A stretch of DNA of 64,000 nt from Sipunculus nudus (lineage: Eukaryota > Annelida > Sipuncula > Golfingiida > Sipunculidae). The DNA lies in NCBI GenBank assembly GCA_026874595.1, contig CM049316.1, positions 54,569,676-54,633,675 of the forward strand, in the 5' to 3' direction. Shown one piece after another: positions 1-64,000 of this stretch. The notes under the pieces are model-generated. The model did not search any database, was not told the origin of the DNA, and worked only from the letters and a program-made list of their open reading frames with translations. A program made the position numbers and the translations under genes. The first letter of the stretch is position 1, and every line of letters begins with the position of its first letter.

Positions 1-35
<35 letters not shown>

Positions 36-36
<1 letters not shown>

Positions 37-1282
37 ATCCCCAGACAAACCCGGGATACTATGGTTTCATGATGGTCCCGCCGCCGCTGCCGCCGCCGCA
101 GAAAAACCTTGTGAGCAGGATAACTCAAAAAATATTTCACTGATCTTTTTCAAACTTTACATTTGTATAGATATAGGTAAGGGGACGAAGCCTATTTAAA
201 ATGGGGTCATAACCTATGCTAGGAGAGTGACCTTGACCTTGAATAGGTTCATTTTTGCTGAAAATAACACAAATTCTTTAATATCTTAAGTAAGCTTGCA
301 TGGACTGGTCCAAAAATCAAGGTGACTGAAGATCTTGGATAGCCTTGTGATATACCGGAAACTAGTGGCGCCACCTATTATCCTTTACTTGTTTTTACGC
401 CTTTTAATACCCCCATAATTGCCACTTGACAGTACTGTAAGCATTATAAGTCAAAAACTGACGGACAGAATTCTTTCATATTATGCACATGTAGAGAGAT
501 GGGTTATGGGATGAGGTCTATTTACATTTGGGTCATGACCTTTACCATGAGAGTGGCCTTGACCTTTAATGTGTCCATATTTGGTGAAAATCACACACCT
601 CTTATGATATCTCCAGTGTTGATAGCCATATGGATTTCAAACGTGACTTATGTATTGCCCACCACTAAAGTAAGAACCCTATAGGTTCTAGGGTCATGAG
701 GTCAAAGGTCAAGGTCACTCGACTCTCATCTTAAAAGATACTGTGGATGCATTTTAAGCCAAACTTTCATCCCAGGTCTTCCACCTCGAATATATAGCTC
801 ACTTGCCAATAGTGGATGATCCATATCAATTTTGGGGTCACAAGGTCAAAGGTCAAGGCCACAGGAGCTATCTGTCAAAAAATTAGTTTCTGGATGATAA
901 TTCCTGCTTTAATTGATGTATTAATTTCAAACGTGACTTATATATGTCCCATTGAAAAAGCAAGACTCCAATTAATTTTGGGGTCATGGGGTCAAAGGTC
1001 AAGGTCACAGGACACATCTTTAAAAAGATTGTGGATGCATTTTCAGCCAAACATTTCATCTCAGATCTTTCATCTTGCACATATAATTCACCTACCAAGA
1101 GAGGAAGAACCCTATCAATTTTGAGGTCACAAGGTCAAATTGTGGATTGATAGATGGAAGAAACAATAATTGCTTGCCAAGTGTCAGGATATGCTGCTAA
1201 AAATGGGGGCCTATTCTTAAAGGGGGAGGGCTGTACTATGTCTGGGGATACTCTGGCACCTGCGGTGCCAAGATATGTCTAG
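36..1282 (+). mobile_element. Family A Helentron-like element, copy 1
   Basis: The 5' arm GTATCCCCAGACA (35-47) is exactly repeated in inverse as TGTCTGGGGATAC at 1239-1251. A CCG/GCC microsatellite follows the 5' end. Downstream of the 3' arm is a hairpin GGCACC-TGC-GGTGCC (1255-1269) and the terminus ATATGTCTAG followed by a T run. The body holds units with AGGTCA direct repeats. No protein-coding region. An AT dinucleotide run fills 1-30. Confidence 0.7.
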
Positions 1283-1379
1283 TTTTTTTTTGTTTTTTTT
1301 TTGGGGGGGGGGGGGGATATCTAAAGCTTAGCAAACAAAATCTTGGATTCACTTGGAATGATCAGTGCATCTGTTTCAG

Positions 1380-1773
1380 GTGGTCTCCATGACAATAGGG
1401 ATGCCACTACTCCAAGGTGTTGGTCCAATTCACACAGTTCCCACAGCAAGAGGAGGTTGAAGAGTCAGGATATTGGGCCCAATTCATATGATCTGCAAAA
1501 CATCAAGGGTTGCCATACTCAGCAGAGAGGGTCCAGCTCAGAGGATCTCCATGACAACAGCAGTGGCAATGTTCAAGCAAGTCAGTCCAGTTCAGATGGT
1601 ATCCATAACAACAAGGGTGTGATAAGTGGCAGTGGATCCAGTTCAGGTGGTCTCCATGGCAACAGTGGTGGTAGAACAGGTCAGAGTGGATCCAGCACAG
1701 ACAGGTCTGAATCTTTATTCAGTGCTGAAGTCAACAAGCCTCCAGCTGCATCAGAAACATTGTATCCAGTCAG
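1380..1773 (+). CDS. Gene 1 exon: Ser/Gly/His/Asn-rich repeats
   Basis: The exon follows the acceptor ctgtttcag and ends at the strong donor CAG|GTACGT. It starts with two bases of a split Gly codon and ends with two bases (ag) that join the first base of the next exon to give Ser. It encodes imperfect repeats of a module like SSGGLHDN (near 1380, 1530, 1587 and 1638), spaced about 17-19 residues apart in the last three. An in-frame ATG at 1343 lies in the presumed upstream intron; a start there is possible but less likely, because a good acceptor sits just inside it. Confidence 0.6.
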
Positions 1774-4700
1774 GTACGTTACTGTTAAACCATCATGAAA
1801 CACTGGAAAAAATCATGTTCATTATAAGATGTTTTGACATACCATTAATTGTACATTAATCCAAAATAAAAACCCCATGGTGTGAGCCTGGTCTATTGGT
1901 AACTTCATGAATTGCAACACTGGTACAATAATTTTTTTTAAAATTTTATTTGATGTACATCATTTAAAGGCTAAATGTATGTTTTATTAGTATATTTTGA
2001 TGTGTTGCCGTACATATGAATCAGGTAGTCAGTCACCTACATGATTTTTAAATTATGCCTGTTGTGCTAATATTCCATCCATCATTTAAACCATTAGGTT
2101 TTTCATTTTGTTGGATAGATAATATAAAGTATATAGGACTCTGGACCCAGACCCATTGCCCCTGAGCTAAAGGTCTGTACCATTTCCAGGCCTCACACAG
2201 TTTGTTGAAGAGTTATAAGTGCATAAATATTGACATAATATATCTAGCTTTTTAATACTCTGTGCAATTTGTGGATAAACTTATAAGTTATATATTTCCA
2301 TAGCTGTTTTTTAATTTGTAATACTGTTTTCTCTGTTTATTTTATAATGCTGTATCTGCAAATATTATATCCATTAAATTACCATATTTCCATGTACCTT
2401 TGATTATGATTCCATCAGTAATTACATTGCCATATTAACTTTAGAGTAGGCAGTATTTGAATTTTCAGGAGTTGGTATAAATACTGTGTACTTTTCAGTG
2501 AAAGAAGTGACCATCAGACCCACCATAAGGATGAGGAGATTTTATCACCCGGTCACCCAAACATGGAGTCTCCACTGCCTACCTCAGAGAAAGACCTATC
2601 AACAGATCTATCAGATAAAGACTTATCAGTTGATAAGGACCTGGTACCTGCTACCTCTGAGGAGGACCTGTTACTACAGTCTCCTCTAAAAGTCATCCAA
2701 ACAAGAACACCAAAGAAGGATGTGTCACACGCTGTCTCATACAAAGATCTGTCAACTGATATGTCAGTCAAGGAACCATTTCCAAAATCTTCTGATAAGA
2801 ACTTGCCTCAGAGTAATTGTTATCAAGATTCATCAGTACATTTCAAGGATAGTATATCACATTCACACATGTCAGATCAAGTCCTATTACCAAACAAATC
2901 GGAAAAACCCTATCACTCAGATAAGGATTTGTCACCTCATCACTCTGATAAAGATGTGTCATCCTATCACTTAGATAAGGGTTTATCACCTTATCACTCA
3001 GATAAGGATTTGTCCCCTTATCACTCTGATAGGGATTTATCGCCAGTTCTTGCCAGACAGGATTTACCTTCTGATGCTGCAAACAAGGATTTAATTGTAG
3101 CTTCCTCAAAAGACTCACCAATAGATCAAGTAAATAAGAATCTGGCAAATGTGTCTTTGGATAAGAATCTGGCAAATGTGTCCTCAGATAAGGATCTGTC
3201 AAATGTGTCCTCAGATAAGAATCTGCTAAATGTGTCCTCAGATAAGAATCTGCTAAATGTGTCCTCCGATAAGAATCTGCCAATTGTGTCCTCTGATAAG
3301 AATCTGCCAAATGTGTCCTTGGATGAGAATCTAGCAAATGTGTCCTCGGATGCAGATTTGTCACCACATCCAGCAAGTAGAAACTTGTCACATGTTTTCT
3401 TGGGGACAGGACTGTCACAAGTTTGTACTGATAAGGATCCATTACATAATTCTTCAGATAAAGAAATATCACCAGATCCTGTAGATAAGGGCCTCGGTCC
3501 TAGAGATAAGGACTTAACAGCAGGTCCTGGTGAGAAGGATCATCAAACAGATTCCTCATATGAAGAGCTCCTACCAGATCCTACAGATGATGAACTTGAA
3601 CATGAAAAGTACAGTCTACTGGACCAAGGAGCTACAGATCTTGATCAGTCCTACAGGGTCATTGAGTACAGTAGTGATTCTACAAACACAGAACATGGGG
3701 ACTTGGCTGAGGAGAATATGAGTGTTACACAGGTAGTTATCCTTAGCAAGAGCCCAAGAATCAAATCACATAAACACAAAAAGATTATGGAATGTGGTGA
3801 CACTGCTACTTTGAGAGGTAGTCCTGATGGTGCTGTTAGTTTACACACACAGGAGATTGATAGGCCGGACTCTCCAGTGATATCACAAGGGTTTCAGCCC
3901 ACATGGAAGTCTCTGAACTGTATGTTAAACTCTTGTACTGACTGCAGGCTTCAGGTCAGGGAAGAAATGCACAGCACCCCCAGGGGGGCGGATATCCCAG
4001 TCACTGTAGTGAGCTTCAATAAAAGTTCAGAGGGGGAGAGCTCTGGTAAAGAATCATTGTCCTGTTTACCCCTTGATATAAGTAGTCCATATTACAAGCC
4101 TAACAGTTCTGCTTCAGATATTTTTATAAACTCTGATGATGAGAAAATTGCTGAAAATCAGAAAGAGCCGACATCATTTACCAAGATAAAATATCATAGA
4201 AACAGCACCCATAGGCTTGGTAGTAATGAGGACTACATTACTACCATTTTTAGTCGTAGGGATGCTGCTTGTGATTTCCATGGTAATAGTTGCCATGGAG
4301 ATAATGATCATGGCACTGATATTTGGAAACAAAAATCAGAACTACGAAATACTGGAAAGCAACCTGAGGCCATGGTGAACCCAGTATACAACCAAAACAT
4401 GACCAGTGTTTTGACTGAGAGTGCCTCAGGAAACAGCAGTTCGTGCAGTGCTGGCTTACTTGCTCCTGTCATTTGGATCTCCAGTGACTCCTCTCAGGGC
4501 AGCAGGCAGAACAGTCAGCAGCTGTCACAGCAGTGCAGTCCGGTATATTCCTTATATGTTAAATGAATATTACCTGTACCCCTTTCACAAATGGTTTTAA
4601 AATGTTTAGCTCAAAGTGGATTGGTCATATAGGTTTCAAACCATGCTCAACATTAAAACAGGCATCTGGCACCAATGCATGAGGTAAACATATCACATGT

Positions 4701-7700
4701 AGATCAATGTGATAACATGTTGACACAAGCATTCAGATCTGTACTGTGATTCAGCTTGCTGCTTCTAAACTTGTCACATTAGCGGAGCAGGTCATTTGAA
4801 TCGTCTTTGAAACGGTTTGAAACCACCTCCTGAGCTGGATTCAAACTGTTTTAGCCAAATCAGTTAGTAAACGCTTTGGACGGAAGTGTGAATGTTCAAT
4901 TCGCACTAAAACTGTTGAAACTATTTTGCATATGCCTTGTGAAAGGGGTTTTAATGTACTGTATTTACCTTGTTGTAACTTGTAACTTAAACTAATATGA
5001 GAAATAATCCTCAGATAAGCCTCAACAAAATTAATTATATTTTCCTTGTAAAATAACTGTTTCGTTTGTTGTGGATTTAATGGGGAAAGCTTATTAAGGA
5101 ACATTTTGAATCTATTCCAACTCAGAACCAAACAAATACATTTAACAAGATAGCTGTAATAACTGTTCTTTGGACCAAGTACTGAATATGAAGGATGTCT
5201 GACTCAGTTTACATATCTTAATACTATCAGCGAATAATATTGGTATGAACAGCTAAAGTTGAGTTTATGAATAAGAAATTAAAATTAATGATCAAATATC
5301 ATCCAGTTTCACTGTATACAGTACAGGGAGACTGAAATGAGTTAGCTTTGAGTAAGACAGTTAAATATAATCACACTGTACCTGTCATTTCAAAGAAAAA
5401 TAAAATTTTAATGTTTAGGCAAAAAAAAGGTATGGTTTTCAGGCACCGCCCACGTCAGTTTTAATCCCCTGCATCAAAAATTTTTATTTTCAATGGAAGC
5501 ATACCAATTTAGAGCTCCAGCTGGACATTTCTTTCAAGAAGATATAATAATTTAATTTTGATCAAATATCCTTTGTTATGTAGTGCTTTTACCTGTTTAG
5601 CAAAAAAAATTCTGTTATTACCATGCTTTTCCCTGATTATATGACTTTTTTTATCCAAACACAGAAAAGGGTAAAGAAAAAAATTGCCTGCCCACATTGA
5701 TTTCTGAAAAGTGCCTGAGAACCAAACCTAATTTTTTTGGCCTTACTCAAGATAACATATAGCCCTCGACAAAATTTATATTTTCTCCATTTCCTTATTA
5801 TCTTTTTAGATTTTGTCTACAGAAGAATTTCCTAAGACTTCATGTAGTGTTTGTACAGACAGACAGACAGACCAGATCATCTCATTAGGCTTAAGGACTG
5901 GTAAGAATAATCAAACTTGCTTATTGTTTCATTTTGTGGTGTAAATTTATTTTTTGGAAAGGAAAATTTTGTTGAATGCTTAGTTTCTTACTTCTCGTGA
6001 TATGTGTGTCTTATTGACTTTATATAACTTTTGTACTGGGTTCTTAATGAAGTTAATATTGAACTTGTGAATCATGACTGTAAGAATGATGTGGTAAAAA
6101 AAAACTTCAGACTGCTCTCTGCTCATCAATACTGCTGTCCTTGGACCTTTTGTCTTCAGTGATGATACAGTTCCCTAAGTTAACAGTGGCGTCAAAATCT
6201 TCAAGGGGGGGGGGGGGGGGGGGGGAACAAGTTAAAAACAAGTATAAGGTTTAAAGGATAAGGTATTATTTTTCCAGTATAGGTTAATTCTAAACCAGGT
6301 TTAAATATATAATTTTTCATAGAAAACTCAGAGGTGGAACCAAAGTCTATATTTCTAATTACTATTATAGGTATTTTATTTCCAGTTTATTAATATTATC
6401 TGAATAGCAGGGGAATGATTACATTGACCATCCCATCCCCCCCCCCCCCTCCCACCTGGCTAAAAAGTTGGAGGGGGGATATATACCCCTCCCCCTATAT
6501 TGAAGCCCCTTTAAATTACGCAACCCTATGATATAGTTTTCCATTCATAATGCACTAATTAATAGAAACTCAAACAAAAATGTGGCTTTTATAAGTATAA
6601 TCATATGTGTTTATTTATTATGAAGGTAATGGAAAGTATTTCTTGTTTAATGATTAACAGTATATCAGTACTTTTTTAAATTTTTAGGTGAAGATTATTC
6701 CATTGTAAAGTCAGGGTATTTCTCCCAGCTAAACAGCTATGTGACACAGGAAAAGTATATATGTAGGCCAGTTCTGCTCCTATAAATTGAATTATGACAC
6801 ATTATGACTGGGCTACAAGGTAAAAAAGCAATCATTTTAATCATTCTAAACACCTGCAATCCATCACAGCTACTATTTCAATACCGGTATTACACTAGAC
6901 AATGAAGCTCCTATATGAACTGCTTCAACACAGCTGTTCATAATTTAAATGGTGATTTAACAGCTACAGTTTAAATGCAAACATCTGAATACTTATTGGC
7001 TACTCCTTCCATAATATTACCATTATCATATTAGACATCAGAACACTAGAAGTTTGGCTCTTCAAGTCTTGGAGTGAAAACTGTGTGACATGTAGTCCGG
7101 CAAATCCTGTGAACCAAGGGACTACACCATTGATCATCCAAAAGCTTTTGCTTGCCTCTGCAAGATTTATTCAAGATTATATTCTTAATTTTTAACTGGT
7201 ACTTGTATTTATTTATCAGCAGATGAACCAGGACTGAATGTTGAAGTTGATATAATTGAAAGTTCCTGGTCTGAGGGCTCACAGGACTACACCATACCTA
7301 GCTCCAACACTGAGGAACAGGTAATTACCTTTGCACTAGCATTTTACCCATTCTTTATTTGGAGTTTTATTTCAAATACAGTACACAGCATTATAAAGTC
7401 GATGGCTGGATTTATTGTCATAGTTTTTGATAGATGGTGCTGTGACAGCCCTGTCTTGAAATAATTCTCAGGATTTATAGAAAAGTATGGATGATGGCTG
7501 CCCTAAGATAGAATTCCTGACACTCTAAGACAAAAAACAGGCATTTTTAGCTCAGCTGACTATAAGTCATCTGAGCTATAGTCGTGGTCCATTTCCCCCG
7601 TCCGTCTGTCCGTCCGTCCGTCCTTCACGTTTTAAAACCGTAAGACCTAGGAATCCAAAATTCAGCATAGTGTTAGATGTCCCCAAGATCTCCTACCAAG

Positions 7701-10700
7701 CCGAAAACTAGGTCATTGTGACTTCGTTCCTTTGAGAAATTAAGGAAAAACCTCAATTTTTAGCGAACCTGTGAGCTTATGCGATGGCGCAGCGTCGGCC
7801 GTCCGTCGTCAGCCGTCCGCCGTCCAGGGCTGGCTTTCCGCCGTCCATGGCTGTAAGTCAGAAACTGTCGGAGCTAGCAGCTCCAAATTACATGTAAGAA
7901 TTCCTCACACGTGAAACTTGGTGCCCTGGAGCTTATTATTGGGTATCTGCATTAATTTAGATTTTATACAGAAAAAGCTTAAAAACCTTTAAAAATCTTC
8001 TTCTCTGAAATTGTCCAGCCAAATTGTCCAATATTTCACAGAAATGATCTCTGGAACAAACTCTTTCAAGTTTGTTTGAATGGTTCCAGTTCGGAGAGTT
8101 TTGGCCGAGTTACAGGAGGTTGAACTTAGTCATCTGTCCAAAAAAGCACACTAAAATAAAAATCTCAGAAACGGCTAGAGCTATAATGACCAAATTTTAA
8201 ACCAATGTTTGTCACATATGTCATATCTGATTTTGAGGTATTGGTGGCGCCACCTACATTGATGTGTTTTTTACAAGCGAAAATGTAATTTTAAACTCTT
8301 CTAGCTTATACACTGATTTATGATGAAACTGTTCAGCTGATTGGTTTAAACTTTACAAGAATTATTCTATGGTAGGGTTCTGCCAGTTTTATAAGAATAG
8401 ATTGGGTAAATACAGTTTTAAAAAAGCATTGTAGCCAATTGAAAAAGGCTTTCTGTATTTGAAAACAGATTTGACTTCATGCAGCCAAGTCAAGAGGTAA
8501 CTCAGTACAAACAGGTGGGGTCCAGACATCACCATGGTAACTGACCTGGCTGGGGGGGGGGGGTGTCTAGACAATGTGTCTAGACGTCTAGACACAGCGT
8601 CTAGACGTCTGGATATAATGTTTAGATGCAGAATTCCCAGATAATTGGAACTATATCTTTCAACTGTTTGAAAAAACTTGGTTTGCATTTTAAGCAAATT
8701 GGGTTTATCATCAGGTCACATGTGAACTGCTGCACCTTCATTTTTGGTTGACCGCTGACCTTTCCTTGCTGCCCAGTGTCCATTTGTGCGTCTGTTTCCA
8801 CACACAAATCCACATATCTTGGGAACCGTTTGACCGATCAGGCTAAAACTTTTGCACAAATGTAGCCCTTTGATAGCTTTATAACATACACTAAAAATGG
8901 TGGTGCCACCTGCAACCATTTTTGCACAGCGTCCATCTGTTCATCTGCCTTGGGATAATATTACTTATATCTCAGCAGTGGTTTGACTTATCCACCTGAA
9001 ATTTTGCAGGTTTATACATCCTGGACAGCTTTCTCGATTTTATGACAGGTGGCGCCACCTACATTCACATTTACTCTGCAGACATCCAAGCTCGTATCTC
9101 GGGAACCGTTTGACCGATTGGGCCAAAATTTTGCATGTGTATAGATCTTACATAGCTCTTCATCATAGGCAAAACTGGTGGTGCCACCTGCAACCATTTA
9201 TGCACAGCGTCCATCTGTTCATCTGCCTTAGGTTAAAATCACTCATATCTCAGCAGTGGTTTGACTTTTCCACTTGAAATTTTGCAGGTATTTTACATCC
9301 TGGACAGCTTTCTCGATTTTATGATAGGTGGCGCCACCTACATTCACATTTACACTGCAGACATCCAAGCTCATATCTCTGGAACCGTTTGACTGATTGG
9401 GCAAAAATTTTGCTTGTGTATAGATCTCACATAGCTCTTCATCATAGGCAAAACTGGTGGCGCCATCTGCAACCACTTATGCACAGCGTCCATCTGTTCA
9501 TCTGCTTTGGGATAAAATCACTCATATCTCAGTAGTGGTTTGACTTATCCACCTGAAATTTTGCAGGTTTATACATCATGGACAGGTTTCTCGATTTCAT
9601 GTCAGGTGGCGCCACCTACATTCACATTTACTCTGCAGACATCCAAGCTCATATCTTGGGAACCGTTTGACCGATTAGGCCAAAATTTTGCATGTGTATA
9701 GATATCACATAGCTCTTCATCATAGGCAAAACTGGTGGTGCCACCTGCAAGCATTTATGCACAGCATCCATCTGTTCATCTGCCTTAGGTTAAATCACTC
9801 ATATCTCAGCAGTGGTTTGACTTATCCACCTGAAATTTTGCAGGTATTTTACATCCTTGACAGCTTTCTCGATTTTATGACAGGTGTCGCCACCTACATT
9901 CACATTTACTCTGCAGATATCCAAGCTCATATCTCATGAACCGTTTGACTGATTAGGCTAAAATTTTGCATGTGTATAGATCTCACATAGCTCTTGGTGC
10001 CACCTGCAACCACTTATGCACAGCATCCATCTGTTGATCTGCCATGGGATAAAATCACTCATATCTCAGCAGTGGTTTGACTTATCCACCTGAAATTTTG
10101 CAGGTTTATACATCCGATTTTATGACAGGTGGCACCACCTACATTCACGTTTAAGCTGCAGACATCCATGCTAATATGCAACACACCACGCTCTATTCCC
10201 CTTGCCACTTAATCCATGCCTCACTTCACCCGTCCCACTCTGATTTCTGCGGATACACATAGTGGCTTGTCGACTACCCATAGTTTGGTTTTAAAATGTC
10301 CTAGTCCGAAACTTGCAGGTCAGAAACATCCATTTTGCAGAAATCATAATGACTAAGGTAGATATGCAGGACTTAGGAGGATCAATATTAAATTTTAACA
10401 AGTGACCCATAGGTCATGACACTCAGCTGCCAAGCATGACCTGCGACATCATGGGCTGAGATTCACAACTTCCAGTTAAATTTTGAAGACCCAAATTGTC
10501 AATATGTTGAAATTTTCTACGACAACAGAAATATATATCACCTATGTCTGGTTAAAACACAGTGAATTTATGGTCAGAGGAAAAATATTGATTGTAAACC
10601 TATCAGCAACTATTCCCAGAGCTTGCTTGATACCTGTCAGGCTCAAAAGGAACACCACAAAGGGCAAATATAAGATCAACATATATAGCAAAAATCAAGG

Positions 10701-13700
10701 AAACCCATGCAAGAATTATTGAGAAATGGGTGCTTCTGTTTAAATTTTATTTAATACAAGCCAACTGTACTGCACCTGTATAAATGATGGTAATATTTAT
10801 TAAGAAATATTTGACCCAATCCTTTGCAAGATAAGATTAATACCGTATTTATTCTAATTTGGCGACCACTTAAAAATAATTAATTTTCTCAGAGGTCGAG
10901 ATAATGGAGGATATTTGAAAATTATCTTCATGCAGAATTTGCGGTAGTCGAGATATTAGAAGCATGCGGTTTGATAACCTTCCGTAGAGACGCAGAGCCG
11001 CTCTGACACTCGAGCGGTCATATGAATTGAGTGATAATTTGGTTGTATATAAGTTTGTTTTGTTAGCTTAACAGTATTATCTACAAACGGGCTTCCAACC
11101 GTCACATGAATTATACGCAGTCCTCAAATGATTAATCAAACTGAGCTCAATCACTTTACAAAATGATCACTACTTCGCGTATAGGTACGATCACTTGAGA
11201 TAGACGGTAACTCATGTAACCACCAGTTGTTTCAAGTTAACCCGCCAGGCGGCGATATCGGCGGGCCGAAAAGGGACAAGCAGCTGCATCAAGTTGGAAG
11301 AAGACTTTATAAAAAATAACTGCCTATTATCAGATAACTTTTATTTGCATAATACGTAATAAATATAGGAAAGTAAAGGCGCGTTAAAATATACACGACT
11401 GGAAATGGTCCTAGCTCGCGTGCCCTCAATCGGGCCCCGTTTGGTACGTGCGGTCTCCCATCCAAAAACTAACCGGGGTCATTTAAACTTAACTAAGATG
11501 ACGGTTCCACCTGTATCACAGTTGTTCCACCACGTGTGCTTTGCAGTATTTTGTAAATATTATTGCTGAAGATGCCACGTGAATTGCACATGAGGCACGT
11601 GCGTACCAGGAATGGTACACGAGTTTGCTTCGTCAAGGACACCCATTTGGTTCATGAACGCTTTATCATGTTTATATATTATGAAAAACGCATCTTTGTA
11701 TCTTCATAAATTTTATTGGAAGCAAGTTTGATGTGGATGCCCAGTGTTATAAGAATCTAGTCAGATACAAACTGCGGTGCCCGTGAGAGACGGAGGCATT
11801 TCACCTTAACATCGTCAACAGAAAACATCGTCGACAGTCGAGAAATTAGAGTCTTTTTAGAAATTATGCTTTCAAAATATTTTTTGGGGTCGAGAAATAA
11901 GAGGGATCGCCAAACTAGAATAAATACGGTATACTTCTTACTGCATTCACTTTAACAGTTCTTGAGATAATATGATCAAAAGGAATATGGTTGCCTGGTG
12001 GCCATATTCAACTTCTGACAGGTCTGAAATCAGACAACAAACGTTCTCTAAATTGGATCAAACATTGAAGAAAAATCACTGAAACTGAAACTGATTTCTA
12101 AGGTGGCTAACTGGCAGACATAATGGATTTCTGACAAGTCAGACATTTGATATCACACATCCTCCAATAAGAGACCAAACTTGGGGCAAATTCTCAAAAG
12201 GATGGTACAGTAATGAATGTCCAAAACAAATCAAGGGCATGTTAAGGCCCTCATATCAGATTTATAGATATGCAAATGTAAAAAGTGTAAGTCTGATTTT
12301 TTTTATTATAACTCTGCTTTTCAATGGGGTCAGCAGGGTAGGTAAACTGCAAAACCTGAAAGAAAGGAAATGCAGAAAGCATGACAAGAGTCTTGTAATG
12401 AAAAAAAGCCATCCTTAATCCAGGTACATATCCACATATTATGAGAACAAACACTTGCTTTTATATGTGGTGATTTATATATAAATATTCTGATATCTAG
12501 GAAACTAAGTTTATTGCTATGATTCCACAAAATAAACTGCAAAATGTTCCCATCATCTTATAAATCAGTAGCTAAACCTTAATACTATACTCTCATAGTC
12601 TTAATGCCTGGCTTAAGCATTCCGAAAACTGTGTTTTTGTTACGCAGTAACGAGGTACTTATCACTCAGCCTTATCATTTTAATAGGCTGATACAAAAGG
12701 GAGTCATATGTCACCAGTGTCACTCACAATTACAGCAACACAGTGAGATGTACCAGCTGGATTGCAATGGTTATATATATAAAAGAAAAATAGAGATGGT
12801 CTACAAAATAAGCAGGGTTCGTACGCACCTTGAAAACCTTGAGAAGTGCTTGAATTTGGTCATTTCAATTTCAATGGCTTGAAAAGTGCTTAAAAAGAGA
12901 GAGTGGTTTGGAAAAGTGCTTGAAAAATAAAATTTTGTGAAAGAGTTTGGTGTATGTTGTGTGTATGCATACCTGGTATTTTAATATCGCTTTTCGGGCA
13001 TCTCTACGTCAATCAAATGTATGAAATAGAATTAACCCAATCGTGGATGAATGAGACGATGTAACAAGTTAACATACGAGGGTAATAACCATGTTTATTA
13101 TCAAATAGTAAGTGAGCTGCTTTACTGGAAAGATCGTGGAGATTTCCCTCGAGGTACGTATAAAAAGCTCTTTAATTGAAAACTCAATCCACGCTAGGCG
13201 AGTTCACGTAAGTATTTTCGCAAGATTTATAATTTAAATTTTAAAGTAATACTACAGAGATTATTAATATGGCTATTGAGAAGATCTGTCCAAAGGAAAT
13301 AATTATCTGGGAACAAACCAGGGGAATAAAATGTGTGAAAAATACATGATGGGAACAATTCGAATCTGAGGGATAATAATAATATAAAACTAATTTGCTC
13401 AGTAGAATATGTCGTTTAAATCAAGTTAACTTTACGTTTTACATTGGTAACTCGGCGATAATTATTATATCAGAGTGGTCATATTTCCCCAACGAACCCA
13501 ATCCGACTTTGTTTTGGTTAAAGGTTTTTCAGTTTAGGCCCTATCCAAGGGTTGCGTGTTTTTTTGTTGTTGTTTTTTTTTATCTTTGTACCTGCGCATT
13601 TCACGTGTACGCGCTGTGTTCGTCATTTGTTAGCTCCATAAGACCACTGATCAGCGAAATACAGTTTACACGCGGGGTCAATCCAATTAAGGATAAATAC

Positions 13701-16700
13701 TGTTTGTCCGAAATAGGTTAAGGTGTTGGGCAGGTACTGATGTATATTCACATACTCTGGCGTCAGTTTGTAAAAGGCTGGGATCCATGGGGGGAAATCA
13801 CATTTTTGTTGCGATGTGATAGCCGTTTGTAAGCGAAGTACGCTGGCAGTTTAAAGAGTGATCAGCGACATATACAACTTCCAGCATCGGCCCCCTCCCT
13901 GCCCTGCATAAACGATTGCATAAAGGTCGCCAACAAGAGGTTTTTTAAAATAAGATTTCACATTTTTAGTTTTAATCAAATGTTGGACATGTTTGAATAG
14001 GAAATCTGGCTGCGTCTATGATCGTTAGATAACGACCTTCACAGGTGTTGCCCGGCCATTTGTTGGCACGTGCGGCCAGTGACTTGGCGGTAAACGGCAG
14101 AAACCTCGTGCACGACAAGGTCGTCATATCAAACGTGCTGATACGAAGTTTGACTAGTATTGTTTTGAATAATTTGATAATACTATGCCAAAATATCGTA
14201 TAAGGGTAACATATTACAGGCTTTTAATTTTTTTTGCTGTTGAAAACATGAATGAATATCCCCCACGATCGCCGAACTGTCAGAGTTTTTCGGCACCCTT
14301 TCTGCCGGAGCATATTATTTGCTAAAGTTTGAGCTAGTCGGCAAATCAGAGATCCCTATTCAAGATATTATAGGTTTTAGTCCCTCGTTATCAGATTAGT
14401 TAAATCTGTCAAGGTCATGCCAAAGATGAGTGATCATTTTGAATGTAAAGTTAAAACAATGGGCCGCTGTGTATTAAACCGCGACTGGCTATACCGAAGG
14501 GTATTTCACAAGCGCTTCAATTGCTGTTAGTGTAGATTTCGGCTAAATTTGTTATTTTCTGAGTCATTTCCTTATAACTATTACTTATTTTTACATTTCC
14601 TAGCCTTTTTTATCGCACTATATGGTCCATCTCATTATAAATATTATTTTGCATTTTGTGTTACAAGCCTTTCAATGTCGGCAACATGCATGGGTGAAGG
14701 TGCACTGACCGTCCATAAATTTTGATGTCCTTGAAAATACTTTTCAGGTCCTTGAAAAGTGCTTGAAATTTTTCTCATGATAAGTGTACGAACCCTGATA
14801 AGTTATTGCGAACATCCCTGACCAATGACCTTGGCCTTTTGCCCACATATCAACTGGATTCTTTCTAAATGATGGGTAACTACTAACTACTTAAATCTGG
14901 TGTAATTACTTGGCAACCCATGAGTGAATAACTTTGACCTGCAACCTTTAACCTCCTGACCAGCTGACCCCAAAATCAATCAGTTATTTCTTCAAGCAAA
15001 AAGACCCATAAATATGAAGTTTGGATCAAATTGAGTGATACATAGATGTGGCATATGTGAAAGACTGAAGGTTTGGGTTGAACAGTTTCACCAGAAATAT
15101 GTTCACAAGCATTTAGAACAATTAAGTATTGTGGCCTTGACCTTTGACCTTTTGAACTCGACATCAATAGGCTTCTTCCCCTATTGGTAGGTAAGCCATA
15201 TATGTCAGATGGAAGGTATAGATTGAAATGTTTAACTGAAAATGTCTCCACATTAGAGGAGGGTGCGGTGAACTTGACCTTTGACCTCAAAATCAACAGG
15301 TCTTTTCCCCTGTTGGCAGAGAATCAATATCAGTGCTGGAAGGTTTGGAATAAAAAGTCTAGCTTGAAATGTGTCCACAACCTTTTAAAAAAATATGTTC
15401 ACAAGCATTTAGAACAATATTGTGAACTTGACCTTTGACCTTTTGAACTCAGCATCAATAGGCTTCTTCCCCTATTGGTAGGTAAGCCATATATGACAGA
15501 TGGAAAGTATAGATTGAAAAGTTTGCCTGAAAATGACTCCACGCAAGAAGAGGGTGCTGTGAACTTGACCTTTGACCTCAAAATCAACAGGTCTTTTCCC
15601 CTGTTGGCAGAGAAGCGATATCAGTGCTGAAAGGTTTGGAATGAAAGGTCTAGCTTGAAATGTGTCCACAACCTTTTCAAATAAGTGGATCCTGTGACCC
15701 TGACCTTTGACCTTGTGACCTCAACATCTATAGGATTCCTCTCCCACTTAGTAGGTGAGCTATATGTGAAAGATCAAAGAATTGGGATGAAAGGTTTGGC
15801 CTAAAATGCATCCACAGGCTTTTCAAAGAAGTTGGTTCTATGACCTTGACCTTTGACCTTGTGACCTCAAAATAATTATGGTTCTTCCCCTGTTGGTAGG
15901 TGAGCTGTATGTGAAAGATGGAAGGTTTGGGATGAAAATTTTGGCTAAAAGAATTATTTCTGGGGGATGCAAACACACCCCATAACTTCGAGAATATAGG
16001 TCGCAATGACCTAATTTCAGGTTTGCAAGGAGATTTTTTTAGAACCTCTAAGACTGCATAGGGTTCATGGCCCTAGCCCCTACGGTTACGATTTGTGCCC
16101 TGCTAACGGACGGCCGGCCGGCCGGATGGACAGACGGAAGGACGACGGACAAAGACCCATCGCTATAGCCCAGCATGACTGAAAGTCAGCTGAGCTAAAA
16201 ATAAACCTCCATTCATACTCCTAAGCTTTGCACAGGTTCGCATTAGGCCTGTAGGCCTTGTTTTATTAAAAACCTATTTTTACACTTCAGGACTGCCTAA
16301 TATCAAAACCAATCATCTGTTTTTCCTCATATTTACCATAAATATTCCTCTATATAGTTCCTATGTACATGCTCAGAAATTATGTCTGTATTATATAATT
16401 TAAAAAAGTTATGGGCCCAAACATAATGCATTTTGTAAAAAATCAGGAAAGATATTTGATTACTTAACACAAAACATGTTAAAGCTATGGACTTTTTTTC
16501 CAGTAATATAACTTTACTTAATCAAAATTAAATTGTATACCCAAAATTAGATCAAAATCTTATAATTTTTTTTAAATGTTAACAAAAATAAAAATTGGTA
16601 CCTTAAATTTTGCCCAACCTTGACCGTGGCACTTTTTTTCCTGTAAGTACTGTGGATTTAATTTTCACAGTATGTTTTTGTTAGCATTTTGTCTGTTAAC

Positions 16701-19700
16701 ACCAAAAATTTGAAACCAGTTGTTCAAAAACTGTAGATTTTATTCAGGTTTTCAAGCACCATGCAACATTGTTTACATCAAGCTAGTGTTATGCAGTTTG
16801 CAAGAGATCAACTTCCCAGCTTCAGCTCTCAGTTCCTAAAATTTGGCATACAATTAGATGTCTCCAAAATCCCCTACCAAGCCAAGAATTTGGTCACTAG
16901 GACTTAATACCTTCGAGATATTAATATAAAACTTCATTTTTCCATTAAAAACCTGTTGTTATACTTCAAGACTGCCTAATATCAAAACCACTGATCTGAC
17001 TTTAATCATATATAATATACATATTTTTTCTATACATTCTCTATGCACATGCCAGAAATGATGTCAGTATTGCGTAATTGTTTTAAGTTATGGGCCCAAA
17101 CATAATGCACTTTGTAAAAAATCAAGAAATATATTTACTCCCTTAACAAGGGGATTGCTGAACCTAGAGATTTTTTGTCAGAAATGTAACATTATTTAAT
17201 CAAGGTTCAATTGAATACCCAAAAATTAGTTCTGAATTTTACAAATTTTATAAGTTATTAGTATAAATATAAAATTAGTACCTTAAATTTTGGCCAACTT
17301 TGACCATGGCACCTTTTTTTTCTGTGAGCACTGTTGACATAATTTTCATATCATGCACGCATAAGGATTTCAGCTTTTTAGTTTAGAAAGCTGAAAGAAA
17401 TTGGCCAAAAATTGTAGTAGTTATTACTGTTTTTACGAGACCATGTCAGACCTTGGCTCTCTCCAGCCCCTCTTGAGTCACCTGTATGTTGACCTTGTTG
17501 AACTTTCAGCAAATTATGCATGCTTGAGGCGAGGTATGCACTGGGGCAGCCAGGCAGCTTATGGCCAGCCACAGTTGATCCAGGGGTCCAACCCAACTCA
17601 TCTAGTAGTTTTAACCAACAACATAACAATAAACAATAAATTAATAAATTTGTATTGGTTTTTAATAACAAATTAAAGAAAAATAGAAAAGGAATTTGTT
17701 TGTTTATAATAACAGGAAATTAACTTGCAGTTACTGATGATATGAGAATCTAGTATCGATGGATAGAATGTCAAGTATTCCAAATAACACCATGCAGTCA
17801 ACTATGGTATTTTTCAGTTCAATTCTAATGATATAAAATTAATCATATTATTCATTACTAATCATTAGGGATCATATGAAGGAAATTAATGATAGACAAA
17901 AATGCAGTTGATAATATTAATCTAGATTCCTACTGTGTCTAGTGTGTACATTGATGTGAAATTAGTCCAAAACAAATATATTACATTTACTTTTTTTTTA
18001 TATAAATAAAAGCCATAAAACCAGGTACTTATGATCATTATTTAAATGTGTGAATTTTGTATATTCTGGATTCTCAACATCATTGTTTGGTGAAAACTGA
18101 ATAAATACCAGACATGGTGCAAATACTTTGCAATTGTATTTAAATACGAATATGAATATGTACTCCATTATAAAATTTCTTGCATAAAGAATGGGAATTC
18201 AGGTAAAAATGAAAGTATATGAATACCAGTGCAAATACTTAAAAAATGTATTCATGAATGCATTCATGAATATATTTTTTAATATTATTTTAATAATCAT
18301 TTCAGTTATATTTCATTTTAAAAAATCATACGATTCTCTTATTATTTTTTTTTTAATTATATTTGGGACAATATTTGTAATTTTTTTAAAATAAATAGTT
18401 AAACTCTTATATTATATGTTCTGCTTATAAGTTATATGGCCAAGTCAAAATCTGTGACAATAGTACTCCATTTGTTATTAAAATAAATGAAATCAATCCT
18501 CTTCCCTGTCTCCAAAGGTACTATCAAAATCATAGATAAGCTAAACAACAACTCATAATACAGCTTATATTTATTACCACACAAAACCAGCATGTGCCTC
18601 ATTTCTAAATCATATTTTTTTATCATATATAATAGCTGAGTGTCGTGACCCATAGGTCCCTTGTTTATATTTGACCACAGAGCAGTTTGTGGCAATAGTT
18701 CATTTGCTTTACTGTCCATTCTAATATAGATTCATTTCATTCTGATGAGTGTACAGAATTTGCCCATTGAAAAGATCAATGTTTCAGTTAATCTATCACA
18801 ACTTGTGTAAAAGGGCATAATTTTGTGTTGTTTTCCTATTCTGTGTATAGTTAGGTTTTAACAATTGGATTTTACTTTATATTAATCAATTTTCAATTCT
18901 GACAGTTTATCGTTTATAAAGAAAACTTGAATGTTTCATCACAGTATATTTTTCTATGTCAGGTTTCAAAGTTCTTGTCATGATCCACATTGGTCTGTGT
19001 GTAGTCAGATGTACCAACTTACCGTCTAAATATTACATAATCTGTATTTTTTAAAAAAAGAGCATTGATTTGGGTGTTCAGACCAGCCCATTCTTTCACA
19101 TTATATTTATGTTGCGGACATGGACAAACTTTTACTTGATACAGATCTTTTTGACTAGAATTGTCCTCATATTTGCTAGGGACAGCTTTGTTGTCCTGAT
19201 ATGGCTGTTAACATTAAAATTACTTGCACAATACCCTAGTGAGACACTTCAAGAACAATGAATGAGAGAAAAATAATTTAATATAAATAGCTATTAAATG
19301 TGTGCAGCTTTGCATATCCAGGGTAGTGCATTTTGTCTATTTCATTAAAGTACTTATGTGCTTGACAAAAGCAACAGGTTCGACTGTAATTTGTAATAAC
19401 CAAGCTGATATAACCCCTTGGCTTCCTGCCTTGGATTGCTTTGGGCCAAGTTATCTTTATTTGGTTGATAATATGCCCCTTGAGTTAATAACAATGAATT
19501 ATCACATTTTGTTGTGATATTTACATCACTACAGTTCAGTTGTTCATTTGAAACAAAAGCAAATTACCAAGATTATTCTCAGTGTGGTGATTGGGCCCAG
19601 GTTAACTAGGACAGTGGTGCTGTTAAATTGTGAACATTGGTATGTTGTATCACTGTAGTTGTTGTATGTTGTATCAATGTATTAAGTGTATGGTATATCA

Positions 19701-20623
19701 GTATAGTATATCACTGTAGTGAGTGTACTTTACACTGTATTTGCAGTATCTGCCACCATCCAAGTACAACACAAGACAGTCGGCCAAGTATCTTCATTGT
19801 AGTACCTTGCCGGACATTGCCGCTCACCTGCGCAGACCCACATACACAGAAGATGATAGGTTTACTAGTGTGTTTCCTTGTGTTCTAACTGTATGAGAGT
19901 ATAGAGAAATATGAGGTTACACAAGATGGAAAAGTGTTATGGATGGCATGGTTACTATGGGTCAGAAGGGTGCGCCTTACTAACCCTGCATTATTAGTTT
20001 GACTGAAGTGCTGCAAATACTTTGTGACACTTAATGATTTAATTAGTTCTGTTGATGAAAGACACCTAATGCATTCACTAGTATAGATCATTGTTATGTC
20101 TTATGTTTCACCATCACTTGTAGAGTCCATTGTCGAATCACCAAAAATGTTCATATTTATCTCTTAGGATTGTGTTCTAGTTACCTTGTCAGATAATTTG
20201 ATTTTAATCCTGTTTGTGATAACTTTAATGAAAACACACTGTTTACTGTAAAAATGTGACAGTTGTTGCTGCCTTTACCCTTAAAAGTTAAATACCATAC
20301 CAGGAAAGATGTTTTGAACCTCTGTAATGATGGTTTTACTTTTCAGTTTGACAACACTCACTGCTAAGCCAACCAAATATATCTAACTATTATGTTCAAT
20401 TTTGGTTAAAGAAATATCTCCCTCACTTATATGCTAATCTTTTCAGGTGAGGGTCATGACCTGCGGGTTACTTACCATTCTATATCTCTTAGTAAATCTT
20501 TTTAATTTAGTGACATTTTTATTTTCCAGGCTCTCCTGCAGAGAAGAGACCAAGGCTGGCTTGACTACAGTTCAAGATCTGTGTTTAGATCTCTTGTGTT
20601 TAGTAGATCTCTTTGGTTTATGA
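1380..20623 (+). CDS. Gene 1: unrecognised Ser/Asp-rich repetitive protein, 3' part (multi-exon)
   Basis: I do not recognise this gene and assign no function. Proposed exons are 1380-1773, 2499-4541 (or to the stop at 4566), 5810-5900, 6688-6762, 7220-7320, 19747-19859 and 20530-20623. Each is bounded by AG/GT and the phases agree across every junction (2, 0, 1, 1, 0, 2), which is the main evidence that they belong together. The first exon begins in phase 1, so upstream exons lie left of the window. The protein is rich in Ser, Asp, Lys and Asn, has two low-complexity repeat blocks, and shows no signal peptide, membrane segment or catalytic motif; it looks intrinsically disordered. The later exons are less biased (for example DEPGLNVEVDIIESSW, YLPPSKYNTRQSAKYLH) and are the best probes for homology. 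The final intron is 12.4 kb of nested transposons. The skip of exon 6688-6762 would also keep phase. Frame of the last exon is uncertain. Confidence 0.6.
1774..2498. other. Gene 1 intron, no recognisable feature
   Basis: AT-rich unique sequence between two in-phase exons. A short ORF-like stretch at its 3' end is the 5' part of the next exon in another frame. Confidence 0.6.
2499..4566 (+). CDS. Gene 1 large exon: Ser/Asp-rich with SDKNL-type repeats
   Basis: This is the longest open frame in the window. It is open from the acceptor cttttcag at 2491-2498, upstream of its first ATG at 2563, to a stop at 4564-4566. It begins ERSDHQTHHKDEE, in phase with the exon at 1380-1773. Residues from about 2900 to 3370 form tandem repeats of 9-10 residues (SDKNLxNVS, and HSDKDLSPY). 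The distal half is acidic and Ser-rich with a basic stretch (KSPRIKSHKHKK). A donor-like GTATAT after the Pro codon at 4539-4541 would join in phase 0 to the exon at 5810, removing only the last eight codons; otherwise translation stops at 4566. Confidence 0.7.
2900..3370 (+). repeat. Coding minisatellite, 27-30 bp units (SDKNLxNVS / HSDKDLSPY)
   Basis: Eight or so 27-bp units (about 3128-3365) encode nine-residue repeats with the pattern Asp-Lys-Asn-Leu-x-Asn-Val-Ser-Ser. A proximal block of 30-bp units (about 2915-3050) encodes Ser-Asp-Lys-Asp-Leu-Ser-Pro-Tyr-His. All units keep frame. Some units differ at third positions and some at Leu/Pro/Ala sites, so the array is coding and not freshly amplified. 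Confidence 0.85.
4567..5417. other. Gene 1 intron or 3' UTR, unique AT-rich DNA
   Basis: Begins immediately after the in-frame stop. If the donor at 4542 is not used this is 3' UTR. AATAAA at 5399-5404 could serve as a polyadenylation signal in that case. Confidence 0.4.
5418..5742. mobile_element. Harbinger-like foldback MITE, 325 bp, copy 1
   Basis: The ends GGCAAAAAAAAGGTATGG and TTTGGTTCTCAGGCAC in inverse form a long stem, flanked by TTA on both sides (5415-5417 and 5743-5745). The TTA duplication and GGCC ends fit PIF/Harbinger. A second copy of the same length is at 35142. Confidence 0.7.
5810..5900 (+). CDS. Gene 1 candidate exon
   Basis: Acceptor tctttttag and donor ACTG|GTAAGA flank an open frame that reads ILSTEEFPKTSCSVC and then TDRQTDQIISLGLRT. 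It starts in phase 0 (compatible with a donor at 4542) and ends in phase 1. A short CAGA run is read as codons inside it. Confidence 0.5.
5901..6687. other. Gene 1 intron with G and C homopolymers
   Basis: Contains a G run of about 20 (6206-6225) and a C run near 6438-6449, bounded by CAGTGGCGTCAAAA at 6184 and TTACGCAACCCTATG near 6516. These ends resemble a decayed CAGTGGCG-type hAT element, but no duplication is visible. Confidence 0.4.
6688..6762 (+). CDS. Gene 1 candidate exon (possibly optional)
   Basis: Acceptor aatttttag precedes an open frame reading GEDYSIVKSGYFSQLNSYV and then TQEKYI. It enters in phase 1. A weak donor GTAGGC leaves it in phase 1 and makes it joinable to 7220; another donor-like GTATAT at 6755 would break the frame. 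Exon 5810-5900 can also join 7220 directly, so this may be an alternative exon. Confidence 0.4.
7220..7320 (+). CDS. Gene 1 exon
   Basis: The exon lies between acceptor tatttatcag and donor GAACAG|GTAATT. It reads DEPGLNVEVDIIESSW and then SEGSQDYTIPSSNTEEQ. It enters in phase 1 and leaves in phase 0. The acidic, Ser/Thr-rich composition matches the large exon. Confidence 0.6.
8740..10165 (+). repeat. Tandem array, about 278-bp unit, about five copies
   Basis: The sentence CATCTGTTCATCTGCC recurs near 8934, 9211, 9490, 9768 and (as CATCTGTTGATCTGCC) 10027, giving spacings of 278, 279, 278 and about 258. Most units contain GGTGGCGCCACC or a one-base variant (exact at 9048, 9327, 9605). It is the interior of family D copy 1. 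Confidence 0.85.
10843..11929. mobile_element. Non-autonomous TIR element, TA target duplication
   Basis: Inverted ends CCGTATTTATTCTA-TTTGGCGA (one mismatch over about 22 bp) lie between TA dinucleotides at 10841-10842 and 11930-11931. The length is 1,087 bp with no transposase reading frame. TA duplications suggest a Tc1/mariner-pogo type origin. Confidence 0.65.
12813..14797. mobile_element. Non-autonomous TIR element CAGGGTTCGTAC, 5-bp duplication
   Basis: The ends CAGGGTTCGTAC and GTACGAACCCTG are inverse over 12 bp and are flanked by an exact ATAAG duplication (12808-12812 and 14798-14802). Subterminal CTTGAAAAGTGCTTGAA motifs occur near both ends. No transposase is visible; I leave the superfamily open. 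Confidence 0.7.
14930..15960. repeat. Degenerate 140-150 bp units with TGACCTTTGACC
   Basis: The phrase CTTGACCTTTGACC recurs near 15135, 15275, 15428, 15566, 15702 and 15848, separated by roughly 138-153 bp, each followed by CTGTTGGTAGGTGAGC-like text. Part of the inverted family B element. Confidence 0.75.
18667..19746. other. Gene 1 intron, unique DNA 3' of the transposon stack
   Basis: AT-rich, no repeat or reading frame of note until the acceptor at 19746. Confidence 0.5.
19747..19859 (+). CDS. Gene 1 exon
   Basis: Acceptor ctgtatttgcag is followed by an open frame reading YLPPSKYNTRQSAKYLHC and then STLPDIAAHLRRPTYTEDD. Entry is phase 0, matching the exon ending at 7320 despite the 12.4 kb intron. 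The donor AG|GTTTAC ends it in phase 2. An internal donor-like GTAGTA at 19799 would end it in phase 1 instead. Confidence 0.55.
20530..20623 (+). CDS. Gene 1 candidate terminal exon (two possible frames)
   Basis: Acceptor ttattttccag opens this exon. Joined in phase 2 to 19859 it reads LSCREETKAGLTTVQDL and stops at 20621-20623. Joined in phase 1 (internal donor at 19799) it reads SPAEKRPRLA and stops at about 20561-20563; that short basic end resembles a nuclear protein tail. The sequence alone does not decide which is used. Confidence 0.4.
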
Positions 20624-21079
20624 ATTATTGCAAATCACTGTAGCAAAATTCCTAGTCTGTACTTTTGTTACTCCGCTGCTGTTTTGAGGATAGATGGAGT
20701 TCTCCTCACCAGTAACATCTCCTTTTGTTTATAGACTGAAATGCATTATTTATATATTATCAATTTAAGTTCTTTTTACAACACATAGGTAGTGACACTT
20801 TAGTACATCATTGCACTATTTTAGATCAGTTTACTGTTAAGGTTAAGGCTTCCTTCCATTCATTTAACTGTTAGTAAATCTTTATATGTGTAATTTTGTG
20901 TATGCCTTATACATTAACATCTCCTCTTAAGCCTTGAATTAGCTGGCTATATGGTCTCTTTCTTTTTATTAACTAATGCTGACTGGTGAAGTAGTCTTTA
21001 TTATATTAAATTCTGTGATACAACATCAGTCCTGCAGCTGTGACAATACTCATAGGAATCTATTACATACTAGTCTTTT

Positions 21080-23487
21080 TTAGCGAACCTGTGAGCTTAT
21101 GCTATGGTGCGGCTTCGTATGTCGTGCGTCGTCTGTACGTTAACCATAGCTATCTTAAAAACGGCAGGAGCTAGCATCACCAATTTTTTGCAAATATTCA
21201 GTCATCCAAAAAACTATATCGGATTTTGTTTATTTTTTTTCTAACTGCATTTTCTTAGATTTTATAGGGAAAAAGCTAAAAAAACTTTTAAAATCTTCTC
21301 CTCCGAAACTGTCCAGCCAAATTGTCCAATATTTCACAGAAATGATCCCTGGAAGAATCTTTCTCAAGTTTGTTTGAATGGTTCCAGTTCAGAGATTTTT
21401 GGCCGAGTTACAGGAGGCTAAACTTTGTTAACTGTGCAAAAAAGCATATTAAAATTTAAATCTCAGAAACAGCTGGAGCTATCATCACCAAATTTTATGC
21501 CAATGTTGGTCACATAGGTCATATCTGAAATTGAGGTATTGGTGGCGCCACCTGCATCGGCCTTTGTTTTACGGGGTCATTAGTGCCTGTATCACACTGA
21601 GGGCTACAGAAAACTTCTCTGAAACCATATGGCCAAAATGTTTAATATAGCACAGAAACGATTCTAGGGTAGTGCTTTCTGAAGTTTGTTCAAATGGTTT
21701 CTTTTCAGTGACATTTGGCTAAGTTATGGGAAGCTGAAATGAGTCATATGCCATAACAGCCCATTTAAGCTCAGTGGCTACAAAGATCTTCTTCACAAAA
21801 ACCACTGGGCCAAATTCTAAAACCTCACAAATTAATTATCCTCAGATGTTGATAATTCAAGTTTGTACATAAGGTTTTGGTTCAGTGCTTTTTTGCTGAG
21901 TTACAGGAAGCTGAACTTAGCCAGTTTGCTGTATCTTCCTATATGAGTTATAAACCTGGGAAATGTTTTTCAACTGATGCAACTGAAGCCAGTTTGTTAA
22001 ATATTTTACAAGAATAATCCCTACAATAATTCTTATAATAATTGTCATTCATGGTTCCACAAGAATGATTTTTGGCTGAATTATGGAGATTGAATTGAGT
22101 CATTTTACCATATATGTTAGCTGTGTTTTGCTGTTACATCTAGCCTGGCACCAGTTTATCAGCATCTATTACATCATGCCACTAGACATTTAGATTTCAG
22201 GTTATCTTTGGTTAATATTGACAAGAAAGTTTTTTTAAAAGCTTTTAAAAAAATTAGATTTATGATTTAGTTATTCATCATACCAGGCAATCATGGATAT
22301 TCAGCTCTCTGTGGCTATATAAAGACAACTGTATGTGGATTATAAATTATTGGTATCCCTACTCAACTTAATTCAAGAATTTGCCATCAATGAGATATAT
22401 CTGTATTTTAATTTTGCATTCATTATGCATCCATAATAATTTTACATATATTCCTGATTTCTTTTTTTATAAAATCAGCTGAAAAGCATTTTGTACTGGA
22501 AAAATAAATTTCAAAGTTATTTCAAGTAGGGACGACTTTTGTGTACAGATGGCAGCACTTGGTTTACCATTGGCAGATTGCCAGTGCCTTGATGTTGGCC
22601 ATTAGCCAAGATGATGTCAGCTCTATAAATAGTTTTGGCACACTGCCAGGATTGGAAGAAGTGCAGCCAGGTATAGGTCAAGAGTTCACTCAGTGCAATA
22701 GCTGCATTCTATTTATAGCTTTGGCAGACTGCTCACTGCTCATATTTGGCACCAAAGTTCAGGCTGAATCTATTTATAGCTTTGGCAGACTGCCAACTGT
22801 GTCAGATTATGCAACAGGTCAAGAGTTCACTCAGTGCAGCCAGGTACAGGTCAAAAGTTCACTCAGTCTAGCCAGGTGCAGGTCAAGAGTTCACTCAGTG
22901 CGGTAGCTTGAGGCAGCAATTTGTCACAGGTCACTCGGGGGAAACTGCCTTACTCACCTAAGCCCTGTCAGCCCAGTGCATCAAAATCTGGGGAAGTTTG
23001 ATGTATTGGACTAATATTTTGACCTGTCTATGCGTCTTTGATGGATATCTCATTTACAAGACAGGTGGTGCCACGTACATTGAATTTTGCACAGTGTATG
23101 TGCCTGCTTTTTTGTACAGAGGAATTTGATATATCAGCCTGAAATTGGGCATATTTATACATATCAAATAGCTTTGTCGTATACAAGACTGGTGTTGCCA
23201 CCTACAATAATTTTTGCACAATGTGTGTCCCTGCTTATTTCTCAGGAGGGGTTTGATATATCAGTTTGAAAATTGGCATATGTGTATATCTCTGATAGCT
23301 CCGTTGTAAACAAGACTGGTGCACCCATGCCAGAATTTCAGCAGTGATGTTTGTGTAATTGTTCTTATTCAAAATGATTAGTACTTGCATTGTTCATATA
23401 CATGAAAAGTAATGGTCCATCAGTGAAGCATTACGTCTGGTGTATTTCCAAATGTACAGGTTCGCATTAGGCCTGTAGGCCTTGTTT
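21080..23487 (+). mobile_element. Family D Helentron-like element, copy 2 (uninterrupted)
   Basis: 5' end TAGCGAACCTGTGAGC, 3' arm ACAGGTTCGC (23456-23465), hairpin AGGCCTGTAGGCCT (23469-23482), terminus TTGTTT. Contains one exact GGTGGCGCCACC at 21541 and about three units of roughly 145 bp between 22990 and 23340 related to the 278-bp array of copy 1. Lies between the convergent ends of gene 1 and RPUSD2. Confidence 0.8.
22540..22930 (+). repeat. Local repeats TTGGCAGACTGCCA and CAAGAGTTCACTCAGTG
   Basis: TTTGGCA-ACTGCCA palindromic phrases recur near 22570, 22632, 22721 and 22780. CAGGTCAAGAGTTCACTCAG or variants recur near 22676, 22816, 22846 and 22878. An open frame (22541-22906) runs through but reads as repeated non-coding DNA. 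Inside family D copy 2. Confidence 0.6.
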
Positions 23488-24375
23488 CCTTATTTTAACA
23501 ATGTACATGATCAAGAGAACAAAATATGTTTAACAGTCTCATCATACTGTCATAGTAATTAGGCTCCAGAAGGTAACTGTTATTTTGTAATTATTCATTG
23601 AATTAAATGAATGTTTATATATATTTGTATGAAAAATAGATGTTTGAGAGAAAAAGCAAGTTTTACAAATCACCTGGATATCCCTGTCTCAGACATTTGG
23701 TACTTGGTAAGAGCATTGTATGTTTTGACTCTATTTTGCTACATTAAAGTTTCCATATCTTCACCTGTTGTTTTGATGCTTTGCTTTGGGCCTCTCACAC
23801 TGAAGATAGTACCTTTTCAGGTCAAGCAAACATATTCCAAATCTCATTACAGTATCTTTTGTCACACTTGTCTATAAAAATGTATTACTATAGATTTTGC
23901 ATAAACTGAAGCCAATTCCTGGAAGAAAAACATTTTTTCTATTAACTTTTCCACTAAAAAAAACATGGGTGTGATTTGTTAAAAAGCTATTTGCACATAT
24001 ATAATAAATGTCAACTTGACAGTGATGTCAGCCATGGGGTAAACTCCTGTTGACTAAAATCATCAAAAGCTTAGCATTTCTTACACTCTCTGTCCCAAAA
24101 TTTTTAGAAAAAGAATTAAAACATGTATTATTAGATTTAAGTCATTTCTTAATTTTACCTGTGATGTCACATTTTGTCCCAACCAATCGCATCATGGCAA
24201 AGTCTATGTTCTGGGTCCAATGCACCCTGTACATAACAAACCTATGTGCTAATATTTTTACCTAACCTTGAGTTTTTGTCCATATAGGAGTTTGTACTGT
24301 GAAGAAAGATCCATGGCCTTTTCTCTAAAAGCACATACCAGAGACTTAACTCTAAAATAATTTAAATGTTATATA
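23488..24375. other. Intergenic, between convergent gene 1 and RPUSD2
   Basis: AT-rich unique sequence, no feature supported. Confidence 0.5.
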
Positions 24376-24381
24376 TTTATT
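24376..24381 (-). terminator. RPUSD2: Polyadenylation signal AATAAA (RPUSD2)
   Basis: TTTATT on the plus strand reads AATAAA on the minus strand, about 40 nt beyond the RPUSD2 stop. Position and orientation fit its 3' UTR. Confidence 0.5.
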
Positions 24382-24422
24382 ATCAAAAATATTTTCTATA
24401 CAATTATTGCAGGATGTCAGGG

Positions 24423-24497
24423 TCACCTCTCTTCAACTGGTGTCCACCCATCCACTGCCCAGTGAGGTAGATCTGTTTCATATTCCCAGTCAGGACC
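24423..24497 (-). CDS. RPUSD2: RPUSD2 last coding exon
   Basis: Reads GPDWEYETDLPHWAVDGW and then TPVEER and stop; the family C-terminus has the same Gly-Pro-x-aromatic-Glu-Tyr pattern and a Trp-Ala pair. Acceptor atttgacag, phase 0. Confidence 0.88.
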   Translation of the reverse strand, partial: GPDWEYETDLPHWAVDGWTPVEER

Positions 24498-27400
24498 CTG
24501 TCAAATATAAAATGGAAATTAATCAGTCTCAATGCCTGTTAACAGGAAATCCTTAGTATAAGCCATGGTAGAATATACAGATACTGTACTGGATTATTAA
24601 AGTTTATTTTTTATTTGTAAACATCAATATATACATCAGATCATTTTTGGCCAATACTTTTCCAACATATAAGAATAATGATAATATTATTATTGTCAAA
24701 ATAAATCTTCAAGTGCTGTGATTTTGCCTATTCCTACTCATAAATTTTTTTGCGATAATTTTAAACCCCTGACTGTTCTAACTCAACTGAGACAGTTGTG
24801 ATGTTCTAAACTATACAATATGAAAACCTTGTCAAATGAATATTTCACACCAGAGTATCGAACAACACATGAAAACCATATACTTAACTGTATATCTCAG
24901 TGCATGTAGACACAAAAACATCTTTTCAAATGGAGGATCTCTTAATGCATAAGTGCATTCCTCACATAAAGGGTCCACAGTGTCCTTGAGAGGGTTGTAT
25001 AAAACTTTGTGGTCCATCAGGTCTTTCTTCATTTGCACTGCATCAGGTGCTTTTGGAAAGTCCATAAATTTGTGGTTTTCTTGTTTAGAATTCTGAGGAT
25101 GAGTCATGTAATACTGTGGTATTCCTCTGTTACATTTTTTCTTTCCATTTACACCTGACCGGTCCTGTATATGCTCTTTTTGAACCTCCAATAGTTCAGA
25201 CATTGCATCTGTATGGAGATGAAAATCCAACACACCACAATGGCAAGAGGTGCAGTGAAAGTGTTCTGAGCAGTGTGCGGAATATTTCCTTGGCCTTCTT
25301 CGAGCTTTTACCTCATTTAATAAGTCTGCTACAAGCTGAAAGGAGAAAGTTTAATTATGATGGTGCCCTAAGTTTTAAACTTTCAGGAGCATGTACAGTT
25401 AATTTTTTCAAAGATTAGGGAACCAATGAAATCTTTCACACATCCGAAGTCCAATGCAAGAGGGGTTATCTCATGCTTCAAGTAAAATAGGCCCAAGTAA
25501 ACACTGAAACATGTGGAAAGAATACTTAATATATAACACCAATTACAAACAAGAATTTATTATTTATACAAGTGTGTTTGCATTGCATAGTATGTCTTAT
25601 TACCACCAACTTTCATGACTGGTTTGAATACATAATTACTAGCGATATACTAGGTCAAAGACCGTAAAATTAATTATACTTCTGCAACAAACCAGTAGAT
25701 GTGAAAAGGATTGTAGGTACTATATAAGTAAAACATAGATGGGCAAAATGATTATGTTTGGAATGAAGGATTATGGGCAAAGATTAATGGATATAAGTTT
25801 AATTGACTGTGGGATACTGATACCTCATCCACAGGTTTTGGCAGCACTCCATCTTTCCCTCTTTCTGGTCCCCAGGCCTCCGTGTTGTAGAGTTGGTCAT
25901 TCAGAATAGGAAAGCCTGGAAAATGTAGTCCTGCACTGTATTGTATATGCATATTTAAAGTGACCTTTTCTGATATATGAAGTCTATTAACTGAAGATAA
26001 TCTCTTGAACTTTTTACAAAAATATCCAAGAAAAGATCAGTCCTACCGCACACAAACTGTTAGTTTTGTTTATATCCACGGTTTATAAAATGGGGTACCC
26101 CCAAAAATAATCCAAACACAGGCAGCAATTCAGACAAATCAGAGTTTTGCAACTAGTGACCTTTCAATTTTCGCACATCGATAGCCAACTACCTTAGGTT
26201 TAATACATGATCTTTTCCATTTGCTGACATTTCTGTGTTTATCAGGTTGTTGATAACAAGTTCATCATCCCTAACAGAGGTGTATAAAAACTTTCCTGAA
26301 AAGGAATTAGCTAGAGCTCATTAACATGTATGGAGGGTAGGCCTTAAATCACACAAGTTCTACCCAGGGTAGTGAATAGCTGGTTTAAATTATATTTTTT
26401 CTTTTACGTTCATGTACAGTAGGCAAAGTGCAGCCACCATAAAAATTTGTGAGCTGGTTGACTGTTCCAAGAGATCCATTTTAACATTGACCAAGGTATC
26501 AAATAGATCACACAACTGTTATCAATACAGTGAACCATCAGACTCACCAAGGTGCTGCAGATGGACCCTGATCTGGTGTGTTCTCCCTGTGTACGGCCAA
26601 CATCTGACCAGACTGGACCAGCCATCCCAGGAGATCCTCTCAAACACTGTCCTGGAAGGCTTCCCATCAGCCCTCACTGCATACAGGCCTGGATAATAAC
26701 ACAGCTGGCTGATTGGTCCATCACATACCACCTGACCACTAGGCAAAGTAATCATAAATATGCAAATATAAACTAGATGTGTCGGAACGACACGAATGCC
26801 CCTGCCTGGGGCAAATTAGAAACATTTGTAAAATTTTGAAAATTTTTTTAAGATCAGGAGGTGTCATATGGTCAAAAGTAGATCAACAAGGGCAAAATGC
26901 AAACTCGATCTGTAACGGGTCATTATCAAGCAACACACCAAAAATCATGCCAGTATATGCAGGCATTGTGAAAAAAAGTCCATACATGTGCATTTTCCAT
27001 AAAAATTTCTGTCTTTCATGAAATTTTTTATGTTTAGGAGCCGTAAAACAATCAAAAGTAGGTCAACCAGGACGAAACGCGAACTCGATCTGTAACTGTC
27101 ATTATCTGCCCATACATAAAAAATCAGAGTGGTATCTGCAGGCATTGAGGAAAAAAAGTCAGTACATATGCATTTGTTATGAAAATTTCTATTTTTTATG
27201 AAACTTTCTATGTTCAGGAGCAGTCAAATGGTCAAAAGTAGGTCAACTGGGACAAAACAAGAACTCGATCTGTAACTGGTCACTATCTGCCTACACACCA
27301 AAAATCAGGCCCGTATCTGCAGGCACTGCGAAAAAAAGTCCATACATGTGCACTTTTTTATGAAATATTCTATGTTAGAGCACCGTCAAATGGTCAAAAG

Positions 27401-30400
27401 TAGGTCAACTGGGACAAAACGTGAACTCGATCTGTAACTGGTCATTATCTGCCCACACACCAAAAATCAGGCCAATATCTGCAGGCATTGCGAAAAAAAG
27501 TCTGTACATGTGTATTTGTCATGAAATTTAATATTTTTCATGAAATTTTCTATGTTCAGGAGGCGTAAAACATTCAAAAGTAGGTCAACCGGGACTAAAC
27601 GCGAACTCGATCTGTAACTGGTCATTATCTGCCCACACACAAAAAATCAGGCCAATATCTGCAGGCATTGTGAAAAAAAGTCTGTACATTTGTCATGAAA
27701 ATTTCTATTTTTCATGAAATTTTCTAAGTTTAGGAGCCGTAAATCAGTCAAAAGTAGATCAACTGGGACAAAACGCGAACTCGATCTGTAACTAGTCATT
27801 ATCTCCCCACACACAAAAAATCAGGCAAATATCTGCAGGCATTGCGAAAAAAAGTCTGTACATGTGTATTTGTGATGAAATTCTATTTTTCATGAAATTT
27901 TTTAAGTTTAGGAGCCGTAAAACTGTCAAAAGTAGGTTAACCGGGACGAAACGCGAACTCCATTTGTAACTGGTCTATATCAGCCCACACACTAAAAATC
28001 AGGCCAATATCTGCAGGCATTGCGAAAAAAAGTCCGTACAACTGTTTGATTTCGGAATGACGGAAGGACGGAATGACGGACATGGGTAAAACTATATGCC
28101 CCAGCCACTTTGTGGCGGGGGCATAAAAAGCAAATTAGTAAATTATGTACATATGTGAAATCCAAATAAGCAAACCAGTATAACATTACTAGTGCTATAA
28201 TATAAAGATTTTTTTACAATATGAACCTGACCACTGAATTTTTAAATGGATTAAAAAATTACGTGTTTTCTGTTTTTCAATATAAACAAGTTTTCTGAAT
28301 TAATGGTTCCCAATATAGTTGGAGAAAACCTAACTTACTCAGGAAATTTGCCAGCCACTCTACAAATGTATTCTTTCTTGACTTTATTTCTGAAGATCTG
28401 CTTTTTCATCTTTTTAGAAGAAACCTTGTTTTTACAGAATATAAGGATTCCTGATGTCAGGACATCTAAGCGATGAAGAGCTACAACAAAAGACAAAAGC
28501 ATTAAGGATTAAGCCGGCAGTTCCATACTATACTATAAAAGAAAAATGAAAAATTAATTTCCATTTAATATCCACAAATATTAAAGACATTTATTTCCTT
28601 TCAAATTTTCCCCAATTCTTTTAATATAATAGTATAGTTTGTGCTCTTTATAATTACATTTCATTTAAAATAACTTCTACAACTGATGACATAAACTGAT
28701 ATGACCCAATATTAAGTAAACAAGATTTCCCAACTGAGAAATTAAAAATATTTTATAATCAGAACTAAAAGCATTATCAGTCATTAAATCTACAAAAACT
28801 GTTGGAAGAATCATCGTTATGTTTGTTATTACGTTTGATCTGGTCTGGTGGAATCCCATGCTCCCATTCTAGAATAGCAGTGACAGAGTTGTAATGGAAC
28901 CTGCCACTAGGGTGTACAGGCATGGAGGCTGGCTTGTTGACCGCCAGTATCTGGTCATCCTCATGCACTATCTGTATCTGTGTAGCCAACACTGGTGGCT
29001 CATGCCTGTGAATTAAAACAGACCCTAAGAAAGACAGACAACAGTACATACATCCTGATCTCACACACTGAGTGTGGAACTCGTGCAACTATCCCTTACA
29101 CACTGCATTGAATCAGTTTAAAACAAGAGTATGACTCTGCTGGTTAGGGTTTGTGGGAGTCACGATCTGACTCCCACAATGCACTGTAGCTTCTACATAA
29201 ACCTGTGGCATTGGTAAAACTTTAATGAAGAGGGTACTGTACGCTGTTCATGTATGCTTGGTAAGAATTGTTGAAAGAAAATTACTTAAATATTGTTGTT
29301 TTTTTTAGGTAAGGGCTCCACCACTATTTTGATATCAACAGGAAAGGTATAAACATCTTTATAAGTTTGAAAATGATATGAACATAAGTCTAAATACTGA
29401 CATGATTCTATTTGTGAACCTAGTTGGAATTACTCATTCAATTAGAGATTAACTGAATGCATACAAAATTACACAGAAGATACTAAGTGATTTGCTAGAA
29501 TTTTGCATCAATATGAAAATGTGTATAAACCCTTGAAAAAAATAAATAAGAATCCCTATCATACTGTCCTTTCATCTATCCATCCATCCATACTACCCAA
29601 TTTCCTCTTTAAACTCTGTACTTCTTTAATGATTATGTCACACACATTTCTCACATTTTGTCTTTACTTCTATTACAATATTTGTATCCACCAAAGCTTT
29701 TTGACCAGGTTCCGCCTCCGCCGCTGCGTTTGTTTCTGGAAAAGAACTCTGAGACTACTGAACATATTTTTCTGAAACTTTACACGATTATCCAGTCACA
29801 TGTGAACTAGTGCCAAAATATTTTGTGTTGACCTCTGACCTTTCCTCTATCCAGTGCGTCCATCTGTGTGTCTGTCTTGACACATTAACCCACATATCTT
29901 CGGACTTGTTTGACTAATCAGGAAAAAAATTTTGCACAAATGTAGCACTTAGATAGCTTTATAACATACATGAACAAGTGGCCCATGAGCAATGACGCTC
30001 AGCTGAATTCAAGGAATGTTGAACAATGAGCAAAATGACTGCCAGAGTGCAAACAAATCATGAATTTTGTGAAAAGTCCTTAGAAATGGGTTTCAGTGGG
30101 CTTTTGGACAGATGACAACTTCATTTGAAGGTCTCATAAATAGAAAAAAAATGCGTAAAAATTTGAAAAAAATATAGGGAGTGCCACCAGTCTGCAGGAA
30201 CTGATGAAACACTCAATGATCAATGTATGTCCAAAGAATCATGGCTATCAAGGCATTAGTTATTCAGATACTGGAGCTTTTGTTTGTATCAAATTTTTAA
30301 TTATTCTTGGGGGTATTTATGAGCCCTATAGCTCGGAGAATATGGGTAACAGAAACCTAATTTCAGGTTTCCATGGAGATTTTTCATTAGTCTCCCTGGA

Positions 30401-33400
30401 TGTCAAGTAAGAAGATTCTAGGTACAGCAGTTACAGTTTGTGGCATGTTAACAAATGACCACTTCATTTGAAGGTCTCATAAATAGAGAAAAAATGCCTA
30501 AAAAATTAAAAAAATACAGGTGGCGCCACCAGTTTGCAGGAACTGATGGAACACTCCATGATCGATATGCCTGCAAAGAATCTTGGAGATCAATGCATTG
30601 GTTATTCAGATACTGGAGTTTTGTATCAAATTTTTAATTATTCTGAGGGGTACTTACTACAAAGGATATGGGTAACAGAGACCTAACTTCATGTTTTCAC
30701 AGAGACTTTTCATGAACCTACCTTGATGTCAAGTTAGAAGAATCTAGGTCCAGCGGTTATGATTTGTGCCCTGTTAACAGATGACAGCTTCTTTGAAGGT
30801 CTTTAAAATAAAGAAAAAATTTCGTAAACATTGAAAAAAAAATATAGATGGCGCCACCAGTTTACAGGAACTGATGGAACATCCCATGATCAATATTCAT
30901 GCAAAGAATCATAGTGATCAATGCAGTGGTTATTCAGATACTTGAGCTTTTGTATCAAATTTTGCATTATTCTGGGGGGAATTTCGGAGCCCTATAGCTC
31001 CAAGGATATGGGTTACAGAGACCTAATTTCAGGTTTTCAAGGAGATTTTTCATGGACCTCCCTGGATATTAAGTTAGAAGATTACAGGTCCAGTGGTTAG
31101 GATTTGTGCCCTGTTAACAGATTATAGTTTCATTGAGGTTTGAAAAAAAAGAGAAAAAAATTTGCAAAAATTTGAAAAAATACAGGTGGCGCCACCAGTC
31201 TGCAGGAAATGATGGAACATCCCATGATCAATATTCATGCAAAGAATCTTGGTGATCATTGCAGTGGTTATTCAGATACTTGAGGTTTTGTATCAAATTT
31301 TGCATTTTTCTGGGGGATACTTCAGAGCCCCATAGCTCTAAGGTTTTGGGTAACAGAGACCTAATTTTCAGTTTCCAAGAAGACTTTCATTGGTCTCTAT
31401 GCATGTCAAGAAAGAAGATTCTAAGTCCAGCCGTTATGATTTGTGCCCTGTTATCAGATGACCGCATCTTTTAAGGTATCAAAAATAGAGAAAGAAAATT
31501 GTAAAATATAGAAAAAATACAGGTGGCGCCACCAGTCTGCAGAAACTGATGAAACACTCCATGATCAATATCCATGCAAAGAATCATGGTGATCAATGCA
31601 TTAGTTGTTCAGATATTTGATTTTTTGTATCAAATTTTCATTATTCCTGGGGGGTACTTCAGAGCCCCATAGCTTGAAGAATCTGGGTAACAGAGACCTA
31701 ATTCCAGGTTTCCAAGGAGACTTTTCATGGGCCTCCCCGCATGTCAAGATAGAAGATTCTAGGTCAAGTTGTTATGATTTGTGCCCTGTTAACAGATGAC
31801 TGCATCTTTTAAGGTCTCAAAAATAGAGAAAAAAATCGTAAAAAATCGAAAAAATACAGGTGGCGCCACCAGTCTGCAAAAACTGATGAAACATCTCATG
31901 ATTAATATGTATGCCAAAAATCATGACCATCAGTGATGTAGTTAATGAGATATTGAAGTTTTTGTATGAAATTTTTTACTATTCTGGGGGGGTCCTTTTA
32001 GGCCCCATAGCTTGAAGGATATGGGTAACAGAGACCTAATTTCTGGTTTCCATGGAAACTTTTCATAGGTGTCTCAGAATATCAAGAATGAAGATTCTAG
32101 GTCCAGTCTTTACGATTTGTGCCCTGTTAACAGATGTCCACATTTTTAAAGGTCTCAAAAATAGAGAAAAAAATTCGTAAAAAATCGAAAAATATAGGTG
32201 GCACCACCAGTCTGCAGGAACTGATGGAACATCTCATGATCAATATGTATGCCAAAAATCATGACCATCAGTGATGTTGTTAATGAGATATTGAAGTTTT
32301 TGTATGAAATTTTTCACTATTCTGGGGGTGCTTTGGGGCCCCATAGCTCGAAGGATATGGGTAACATTTTAGGCCATTCTAGTCACAAGATAATAGTTCT
32401 AATTTTGGGGTTAAAAGCATGTCTACAAGTTCCTTAGACTGTTTCAAGTTTTACCAAATTGTTATCTCTCACAGTGAACAGATAAAGGAGTAATTTTACC
32501 AAGACACAGTATATAACTGGTAGTGCAGTTGTCAGGAATCTTTTTTTTAATTTAAAGAAATGCATGGTTTAAAAGATCATTCTCGACTTGTAGTGAGAAT
32601 TAAACATACCAATCAAAGGTGTCTTATTTTATTTAACTCCACTAGAAAACCATGTATCTGACATATCTGTTGTGACTTTGAAACTTGTATGCTAAAAACT
32701 AAAACCACGTGTAGGACAGGATTATCAGCATTTACCATAAACTTTGCCACTTTGAACCGCTTTTTGGTAATTTTCAAACTGGGTTAGCATGTACTTAGGA
32801 AAACAACAACAAGCTGTGTAGGACAAAGCAGGCATTTCAAACCTGGCATTACACGGCTGGTTTACAACTTTCATACAATAAGGACAGGTATATATGATGT
32901 CCCCATGTACCTTTAACATGTTGTGAGAGCAAAAAACTAGGTTATATTCTTGATGCCAGTGCAATGTACTTGTGGGGGGGGGGGGGGGGGGGGCTCTTTT
33001 GGATAAATGGTACAAATCCAATCATGCTAAGACATTGTTGTAACTATACCCCTTCCCATATTATATCACAAGCAGAAAAGACTATATAAGACCATCCTGA
33101 GTCAGATTAACACCACATTTACATTCTGAGAGCAAATCTGAAATAACTAATCTGAGATAATAAGTTTATATCAGACCCATTCTCATCCAATTAATTCAAC
33201 TGAAGGCATAACTGACCAACCAAAACTGTCTGCTTCAATGCTACAGCATGCAAGTTAATGGGTTGTTGTTTGATTCATCTGATTTTTTATAGCTGTTTTT
33301 AGTTAAGCTTGCCACATTTGAATTTTTTTTCAGCACTGCTGTATTTTATAAGTTACCACTTGTTCTAGTATACTCGGTTGAATGATTTTTAAAATTTTTT

Positions 33401-36400
33401 CTCTCAACTTCTGCTCGATGTTCATCTATTAATTTAACCCTTTTTGGAATTGCATTCTTACTGAAAAACTAGGAACCCATGGGCCTCGACACTCAGCTGC
33501 ATTTGTCTATAAGGATATATGTTTATGAGGTTTTCCAAATATTGGTCCTGTGATCAGTTTCAAGCCAACTTGTCTACCCAAACTGGAGTTACCATGCACA
33601 AACTAATTTGTGAATGGATGGGCCCTGTGACCTTAATCTTTGACCTTATGACCCAAAAATCAAAAGGAAACTTCCCCTATTGGCAGGTGCACCACATGTT
33701 GATGATGGAAGGATTGAGATGAAAAGTTTGGCTTAAAATGCATCAACAATCTATCTAAAGTAGTGGGTCCTGTGACCTTGACCTTTGATCTCATGACCCC
33801 AGAATCAACAGTATTTACTTTAGTGGTGGGTCATTTATATGTCAAGTTTGAAACCAATATTTCAAACCAAACTGGTGTTATTATCTGGAAACTAATATGT
33901 GGATTGATGGCCCCAATGACCTTGACCATGTGACCCCAAAACCCATAATTTACTTCCACTTTTGGCAGGTGAGCAACATCTGGAAGGTAGAATGATTGGG
34001 ACAGAAAATTTTGCTAAAAAAATCAACAATCTTTTTAAAGAAGTGGGTCCTGTGACCTTGACCTTTGGCCTTATGACCCCAAAATCCAAAGGGTTCTTAC
34101 ATTATTGGTGGGTCATATATAAGCCAAAACTGAAACCAACATGTCAATCCGAACTGGAGTTATCATCCAGAAACAAATATGTGGACAGATGAGCTCCTGT
34201 GACCATGACCTTTGACCTTGTGACCCCCAAATCAATCAGAAGGCCTACAGGCAGCTCAGCTAAATGTGCAAGATGGAAGTTTTTGGATGAAAAGTGTGGC
34301 TTAAAATGCATCCACAATCTTTCTAAATAAGTGGGTACTGTGACTTTGACCTTTGACCTCATGACCCCAAAAACTGAACAGAATCTTCCCCTATTGGCAG
34401 GTTAGCAATATCTTGAAGATGGAAGGTTTGGGATGATAAGTTTGGCTTCAAATGCATATGCATTCATTTTTAAAGAAATGAGTCCTGCAACCATGACCTT
34501 TGACCATTGGACCCCAAAATCCACATGGTTCCTACTTTAGTGGTGAGTCATATATAAGTTAAGTTTGAAACCAATATGTCAAACTAAACAGGAGTTATCA
34601 TCATATTCAAGGCAAGATTCATGAAAATCCATGCATTAATTTTCAAGATATTCGATGTTTTGCATTATATTTTTGATTATTCTGGGGGGTACTTTCAAGC
34701 CCAATAGCTCGGGATATTCACTTAGAAGTATCTAGGTCCAGCATTTACGATTTGTGCCCTGCTAAAGGACGGCCAGACAAAGCGCCATTCCTATACCTCA
34801 GTTGACTTACAGTCAGCTGAGCTAAAAACTATTTTGCCCCATTTCCATTTGGATTTATTATCACTTGATAACACTTATTTTTTACTTAACCTTTATTCAG
34901 AATCACCTTTATTTTGTCTTTATAGTTATTTACCTGTTCTACTATTTACTGTATTTTAATCCCATGCTTTTATTTGTCATATCCAGGGTTGGGTTTAAGG
35001 CTGCCCAAAATCTGTTTTTGGCAGGGCAGAGCCTAAAACCTGCCTTTAACTGCCTAAAATAAGTTATTACCTGCCTAAAACTGCCTAAAACCTAAATTAC
35101 CCTCACCTATGACTTGCAGTTTAATAAAACATTTATTGTTAGGCCAAAATAAAAAAAAGGTATGGTTCTCAGGCACTTTTTTTAAAAATCAATGCGGGCG
35201 GGCGCTTTTTTTATTTTAATTTTTTGGTATGTTTTGATAAAAATGTCAAATGAAAAGTGAAAAGCATGAAAACAACAGTTTTATTTTGCTAAATAAGTAA
35301 AGCACTACAAAACAAAGGAAATTTTATGGTTGTATCTTCTTGAAAGAGATGTCGGAGCGGCAGCAGCTCAAAATTGGAAAATCTTTATTGAAAATCAAAA
35401 AAAAAAGTTTTCATGCGGGGGTTTAAAATTGATGCGTGAGAACCATACCTTTAATTTTTTTTGGCCTTACATAGCTAAGTGCAATAATGAAATTTGCTCA
35501 ACAAATTAAAAAGTGAAGAACACTTTATTAAAATTTAAAAAAAATAACCAATTAAAAAAAACAACAAATGAAAACAACATGACTTCAGGTTGTCTATATA
35601 AATACAGTTCTCTGACAGTTTTAGTTTGTATCCCAAAACCATGTTCTGAGGTCTCCCACCTCTGCATACCATTACTGCCAATAAAAGAACTTTACTGTAA
35701 GTTTATAACCAGATACTTTGATTGGCTTTTAATTTTGATCACAAAGGATTAACTTGTGTGATACCGGTACATGCAAAGAAGTTTTCCTGAAATTAAAAAG
35801 TCCTTCTAATTACACTGATGAATAGTGTACTGTATGTTAGTATATGTTAGTATACCATAGTCTCACTAACATATCATTTATTTTGTGTATGCCTGTAGCT
35901 TCAAATGACAAAAAGCAAAAGATTCTTTTAATAAATTATAATATATTTTATGCTAGTAATAAACTAATAATATGATATCTGAAAATTATCTGATAATGAA
36001 CAAGAGTTGCCACTAGTTGTTTATTCCCTTACGTCATCCCTTGTCAAATTTTTAGATTTTTGAACACATACTCATTGTCTGGAAACTGTATGATGAGATT
36101 GTGAAAAGTATTGTGAAATTAGTATTAAACTGAAAAATGCCAAAACATATTGCAGTGAATATGTCGCAAACCACAGATTATTCATAATCACTTTTGGTCT
36201 GTGTTCAACCGAAAGGCCTCAGAAACCTTCATGTATGTAATGGTCATGCATGGGCCCTGACTGCATCTCACAGTAAAAAGTTTGCACATTTTTCAGGGCA
36301 AGGGCTTTAATTGCCTGATCCTAGCCATGTATGAAAGTTCACATAAACATCCTGGAAACAGCAGTAGGATCTATGACCATTGGGTCTTAGGACCCCTTCA

Positions 36401-39090
36401 GCCTGATAAACTGTAATCAACTTGTCTAATCTGATATACTGCCATACTAGAGGCATACTGGAGGCTCCATTACATCATTCCAGGTAGCAGGGCATTCACC
36501 AAGAGACCAAAAGGCTCCTGATAATGACATTACCTTCGCCAATGAAACTGTGCCACACAAACATGGTCTCATGGTCAAGAAACCTATACAGGCTCTTTGA
36601 AGACTCTATGATCCATGTCATCAGAAAATCATGCATCACTAATACCTGAATCCTCCCAGCAAAGCTTTGTGTTTGCATCACCCAGCCTGTTTGGTAGTTT
36701 TATAGATCTTAAAGTAAAAACTTTGAACAAATATAGGTTTTAGGCACTTTTGGTTTTAGGCTGGGCAGTTTTAACCAGGTTATAACTTATGGTTAAAACC
36801 TCCCTGCCCAAAACTTGCCAACCCTGGTCATAACTTGTGTTTTGATGAGCTTGTATTGAGCATTGGTGTAATGCAATTCACTGGGACTTTCACTAGTTTA
36901 TATGATGGTGGGGGTTTATAAACCTGTATAAAAGATATACCTGTGTTTAAGATGCCTGAGCTGGTCCCACTTCTTTAGTTTATATTCTGCATCAACTGGT
37001 TCCCCATTCACCTTCAGTCTTCCTGCAGCTAAAGCTTTATCCTACAAAGAAAGAGACATCATCCATTCTTAATAAAACTCTTTCAACACAGGATAATACA
37101 TGTTTATTACACAGGTATCAATATTATATTCATGTTCAGCATGCAAGCTGTCTCAGGAGAGATTTTATTTTTCATTTATTTATTCATCTGTATGATCTAC
37201 ATCAATGGTTTTTTTACATGTCATCAATTAAGTAACATCTCATATAACAGGACTGGCCTATACAAGACATGATCAAAGGCTTCTAGGTGGCACTGTCTAA
37301 TGAAATGGGATTAAGTTAATCAGATGATATGAATACTATTTTATTGTTAATCATTTTATTTTTCAAATTTAGGGCTTGGAACAAACCAGAAGTTATGGCC
37401 TCTCCTTGCTTCTCTAATCTTATTTTTTAACCAATCACATTTAGTCATCAGTAGGTGCTGTCCCCTTGTGTTTATTTGATACACTAAAGGACATGAAATC
37501 ATTATAAAATATTAAGTGTTGCACAAGCAATAAATCAAGCATCCACAGATTTTTTTCTCCTGTATTTATATTACCAGTAATATACAACAAATTATAATAC
37601 TACACAGTGATATTCATCTGACATGTACTTTCTCACTGTATGTGTGATATTAATGATCAACAAACATCAGGAATGTGACGTATTCTCACCCAATAACTTT
37701 CTTTGAACGGAAACTCTGTGAGCACCACATCACGGACTGTCCTACCCCGCCATCGGTCCTTGACCCCTGCTACATACTCCATGAAATACGGGTACACTTT
37801 CCTCAGCCCTTTACAGAAACAAAGAAAGGAAGAGATCCTACAGAAAAATGACATGATAACTCAGGACTGTTGTAAGGAGTTCCAATGTATGTCATACATC
37901 ATTTGCATATTCAGTATGTGATGTCATACTAGAGAGAGTTTTGTTACATTTTGTTGACATCCTGCTGGGATGCAGGGCCAGTATGAAATCAGTATACATA
38001 CAAGATGTAACAGCACTCACTCTAGGATGCCCAACACTGGGCTCAAGGATGACCTGTTTCAGTCTGGGTGCAGACAGGCTTCTGTGGTCTAGGGGTAGAG
38101 CAACAAGACTCAGATCACGAGTTCAAATCTAAGCCGGGGACTGGTAAGATTTTTCATGGGCAGCTTCCACTAAGGGTAAGCCCACTACAGGGTTTAAGCG
38201 AGGGCTGTGCCCCATAGCCGTGCTTCCAAACCATTAAAACCCAGCATCATGGATTATTACACACCAAGGAACTGCAGGTGAGGTAGACACTGTGCCTGGT
38301 TGACACCAGGATACAAACTGACATGATAGGATGTGAGTGCTGCTGCCCTATCATAAAGTCCCAAAGTGATCTGGAACTCTGTAGCTGTACATACATAGAT
38401 TACAAAATTGATAAGACAGCATAAAAATCTTTTAAAGAATGTATCTGTTGTTTGCAGAACTGAAACAAGCCGGCGAGGTGTGCACGCAGCCTTTGTTGTT
38501 ACGTTTCATTTGAATTACATCTCACTGGCCGATCATCCTATGTGACCAAGGCCCTAAGCAAACCACTCTTTGAGCCGGTGGCCTGTTCAGACGGTTACGC
38601 GGGGCGATGAGCTGTCACTCAAAACGAAATAAACATGATTGGCTCCGGTTATTCCTCGCTTGGCTTTGTCTTCCAGCACAAGGTCTTATCTGATTGGACA
38701 AAAATACAGTGCTCCCCTCTGGTGTAGCAATTCAGGATACAAGGTCATAACAAACAGCGCCTTACGATATAGGTAATGGCCCTATAGGTAAAGCGCTGTG
38801 TAAAGAGCGTAAAGGGAACATGGCTCTGACAAAACAGGCTATTGTCATAATAGTTTGATGGAGTCAGAACAAAATGGAGCATAATATGTCCTATATAAGT
38901 ATTTTTTAACAAAACAGATGTTTTTACAGGTGTTTAGTGGTGTTTAATCCTATGTACCCAAACACAAGTGTTTTGTATGATTTAAGGAACTGTTGATGAT
39001 TTATTTCTTCGAGCCTTTGTAAATGACATATGACTAGACTGTTTGGGATTGAGCTATTTTTTGTTCAGACCCAATTAATTGTCGCTCTTT

Positions 39091-39129
<39 letters not shown>

Positions 39130-40623
39130 ACAGGCCTGCTGTTATTTAACTAGCAGACAAAGCGCATGCAAAATTGGTATTTTGCACAGCACTTGTGGCC
39201 TGACAGGCTGTTTTCTGTTGTAAACACAGAGCCACAGGTCCCTGCCTTCATTTATCTAGTGGACGGGACAAGGCTACACCTGATGGTAGGTGCCTATTCC
39301 AGTGCCCCCCCCCCCCCCCCCCCCCCGTGCAATTGTTTCAAGCAGCAGTGTACATGCATGTGTTACATCATCACTGGTGCAAGACCACTTGACACACACG
39401 ACCACTGGGTACAGGCAGCGTTGTTGCCAAGGTAACACACTGGACTGTTTCAGCTGGCCAGGCTCATGTATCACATTTCCGCTGGGCGCCAGTAAGTTGA
39501 CACTGAATATGTAACAGTTTGTTGCGGATCCACAACTGTGATACGATCACAGTTGTGGGAATGGCCTGTACAGTTAGGCCTTATAATGGTGAAATGGTAG
39601 ACACTGGTAGAAGGCACCAAAAAAACTCTTAAAACTACTAAACATACACACCAAAATGCATCCGTTAGTGTCTTTGGTAGTAAATGGGTCTTTCTCGCAA
39701 CTTTACCACTTTCTTACCTTAATATATTAATGAAATATTATCCCTAACGATCCTTATAAGCCTGCCGTGATTTAAACATAACAATATACAGGAATTTGTA
39801 ATGAGCGGACATTGATTGACTGGTACCCGGCACCGAGATCTATTATCGCCTGCTTTTTCCAGCTCAAACAGCGATAGGATAAGAGCGGGTTCCCAGTCTA
39901 ACTCCCGTTGCAAAGGACTGTGGGTCATTTAATGTAATCATGGCAGCATGTTCTCTACGTAAACACATCAGCTCTTGGCAAAATTATGGATAAGTAGGGC
40001 TATTGAGCATTATTTTGGTGCCAATACTTTACAGATGTTTAATAAAACATCCAAAGACAACAAAAAGGTAATTATTTTATGTTGACACCGCTTGAAATAT
40101 CAATTAAACAATTCCAAAGGGGTCTCCTATTTGGAACCTTACGAGGCGTTTTCCTAAGAGTCGTTCCCAAGACGTTGTTGACGGAGAGGAGCAGAGCAGA
40201 TCGGAATCACACGTCTTGGGCCGAGACAATGTAACAGTGTGCAGGGCACACTAGTAGCCTGAAACAATCACCAGCCAATCACCCCGAGCTTGACAACAGG
40301 CTAAACGTCCTCAAAGTGGGTACATCGTCGCCACCTGCATGCGCTCCTGTCCGCTAGATTAATGAAGGCAGGGACCTGTGGCTCTGTGTACAATCGAGCC
40401 ACAACTGTGTCTACGTCCTGTACCATTGTAAAGGAGGGTGCAAGGTGCTGTCGGGCGATAATGGGAGTAGTTAATTAAAATTAGCCGTGTCACAAGTCAT
40501 TTCTAATGGGATGTGAGTAACAAGAATATGTATAAAACAAAGGGGGATTTCCAGCTTTAAAAGCGAACTGCATCCCTAAAACTCTTGAGTCAGAAAGTTT
40601 TATCACTTACTCCCTGAATGCAT
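24423..40623 (-). CDS. RPUSD2: RPUSD2-type RNA pseudouridine synthase (multi-exon)
   Basis: Pseudouridine synthases of the RluA group isomerise uridine to pseudouridine in RNA; RPUSD2 acts on mRNA in animals. Minus-strand coding exons are 40611-40623 (proposed), 37690-37808, 36941-37041, 28833-29005, 28339-28480, 26548-26738, 25824-25915, 24889-25335 and 24423-24497. All junctions from 37690 onward agree in phase (1, 0, 2, 1, 2, 1, 0, 0). The protein shows in order: the family start GLRKVYPYF; an S4-like segment ending HRHEPP; NKPASMPVHPSGRF; the catalytic loop HRLDVLTSG with its Asp; GRTHQIRVHLQHLG; FPILND; AWGPERG; and the family C-terminal DPLCEEC...LHALRY block. The proposed product is about 450 residues, shorter at the N-terminus than the human protein of about 545. 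A His/Cys-rich stretch in exon 24889-25335 is unusual. A polyadenylation signal AATAAA lies at 24376-24381. Introns are loaded with Helentron-like and hAT-like elements. Confidence 0.93.
24889..25335 (-). CDS. RPUSD2: RPUSD2 exon: variable linker and C-terminal Cys block
   Basis: A 149-codon phase-0 exon. It opens with a basic patch (VKARRRPRKYS) and a His/Cys-rich run HCSEHFHCTSCHCG, passes through a hydrophilic linker, and ends DPLCEECTYALRDP and then LHALRYT, the conserved RPUSD2 C-terminal block. Acceptor ctcctttcag. The donor is GTTAAGT directly after the Thr codon; it was chosen over a GTATAT nearby because it alone keeps phase with the last exon. Confidence 0.9.
25824..25915 (-). CDS. 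RPUSD2: RPUSD2 exon: FPILND / AWGPERG
   Basis: Reads FPILNDQLYNTEAWGPERG and then KDGVLPKPVDE. It completes the catalytic fold. Acceptor attttccag, donor GAG|GTATCA. Confidence 0.93.
26548..26738 (-). CDS. RPUSD2: RPUSD2 exon: GRTHQIRVH motif
   Basis: Reads GQVVCDGPISQL...SRTVFERISWDG...GRTHQIRVHLQHLG. GRTHQIRVH is the C-terminal signature of the RluA-type catalytic domain. Acceptor tttgcctag, donor CTTG|GTGAGT. Confidence 0.95.
26771..28127 (-). mobile_element. Family C Helentron-like element (RPUSD2 intron)
   Basis: Read on the minus strand: 5' arm TATGCCCCCGCC, then a short CCGT-type microsatellite, seven to eight tandem units of about 178 bp, 3' arm GGCAGGGGCAT (10 of 11 matching the inverse of the 5' arm), hairpin GTGTCGTTCCGACAC (26779-26793) and terminus ATCTAGTTT. 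The terminus CTAGTTT is the same as family A. Confidence 0.7.
26820..28030. repeat. Tandem array, about 178-bp unit, seven to eight copies
   Basis: GAACTCGATCTGTAAC recurs near 26903, 27081, 27262, 27424, 27604, 27779 and (as GAACTCCATTTGTAAC) 27957. Each unit also carries CAAAAGTAGGTCAAC and ATCTGCAGGCATTG. It forms the body of the family C element. Confidence 0.9.
28339..28480 (-). CDS. RPUSD2: RPUSD2 exon: catalytic HRLD loop
   Basis: Begins LHRLDVLTSGILIFCKNK, which contains the catalytic Asp in HRLD, and ends KKEYICRVAGKFP. Acceptor ttgttgtag, donor GA|GTAAGT. The Lys-rich stretch SSKKMKKQIFRNKVKKEY aligns with the family segment between the active site and EYxCRVxG. Confidence 0.95.
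28833..29005 (-). CDS. RPUSD2: RPUSD2 exon: HEPPV and NKPASMPVHPSGRF
   Basis: Reads HEPPVLATQIQIVHEDDQ and then ILAVNKPASMPVHPSGRFHY, ending GIPPDQIK. NKPxSxPVHPxGRF is the nucleotide-pocket strand of the RPUSD2/Rib2 family. Acceptor aattcacag, donor AAAC|GTAATA; the split codon gives the Pro before LHRLD. Confidence 0.95.
29151..29179. repeat. Perfect hairpin, 12-bp arms, 5-nt loop
   Basis: TTGTGGGAGTCA, CGATC, TGACTCCCACAA, located about 145 bp upstream (on the minus strand) of RPUSD2 exon 28833-29005. Confidence 0.85.
29700..29972 (+). mobile_element. Fragment related to family D interior
   Basis: The stretch with TTTGCACAAATGTAGCAC and AGATAGCTTTATAACATACA resembles 8700-8895 inside family D copy 1. 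Both ends of D are missing. Confidence 0.5.
29973..32365 (-). mobile_element. Family B-like element, inverted, truncated at its 5' end
   Basis: Starts AACAAGTGGCCCATGAGC and ACGCTCAGCTGA, the inverse of the family B 3' end. The body is a tandem array of 337-bp units that stops abruptly near 32365 without the TAGCTCAGCTGAC end. It lies in the RPUSD2 intron between 29006 and 36940. Confidence 0.55.
30070..32365. repeat. Tandem array, about 337-bp unit, about 6.5 copies
   Basis: GGTGGCGCCACCAG or variants occur near 30182, 30519, 30847, 31185, 31522, 31859 and 32197, spaced 328-338 bp. Units also share TGATTTGTGCCCTGTTAACA and a GGGGG-rich CCCCATAGCTC segment. Confidence 0.9.
33467..34827 (-). 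mobile_element. Family B-like element, inverted, short copy
   Basis: Starts AGGAACCCATGGGCCTCGAC, ACTCAGCTG and ends CAGTCAGCTGAGCTAAAAA. The interior consists of degenerate units with TGACCTTGACCTTTGACC. Family membership rests on both ends. Confidence 0.6.
33590..34640. repeat. Degenerate units with TGACCTTGACCTTTGACC
   Basis: Recurring GTGACCTTGACCTTTGACC-type phrases lie near 33632, 33772, 33919, 34053, 34199 and 34342. They alternate between two unit types, one with a TATTGGCAGGT end and one with GTGGGTCATATAT. Confidence 0.7.
34984..36826. mobile_element. hAT-like element, CAGGGTTGG ends
   Basis: The ends CAGGGTTGG and CCAACCCTG are inverse over 9 bp; subterminal CTGCC-TAAAAC motifs occur at both ends. 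Flanks GTCATATC (34976-34983) and GTCATAAC (36827-36834) match at 7 of 8 positions, an 8-bp duplication typical of hAT. A 325-bp MITE is nested at 35142. Confidence 0.65.
35142..35466. mobile_element. Harbinger-like foldback MITE, 325 bp, copy 2
   Basis: Ends GGCCAAAA...GGTATGGTTCTCA and TGAGAACCATACC...GGCC are inverse, with TTA on both sides (35139-35141 and 35467-35469). It is inserted in the hAT-like element 34984-36826, so it is the younger of the two. Confidence 0.75.
36941..37041 (-). CDS. RPUSD2: RPUSD2 exon: S4-like segment
   Basis: Reads DKALAAGRLKVNGEPV and then DAEYKLKKWDQLRHLKHR. The AGRLxVNGEPV pattern is the S4-like RNA-binding turn of RluA-type synthases. Acceptor ctttgtag, donor CACAG|GTATAT; the Arg codon is split over the next intron, which is 7.9 kb long. 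Confidence 0.9.
37042..37689. other. RPUSD2 intron, nothing recognised
   Basis: AT-rich unique DNA. Confidence 0.5.
37690..37808 (-). CDS. RPUSD2: RPUSD2 exon: GLRKV family start
   Basis: Reads (G)LRKVYPYFMEYVAGVKD and then RWRGRTVRDVVLTEFPFKESYW. Acceptor ctgtaaag, donor TGG|GTGAGA. Entry phase 1, exit phase 0. This matches the block that opens the conserved core in animal RPUSD2. Confidence 0.9.
38078..38250 (+). mobile_element. tRNA-derived SINE (plus strand)
   Basis: A tRNA-like head with an A-box-like TGGTCTAGGGGTAGAG (38086-38101) and B-box GAGTTCAAATC (38120-38130) is followed by AAGCCGGGGACTGG and a unique tail. The 3' boundary is unclear. Too degenerate for a functional tRNA. Confidence 0.65.
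39097..39126. repeat. (TA)n microsatellite
   Basis: A pure TA run of about 15 units. It precedes a block (39130-40400) with higher GC. Confidence 0.9.
39226..40390. repeat. Pair of 40-45 bp inverted repeats 1.07 kb apart
   Basis: The stretch ACAGAGCCACAGGTCCCTGC, CTTCATT at 39226-39270 is inverse to 40346-40390 with a few mismatches. The intervening DNA is GC-richer than the neighbourhood and contains a 13-bp hairpin and a C homopolymer. I do not see target duplications. Confidence 0.6.
39530..39558. repeat. Perfect hairpin, 13-bp arms, 3-nt loop
   Basis: CCACAACTGTGAT, ACG, ATCACAGTTGTGG. No T run follows, so it is not a terminator-like structure. Confidence 0.85.
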
Positions 40624-41607
40624 TGGGCCAGAATGTCAGAGTGCCGGTGGCGACGATACGCATGCGCATGACAGTGGCAACCAATCAAAACTCCTAGAGA
40701 ACTTTGTTTGTAAACACAAGTTAAGCACCTGCTTGGCGGGACTTTGGGCCAAACAAGTTTTCGATTTTCAGAAATGTTCACTGAAAATACATGTAGGCTT
40801 ACATTTTTTTTTGCAAAATGCTTTTTTTATGTTATAATTTCATTAATCGACTTTGCTGATTCCCGTTTATAAACGACATGCAAAACTGAGCCTATAAACT
40901 GAGAATTTTATACTTGCATAGGTGTTTGCAACATGAATTTCCGAATTTTCTAAAATTACATTACATACATTACATTTTATTTCTTATAGAGCGCAACATA
41001 TGAAAACAAGCACAGCTTTATCAGATGCGCTTCACTTAGATTTGAAACTAGCTAAGCTGTTCTCGGACTTTAAATGATAGGTAGACTGTTCCATACTTTA
41101 GGTCCATAGTAATAGCAATTAATATAGGTTTAGAAATTAATTTATTATAATTAACTACGACATGTGTAAGTGGATTAAGAATTTAAGGAGATAAGGCCTT
41201 CTACTGCCTGGTCAACGTGTTAATTCCTGTCCCTCTTTAGACTGGGTGCAGATGATTTTAATTTGTTTACTTTGACTCTTTATTAATGTCATAGACATTC
41301 CTACGCAAGCTGGACACATTATGTGTACTGAAATTATTTTGTATGAATAAACATACTTTCATGATAAAACAATATTAATCATCGTTCATGTTAATCATAT
41401 CACTCTAGGTTTTTTATTTATTATTTTGCAAATTTTAATATGACAGCTAATTAAAATTTTTTAATCTATATGGGAATAGAGTTCAGGTACAAATGACTCT
41501 GTAAGGACGGAAACATTACATATTTTTATCGCATTTTTTTGTTGTTGTAGTAAACGTAAAAGGAATGTAAACGTAAAAGGTAAAGGTTGGCGTTTATAGT
41601 CTGATAT
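40391..41607. other. Likely RPUSD2 upstream region
   Basis: Includes the proposed first exon and a CpG-containing stretch near 40640-40680 with GCGCATGCG. Beyond about 40800 it becomes AT-rich. No TATA box can be assigned with confidence. Confidence 0.35.
40611..40623 (-). CDS. RPUSD2: RPUSD2 proposed first coding exon (13 nt)
   Basis: The sequence ATGCATTCAGGGA is followed by the strong donor GTAAGTGA. It ends in phase 1, which is what the exon at 37690-37808 requires, giving MHSG-R-LRKVYPYF. The surrounding 40600-40700 sequence has more CpG than its neighbours, as expected of a 5' end. This is inference from phase and donor strength; a more distant first exon with the usual longer N-terminus, for example near 43430-43542, is not excluded. 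Confidence 0.35.
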
Positions 41608-42822
41608 CAGTGGCGTAGAAAAGTTCTTTTTTTCATCGGGAGGTATGATTGGTGCGATACTTTTTTTTCAAAGTGAATTGATGCAATTTGGTTAATACTT
41701 TTAGGGATATTTTGATTAAAATGAATGTTCGAATTACCATTGAATATGACATATAGGCAGCGGAAATCTTGTGCTTCTAAAGGTAAAGCGTCGTGTGAAG
41801 AGCGTAATAATTATATGACTGGTAGTGGGATTGTTTTTGGTTTTTGACTTTTGTTTACTGAGCTAAATTTCAGAAATGCTTAGCAATAACTGGCTGTTTC
41901 CATTGTCGTGTAGTCGGGACGTTACACAGGCACAATCCACAACATTTAACCATTAAATTTTGACTTCAGATCCAGACTTCAAACTGAGATTTCATTAAGA
42001 CAAACATACCAAGGACCTTTTAATTGTCACTATTAGTTCATTTCATAAAGAAGTTCAAATTTTGTAATAATAGCCATACTGATCGCCATGAAACTTAATT
42101 TATTCAGAGGATGAACTTCAGCAGTTTCACAACACTGATTATGCCACCTTTATATTTTCCCACTGTTTTATCAAACAAATGTTTTCAACTGAAAAGGTAA
42201 TACAAGAGAAAATATTATTCAAACGTGTTGTTGTTAGGAAGAATGATAGCCCCCAATTTCTTAATTTGCGACTTAATTTCTTAATTTGCAATTGGAAAAT
42301 TGTTGAATACATATCTTAGGAAGAAATGTGCTACACTTATTAAGTAAGCAGATTTTCTCTATGCTTATGATCTTGTCAAGCATGTGATATTTTATGTTTG
42401 CTTGTTAGATGATGGGTTTACATTTGTCTATGATAATGATCACCGGCATGCAAAGGGTTTAAAGATTTACAAAATAATTGGTTTCGTTCTTTGATTTAGT
42501 TCAGTAATAGGCGCTGTTAAGCCAAAGGTGACCAACCCTGGTTGACTAATGTGGTAACTTACTGTTTTTTTCCAGCATATTTGTGGGTTTCCCTCTGCCA
42601 CTTTTTAAAAAATCCAAGCATTTTTGTAGCAAAAACTGAAGACTAGACATTTTAATTATGAATTTTTTGGCTGGGTTTTAAAGTGTGAAAATCCGCATTT
42701 TATCCAAAACACAGTCAAAACATTGGGGGGGGTATAATGCAATGGGCCATACCCCTCTTATCAAATATTGGGGGTATATATAGTTATATACCCCCCCCCC
42801 CCCCCCGGGATCTACGCCTATG
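41608..42822. mobile_element. hAT-like element, CAGTGGCGTAGA ends, perfect 8-bp duplication
   Basis: The left end CAGTGGCGTAGA and right end TCTACGCCTATG are imperfectly inverse. Both are flanked by an exact TCTGATAT (41600-41607 and 42823-42830). Length 1,215 bp with a C homopolymer near the right end and no transposase frame. Confidence 0.75.
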
Positions 42823-43054
42823 TCTGATATCACCTACGATGTCAGTCTCATACGACTTTACACTTTGCCTTTCTGGTCTATTGGGCCTAGCTGTTCATTC
42901 TTGTAGCTTTAATTTTCTGGGTTCCCTATGAAGCATACAACCAAAGCTGTTATGTAAGGCGTCAGAAGGGTATTCGTCCAGTACCCATATACTTCTGGGT
43001 GAAGAGAGCACCCCCTTGTGGTAAAGACTGGCTGGATGTCTTGGTGCGGAAGGC

Positions 43055-43128
43055 GGTCAGAACGGGATTCGAACCCACAACCTTCCGGTCACGAGTCCAG
43101 CACCTGACCCTAACCACCACGCTTTGGT
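43055..43128 (-). mobile_element. tRNA-derived SINE or tRNA relic (minus strand)
   Basis: On the minus strand, an A box GCGTGGTGGTTA (43111-43122) is followed about 50 nt later by a perfect B box GGTTCGAATCC (within 43063-43076). The arms do not form a convincing acceptor stem, so a SINE head is more likely than a working tRNA. Confidence 0.6.
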
Positions 43129-43129
43129 T

Positions 43130-44620
43130 TGATTTGAGACAGGTGTATTTGCATTTAAATGCACTAAATTGCATTTGAACCCACCCTACTCTAGGCTGAA
43201 GTACAACTACACGCCCAGCTTGTTACTTCATAGACATTTACAGAAGTTAATCAATGTTAGTCCAAGAAATTAGTAATTATTCCACTAGTCACAGTGTAAT
43301 CATTTATTCCTTTGACTATGATCAGCACATATACAAAACCTAATCTAAATTCATTGAGAGGATCGGACATATTGTGTAGCCGGACAAACAGGTAGACAAA
43401 CACAGGTGACAAAAAATAAATGGTCATCGGCGAGGCGGCTTTAACCTGCCGTATGAGTAAGTGGTGGCAGTGGGATGTCCGTGCTCCGCCGTGGGCGCAC
43501 CTGCTTCGCTGTTTGTATTGCTTGTGGCGCCATCTGGGCTGTAAACATAGAATCACTGTAGAATGCTTTGAGCCTCTAACTCACACATGGCGTGACAATC
43601 TGGGTCACTCAAATTTTATGGCTCTGACACTGGACCAGCTGTAATACTTCACTGAAACAGCACAATTGTCCCAGCAATGATACTGAATATATAAAACCGC
43701 AGAGGAGCCGACGACCAACCCCAGAAATTGGACTACGGCACAGTCATATGATGCGGCTGTGACGGCGGTGTCATCCCTTGTAAAGTGGTTGGTTTCCCGG
43801 TCGGCCTTCTGTGCAGACAATATCACTGAGAACTAGAGTATAGGTCTTAATTTCCAGCACTGAGAGGGCTATTTCTGACCAGACTGGTTGAAGTTCTGTT
43901 GGATCTGTACTACTGGTGTTTTACAAGTGTCATATGGTAAGCTATTTACTGGACGGAACCGCAGGAAAAAGCTTGTTTCCCACTGTTCCCTTTGGTGCAG
44001 AAACTCTGAAAGTGGTTACTACCAATAATATTAATTGACAAAATAGTTGCCTTGACAAGGGACGCAAGTTCTTGGACTTTGAGTGGGAAGCAGGAAGGAG
44101 TAGAACTAAATTTATACTGGTCACAGCTTATATTGATGATAACTCAGAAATAAATTTTTAAAGTGTTAAATATTTCAATCAAGAATATACAAAAAAGTAA
44201 ACACTGCCGGTTTACTTCTTTTGAATTTCTGCATTATTTTTAATACTAATAGAAATGTAGGTTATTTGTTGTAAATAATTACTGCTTGTACCTTGTAATA
44301 CATTATCTCAGAATTATGTAAGTGTCATTCCATTCTCTTAAAAGAAGTTGTATTTGTTGTTAGATATCATAAGATAAAAATTTTAACAGTTAATTTGAAA
44401 TGATTTGTTAATGTTTGAAAATATAACAAACTATTCCTGCAACTGACCACAGGATTGTGTGGTACTGGTGCAGCCAAGAAAAGCTAGTGTAAGAATGAAA
44501 TGCCTAAAAGACCAAGAAAACAAACCCTCAGTAACTGTTCTTCCTATGTGTAGAAGTATAGGTGTTTAATGGGTCTCCTCACCTGGTAATGAATGAGACC
44601 TGTTGACTAGATTACTTATA
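43130..44620. other. Intergenic DNA with a CpG-rich island near 43430-43560
   Basis: The island carries GGCGAGGCGG and GCTCCGCCGTGGGCGCACC. On the minus strand an ATG in good context (AGATGG, about 43540) opens a 33-codon frame to a weak donor GTTAAA that would also fit RPUSD2 in phase 1. The rest is unremarkable. Confidence 0.3.
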
Positions 44621-44797
44621 CAGTAACACCTTTAAATTAAGACCACCAATGGGACCTTGATACAGTGGCCCCATTTTCAAGGTGGTGGTCTAAGTAAGGT
44701 CTTGTATAAAAAGCAAAAAGAACCAGGGCCTTGAACAAGTGGTCCTTAATTTGAGGTGGTGGCTTAACTGAGGCGGTCATTAGGTGAGGTTTTACTG
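44621..44797. mobile_element. pogo/Tigger-like MITE, 177 bp
   Basis: Left end CAGTAACACCT and right end AGGTTTTACTG are inverse with one mismatch, flanked by TA dinucleotides. Internal ACCACC and GGTGGT phrases resemble the longer element at 50497. Confidence 0.65.
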
Positions 44798-44913
44798 TAT
44801 CAAATTCAAATGTAATCTTATACTTAGTTACTGGTCATATATATAGGAAAATCATTAGTAGTGGAAAGGACTGCAGTAATTGCTTATATTTAATGCTTCA
44901 GACTTAATATTTT

Positions 44914-45225
44914 TTAGTAATTAGTAAAAGGTTCATAAACATGTCTATTATCAATACCCATTTGTTTATACAAATCAGTGTATGTATTAAACACTGGATG
45001 GTCTGGACCACTGGTGGAGTAACCTTTAGGCTCCATTGTTGTTATTGTACCATCCAGAAATGCTGTGTCATAATCCTCTGTGGTGTTATATTGATTTGCT
45101 TCTGATGTACTTTCTTTTATTAATAATGCGTAAACATTAGTATGCATACCTGAGGACTGTGGACATATACAACTGATTTTCACTCCTGAGTTGGAGTTTA
45201 TAATACAATTCATATATGTATACAC
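44914..45225 (-). CDS. Possible orphan C-terminal exon, Tyr-rich tail
   Basis: An open frame on the minus strand ends with a stop at 44914-44916. Its distal part reads SEANQYNTTEDYDTAFLDG, then TITTMEPKGYSTSGPDHP and ends NRHVYEPFTNY. It is rich in Tyr in contexts such as NVYALL, DYDTAF, NTYTDL and HVYEPF, like a cytoplasmic tail of a receptor with SH2/PTB docking sites. No upstream exon was found; a family B element starts at 45257, just behind it. It may be the end of a gene whose other exons lie elsewhere, a decayed copy, or chance. Function is not assigned. Confidence 0.35.
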   Translation of the reverse strand: MYTYMNCIINSNSGVKISCICPQSSGMHTNVYALLIKESTSEANQYNTTEDYDTAFLDGTITTMEPKGYSTSGPDHPVFNTYTDLYKQMGIDNRHVYEPFTNY

Positions 45226-45256
45226 AGATAGGCCTAATCATAATACAGTAGTCTTT

Positions 45257-47899
45257 TTAGCTCAGCTGACTATAAGTCATCTGAGCTACAGTCGTGGTCC
45301 ATTGTCCGTCGTCCGTCTGTCTGTCTGTCCGTCCATCCGTCCGTCCGTCCGTAGATGTGGCACGTTTTGAAACCACAAGACCTAGGAATCCAAAAATCAG
45401 CATAAAGTTAGATGTCCCCAAGATCTCCTACCAAGCCGAAAACTGGGTCTTTGCGACTACGTTCCTTTGAGAAATTAAGGAAAAACCTCAATTTTTTATT
45501 AAAAACCTATTTTAACACTTCAAAAGTGCCTAATATCAAAACCACTGATCTGTTTTTCCTCATATTTACCATAAATATTGCTCTATATAGTTCCTATGTA
45601 CATGCCAGAAATTATGTCTGTATTATATAATTTAAAAAAGTTATGGGCCCAAACATAATGCATTCTGTAAAAAATCAGGACAGATATTTAATCACTTAAC
45701 ACAAAACATGTTAAAGCTATGGACTTTTTTTTCCAGTAATATAACTTAAATTAATTAAAATTAAATTGTATACCCAAAATTAGATCAAAATCTTTTAAAT
45801 TTTTTAAAATATTAACAAAAATAAAAAATTGGTACCTTAAATTTTGCCCAACTTTGACCATGGCACGTTTTTTTCCTGTAAGTACTGTGGATTTAATTTT
45901 CACAGCATGTTTATGTAAGCATTTTGTCTAATAACACCAAAAATTTGAAACTAGTTGATCAAAAACTGTAGATTTTATTCAAGTTTTCAAGCACCATGTA
46001 ACATATTGTTTACATTAAGCTAGTGTTATGCAGTTTGCAAGAGCTCAGTTCCCCAGCTTCAGCTCTCAGTTCCTAAAATTTGGCATACAATTAGATGTCT
46101 CCAAAATCCCCTACCATGCCAAGAATTTGGTCACTAGAACTTAATACCTTCGAGATATTAATGAAAAACTTCATTTTTCCATTAAAAACCCATTGTTACA
46201 CTTCAAGACTGCCTAATATCAAAACCACTGGTCTGACTTTAATCATATATAATATATATATTTTTCTATACTTTCTCTATGCACATGTCAGAAATGATGT
46301 CAGTATTGTGTAATTGTTTTAAGTTATGGGCCCAAACATAATGCACTTTGTAAAAAATCAAGAAATATATTTACTCCCTTAACAAGGGGATTGCTAAGCT
46401 AGAGATTTTTTGTCAGGGATGTAACATTATTTAATCAAGATTCAGTTGAATACCCAAAATTAGTTCTGAATTTTTCAAATTTTATAAGTTATTAGTATAA
46501 ATATAAAATTAGTACCTTAAATTTTGCCCAACTTTGACCATGGCTCGTTTGTTTCCTGTGAACACTGTTGATATAATTTTCATATCATGCACACATAAGG
46601 ATTTCAGCTTTTTAGTTTAGAAAGCTGAAAGAAATTGGCCAAAAATTGTAGCTTTTATTAATGTTTTTATGAGACCATGTCAGACCTTGGCTCTCTCAAG
46701 CGCCTCCTGAGTCACCTGTATGTTGACCTTGTTGAACTTTCAGCAAATTATGCATGCTTGAGGCGAGGCATTCACTGGGGCAGCCAGGCAGCTTATGGCC
46801 AGCCACAGTTGATCCAAGTGTCCAACCCAACTCATCTAGTAGTTTTATCCAACAACATAACAATAAACAATAAATTAATAAATTTTTATTGGATTTTAAT
46901 AACAAATTAAAGAAAAATAGAAAAGGAATTTGTTAGTTTATAATAACAGGAAATTAACTTGCAGTTACTGTTAATATAAGAATCTTGTATCGATGGATAG
47001 AATGTCACATATTCCAAATAACACCATGCAGTATTTTTCAGTCCAGTTTTAATGATAAAAAAGTAAATCATTTTATTCATTACTACCGGTAATCATTAGG
47101 GATCATATGAAGGAAGTTAATGATCAACAAAGATTCAGTTGATAATATTAATCTAGATTCTTACTGTGTCTAGTGTGTACACTGATGTGAAATTAGTCCA
47201 AAATGAATATATAACATTTATTTTTTTTTAATATAAACAAAAGCCATAAAACCAGGCACTTAAAATCATTATTTAAATGTGTGAATTTTGTATATTCTGG
47301 ATTCTCAACATCATTGTTTGATGAAAACTATATAAATACCAGACATGGTGTGAATACTTTGCAATTGTATTTAAATACGAATATGAATATGTACTCCATT
47401 ATAAAATTTCTTGCATAAAGAATGGTAATTCAGGTAAAAATGAAAGTATATGAATACCAGTGCAAATACTTTCAAAATGTATTCATGAATGCATTCATGA
47501 ATATATTCTTTAATATTATTTTAATAATCTTTTCAGTTATATTTCATTTTAAAAAATCATACGATTCTCTTATTATTTTTAATAAAAATTATATTTGGGA
47601 CATTATTTGTAATTTTTTTTTAATAAATAGTTATACTCATATTATATGTTCTGCTTATAAGTTATATGGCCAAGTCAAAATCTGTTTAACAGTAGTACTC
47701 CATTTGTTAATAAAATAAATGAAATCAATCTTCTTCCCCGTCTCCAAAGGTACTATCAAAATCATACATAAGCTAAACAACAACAACTCATAATACAGCT
47801 TATATTTATTACTACACAAAACCAGCATGTGCCTCATTTCTAAATCATATTTTTTATCATACATAACAGCTGAGCGCCGTGACCCATAGGTCCCTTGTT
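45257..47899 (+). mobile_element. Family B Helentron-like element, copy 2 (uninterrupted)
   Basis: 5' end TAGCTCAGCTGAC plus a CCGT microsatellite; 3' end CAGCTGAGCGCCGTGACCC with hairpin and CTTGTTT at 47900. The arms GCTCAGCTG and CAGCTGAGC are inverse. The body has a 683-bp internal duplication (45497 and 46180). The segment 45500-47900 matches 16270-18666 closely along its whole length. Confidence 0.8.
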
Positions 47900-47983
47900 T
47901 ATATCATACAGTGTTGTGTTTGATTAAGTTTTCTTGTGTTTATGTAATGCTACATTTGCTGAGTATAAGGATATGTTTTTCAG

Positions 47984-48040
47984 GGACAGGAACTCAAGTC
48001 ATATACACCATCAGAAGTCACATCAAGGTCACAGATCACC
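47984..48040 (+). other. GALNS: GALNS 5' UTR, probably spliced
   Basis: The tract atatgtttttcag immediately before 47984 is a good acceptor, so an upstream non-coding exon is likely. The start ATG at 48041 has the context caccATGG, close to the animal consensus, and opens a clear signal peptide. I could not place the promoter or first exon; a family B element ends only about 85 bp upstream. Confidence 0.45.
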
Positions 48041-48145
48041 ATGGCAACAGGGTCAGTGCTGGTGGTGCTGGTACTGCTGATGCAGATAGTAAAATGTCAG
48101 ATTGCTCCAACCACCCCTAACTTTATAGTAATGCTGATGGATGAC
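48041..48145 (+). CDS. GALNS: GALNS exon 1: signal peptide and DD metal ligands
   Basis: Reads [20 protein letters not shown], then [15 protein letters not shown]. Hydrophobic core at residues 5-16 with likely cleavage near Cys19. Donor GATGAC|GTGAGT, phase 0. Confidence 0.93.
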
Positions 48146-51100
48146 GTGAGTAACTCACTGTTTTATTTATTTGTAATTGTATGTCAGGAAATCCTCCAGA
48201 GGTTCATGATAAAACTAGTCGTTTTTTAAAGGATAGGTCTATGGCCTGTTTGTGGCACTGTCTTTTTAATTAGGATGAAGTAATCCATGTGATAAGAATG
48301 ATATGATATTATTATTAAGCCATCTGGCCCTGGATTTCCAGGTTTAAAATGCATAGGGTTACAAATAATCAAGAAGTCATATTCCTGTTGTTAAGACAGA
48401 GGTAATCTCTGAGGTTCTATAATGAGATTTCACCATTATGCCATCAAGGCATTGGCATGGTTCAAACCGAGGACTTTCAGCTCCGAAGTCCAATGCCTGA
48501 ACCACTAGGCTATGTCCTACCCCTTAAAAAATAGAAGTTTTATGCCTTACACTAACAGTGACTCATATCAAATAGTTACTTTACCTGGATCACTAAAAAT
48601 TAAGCTTGTTGACATGAACCCTGTTACATGATTTGTTTCAGAAAACTTTCATTTAATTGTATCGCCAGACAGTCTGGAGATACTATGGTTTAGGCACGGT
48701 CGAGCCGCCGCCGCCGCCGCCGCCGCCGTGCAGCCGCCGCAGAGATTTCTTTTGGACACAATAACTCAAAAAATATTTCACGGATCTATACCAAACTTGG
48801 TATATGTATAGATATGGGTGAGAGGACGACGCCTATTTAAAATGAGGTCATGACCTCAACTAGGAGAGTGACCTTGACCTTGAATAGGTTCAATTTTGGG
48901 GAAAATCACACAAATTCTTAAATATCTCAAGAAAACTTGCATGGATTGATCCCAAAATCAAGTTGATCGAAGATCGTGGATAGGGTTGTCATGTTCCAGA
49001 AACTGGTGGCGCCACCTATTATTCTTTACTTGTTTTCATGCCATTTAATATCCCCAAAATTGCCACTTGACAGTACTGTGAGCATTATAAGTCAAAAATT
49101 AATGGACAGATTTCTTTCATATTATGCAAATATATAGATATGGGTTATGGGATGATGTTTATTTAAATTGGGGTCATGACCTTTCCTATGAGAGTGGCCT
49201 TGACCTTGAATTTTGCCATATATGGTGAAAATCACACAAAATCATTAATTTCTCAATAAGGGATGCATGCATTGGTCCAAAAATCAACTTGACCGAAGAT
49301 CTTGGATAGTGATGTCATGTACCGGAAACAGGTGGCGCCACCTGTTGTTCTTTTACTTGTTTTTGTGCCGTTTAATACCCCATCATTGCCACTTAACAGT
49401 ACATTTATAACCTGTGAGCATTATAAGTCAAAAACTAATGGACAGATTTCTTTCATATTATGCATATACATAGACATGGGTTATGGGATGATGTATATAT
49501 AAATTGGGGTCATGACCTTTCCTATTAGAGTGGCCTTGACCTTGAATATTGCCATATATGGTGAAAATTACACAAAATCATTAATATCTCAATAAGGGAT
49601 GCATGCATTGGTCCAAAAATCAACATGTTCGAAGATCTTGGAAAGTATTGTCATGTACCGGAAACAGGTGGCACCACCTGTTATTCTTTTACTTGCCACT
49701 TAACAGTATTGTGAGCATTATAAGTCAAAAACTAATGGACAGATTTCTTGCATATACATAGACATGGGTTAGGGGATGATGTATATTGAAATTTGGATCA
49801 TGACCTTTTCTATGAGAATGACCTTTTCTATGAGTGTGGTCTGATATTAATTGTTGCTGAAGATGGGGGGCCTATTCTTAAAGGGGGGGGGGGGATTAAT
49901 TGTCTGGGGATACTATGGCACAAAGAAATATCTAGTTTTTTTATGTACAATTAAAATGTATTACAATGTATTAATGAAAAAATAAGTTACTTACATGATT
50001 AATTAAAATATGGAACTTTTTCATTACCTTCCCAAGTACTCTGTTAGATGATATTAGGAGAATATCAAGAGATTATACATTTGAACTGCTTTATTTAAGA
50101 TTCTATATGATGTCAACTCTCGGGATAAAATTATTAGGTGTTTGGTACTGGTACTAGGTGTATACTACAAAATGTTAATCTTTAGGTGGGACTTAAATAA
50201 TATATTTAGAATTATCTACAGTATTTCAGGTAAGGCAATTCTTACAAAGAGAAATTGGACTTTTTTTCTGCAAAACCAATATTTAAAATTAGAGCAAATA
50301 TCAAAGGTAGACATTTTCAACTGTTGTGTTGTGCAACTGTTGTAAATGTCTTCACTTGAAAGTATATTCTGAATCTGCTATGTGTATATTTAATCACTTA
50401 TTTTTGAATGCCAGGTAATATAGGACTCAATACAGAACTGGAGAAAATTAGATGCAGATGGTGTTTAAATTTGATATATTCCATACTGATTAAATACAGT
50501 GAACTCCCGCATGACGACCACCCCCTTAACATGACCATTCCGCTAACACGACCACTTTTCTTGGTCCCAGAATTGTCTAATATAAATTATCATATAAGAA
50601 ACTTTGGTAACAGGACCACCCCGCTATCACGACCAACAACCACCTTTTTTGGTCCCGACCTTCAGATGAGCCCCCGTATTACGACCACCGGCCCGTGGCG
50701 ATAGCGGCCCGTAGAGCAGATGAAACGCTCATCGCCGAGCTTGGACTTAATAGCCCGTGATTAGTTAGCCGTACACCTGGGAAAGTTCACTTTCATCTGC
50801 CCAGCAATAGTTAGACTTGTTTATAATGCCGCCCAACCTGTTAGCCAAACTATACACATCAATAGATACTGGACTCCATGGTCCGTTACATTGTTTTGTT
50901 GAGTGCGGCTGTTAGATAAGCATAAATTTAACATATTGATCAAAAAGGAGTTTGGCAAACATAACTGACACCACACGCATACAATCAATAATGTAAAACT
51001 GTTTCAACTCACATTTTAATGATCAATCACGAACCATATAAATAACACTTAGAATTTGATATGTTCATTCTGTTCTCACCGCGTGTTCGACATCAGACCA

Positions 51101-54100
51101 TCTACATGTAAAGACCAATGCTGCAGGAATTACTTCAATGCCAACTCGTAAAAAATCTAAAAAGCTCTAGAACTCATCAAGACCGCCGAGACTCAGCCCG
51201 GTACAAGTCAAAGAAAACTAGCCACTCAGTTAGGGATTTTAAATTAAACAGGGACAACAACTTGACATTTACTTAAAATACCCATATTATCACCTGCGTT
51301 AATATTGGCAGACTAATGTACAAGCATCCCGCTAACACGACCACCCCTCTAACACGACCATTTTGCCTGGTCCCTTAGGTGGTCGCGTTAGCAGGGTTTT
51401 ACTGTATATTGCTAAGTTTCCTGGTTTGACTGTTTCACCTGACATGTAGTGTTCAAATATTTATGATACCTGTAGGTGGATAAGAAATGAAAGCAGTGAA
51501 AACTATGCAGATATTGAGATAATCATCTTTACATATTACCTCAGTAATTGAAAAAATGCAGTTAATTTTGCCAGGTGACTTTTTTTAACACATTTTCAAA
51601 ACACAAAATGAATATAAGAAATTTTTACTGGACTCCTTATATGTTCTTGTTCATTCCAGATGGGTTGGGGTGACCTTGGCACATATGGAGAACCAAACAG
51701 AGAAACGCCAAATTTAGACAAAATGGCTGCTGAGGGCACACTCTTTACTAATTTCTACTCAGCAGCTGGCATCTGCTCTCCATGTAAATACATGCCTTGT
51801 GTTGCATACTTTCCTAATATCAGGCTTGGGTCAAGTACAGGGGATCTGTACTTCAGTACAAGGACCATTACTTCAACTTTTGACAAGTACAAGTACAGAA
51901 TTATTTAGGTGTACTAGAGTACAGGAGTCGGTACTTAATCAAAGTACAAGTACTTTTATCATTTAATTCATTGTATATATCTGGAATATATACTTAAAAT
52001 GAAACAGATAGCAGAATTTGGATTCAGTGAGAAAATTCTGAAGATTCTGTAAGAACGATCAGTCTGTCTTAGTGCCTAAATATTCTGAACATCAAAAGGT
52101 TACCTCATGCTGTGTTTATGGTTAGTAGATATAAGTTTTTTTTTGGTTTAAATCTTGTACTTGACTAATACTAAATTTTTCAAGACTATTTTTTTAAGTA
52201 CAAATACAGTACAAGTACTGTACTTGGTTAAATAAACCAAGTACAAGTACAAAGCAAGTACTCATATATTTGTACTTAGGTACAAGTACATGTACTTGAC
52301 CCAAGCCTGCATTATATGGATATGTGTTCTTGATCAGAATAATTTGACCAGCTAACAACAGAAGTCACCTCTATTACACTCTTATCAGCAGTACCTAAAA
52401 ACAGCACTCGGAGATTTCTGGAGCAAGACGTCCCTAATATTTTATTATAAATGTACCCAAACCCTTTCAGTATGAGAATGCAGATATAGAAGTATTTTCA
52501 CTGACCCCCTTTTAATGCTAGTGGAAACTGCTTCCAGCACTCCTCTCTGAAATTTACATGTATGGCTTCAAAGTTTTGAGTTAAATGGCGGATATGTGAT
52601 TTAATTTTCAGAAGATAAAAAAAACATTTAGTTATTTTCTACAGTTTTATGTGTGCCAAGTAGCCACTTAAATATGCAACATCTTATTATTATATTCAAA
52701 TTATTGACCTTTATATGTGTCCTCACTCAGATCATGTTGTATTTCACATGATGAACTCTATATTCATACACATATTGCATTACTCTTGCATGACCTTTGA
52801 CCTCTTTCAGCCCGGGCCTCGCTGCTAACTGGAAGGTTACCAGTCAGAAATGGATTCTACTCAACTAATGAAAAAGCCAAGAATTGTATGTTCATTTTTG
52901 TGAAATATTTAAATTTTCATTACATTAGGTATAAGAATGGTGCGAATGGTCTCTGAATTCCAATTATATATTTCAAATGAAAAAGCTATGAATTTGCATT
53001 TATACAGATATTGAACATTTTAACAGTGAGTTTGTGATTTGAGTTATATTTCTAGTGGTTATGTAAGAAACATTTGGGGTCTTTATTCTCACTAATTGAG
53101 GTCCTCAGTTGGGATGTTTCTTTGTAAGTTATCACTAATTATATTATTTTTATTCTTTGATGATAAATTTATTATGAAACATTTGTTTTTCTGTTTTGTT
53201 TTATTAACAGCCTATTTGCCACAAGAGGTGACTGGTGGTATCATTGACTCTGAAGTGCTCTTTTCTGAAGTTCTCAGGGACCATGGCTATAAGAACAAAA
53301 TCATAGGAAAGTGGTAAGGCACTGCAGGGCTATTGTCAGTAAAATTTAGTATACTGAATTGATCTATTAAACACGATAATAAAGAAAGAGTAAAAAAGTA
53401 TGTGACCCCTTAGTGCATACTCTGCATACCCTTAGTGGAGAACAACAGTATCCATGGTTTATACATGACAAAAAAGACTTGGTGATCAATTGATATCTTC
53501 AGAAAAGGGAAACTTTAAGAACAAACCATAGCATCTGTAACAAACGCTGAACCCTTTCATGATTTGAGAAATATTGAATAATTTCTGACTCTTTTATGTA
53601 ATATAGATTCCTTTGGGTTTTGCCCCACCCCGAGTTTCCAAGGCCCTTTCAGGAGTTCCCACAAAGGTCCAAATATTAAAAGTTTTCCTTAAAAGCTGCT
53701 GCCTCACTCTGTCCCTGGGAGTCTTTTCACAGTTAAGTTCTGACAAACCTGCTTTTTAAGGCCCCATGGGGAGTTCAGGAAAAAAGTCCAGATTTTCAAA
53801 ATTTGTTTCATTTTATGGGCAAGGCAATAAGAATGGGATTTATCGTACATTTTTAATGGTAATTACTGACCTTTTGATGCAAGTTATTTTTTTTTTTCAG
53901 GCATTTGGGACATTTACCTCAGTTTTTACCGCTACGTCATGGCTTTCATCAGTGGTTCGGTGCACCAGATTGTCACTACCACTGGGATGGCAAGGTTATA
54001 CCAAATATCCCTGTGTATAAAGACAACCTGATGCAGGGCAGGTCAGTGTGACCTCAAACTCTGTAATATCACCAGGCAACATTGGTGACTATTGTAAAGT

Positions 54101-57100
54101 TGTCAATTTTTTTTATTGAAGTTTTCACCATTTAAAAAGTAAAAACACTTAAAAAGCCTGTGTTAAAGTGTTTTTCATTTTGAAAAATCCCGAAATATTA
54201 GTGTGTATGTATGTAGTCTCCAGACAGATGATCCATGATGAAAATGTGTGTATCAGGATATTCTTTTTTTTCTAAAAGAATTTCATTTTGTCTTTCGTTT
54301 TGTCAAAGTGGTCAGATTGATATTTATATTAAACTTTTGAATTCTGACATTATTGACCAACAATTTTAATGAAATAACATTAATGCTCTTTTTTTGGACA
54401 AAGCAAAGAGTTTACGTCAGGTGATTACTATATACCAGTGCCTTTAGTATTGAATATTTTATGTATAAACCAACTCATGTGATAAGTTGTATTTTTTTCC
54501 TTTAAGTATGATGGAGCTTCTAAGACTGAAGTTCTAATATGTACAATCTTGAGTGATAAGTTGTATTTATTTTCTTACAGGTATTATGAAGATTTTAAGA
54601 TAGACCTAGACACAGGCTTGTCTAATCTTACTCAGGTTTACATTCAGGTGAGTTGGGTCAAGGGATAGAAAACTAGTTGTAAAGAGATGGGCTGCATTCA
54701 CAGGGTACTTGTGGTCATTTAAGCAATACTAATTAATCAATTATCAGGATTTGTTTTGTTCTTTATGGTTGATTTCATTTTATCCCCAGACAAAGTCGGG
54801 AGATACTATGTTATCATGACGGTCCGGCAGCCGCCGCCACCGCTGCCGCATATAAATCTTGTTGGCACGATTACTCAAAAAATATTTTACGGATCTTTAC
54901 CAAACTCGGTATATGTATAGATATGGGTGAGAGGACAAAGCCTATTAAAAATGTGGTCATGCCCTTTACTAGGAGAGTGTCCTTGACCTTGAATAGGTCC
55001 AATTTTGGGGAAAATCACACAAATTCTTAAATATCTCAAGAAATCTTGCATGGATTGATCCCAAAATCAAGTTGACCAAATTAGACCATGGATAGGGTTG
55101 TCATGTTCCAGAAACTGGTGGTGCGACCTATTATTCTTTACTTGTTTTCGTGCCTTTTTAATACCCCCAAAATTGCCACTTGACAGTACTGTGAGCATTA
55201 TAAGTAAAAAACTAATGGACAGATTTCTTTTATATTATGCATATACATAGATATGGGTTATGGGATGATGTCTATTTAAATTGCCATGGGTTCATGACCT
55301 TTCCTATACGGGTGGCCTTGACCTTGAATATTCACAAATTTTCTGAAATTCACACAAAATCTGAGATATCTCAGTAAGGGATACATGGAATTATCCAAAA
55401 ATCAAATTGACCGAAGATCTTGGATAGCTTTGTCTTTTGCAGGAGACAGGTGGTGCCACCTTGTGTCATTATCTTGTTAAAATGATGTTTAAGCAATAAC
55501 TTTGTAAGAATTTGAGGTACAGTCACCAAACCACAGGTTTGATGCATCTTATCAACAGCTAGGTCAAGTTCGAACATGGATGACCTTGATGCATTTTTCA
55601 AGGTCACAGCAGCGATTTTGCTAAAATAATATTAGGGCAATAACTCAAAAAGAATTTGTGGTACAGTCACCAAACATACAGTTTAGATGCATCTTATCAA
55701 GGGCTAGGTCAAGTCCGAATATGGATGACCTTGATGCATTTATCAAAGTCACAGAGGCGATAACGCTGAAATGATGTTAACTTTTATATCTCACTGAGGG
55801 ATGCATGGATTGGTCCAAAAATCAAATTGACATAAGATCTTTGATAGCATTGTTTTCTGTTTGTAAGGTGGCACCACCTTATGTTGTTTTCTTGCTAAAA
55901 TGATGTTTAAACGGAATAACTTTGTAAGAATTTGAGGCACAGTCACCAAACCACAAGTATGATGCATCTTTGTCAACGGCTAGGTCAAATTTGAACATGG
56001 ATGACCTTGATACATTTTTAGCTCAGCTGACTATAAGTCATCTGAGCTATAGTCATGGTCCATTGTCCGTCGTCCGCCCGTCCGTCCGTCCGTCTGGATG
56101 TCCGTCCATAAGACTGGCACGTTTCGACACCGTTGGACCTACGAATCTGAATTTCGGCATACAGTTAGATGTCCCCATAATCTCCTACCATGCCAAAAAT
56201 TGGGTCAATAGGACTTCGTTCCCCTGAGATATTAAGGAAAAACCTCAATTTTTTATTAAAAATCTATTTTCACACTTCAGGACTGCCTAAAATCAAAACC
56301 ACTCATCTGGTTATCTTCATATTTACCATAAATATTCCTCTATATAGTTCCTATGTACATGCCAGATATTAAGTCAGTATTATATAATTTAAAAAAGTTA
56401 TGGGCCCAAACATAATGGACTTTGTAAAAAAATCAGGAAGATATTTGGTCACTTAAGACCAAAAGTGTTAAAGGTAGGGACTTTTTTCCAGTAATACAAC
56501 TTATATCAATCAAAATTTAATTGTATACCAAAAATTAGATCAAAATTTGTTAAATTTTTTTAAATATTGGCAAAAATATAAAATTGGTACCTTAAATTTT
56601 GCCGAACTTTGGCCATGGCACGTTTTTTTCCTGTAAGTACTGTGGATTTAATTTTCACACCATGTATACATAAGGATTTAATCTGTTAAAATCTGAAATT
56701 TGAAAATAAAAGCAGCAAAATTAGGCTAGTTATTGAATTTTTTTTGGAGGCTCTTGTTGTATTCCCTTACATTGTCAAGCAGTCCACTTTGATGACTGTA
56801 GGTCATTCAGTGCACATCTCTATGCTCCCCAGGCTGTTGACATAATTTTAGAAGTCCCCAAAATCTCCTACCATACCGAAAATTGGGTCATTAGGACTTT
56901 GTTCAGGACTTCAAGATATTAAGGAAAAAAAACTCTGTTTTCCATAAAAAAAGCCATTGTTACACTTCAGGGCTGCCTAATATCAAAACCACTGATCTGT
57001 TTTTGATCATATTTAGGATTCACATTCTTTTATACATTTTCTATGAACATACCAAAAATTAGGTTAGTATTGGGTATTATTTTGAAGTTATGGGCCAAAA

Positions 57101-60100
57101 CATAATGCAATTTGTTAAAAAATCAGGAAATATATATACTCACATGAGAATTGCTGAACCTAGAGACTTTTTTTCAGGAATATAACTTTATTTAATCAAG
57201 ATTCAATTGTTTACCCAAAATTAGATCTGAATTTTGCAAATTTTTCAAGTTATTAGCATAAATAAAAAATCAATACCTTAAATTTTGTCCAACTTTGGCA
57301 CTGTTGATTTAATTTTCACAGCATATATACATAAGGATTTAATCTTTTAATATCTGAAATTTCAAAGAAACTGATTGGAAAGAATAGCTTTTATTCATGT
57401 TTTCATACACCATGTCAAGTGTTGTTTACATCTAGCCCACCTAGTAGTACAGCCTTCACTTGCATTATGTAACCCACCCCAGGCAGCTTGCCTTGGGTCA
57501 GCTTGGCCACTACCAGCAGGCTTCCCCTCTGCTCTGCACTCCCTCCCCCCCCCCCCCCCCCCAGATGGTGCATAAACTAGATGAATGTTATTATTTTCTG
57601 TATGTGATTCATTCTTATTCTAGGCTATGCTACATTTTAGACTTTGTATTGTACCACCAGGGTTACAATGATTAAAGTGTACATTTAATTGTGTCCACAA
57701 AGTGGTGTATTGCTATGAAAGTGTGGATGTTCATGAGATAAGTAATTCCTTACTTCAGAGGAGTAAAAACTTCACCAGGTGTGAAATTGACTATTAATTT
57801 CAGTAATTAATTAAAACTTGGATAGTAATTAGCACAATGATATTGTTTGCTTCTCATTCAACCAACAGTGTGTATACTTTATTTGAAAAGATGTTTTATT
57901 TTATCAAATTTACTGAATCTTTTATTTTATTTTGGTGAATAAAATTAAGCAGGTACTGAAAACTCCAATGTGCAAAACTTTTTAAAAGTGATTCAAGGAA
58001 TATTCTTGTAGATGCCATGTTGTGGCATTATTTTCTTTTAAATTCAGTTTAAACATTTATGATTCAAAAATAATAAAATATATGTGTATGCATAATATGA
58101 CCCAATATGAGCTACACTCTGGATATATGATGATTGCAACATTTGCAACAATTCTAATATTTTAACTTATAGTTTCAGTTTTTTACTCTGTATATATAAT
58201 GATTGCAACTTTTGCAACAATTCTAATATTTTAACTTATATTTTCAGGTTTTTTCATTTGAAATTTATAAAACCTGTAAAAAAAATGATTCAGATAAAAG
58301 CTTCTTAATGGAAAAAGTGGATATGCTTAAAAAAATAGGCTTATATATAAACTTAAATGCATTATTCCCTTGAAAGTGAAATGAAGGTATTAGTCCATTC
58401 TGTCCACTTGCCTGTCCATCTGTAAATTTTCCATCTGTAAATTTTCATACATTACAGTATCTCAAAACTTTTACTGTTTTTCTTCATGACAGTCTTGTCA
58501 GAGTATTAGTTTGCAATCATATATTTAGAACTTTACTATAACCAATTAGGAGGGCCCCTTTCCTCTTAGCTTTTCATATTCTTATATAAATGAAAAACAT
58601 TACAATAGAATATTTCTACATCCACCTTCGTGCTGCCCTCACTTTTACCTTCTCCGAACCCCATCCCAAAGTCAGCCTCAGTAAGCAAGAACAAGATGAA
58701 TCAGATATATTCATACTTTAATATTTTATATAACTATTCGTCCATAGGTACCTAATTACATGCCAGAAATTATGTCAAAATTGTGTAATATGTAGACATA
58801 GTGGGCATCACAATAATGTACCTTGTCAAGACTAAAGAGATATTGTGTCATACAGTCACAAATTCATAAATCACTTCATCAGCATAGTTAATCATAACAT
58901 CATATCTGTCAAATTAAAAGCTTGCAGACTACCATACACTTTAGATCCTTCAACAAATAGCCTTATCATCATTCTACTACTGCTTATTACTGCTGTCATT
59001 GCATTCATATTTGCTCAAATATATCACAATTTTCTACACCTCTTCAATAAATAAAAAATAAACCACTATATATGACTCTATTAATCAATCAGTCAGGTTA
59101 TTTCATTTATCATTTACTCACATATTACATTACATTCCTTTATAATAGCCCAACATGTCCATGATATTCATAAGCTTTATCGACTCGATATAGTATCACA
59201 GTGGAGAAACATTTATGGTCCAATCACGATCAGCTGAGCGCCGTGACCCATGGGTCCCTTGTTTCAAGGTCACAGCAGCAATAATGTTATTACGGCAATA
59301 ACTCAAAAAAAATTGTTGGTACAGTCTCCAAACTTACAGGTTAGATGCATCTTATCAAGGGCTGGAGGGAGGGGGGTTAATTGTCTGGGGACGTTATGGC
59401 ACCGCAGGTGCCAAGAAATATATAGTTTAATCATAAAATAGAAGACCTATAAATTGAACACCAAAGAGCTCCCCATGTGGTGTGTTTTAAATTTTACTAT
59501 GATCAATTCAAAACAATGCATAAAAGTAGTTATTTATTACTTACCATGGATATGCACTGCCTCCTGGTGCTATATAAACAATAACAATACAGGGAGCTAA
59601 TTCATGATGTATTTAAGTTGTGTTGTTCTGTACAGAAACAAGATGGGCACTTGAACCCTTTATTGAAACACCAGAGGAAACCATGATACTTTAGATGCAC
59701 TTATTAAATTTATCATATTTTTAACTCTTACTGTATCGATTTCCAGGAAGCCTTGGACTTCCTCCAGCAGCAGGCCGGTTCCGCTGAGCCGTTCATGATG
59801 TACTGGGCACCAGATGCTACACACACCCCAGTGTATGCATCAGAAAAGTTCAGGGGAAAGAGTCGCAGAGGACTGTGAGTTGTCCTGTTAATTCAGACTG
59901 GTAGTTACTGGTTCTTCTGTTACCAGTACATAAAAAAAAAACAAGCCATACCCAGCCATTCAACTGTTGGTTTGAACAGTTTCAATTAGCCTGTCTCTAT
60001 GGTGTGAAAAATCACTAAATTCATGAGTAGCTACTAAAATACATGTTAATATATCTGCCAGACCTTTATGTAGCTGATCTCTTTTCTGCAGTTTCAGGAG

Positions 60101-63100
60101 TTATAAATTGACTTTGCTCTGTTATAAACAGATACAGTGATGTTCATACAGATAGTGAAAATAATTGACTAGGTTTTGAGAGTATTTCATTGTGGGATTG
60201 ACACAGAACCAGTCCAAACGGAGGTAAACATGTCATCAGGATCTATTTGGTCAACATGGGTGGTCTGGGAGGACCAGGCTTGGCTGGACCAGGGTGACAC
60301 CTGGTTCATGTTCCTGTCATAGTAGTGTAAGACCTGCAATACAGATACTTAGGTATAGTACATAAAGATTGAAATATTTAATCTATTTCTGTTGTAGCTA
60401 TGGTGATGCAGTGATGGAGCTTGATTATGGTGTGGGAATGATCCTCAGTAAATTGCAGGAACTTGGAATATATGAAAACACACTGGTTTTCTTTTCATCT
60501 GACAATGGGGCTGCTACCTATGCCAAAACACATGGTGAGGATAATTAAGCAGAATAATATCTTATGGATCTTATAACTGTTTACAAATACATGTAGATGT
60601 ACCACAAATTTAAAACCCTCATAAATTCAAAGCTAGTCACAATATATGATTACTAGATCTGCCCAGATGTGTATACATAAATTAGTTGACTATGACAGAT
60701 CTATGGCTACATATAAGCTGCTCAAAATATGCACAGAAATAAAATGAAGCATGAACATCTGAAAAAGATTCACTTAAATGTTAAGCAGTCAGTAAAAATG
60801 TTCTTTGGTCAGTTGTCAACTAAGATAACATAACTTCTAGCTTTCATAAATATATATCTATTAATATACTGCTTTAAAATATGACCATTACAAATGTATA
60901 GACAAGATATAAAGGTAAAGATTTGTGCATGATATAAGATGGATATCGATATTATTCACTGATGTTTTAGGAGGAAGTAATGGTCCATTCCTGTGTGGGA
61001 AACAGACCACATTTGAAGGTGGTATGAGGGAGCCTGCTATTGCATGGTGGCCTAACATGATCCCGCCGGGCAGGGTAAGTACAAAAACTTAAGTCATCAT
61101 GATCCCCCCCAGGCTGGGTAAGTACAAAAACTATGTCATTAAATGATATTCTTAAATATGTACTTCATGTGAGTCCTAAGTATTCAAAATTTGATATTTA
61201 AACACTACTGATACATTTTTTGACATCCTACGTTGGGCTAAATATTTAGGGATATCAATGGCATCTGAAAACATACACAGCCATTATTACTCAAACAGAT
61301 GAAGCTTTATCTTTGTGATAAAATGCATTATAAAATCAAGCCTATATAAATAATTCTACACTAAGAAATAAATTCATAGTCAAGCTATGGTTGTATTGCT
61401 GCACTGAAGAATGTTAACTAGAATCTGACAGATCTTGATCTTTTTCTCTTTTTACATTGTGCACACAAAAGAAATTCCAAGAAGTCATCCTGGGGTCCAT
61501 ACTGCATATCTAATGGGACTGAAATCTATCAAACAAACCCATATATTGGTACCAATCTTCAGTAATGATTTCATGTTGACTACTCAAATGTTTCTAGAGA
61601 TGTGCATGAGATTAAAAGTGAACATCCTTTTATAGATACAGATTTTCAGTAAATATTTCATGGCATTATTGCTCAAGAAATTCTTTAGGTGATGTATGAA
61701 AAATTGTTGTTAGATGGAAAAACCTTGTTTTGGCTTTAATAATATTTCAAATTGACAGACACATCTTTGTAACACTGAACCCCTCCCTGGCAAAGGATCC
61801 CTCTCCCCCCCCCCCCCCCCCCCACACACACACCCCATAAAAGGAAAAGACTCGAGAAACAGATAAACACAGTGTGTTGACAATAACGCTATAATGATTA
61901 CATCACAATATGATACATGGGCACAATCTTAAGAAAAATATATATACATGTATAAAGTTGGAAATATATATTTTTTCTCTTTGAAAATTGTGTAGTCTTC
62001 ATTCAGCATGAGACCCCATACCAGTAGGTTTGTGTTAATATATGACACTTATTTCTGTCCAGGTGTCTCATCAGGTGGGAAGCCTGATGGATATATTCCC
62101 CACACTGCTGGATATCGCTGGGATACCACAGCCCAAGAATGTTACACTGGATGGACAGAGTCTGAAGCACACATTGTTACAGTTAGAAAAAGAAACAGAC
62201 AGGTTAGTAACCATGGAAATAACAAGACAATGGCCTTTATGTTAACATTAAAGATTTTTAATACTGGTCAGAGTGGTGGTTTTGCAAGCTTGGTGCTCAT
62301 TTTAGATATTTATTTCTAACTTGTATAGATGGCATAATGTAACAATATATATCATTCAATGCAAAAGTAATTATCATTGACTTTTAACAGGGATCAGTGT
62401 GATTATTGATATCTCTAGCTGACAGGGATCAGTGTGATTATCAATAACTTTGACAAGGATCATGTGATTGTCAATATCTCTCACAAGGAACAATGTGCTT
62501 ATTGATAACTCTGACAGGAATCAGTTTATCAGTATCTATGACAGGGATCATTTTGATTATTAGTATCTCTGACAAGAATCTGTGATTATTGATATCTTTG
62601 ATATGGATCAGAGTATTTATAGATACCTCTGACAGGGATCAGTTTGGTAATTGATATCTCTGACAAGGATCAGAGTATTTAAGTGTGATTTTAGATATCC
62701 ATGATCTGGATCAATGTGATTTTTGAAACTTCAGACATGGATCACTCATATTGTTATCTCTGACAGGGATCAGTGTGATTATTGAGATCTCTGACAAGGA
62801 TCTGTGTGATTATATTTCAGACCTATATTTTTCTATCGTGGTGATACATTGATGAAGGTGAGATATGGTCCATATAAAGCACATTACTGGACATGGGGGA
62901 CACCTAAAGATGCTCAGCACTTTGTAAGTACATCCAGTCATAGTATCTTAATGATTTGACACTAACAAAATGACCTCATAGTATTCTTACCTCAAGTAGT
63001 TTTCCATCCCTACATTTGTTTGTTTGTTCAAATTAATTTCCATCCCTGCAAATTTTCCAAATCAATACTCAGCTGTGCACTTAAAGTCCGGTATAAAAAT

Positions 63101-63653
63101 ATCTTTGCTTGTCATTTGAATATTGTTAAATCAAATCACTAGAAGCAATTGATATTTTTCATAGGAAACACTGCTGCAATAATCACTATACTTAGGTATT
63201 ATTTATGTTTACATTTAAAAATTTGATTATGGTTTTATCAAGTTGATATACAACACATATCAGTGTAAGTCCATATAACATTAGATTCATGCAATAAAAC
63301 ATCATCTACAGAGTCTTCCATCTGGTGAGCTAGAAGTGAAGCTTCAAATCTCTTAGGTTTATAAAATTCTGAATTGTTTTCAATGTGGTGATATTAACAA
63401 AATATATGATTACTTTGACCAAAGTTTCAGTGGCCATGTTTCAGGTTGTGAAAATTTCAATATGATTTTGTGCAATATTGTTTATATTTGATTTAACATA
63501 AATAATGTGTAGACTACATTTTTCTGCACAGGGATACCACTACTGTCCAGGGCAATATGTGGAAAATGTCACTACAGACTCGCTCACAGACTATACTCAT
63601 AATCCTCTACTTTTTCATCTCGAGAGAGACCCAGGAGAGAAGTTTATGATAAG
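48041..63653 (+). CDS. GALNS: N-acetylgalactosamine-6-sulfatase, 3' end outside window
   Basis: A lysosomal sulfatase that removes 6-sulfate from N-acetylgalactosamine (chondroitin sulfate) and galactose (keratan sulfate). Twelve coding exons join in phase: 48041-48145, 51660-51783, 52811-52885, 53211-53313, 53901-54041, 54581-54647, 59747-59874, 60398-60534, 60971-61074, 62063-62202, 62821-62923 and 63532-63653, giving about 449 residues; the remaining C-terminus lies beyond 64000. Seen directly: a signal peptide (residues 1 to about 19), metal ligands D34-D35 in LMDDMGWGD, the formylglycine site CSPSR at 74-78 created across the exon 2/3 junction, GKWHLGH at 134-140, DATH ending at H231, SDNGAA with D283-N284, and GKQTTFEGG. 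These match human GALNS positions with an offset of five until DNG. The CPGQxVxxVTT block near the C-terminus separates GALNS from arylsulfatases A and B. N-glycosylation sequons include NLTQ, KNVT and ENVT. No active-site residue is missing. Confidence 0.96.
48450..48522 (-). mobile_element. tRNA-derived SINE (minus strand, GALNS intron 1)
   Basis: On the minus strand the A box TAGCCTAGTGG (48502-48512) and B box GGTTTGAACC (48459-48468) are well preserved, with a tRNA-like body between. An acceptor stem is not clear. Confidence 0.65.
48659..49935 (+). mobile_element. Family A Helentron-like element, copy 2 (GALNS intron 1)
   Basis: Starts GTATCGCCAGACA with a GCC microsatellite (about 48704-48740), repeats the family A body including two exact GGTGGCGCCACC palindromes, and ends with the arm TGTCTGGGGATAC (49901-49913) and ATATCTAG. 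The terminal hairpin has been partly deleted (GGCAC only). Confidence 0.7.
49936..50496. other. GALNS intron 1, unique DNA
   Basis: AT-rich, nothing recognised between family A copy 2 and the pogo-like element. Confidence 0.5.
50497..51404. mobile_element. pogo/Tigger-like non-autonomous element, 908 bp
   Basis: The left end CAGTGAACTCCCGC and the right end GCAGGGTTTTACTG are inverse with few mismatches and are bounded by TA on both sides. The internal ACGACCACC/GGTGGTCG phrases repeat near both ends. Lies in GALNS intron 1. Confidence 0.65.
51660..51783 (+). CDS. GALNS: GALNS exon 2: GWGDLG and first half of CSPSR
   Basis: Reads [18 protein letters not shown] and then [23 protein letters not shown]. 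Cys74 is the residue converted to formylglycine in this family. Acceptor ttcattccag, donor CCAT|GTAAAT; the Ser codon of the motif is split. Confidence 0.95.
51821..52309. mobile_element. MITE with perfect 19-bp inverted ends (GALNS intron 2)
   Basis: CAGGCTTGGGTCAAGTACA at the left end is exactly inverse to the right end. The interior is rich in GTAC-TTG repeats and can fold on itself. Flanks CCTAATAT and CATTATAT match at 6 of 8, so a decayed 8-bp hAT-type duplication is possible. It lies 38 bp past the exon 2 donor. Confidence 0.7.
52310..52810. other. GALNS intron 2, unique DNA
   Basis: No repeat recognised after the 489-bp MITE. Confidence 0.5.
52811..52885 (+). CDS. GALNS: GALNS exon 3: second half of CSPSR
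   Basis: Reads [18 protein letters not shown] and then NEKAKN after the split Ser. SRASLLTGR completes the sulfatase signature. Acceptor tctttcag, donor AATT|GTATGT. Confidence 0.95.
53211..53313 (+). CDS. GALNS: GALNS exon 4
   Basis: Reads [19 protein letters not shown] and then [15 protein letters not shown], where Lys135 of GKW is an active-site residue. Acceptor ttattaacag, donor TG|GTAAGG splitting the Trp codon. Confidence 0.95.
53901..54041 (+). CDS. GALNS: GALNS exon 5
   Basis: Reads [18 protein letters not shown], then [19 protein letters not shown] and [10 protein letters not shown]. His137 follows the split Trp. Acceptor tttttttcag, donor AG|GTCAGT. Confidence 0.95.
54581..54647 (+). 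CDS. GALNS: GALNS exon 6
   Basis: Reads [18 protein letters not shown] then VYIQ, including the sequon NLTQ present at the same place in human GALNS. Acceptor tttcttacag, donor CAG|GTGAGT. The following 5.1 kb intron holds a family A element split by a family B element. Confidence 0.95.
54781..59425 (+). mobile_element. Family A Helentron-like element, copy 3, interrupted (GALNS intron 6)
   Basis: The 5' end TATCCCCAGACA with a GCC microsatellite starts at 54781. The body runs to about 56017, is interrupted by a family B element, and resumes at 59264 with the same sentence (TCAAGGTCACAGCAGC) seen uninterrupted at 55599. The 3' end has TTGTCTGGGGA, the hairpin GGCACC-GCA-GGTGCC (59399-59413) and ATATATAG. 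Confidence 0.7.
56018..59263 (+). mobile_element. Family B Helentron-like element, copy 3, nested in family A
   Basis: Starts TTAGCTCAGCTGACTATAAG and ends CAGCTGAGCGCCGTGACCCA, hairpin GACCCATGGGTC (59245-59256), CTTGTTT. It sits within a T run of family A, so insertion between T residues is consistent. The proximal 1.4 kb matches the other copies with a 690-bp internal duplication; the distal part differs, suggesting a subfamily. Confidence 0.75.
59747..59874 (+). CDS. GALNS: GALNS exon 7
   Basis: Reads [17 protein letters not shown], then [18 protein letters not shown] and RGKSRRGL. His231 of DATH is an active-site position. Acceptor gatttccag, donor CT|GTGAGT. Confidence 0.95.
60398..60534 (+). 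CDS. GALNS: GALNS exon 8: SDNGAA metal site
   Basis: Reads [18 protein letters not shown], then [19 protein letters not shown] and AATYAKTH. Asp283-Asn284 complete the calcium site. Acceptor tctgttgtag, donor ATG|GTGAGG. Confidence 0.95.
60971..61074 (+). CDS. GALNS: GALNS exon 9
   Basis: Reads [18 protein letters not shown] and then [17 protein letters not shown]. Lys304 in GKQTTFEGG is the second active-site Lys. Acceptor atgttttag, donor AGG|GTAAGT. The intron just after repeats a similar stretch including a second GGGTAAGT-like donor at about 61115, a small local duplication. Confidence 0.95.
61075..62062. other. GALNS intron 9
   Basis: Holds a short local duplication of the exon 9 donor region near 61100-61130, a C run followed by CA repeats (61804-61833), and otherwise AT-rich unique DNA. 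Confidence 0.5.
62063..62202 (+). CDS. GALNS: GALNS exon 10
   Basis: Reads [18 protein letters not shown], then [18 protein letters not shown] and [11 protein letters not shown]. Contains the sequon KNVT. Acceptor tttctgtccag, donor AG|GTTAGT. Confidence 0.94.
62393..62815 (+). repeat. Minisatellite, 31-38 bp units (GALNS intron 10)
   Basis: About a dozen units of the form TCTCTGACAGGGATCAGTGT, GATTATTGATA follow one another, with indels, up to within a few bases of the exon 11 acceptor. Confidence 0.85.
62821..62923 (+). CDS. GALNS: GALNS exon 11
   Basis: Reads [18 protein letters not shown] and then [16 protein letters not shown]. Acceptor tatatttcag abuts a minisatellite; donor TTT|GTAAGT. 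Confidence 0.94.
63532..63653 (+). CDS. GALNS: GALNS exon 12
   Basis: Reads [18 protein letters not shown], then [19 protein letters not shown] and FMIR. The CPGQ...VTT and LxFHLxRDPGE blocks are GALNS-specific. Acceptor tttctgcacag, donor AG|GTAAAT; the rest of the protein lies to the right. Confidence 0.94.
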
Positions 63654-64000
63654 GTAAATCAAAACTATTATTACATAATTAGTTGTATCAGTATACTAGA
63701 GTTCCACTGAGATATATTTTAGTTGTCTTAAAGAATACAGTTGCTGTTTTTCAGTCAACAAACATGATTTGACAATCTCTTCCCAACACTTATGCTTTAT
63801 AGTTAGACTTCTCCCTCCCTCCTTCTCTCTCTCTGTCTGTGATGTCATTTGTTCATGAATCCAGAAGCTGTAGGGCTTAATGGCAGCATTTCTAAAGCAC
63901 ACCGTGAAAGACCGGTCCTTTTTAATTTTTCATCCTCTGATCAAGTGAGGGTTCACATTTTCTGTAAAGTTGGTATGATTGGATGTGATAACTTAAGAGC
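63654..64000. other. Intron after GALNS exon 12, to window end
   Basis: AT-rich with a short CTCTCT run at 63823-63836. The next GALNS exon is not reached. Confidence 0.6.

Follow-up and report, generated by a model that had tools for sequence, protein, structure and literature searches.

Strand domains of non-autonomous Helentron families in the Sipunculus nudus genome

The basis on which Helitrons and Helentrons choose their targets has, to our knowledge, no settled answer. The window analysed here, a 64-kb stretch of Sipunculus nudus DNA, contains 12 copies of Helentron-like repeats belonging to families A, B, C and D, with both ends present in 11 of them, and raises the question of whether the orientation of such copies may show how the elements pick their landing sites. 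If orientation is set by transcription or replication, the existing copies would provide a genome-wide, computable test of which single-stranded target the elements use. No report of gene- or fork-linked Helitron orientation was found in the open-licence literature searched, including the accessible text of PMC5371812, PMC5876387 and PMC13286980.

Repeat families of the window and their class

All of the strings on which the initial annotation had based a common Helentron-like layout were found in the window (Table 1), although the 3′ end of A3 is corrected here to TATAGTTT. Copies Bq, Bp and Bpp, a divergent minus-strand B group, are additional to those that the annotated arms reveal; a 5′ end of Bpp was looked for and not found. 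The inverse of the 5′ arm lay 18–38 bp inside the 3′ terminus as set in this analysis, with a perfect match over 11–13 bp in A1 only and 1–4 mismatches in the other copies. When 2000 random 95-mers from the window were used as a control, the number matching equally well was 0 for A1 and A2, 2 for D1, 3 for copy C1, 5 for D2, 10 for B3, 40 for A3, 42 for B2, 184 each for Bp and Bq, and 862 for B1. Because chance matches are this frequent, the arms of B1, Bp and Bq are weak alone and convince only through their relatives.

Table 1. Repeat copies and genes of the window
Feature	Positions	Strand	Structure	Setting
A1 (HINE family A)	35..1286	+	CCG microsatellite; inner IR GGGATAC; 5′ subTIR GTATCCCCAGACA; inverse arm TGTCTGGGGATAC; hairpin GGCACCTGCGGTGCC; terminus CTAGTTT	
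A2 (HINE family A)	48659..49940	+	336-bp tandem units; broken hairpin	between two GALNS exons, sense
A3 (HINE family A)	54780..59432	+		interrupted by B3; between two GALNS exons, sense
B1 (HINE family B)	7549..18667	+	portion 3′ of D1 93% identical to B2	interrupted by D1
B2 (HINE family B)	45259..47901	+		upstream of first GALNS exon seen
B3 (HINE family B)	56020..59264	+	5′ AGCTCAGCTGA; 3′ end CAGCTGAGCG..GACCCATGGGTCCCTTG	inside A3 at T-run
Bq (divergent B-group HINE)	10402..16196	-	carries two further inserted repeats	nested in D1, opposite orientation to D1
Bp (divergent B-group HINE)	33470..34828	-	3′ end CCTAGTTTTT	flanked by two pseudouridine synthase exons, sense
Bpp (divergent B-group HINE)	29976..32400	-	338-bp units; 3′ end at 29976	adjoins D-like remnant; between pseudouridine synthase exons, sense
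Copy C1 (HINE family C)	26769..28131	-	5′ ATGCCCCCGCC with inner IR; 180-bp units; hairpin GTGTCGTTCCGACAC; terminus CTAGTTT	between pseudouridine synthase exons, sense
D1 (HINE family D)	7762..16264	+	subTIR AGCGAACCTGTG; 278-bp units; hairpin AGGCCTGTAGGCCT	nested in B1; interrupted by Bq
D2 (HINE family D)	21082..23488	+		
Pseudouridine synthase gene	24380..37810	-	exons ∼24.4, 25.2, 25.8, 26.6, 28.9, 37.8 kb	
GALNS-like sulfatase gene	48040..62200	+	exons ∼48.0, 51.6, 54.6, 59.7, 62.1 kb	

Hairpins close to the 3′ end and internal tandem units, both originally ascribed to every family, were only partly recovered. The hairpin was strong in A1 and copy C1 (0 of 200 shuffles folded equally well in each case) and moderate in D2, D1 and Bq (15, 17 and 18 shuffles, respectively), but B3 and Bp were not above chance (63 and 143), and that of A2 is broken; the B hairpin is accordingly graded weak or moderate, because shuffled sequences often fold equally well. 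The palindrome GGTGGCGCCACC, used as a literature text query, returned a single match, in the searchable text of a bacterial chitinase paper. Tandem arrays, with units of 127–338 bp across the families, were listed in A2, A3, copy C1, D1, D2, Bq, Bp and Bpp, but not in A1 or B1–B3. An inner IR beside the 5′ arm was present in A1, B1–B3 and copy C1 (7 bp) and in A2 (6 bp) and was not found beyond chance in A3, D1 and D2. Microsatellites were read in the elements, that of D2 being weak.

The ends proved abundant. Genome-wide pattern searches returned 8,566 A, 36,537 B, 3,208 C and 5,110 D arms, against 22, 0, 1 and 0 in reversed-pattern controls, and 3,208 matches (control, 0) to the A 3′ end plus hairpin start. 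The common layout of the four families is upheld. Identity among compared copies was 81–84% for A, 77–93% for B and 87% (over 316 bp) for D. A search of viral contigs for relatives with two family patterns yielded 0 stretches, and an AGGTCA-type pattern matched one contig. A tRNA scan of the whole window (bacterial setting) found none, and a Pfam scan covered 10 window ORFs chosen mainly outside the elements.

The 5′ ends begin AGC, GTAT or ATG directly after a T-run. At least five T preceded 15/16 exact B 5′ ends and 2/2 exact D 5′ ends in the window plus 200 kb of contig C1. Comparison of two nested insertions with sister copies made the T-run site visible: each adds the element plus three T, for which the element's own Ts and a TTT duplication are indistinguishable, and no target duplication other than T is possible in either.

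Classical Helitrons carry 5′ TC and 3′ CTRR ends and insert between A and T. Here the 3′ termini of A, C and Bp read CTAG, compatible with CTRR, and those of B and D read CTTG, a misfit; together with the 5′ ends and T-run insertion, this rules out a classical Helitron. A MITE or TIR transposon is ruled out by the position of the inverse arm inside the 3′ end and by the lack of duplication beyond T in the two insertions. The asymmetric subterminal inverted arms (∼11–15 bp), 3′ stem-loop, inner IR with microsatellite and T-rich target match the definitions of HINE and Cg_HINE in the accessible text of PMC4067079 and PMC7492417. The assignment to non-autonomous Helentrons (HINEs), made initially, is thus supported.

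Orientation relative to genes and between families

The pseudouridine synthase gene, which we take to be RPUSD2-like, was identified by Pfam PF00849 on its 26.6-kb exon and the GALNS-like gene by Pfam PF00884 and PDB 4fdi (E 3.1e-17) on its 51.6-kb exon, the remaining exons of both being recognized by eye. Intronic copies were sense in 8/8 cases across three genes of known strand: GALNS (3/3), pseudouridine synthase (3/3) and a kinase intron on contig C9 (2/2). Orientation in the window flips along with gene strand within 64 kb. Two of the three kinase introns fetched (L047 and L048) contained no alignable copies. Around three kinase genes on contig C1, 7/7 copies within 60 kb lay on the strand of the gene, a cut-off chosen after viewing the lists and one that does not imply location inside the gene; for a fourth, the nearest copy was 62.7 kb off and on the opposite strand. 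The comparison with gene strand covers six genes in all.

On contig C1, for which the first 100 places per family were listed, the four families occupy common strand domains. The B places were 76/77 "-" at 0.10–1.10 Mb and 23/23 "+" at 1.23–2.84 Mb. The leading places of the other families (16 of D, 9 of C and 5 of A), which extend to 1.16 Mb, were all "-". Cross-family pairs shared a strand in 112/117 cases at <20 kb and 147/169 at 20–50 kb (shift control, 0.50–0.51). Beyond the first 1.1 Mb, agreement was 35/40, 51/73 and 59/110 at <20, 20–50 and 50–100 kb, respectively, and was mostly gone past ∼50 kb, roughly gene scale. A weak excess was present there at 100–400 kb (114/200 and 224/383, reached by 13/200 and 8/200 shifts). 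That range exceeds most gene lengths.

The switch from "-" to "+" spans a 52-kb gap nearly without copies. Within contig C1:1068000-1268000, end matches were 21/21 "-" before the switch and 11/13 "+" after it, and aligned copies amounted to 17,982 bp "-" versus 2,302 bp "+" before and 16,548 bp "+" versus 0 after. Exceptions to the domains were observed. In the window, Bq runs against D1 and B1. A D-like array that carries the end of a fifth family is "+" within the "-" block (contig C1:1102.6-1103.8 kb). At 1161.0 kb of contig C1, a 1.1-kb stretch gives a "+" alignment to Bq, which may reflect no more than a repeat that has inserted into Bq. A "-" D at 2,063,550 lies 4.7 kb from a "+" B at 2,068,212.

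The supply of T-runs was considered as a cause of orientation. To the right of the switch, outside element ends, T-runs numbered 14 versus 20 A-runs, and in the GALNS gene 46 versus 60, yet the copies are "+", so that this cause is ruled out on the plus side. Left of the switch it is partly compatible, and target supply contributes there, since A-runs (166) outnumber T-runs (85). Control repeats comprised a tRNA-SINE pattern (13 copies), a second such pattern (one copy) and a TIR element (107 copies), copy numbers too low for a strand-domain test; when k-mers of the retrieved sequence were screened for an abundant repeat other than HINEs, most of what emerged was a further HINE-like family and short repeats.

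Explanations for the strand domains

The explanation that we favour, though with modest confidence, is that Rep-helicases of the rolling-circle type, encoded at other genomic loci, mobilize these HINEs, the mobile strand entering T-runs as single-stranded DNA where a directional host process lays the target strand bare. The best candidate for that strand would be the non-template (coding) strand of a germline transcription unit, and copies would then point the way the transcript runs. On contig C1, the almost uniformly "-" first 1.1 Mb and the "+" side beyond it would represent two long transcription units that diverge from each other, possibly a piRNA-cluster-like locus. No host genes were recognized around the switch, and for this reason transcription there is put forward as a proposal. 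More tentatively, and with the balance of our judgement somewhat against it, the rolling-circle transposons of animals may choose the non-template strand of germline-transcribed DNA almost without fail when they insert, the tens of thousands of HINE copies in a genome such as this one forming a fossil map of transcription direction.

A less probable source of directionality, though one to be taken seriously, is the replication fork: the single-stranded intermediate would enter the lagging-strand template, and the "-"/"+" switch would mark an origin. Usual animal replicons are too coarse for orientation flips within 64 kb such as those that follow gene strand in the window, and outside the first 1.1-Mb block coherence does not generally extend past ∼50 kb. 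The near-uniform block and divergent switch nevertheless have replicon size and geometry, with no genes recognized there, and the weak excess at 100–400 kb elsewhere on the contig points the same way, as does the precedent of IS200/IS605 in the accessible text of PMC5371812.

Selection, in the form of unbiased insertion followed by loss of antisense copies bearing splice or termination signals in transcribed DNA, is improbable. Agreement of 112/117 between families exceeds the orientation biases that selection usually produces, four families of different sequence would have to inflict equal antisense harm, and the bias is present in a block without recognized genes. The orientation bias of transposable elements in human introns is ascribed to selection in the literature accessible to us, but there it acts against sense copies.

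It is very improbable that one active helper recently spread all four families, as the initial annotation had suggested. The layout is common to the families, and the genome encodes 143 matches to the Helitron Rep domain (PF14214), some in open frames of >2,000 aa. The suggestion is left unsupported because the subTIRs differ between families, copies have diverged (77–87% identity in most comparisons) and no autonomous element was found to carry these ends; at the one Rep gene of the 143 whose flank was inspected, the four arms were absent from 1.7 kb on the 3′ side, the 5′ end not being reached.

Least credible of all is an artefact of segmental or tandem duplication of a few insertions, or of assembly inversions: some listed B and D places are close doublets (94–374 bp apart) and retroelement-like segments lie in tandem at contig C1:1185-1222 kb, but the upstream flanks of eight fetched D loci are unrelated (except for one overlapping pair and a 114-bp stretch common with it), the signal persists across families and after collapsing same-strand matches <5 kb apart, which together rule out segmental duplication for the loci seen, and an inversion relabels the strand of a block but cannot align unrelated insertions within it.

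Should orientation indeed be set by transcription or by replication, eukaryotic HUH transposons would be tied to the fork-coupled bacterial ones, and the direction of germline transcription or of replication forks could be read from genome sequence alone in species that lack functional data. On the transcription reading, the fossil map would include long gene-free transcription units, for example piRNA-cluster-like loci.

Comparison with known systems

The "pearl" elements of bivalves carry a microsatellite and tandem core repeats, and the present families, judged by description, are alike in both. The architecture itself has been published for the Pacific oyster, and the families described here are new members, otherwise ordinary HINEs. 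In the accessible text of Vojvoda Zeljko et al. 2020 (PMC7492417), the 11 Cg_HINE elements of Crassostrea gigas likewise have 11–12-bp subTIRs, an inner IR, a microsatellite (GTCY/GTCC), central tandem repeats and a 3′ palindrome, with T-rich sites, several families per genome and modular reuse of repeats. They differ in their end sequences, judged by the published text alone and not by sequence comparison, and in tandem units of mostly 140–180 bp versus 127–338 bp here; both orientations are reported, in the text available, without a link to neighbour or gene orientation.

HINE/Helentron and DINE-1 elements, as described in the accessible text of Thomas et al. 2014 (PMC4067079), in which a shared subTIR of 11 or more identical bp defines a HINE family, share the subTIRs near both ends, 3′ stem-loop and T-rich target, and are described as lacking coding capacity. 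Their 3′ arm lies ∼38–60 bp from the end in the mite, compared with 18–38 bp here, and no autonomous partner is linked to the present families. IS200/IS605 elements, according to the accessible text of PMC5371812, use an HUH enzyme and transpose as single-stranded DNA, and a host process determines their orientation, as is proposed here for the HINEs, but they are bacterial and replication-linked, whereas in this eukaryote gene strand fits better outside one block.

Structure of the elements and their insertion sites

The four end types, A to D, that the initial annotation had proposed for the window (C11:54569676–54633675 of the Sipunculus nudus genome, 1.43 Gb, 153 contigs) are present as written. 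In window copies, the inverse of the 5' arm sits 18–38 bp inside the 3' terminus. When eleven elements (all except Bpp) were compared with 2000 random 95-mers, the inverse arms of A1, A2, C1, D1, D2 and B3 were each equalled by ≤10, and the weaker arms were matched as well by 40 (A3), 42 (B2), 184 (Bp and Bq) and 862 (B1). Folding of seven 3' ends against 200 shuffles each revealed hairpins better than 200/200 shuffles for A1 and C1, matched by 17, 15 and 18 for D1, D2 and Bq, and by 63 and 143 for B3 and Bp, respectively. Tandem arrays with 127–338-bp units were contained in A2, A3, C1, D1, D2, Bq, Bp and Bpp. Internal units were common to different end types, A1 604–1139 matching Bp (72–75%) and Bq (67–82% in alignment) in the same element direction. 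With within-family identities of 81–84% (A), 87% (D) and 77–93% (B), the compared copies are, as a set, not young.

B3 is nested inside A3 and D1 inside B1, and sister copies supplied the empty sites: ..GATGCATTTTTCAAGG.. compared with the filled ..ACATTTTT-B3-TTTCAAGG.., and ..CTCAATTTTTTATTAAAA.. compared with ..CTCAATTTTT-D1-TTTTATTAAAA... The net gain at both sites (2/2) was the element plus three Ts, so that any target duplication by B3 or D1 would consist of T alone. Across the window and a 200-kb stretch of contig C1, at least five Ts precede the exact 5' ends of B (15/16) and D (2/2).

Features of the window and related loci
Feature	Position	Strand	Description
GALNS-like sulfatase gene		+	one exon by Pfam PF00884; others recognised by eye
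Pseudouridine synthase gene		-	one exon by PF00849; others recognised by eye
Family A		+	A1, A2, A3
Family B		+	B1, B2, B3
Divergent B group		-	Bq, Bp, Bpp
Family C		-	C1
Family D		+	D1, D2
Open frame	2461-4566		701 aa; many 9-residue repeats (27-nt units)
Repeat inside Bq	12813-14799		TIR-like ends CAGGGTTCGTAC..; apparent ATAAG duplication
Further repeat inside Bq	10842-11932		inverted ends TACCGTATTTATTCTA..
GGTGGCGCCACC palindrome	365, 8243-10133, 21541, 23065, 30519-32198, 49005-49672, 55450, 55868		12 bp; central units of A, D and Bpp
AGGTCA / TCAAGGTCA repeats	228, 699-1000, 15138-15850, 33773-34350		mostly central units of A, Bq, Bp
Fifth HINE-like end TTGTATCCGCCAAAACAGAGTTTTGCGGATACTATG	L046:214-260; L012, L013 near 1585-1720; C1:1076931, 1102521, 1231402		layout related to family A

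The palindrome GGTGGCGCCACC has 11 exact occurrences in the window versus 0 in 100 shuffles, and 48 once 200 kb of contig C1 are added; 17/26 one-mismatch forms carry CpG transitions. It looks like a constrained protein-binding site, and its AGGTGGCGC half resembles a CTCF core. AGGTCA direct repeats of the DR1 type (12 versus 0.01 expected) and TCAAGGTCA (21 versus 0.8) resemble nuclear-receptor sites. The 5' end pattern of the TIR-like repeat gave 107 exact genome matches. One viral-collection contig, possibly a eukaryotic contaminant (L001, IMGVR_UViG_3300007960_003424), contains TGACCTTGACCTTTGACCT exactly at 707–725.

Orientation relative to genes and along contig C1

The GALNS gene, one exon of which matched N-acetylgalactosamine-6-sulfatase chain 4fdi (E 3.1e-17, a structure-chain match), encloses A2, A3 and B3, and the pseudouridine synthase gene encloses C1, Bpp and Bp, so that within the window HINE orientation flips along with gene strand. 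By its motifs, the latter gene is taken to be RPUSD2, with a further, distal exon near 37.8 kb assigned on the same basis. The 701-aa frame, without match in a Pfam scan, is probably a long exon of a plus-strand gene. Protein kinase exons (138 matches) yielded three introns, each delimited by a pair of exon matches on one strand: one (L046, gene plus) held two D-like copies, both plus, and the others (L047, L048) no alignable copy, L048 containing one palindrome of uncalled orientation. Four kinase loci fall within the listed stretch of contig C1; three had copies within 60 kb, 7/7 on the gene strand, and the fourth had none, the closest among the matches listed being 62.7 kb off on the opposite strand. 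Pooled, 15/15 copies at 6 genes lie on the gene strand (by gene 6/6, two-sided 0.03), in a small sample partly picked by eye that omits A1, B1, D1, D2, B2 and Bq, which have no enclosing gene of proven extent. Bq is oriented opposite to its neighbours.

Orientation was followed along this one contig with exact patterns and the first 100 places listed per family. Among those of family B (36,537 places genome-wide), 76/77 at 0.10–1.10 Mb were minus and 23/23 beyond, up to 2.84 Mb, were plus. D, C and A (A by its oriented 3' end) repeat this first block and share further runs. Departures from B at 1.2–3 Mb were minus matches of D (1.55, 1.95, 2.06 and 2.93 Mb) and C (2.30, 2.32 and 2.92 Mb), one such D only 4.7 kb from a plus B. 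After same-strand matches <5 kb apart were collapsed, cross-family pairs among the matches listed agreed in strand in 112/117 cases at <20 kb, 147/169 at 20–50 kb, 212/265 at 50–100 kb and 368/459 at 100–200 kb; circular shifts gave a mean agreement of 0.50–0.51, with 0/200 as high in any of these bins. With the first 1.1 Mb removed, the values were 35/40, 51/73, 59/110, 114/200 and, at 200–400 kb, 224/383 (shifts as high, 1, 3, 61, 13 and 8 of 200, respectively). Run tests on collapsed matches outside that block were weaker (D 85/5000 shuffles, C 994/5000). Upstream flanks of eight D loci were unrelated, save one overlapping pair and a 114-bp stretch.

The minus-to-plus switch lies in C1:1068000–1268000, which was read completely and scored by end patterns, then by alignment. 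End patterns were 21/21 minus at 1,068,559–1,174,947, absent for 52 kb and then 11/13 plus, the other two being set aside as an element's own inner repeat and a loose match. Alignment to window copies gave 11 minus blocks (17,982 bp) versus 2 plus blocks (2,302 bp) left of the gap, a single 250-bp minus fragment inside it, and 4 plus blocks (16,548 bp) versus 0 bp minus to its right. One plus exception (1102.6–1103.8 kb) is a D-like array adjoining a fifth-family end; the second aligned to Bq, itself holding foreign repeats. The gap is filled at C1:1185000–1222000 (L034–L038) by tandemly repeated, minus-strand retroelement-like segments. No host gene was recognised by eye among the ORFs of the 200 kb, which looked mostly retroelement-like.

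Coherence over tens of kilobases outside the first 1.1 Mb, together with gene-strand agreement, points to transcription behind the orientation. The exposed T-rich target would be the non-template strand of transcribed DNA, a single-stranded target that we infer from the group's rolling-circle chemistry (PMC5876387). Long transcription units running divergently and a large replicon would account for the 1.1-Mb block equally well. T-run supply has the direction that minus copies would require left of the switch (166 A-runs versus 85 T-runs) but is rejected for the plus side by T-run versus A-run counts of 14 versus 20 right of the switch and 46 versus 60 in GALNS.

Candidate helpers and likeness to known HINEs

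PF14214 (Helitron-like N) gave 143 matches in the same genome, several within open frames >2,000 aa. At one locus, 1.7 kb was read either side of the estimated frame; the 5' flank piece was still coding, and none of the four family arms was found in the 1.7 kb 3' of it. Helper genes exist, and none has so far been linked to the A–D ends. The single active helper suggested earlier, common to all families, is not supported.

The structural and insertion features of the window elements are among those that define HINEs (PMC4067079), and they match the 11 Cg_HINE elements described for the Pacific oyster (PMC7492417). The window families are new members of the HINE kind. Their modular reuse of internal units across end types is likewise described for oyster HINEs in PMC7492417.
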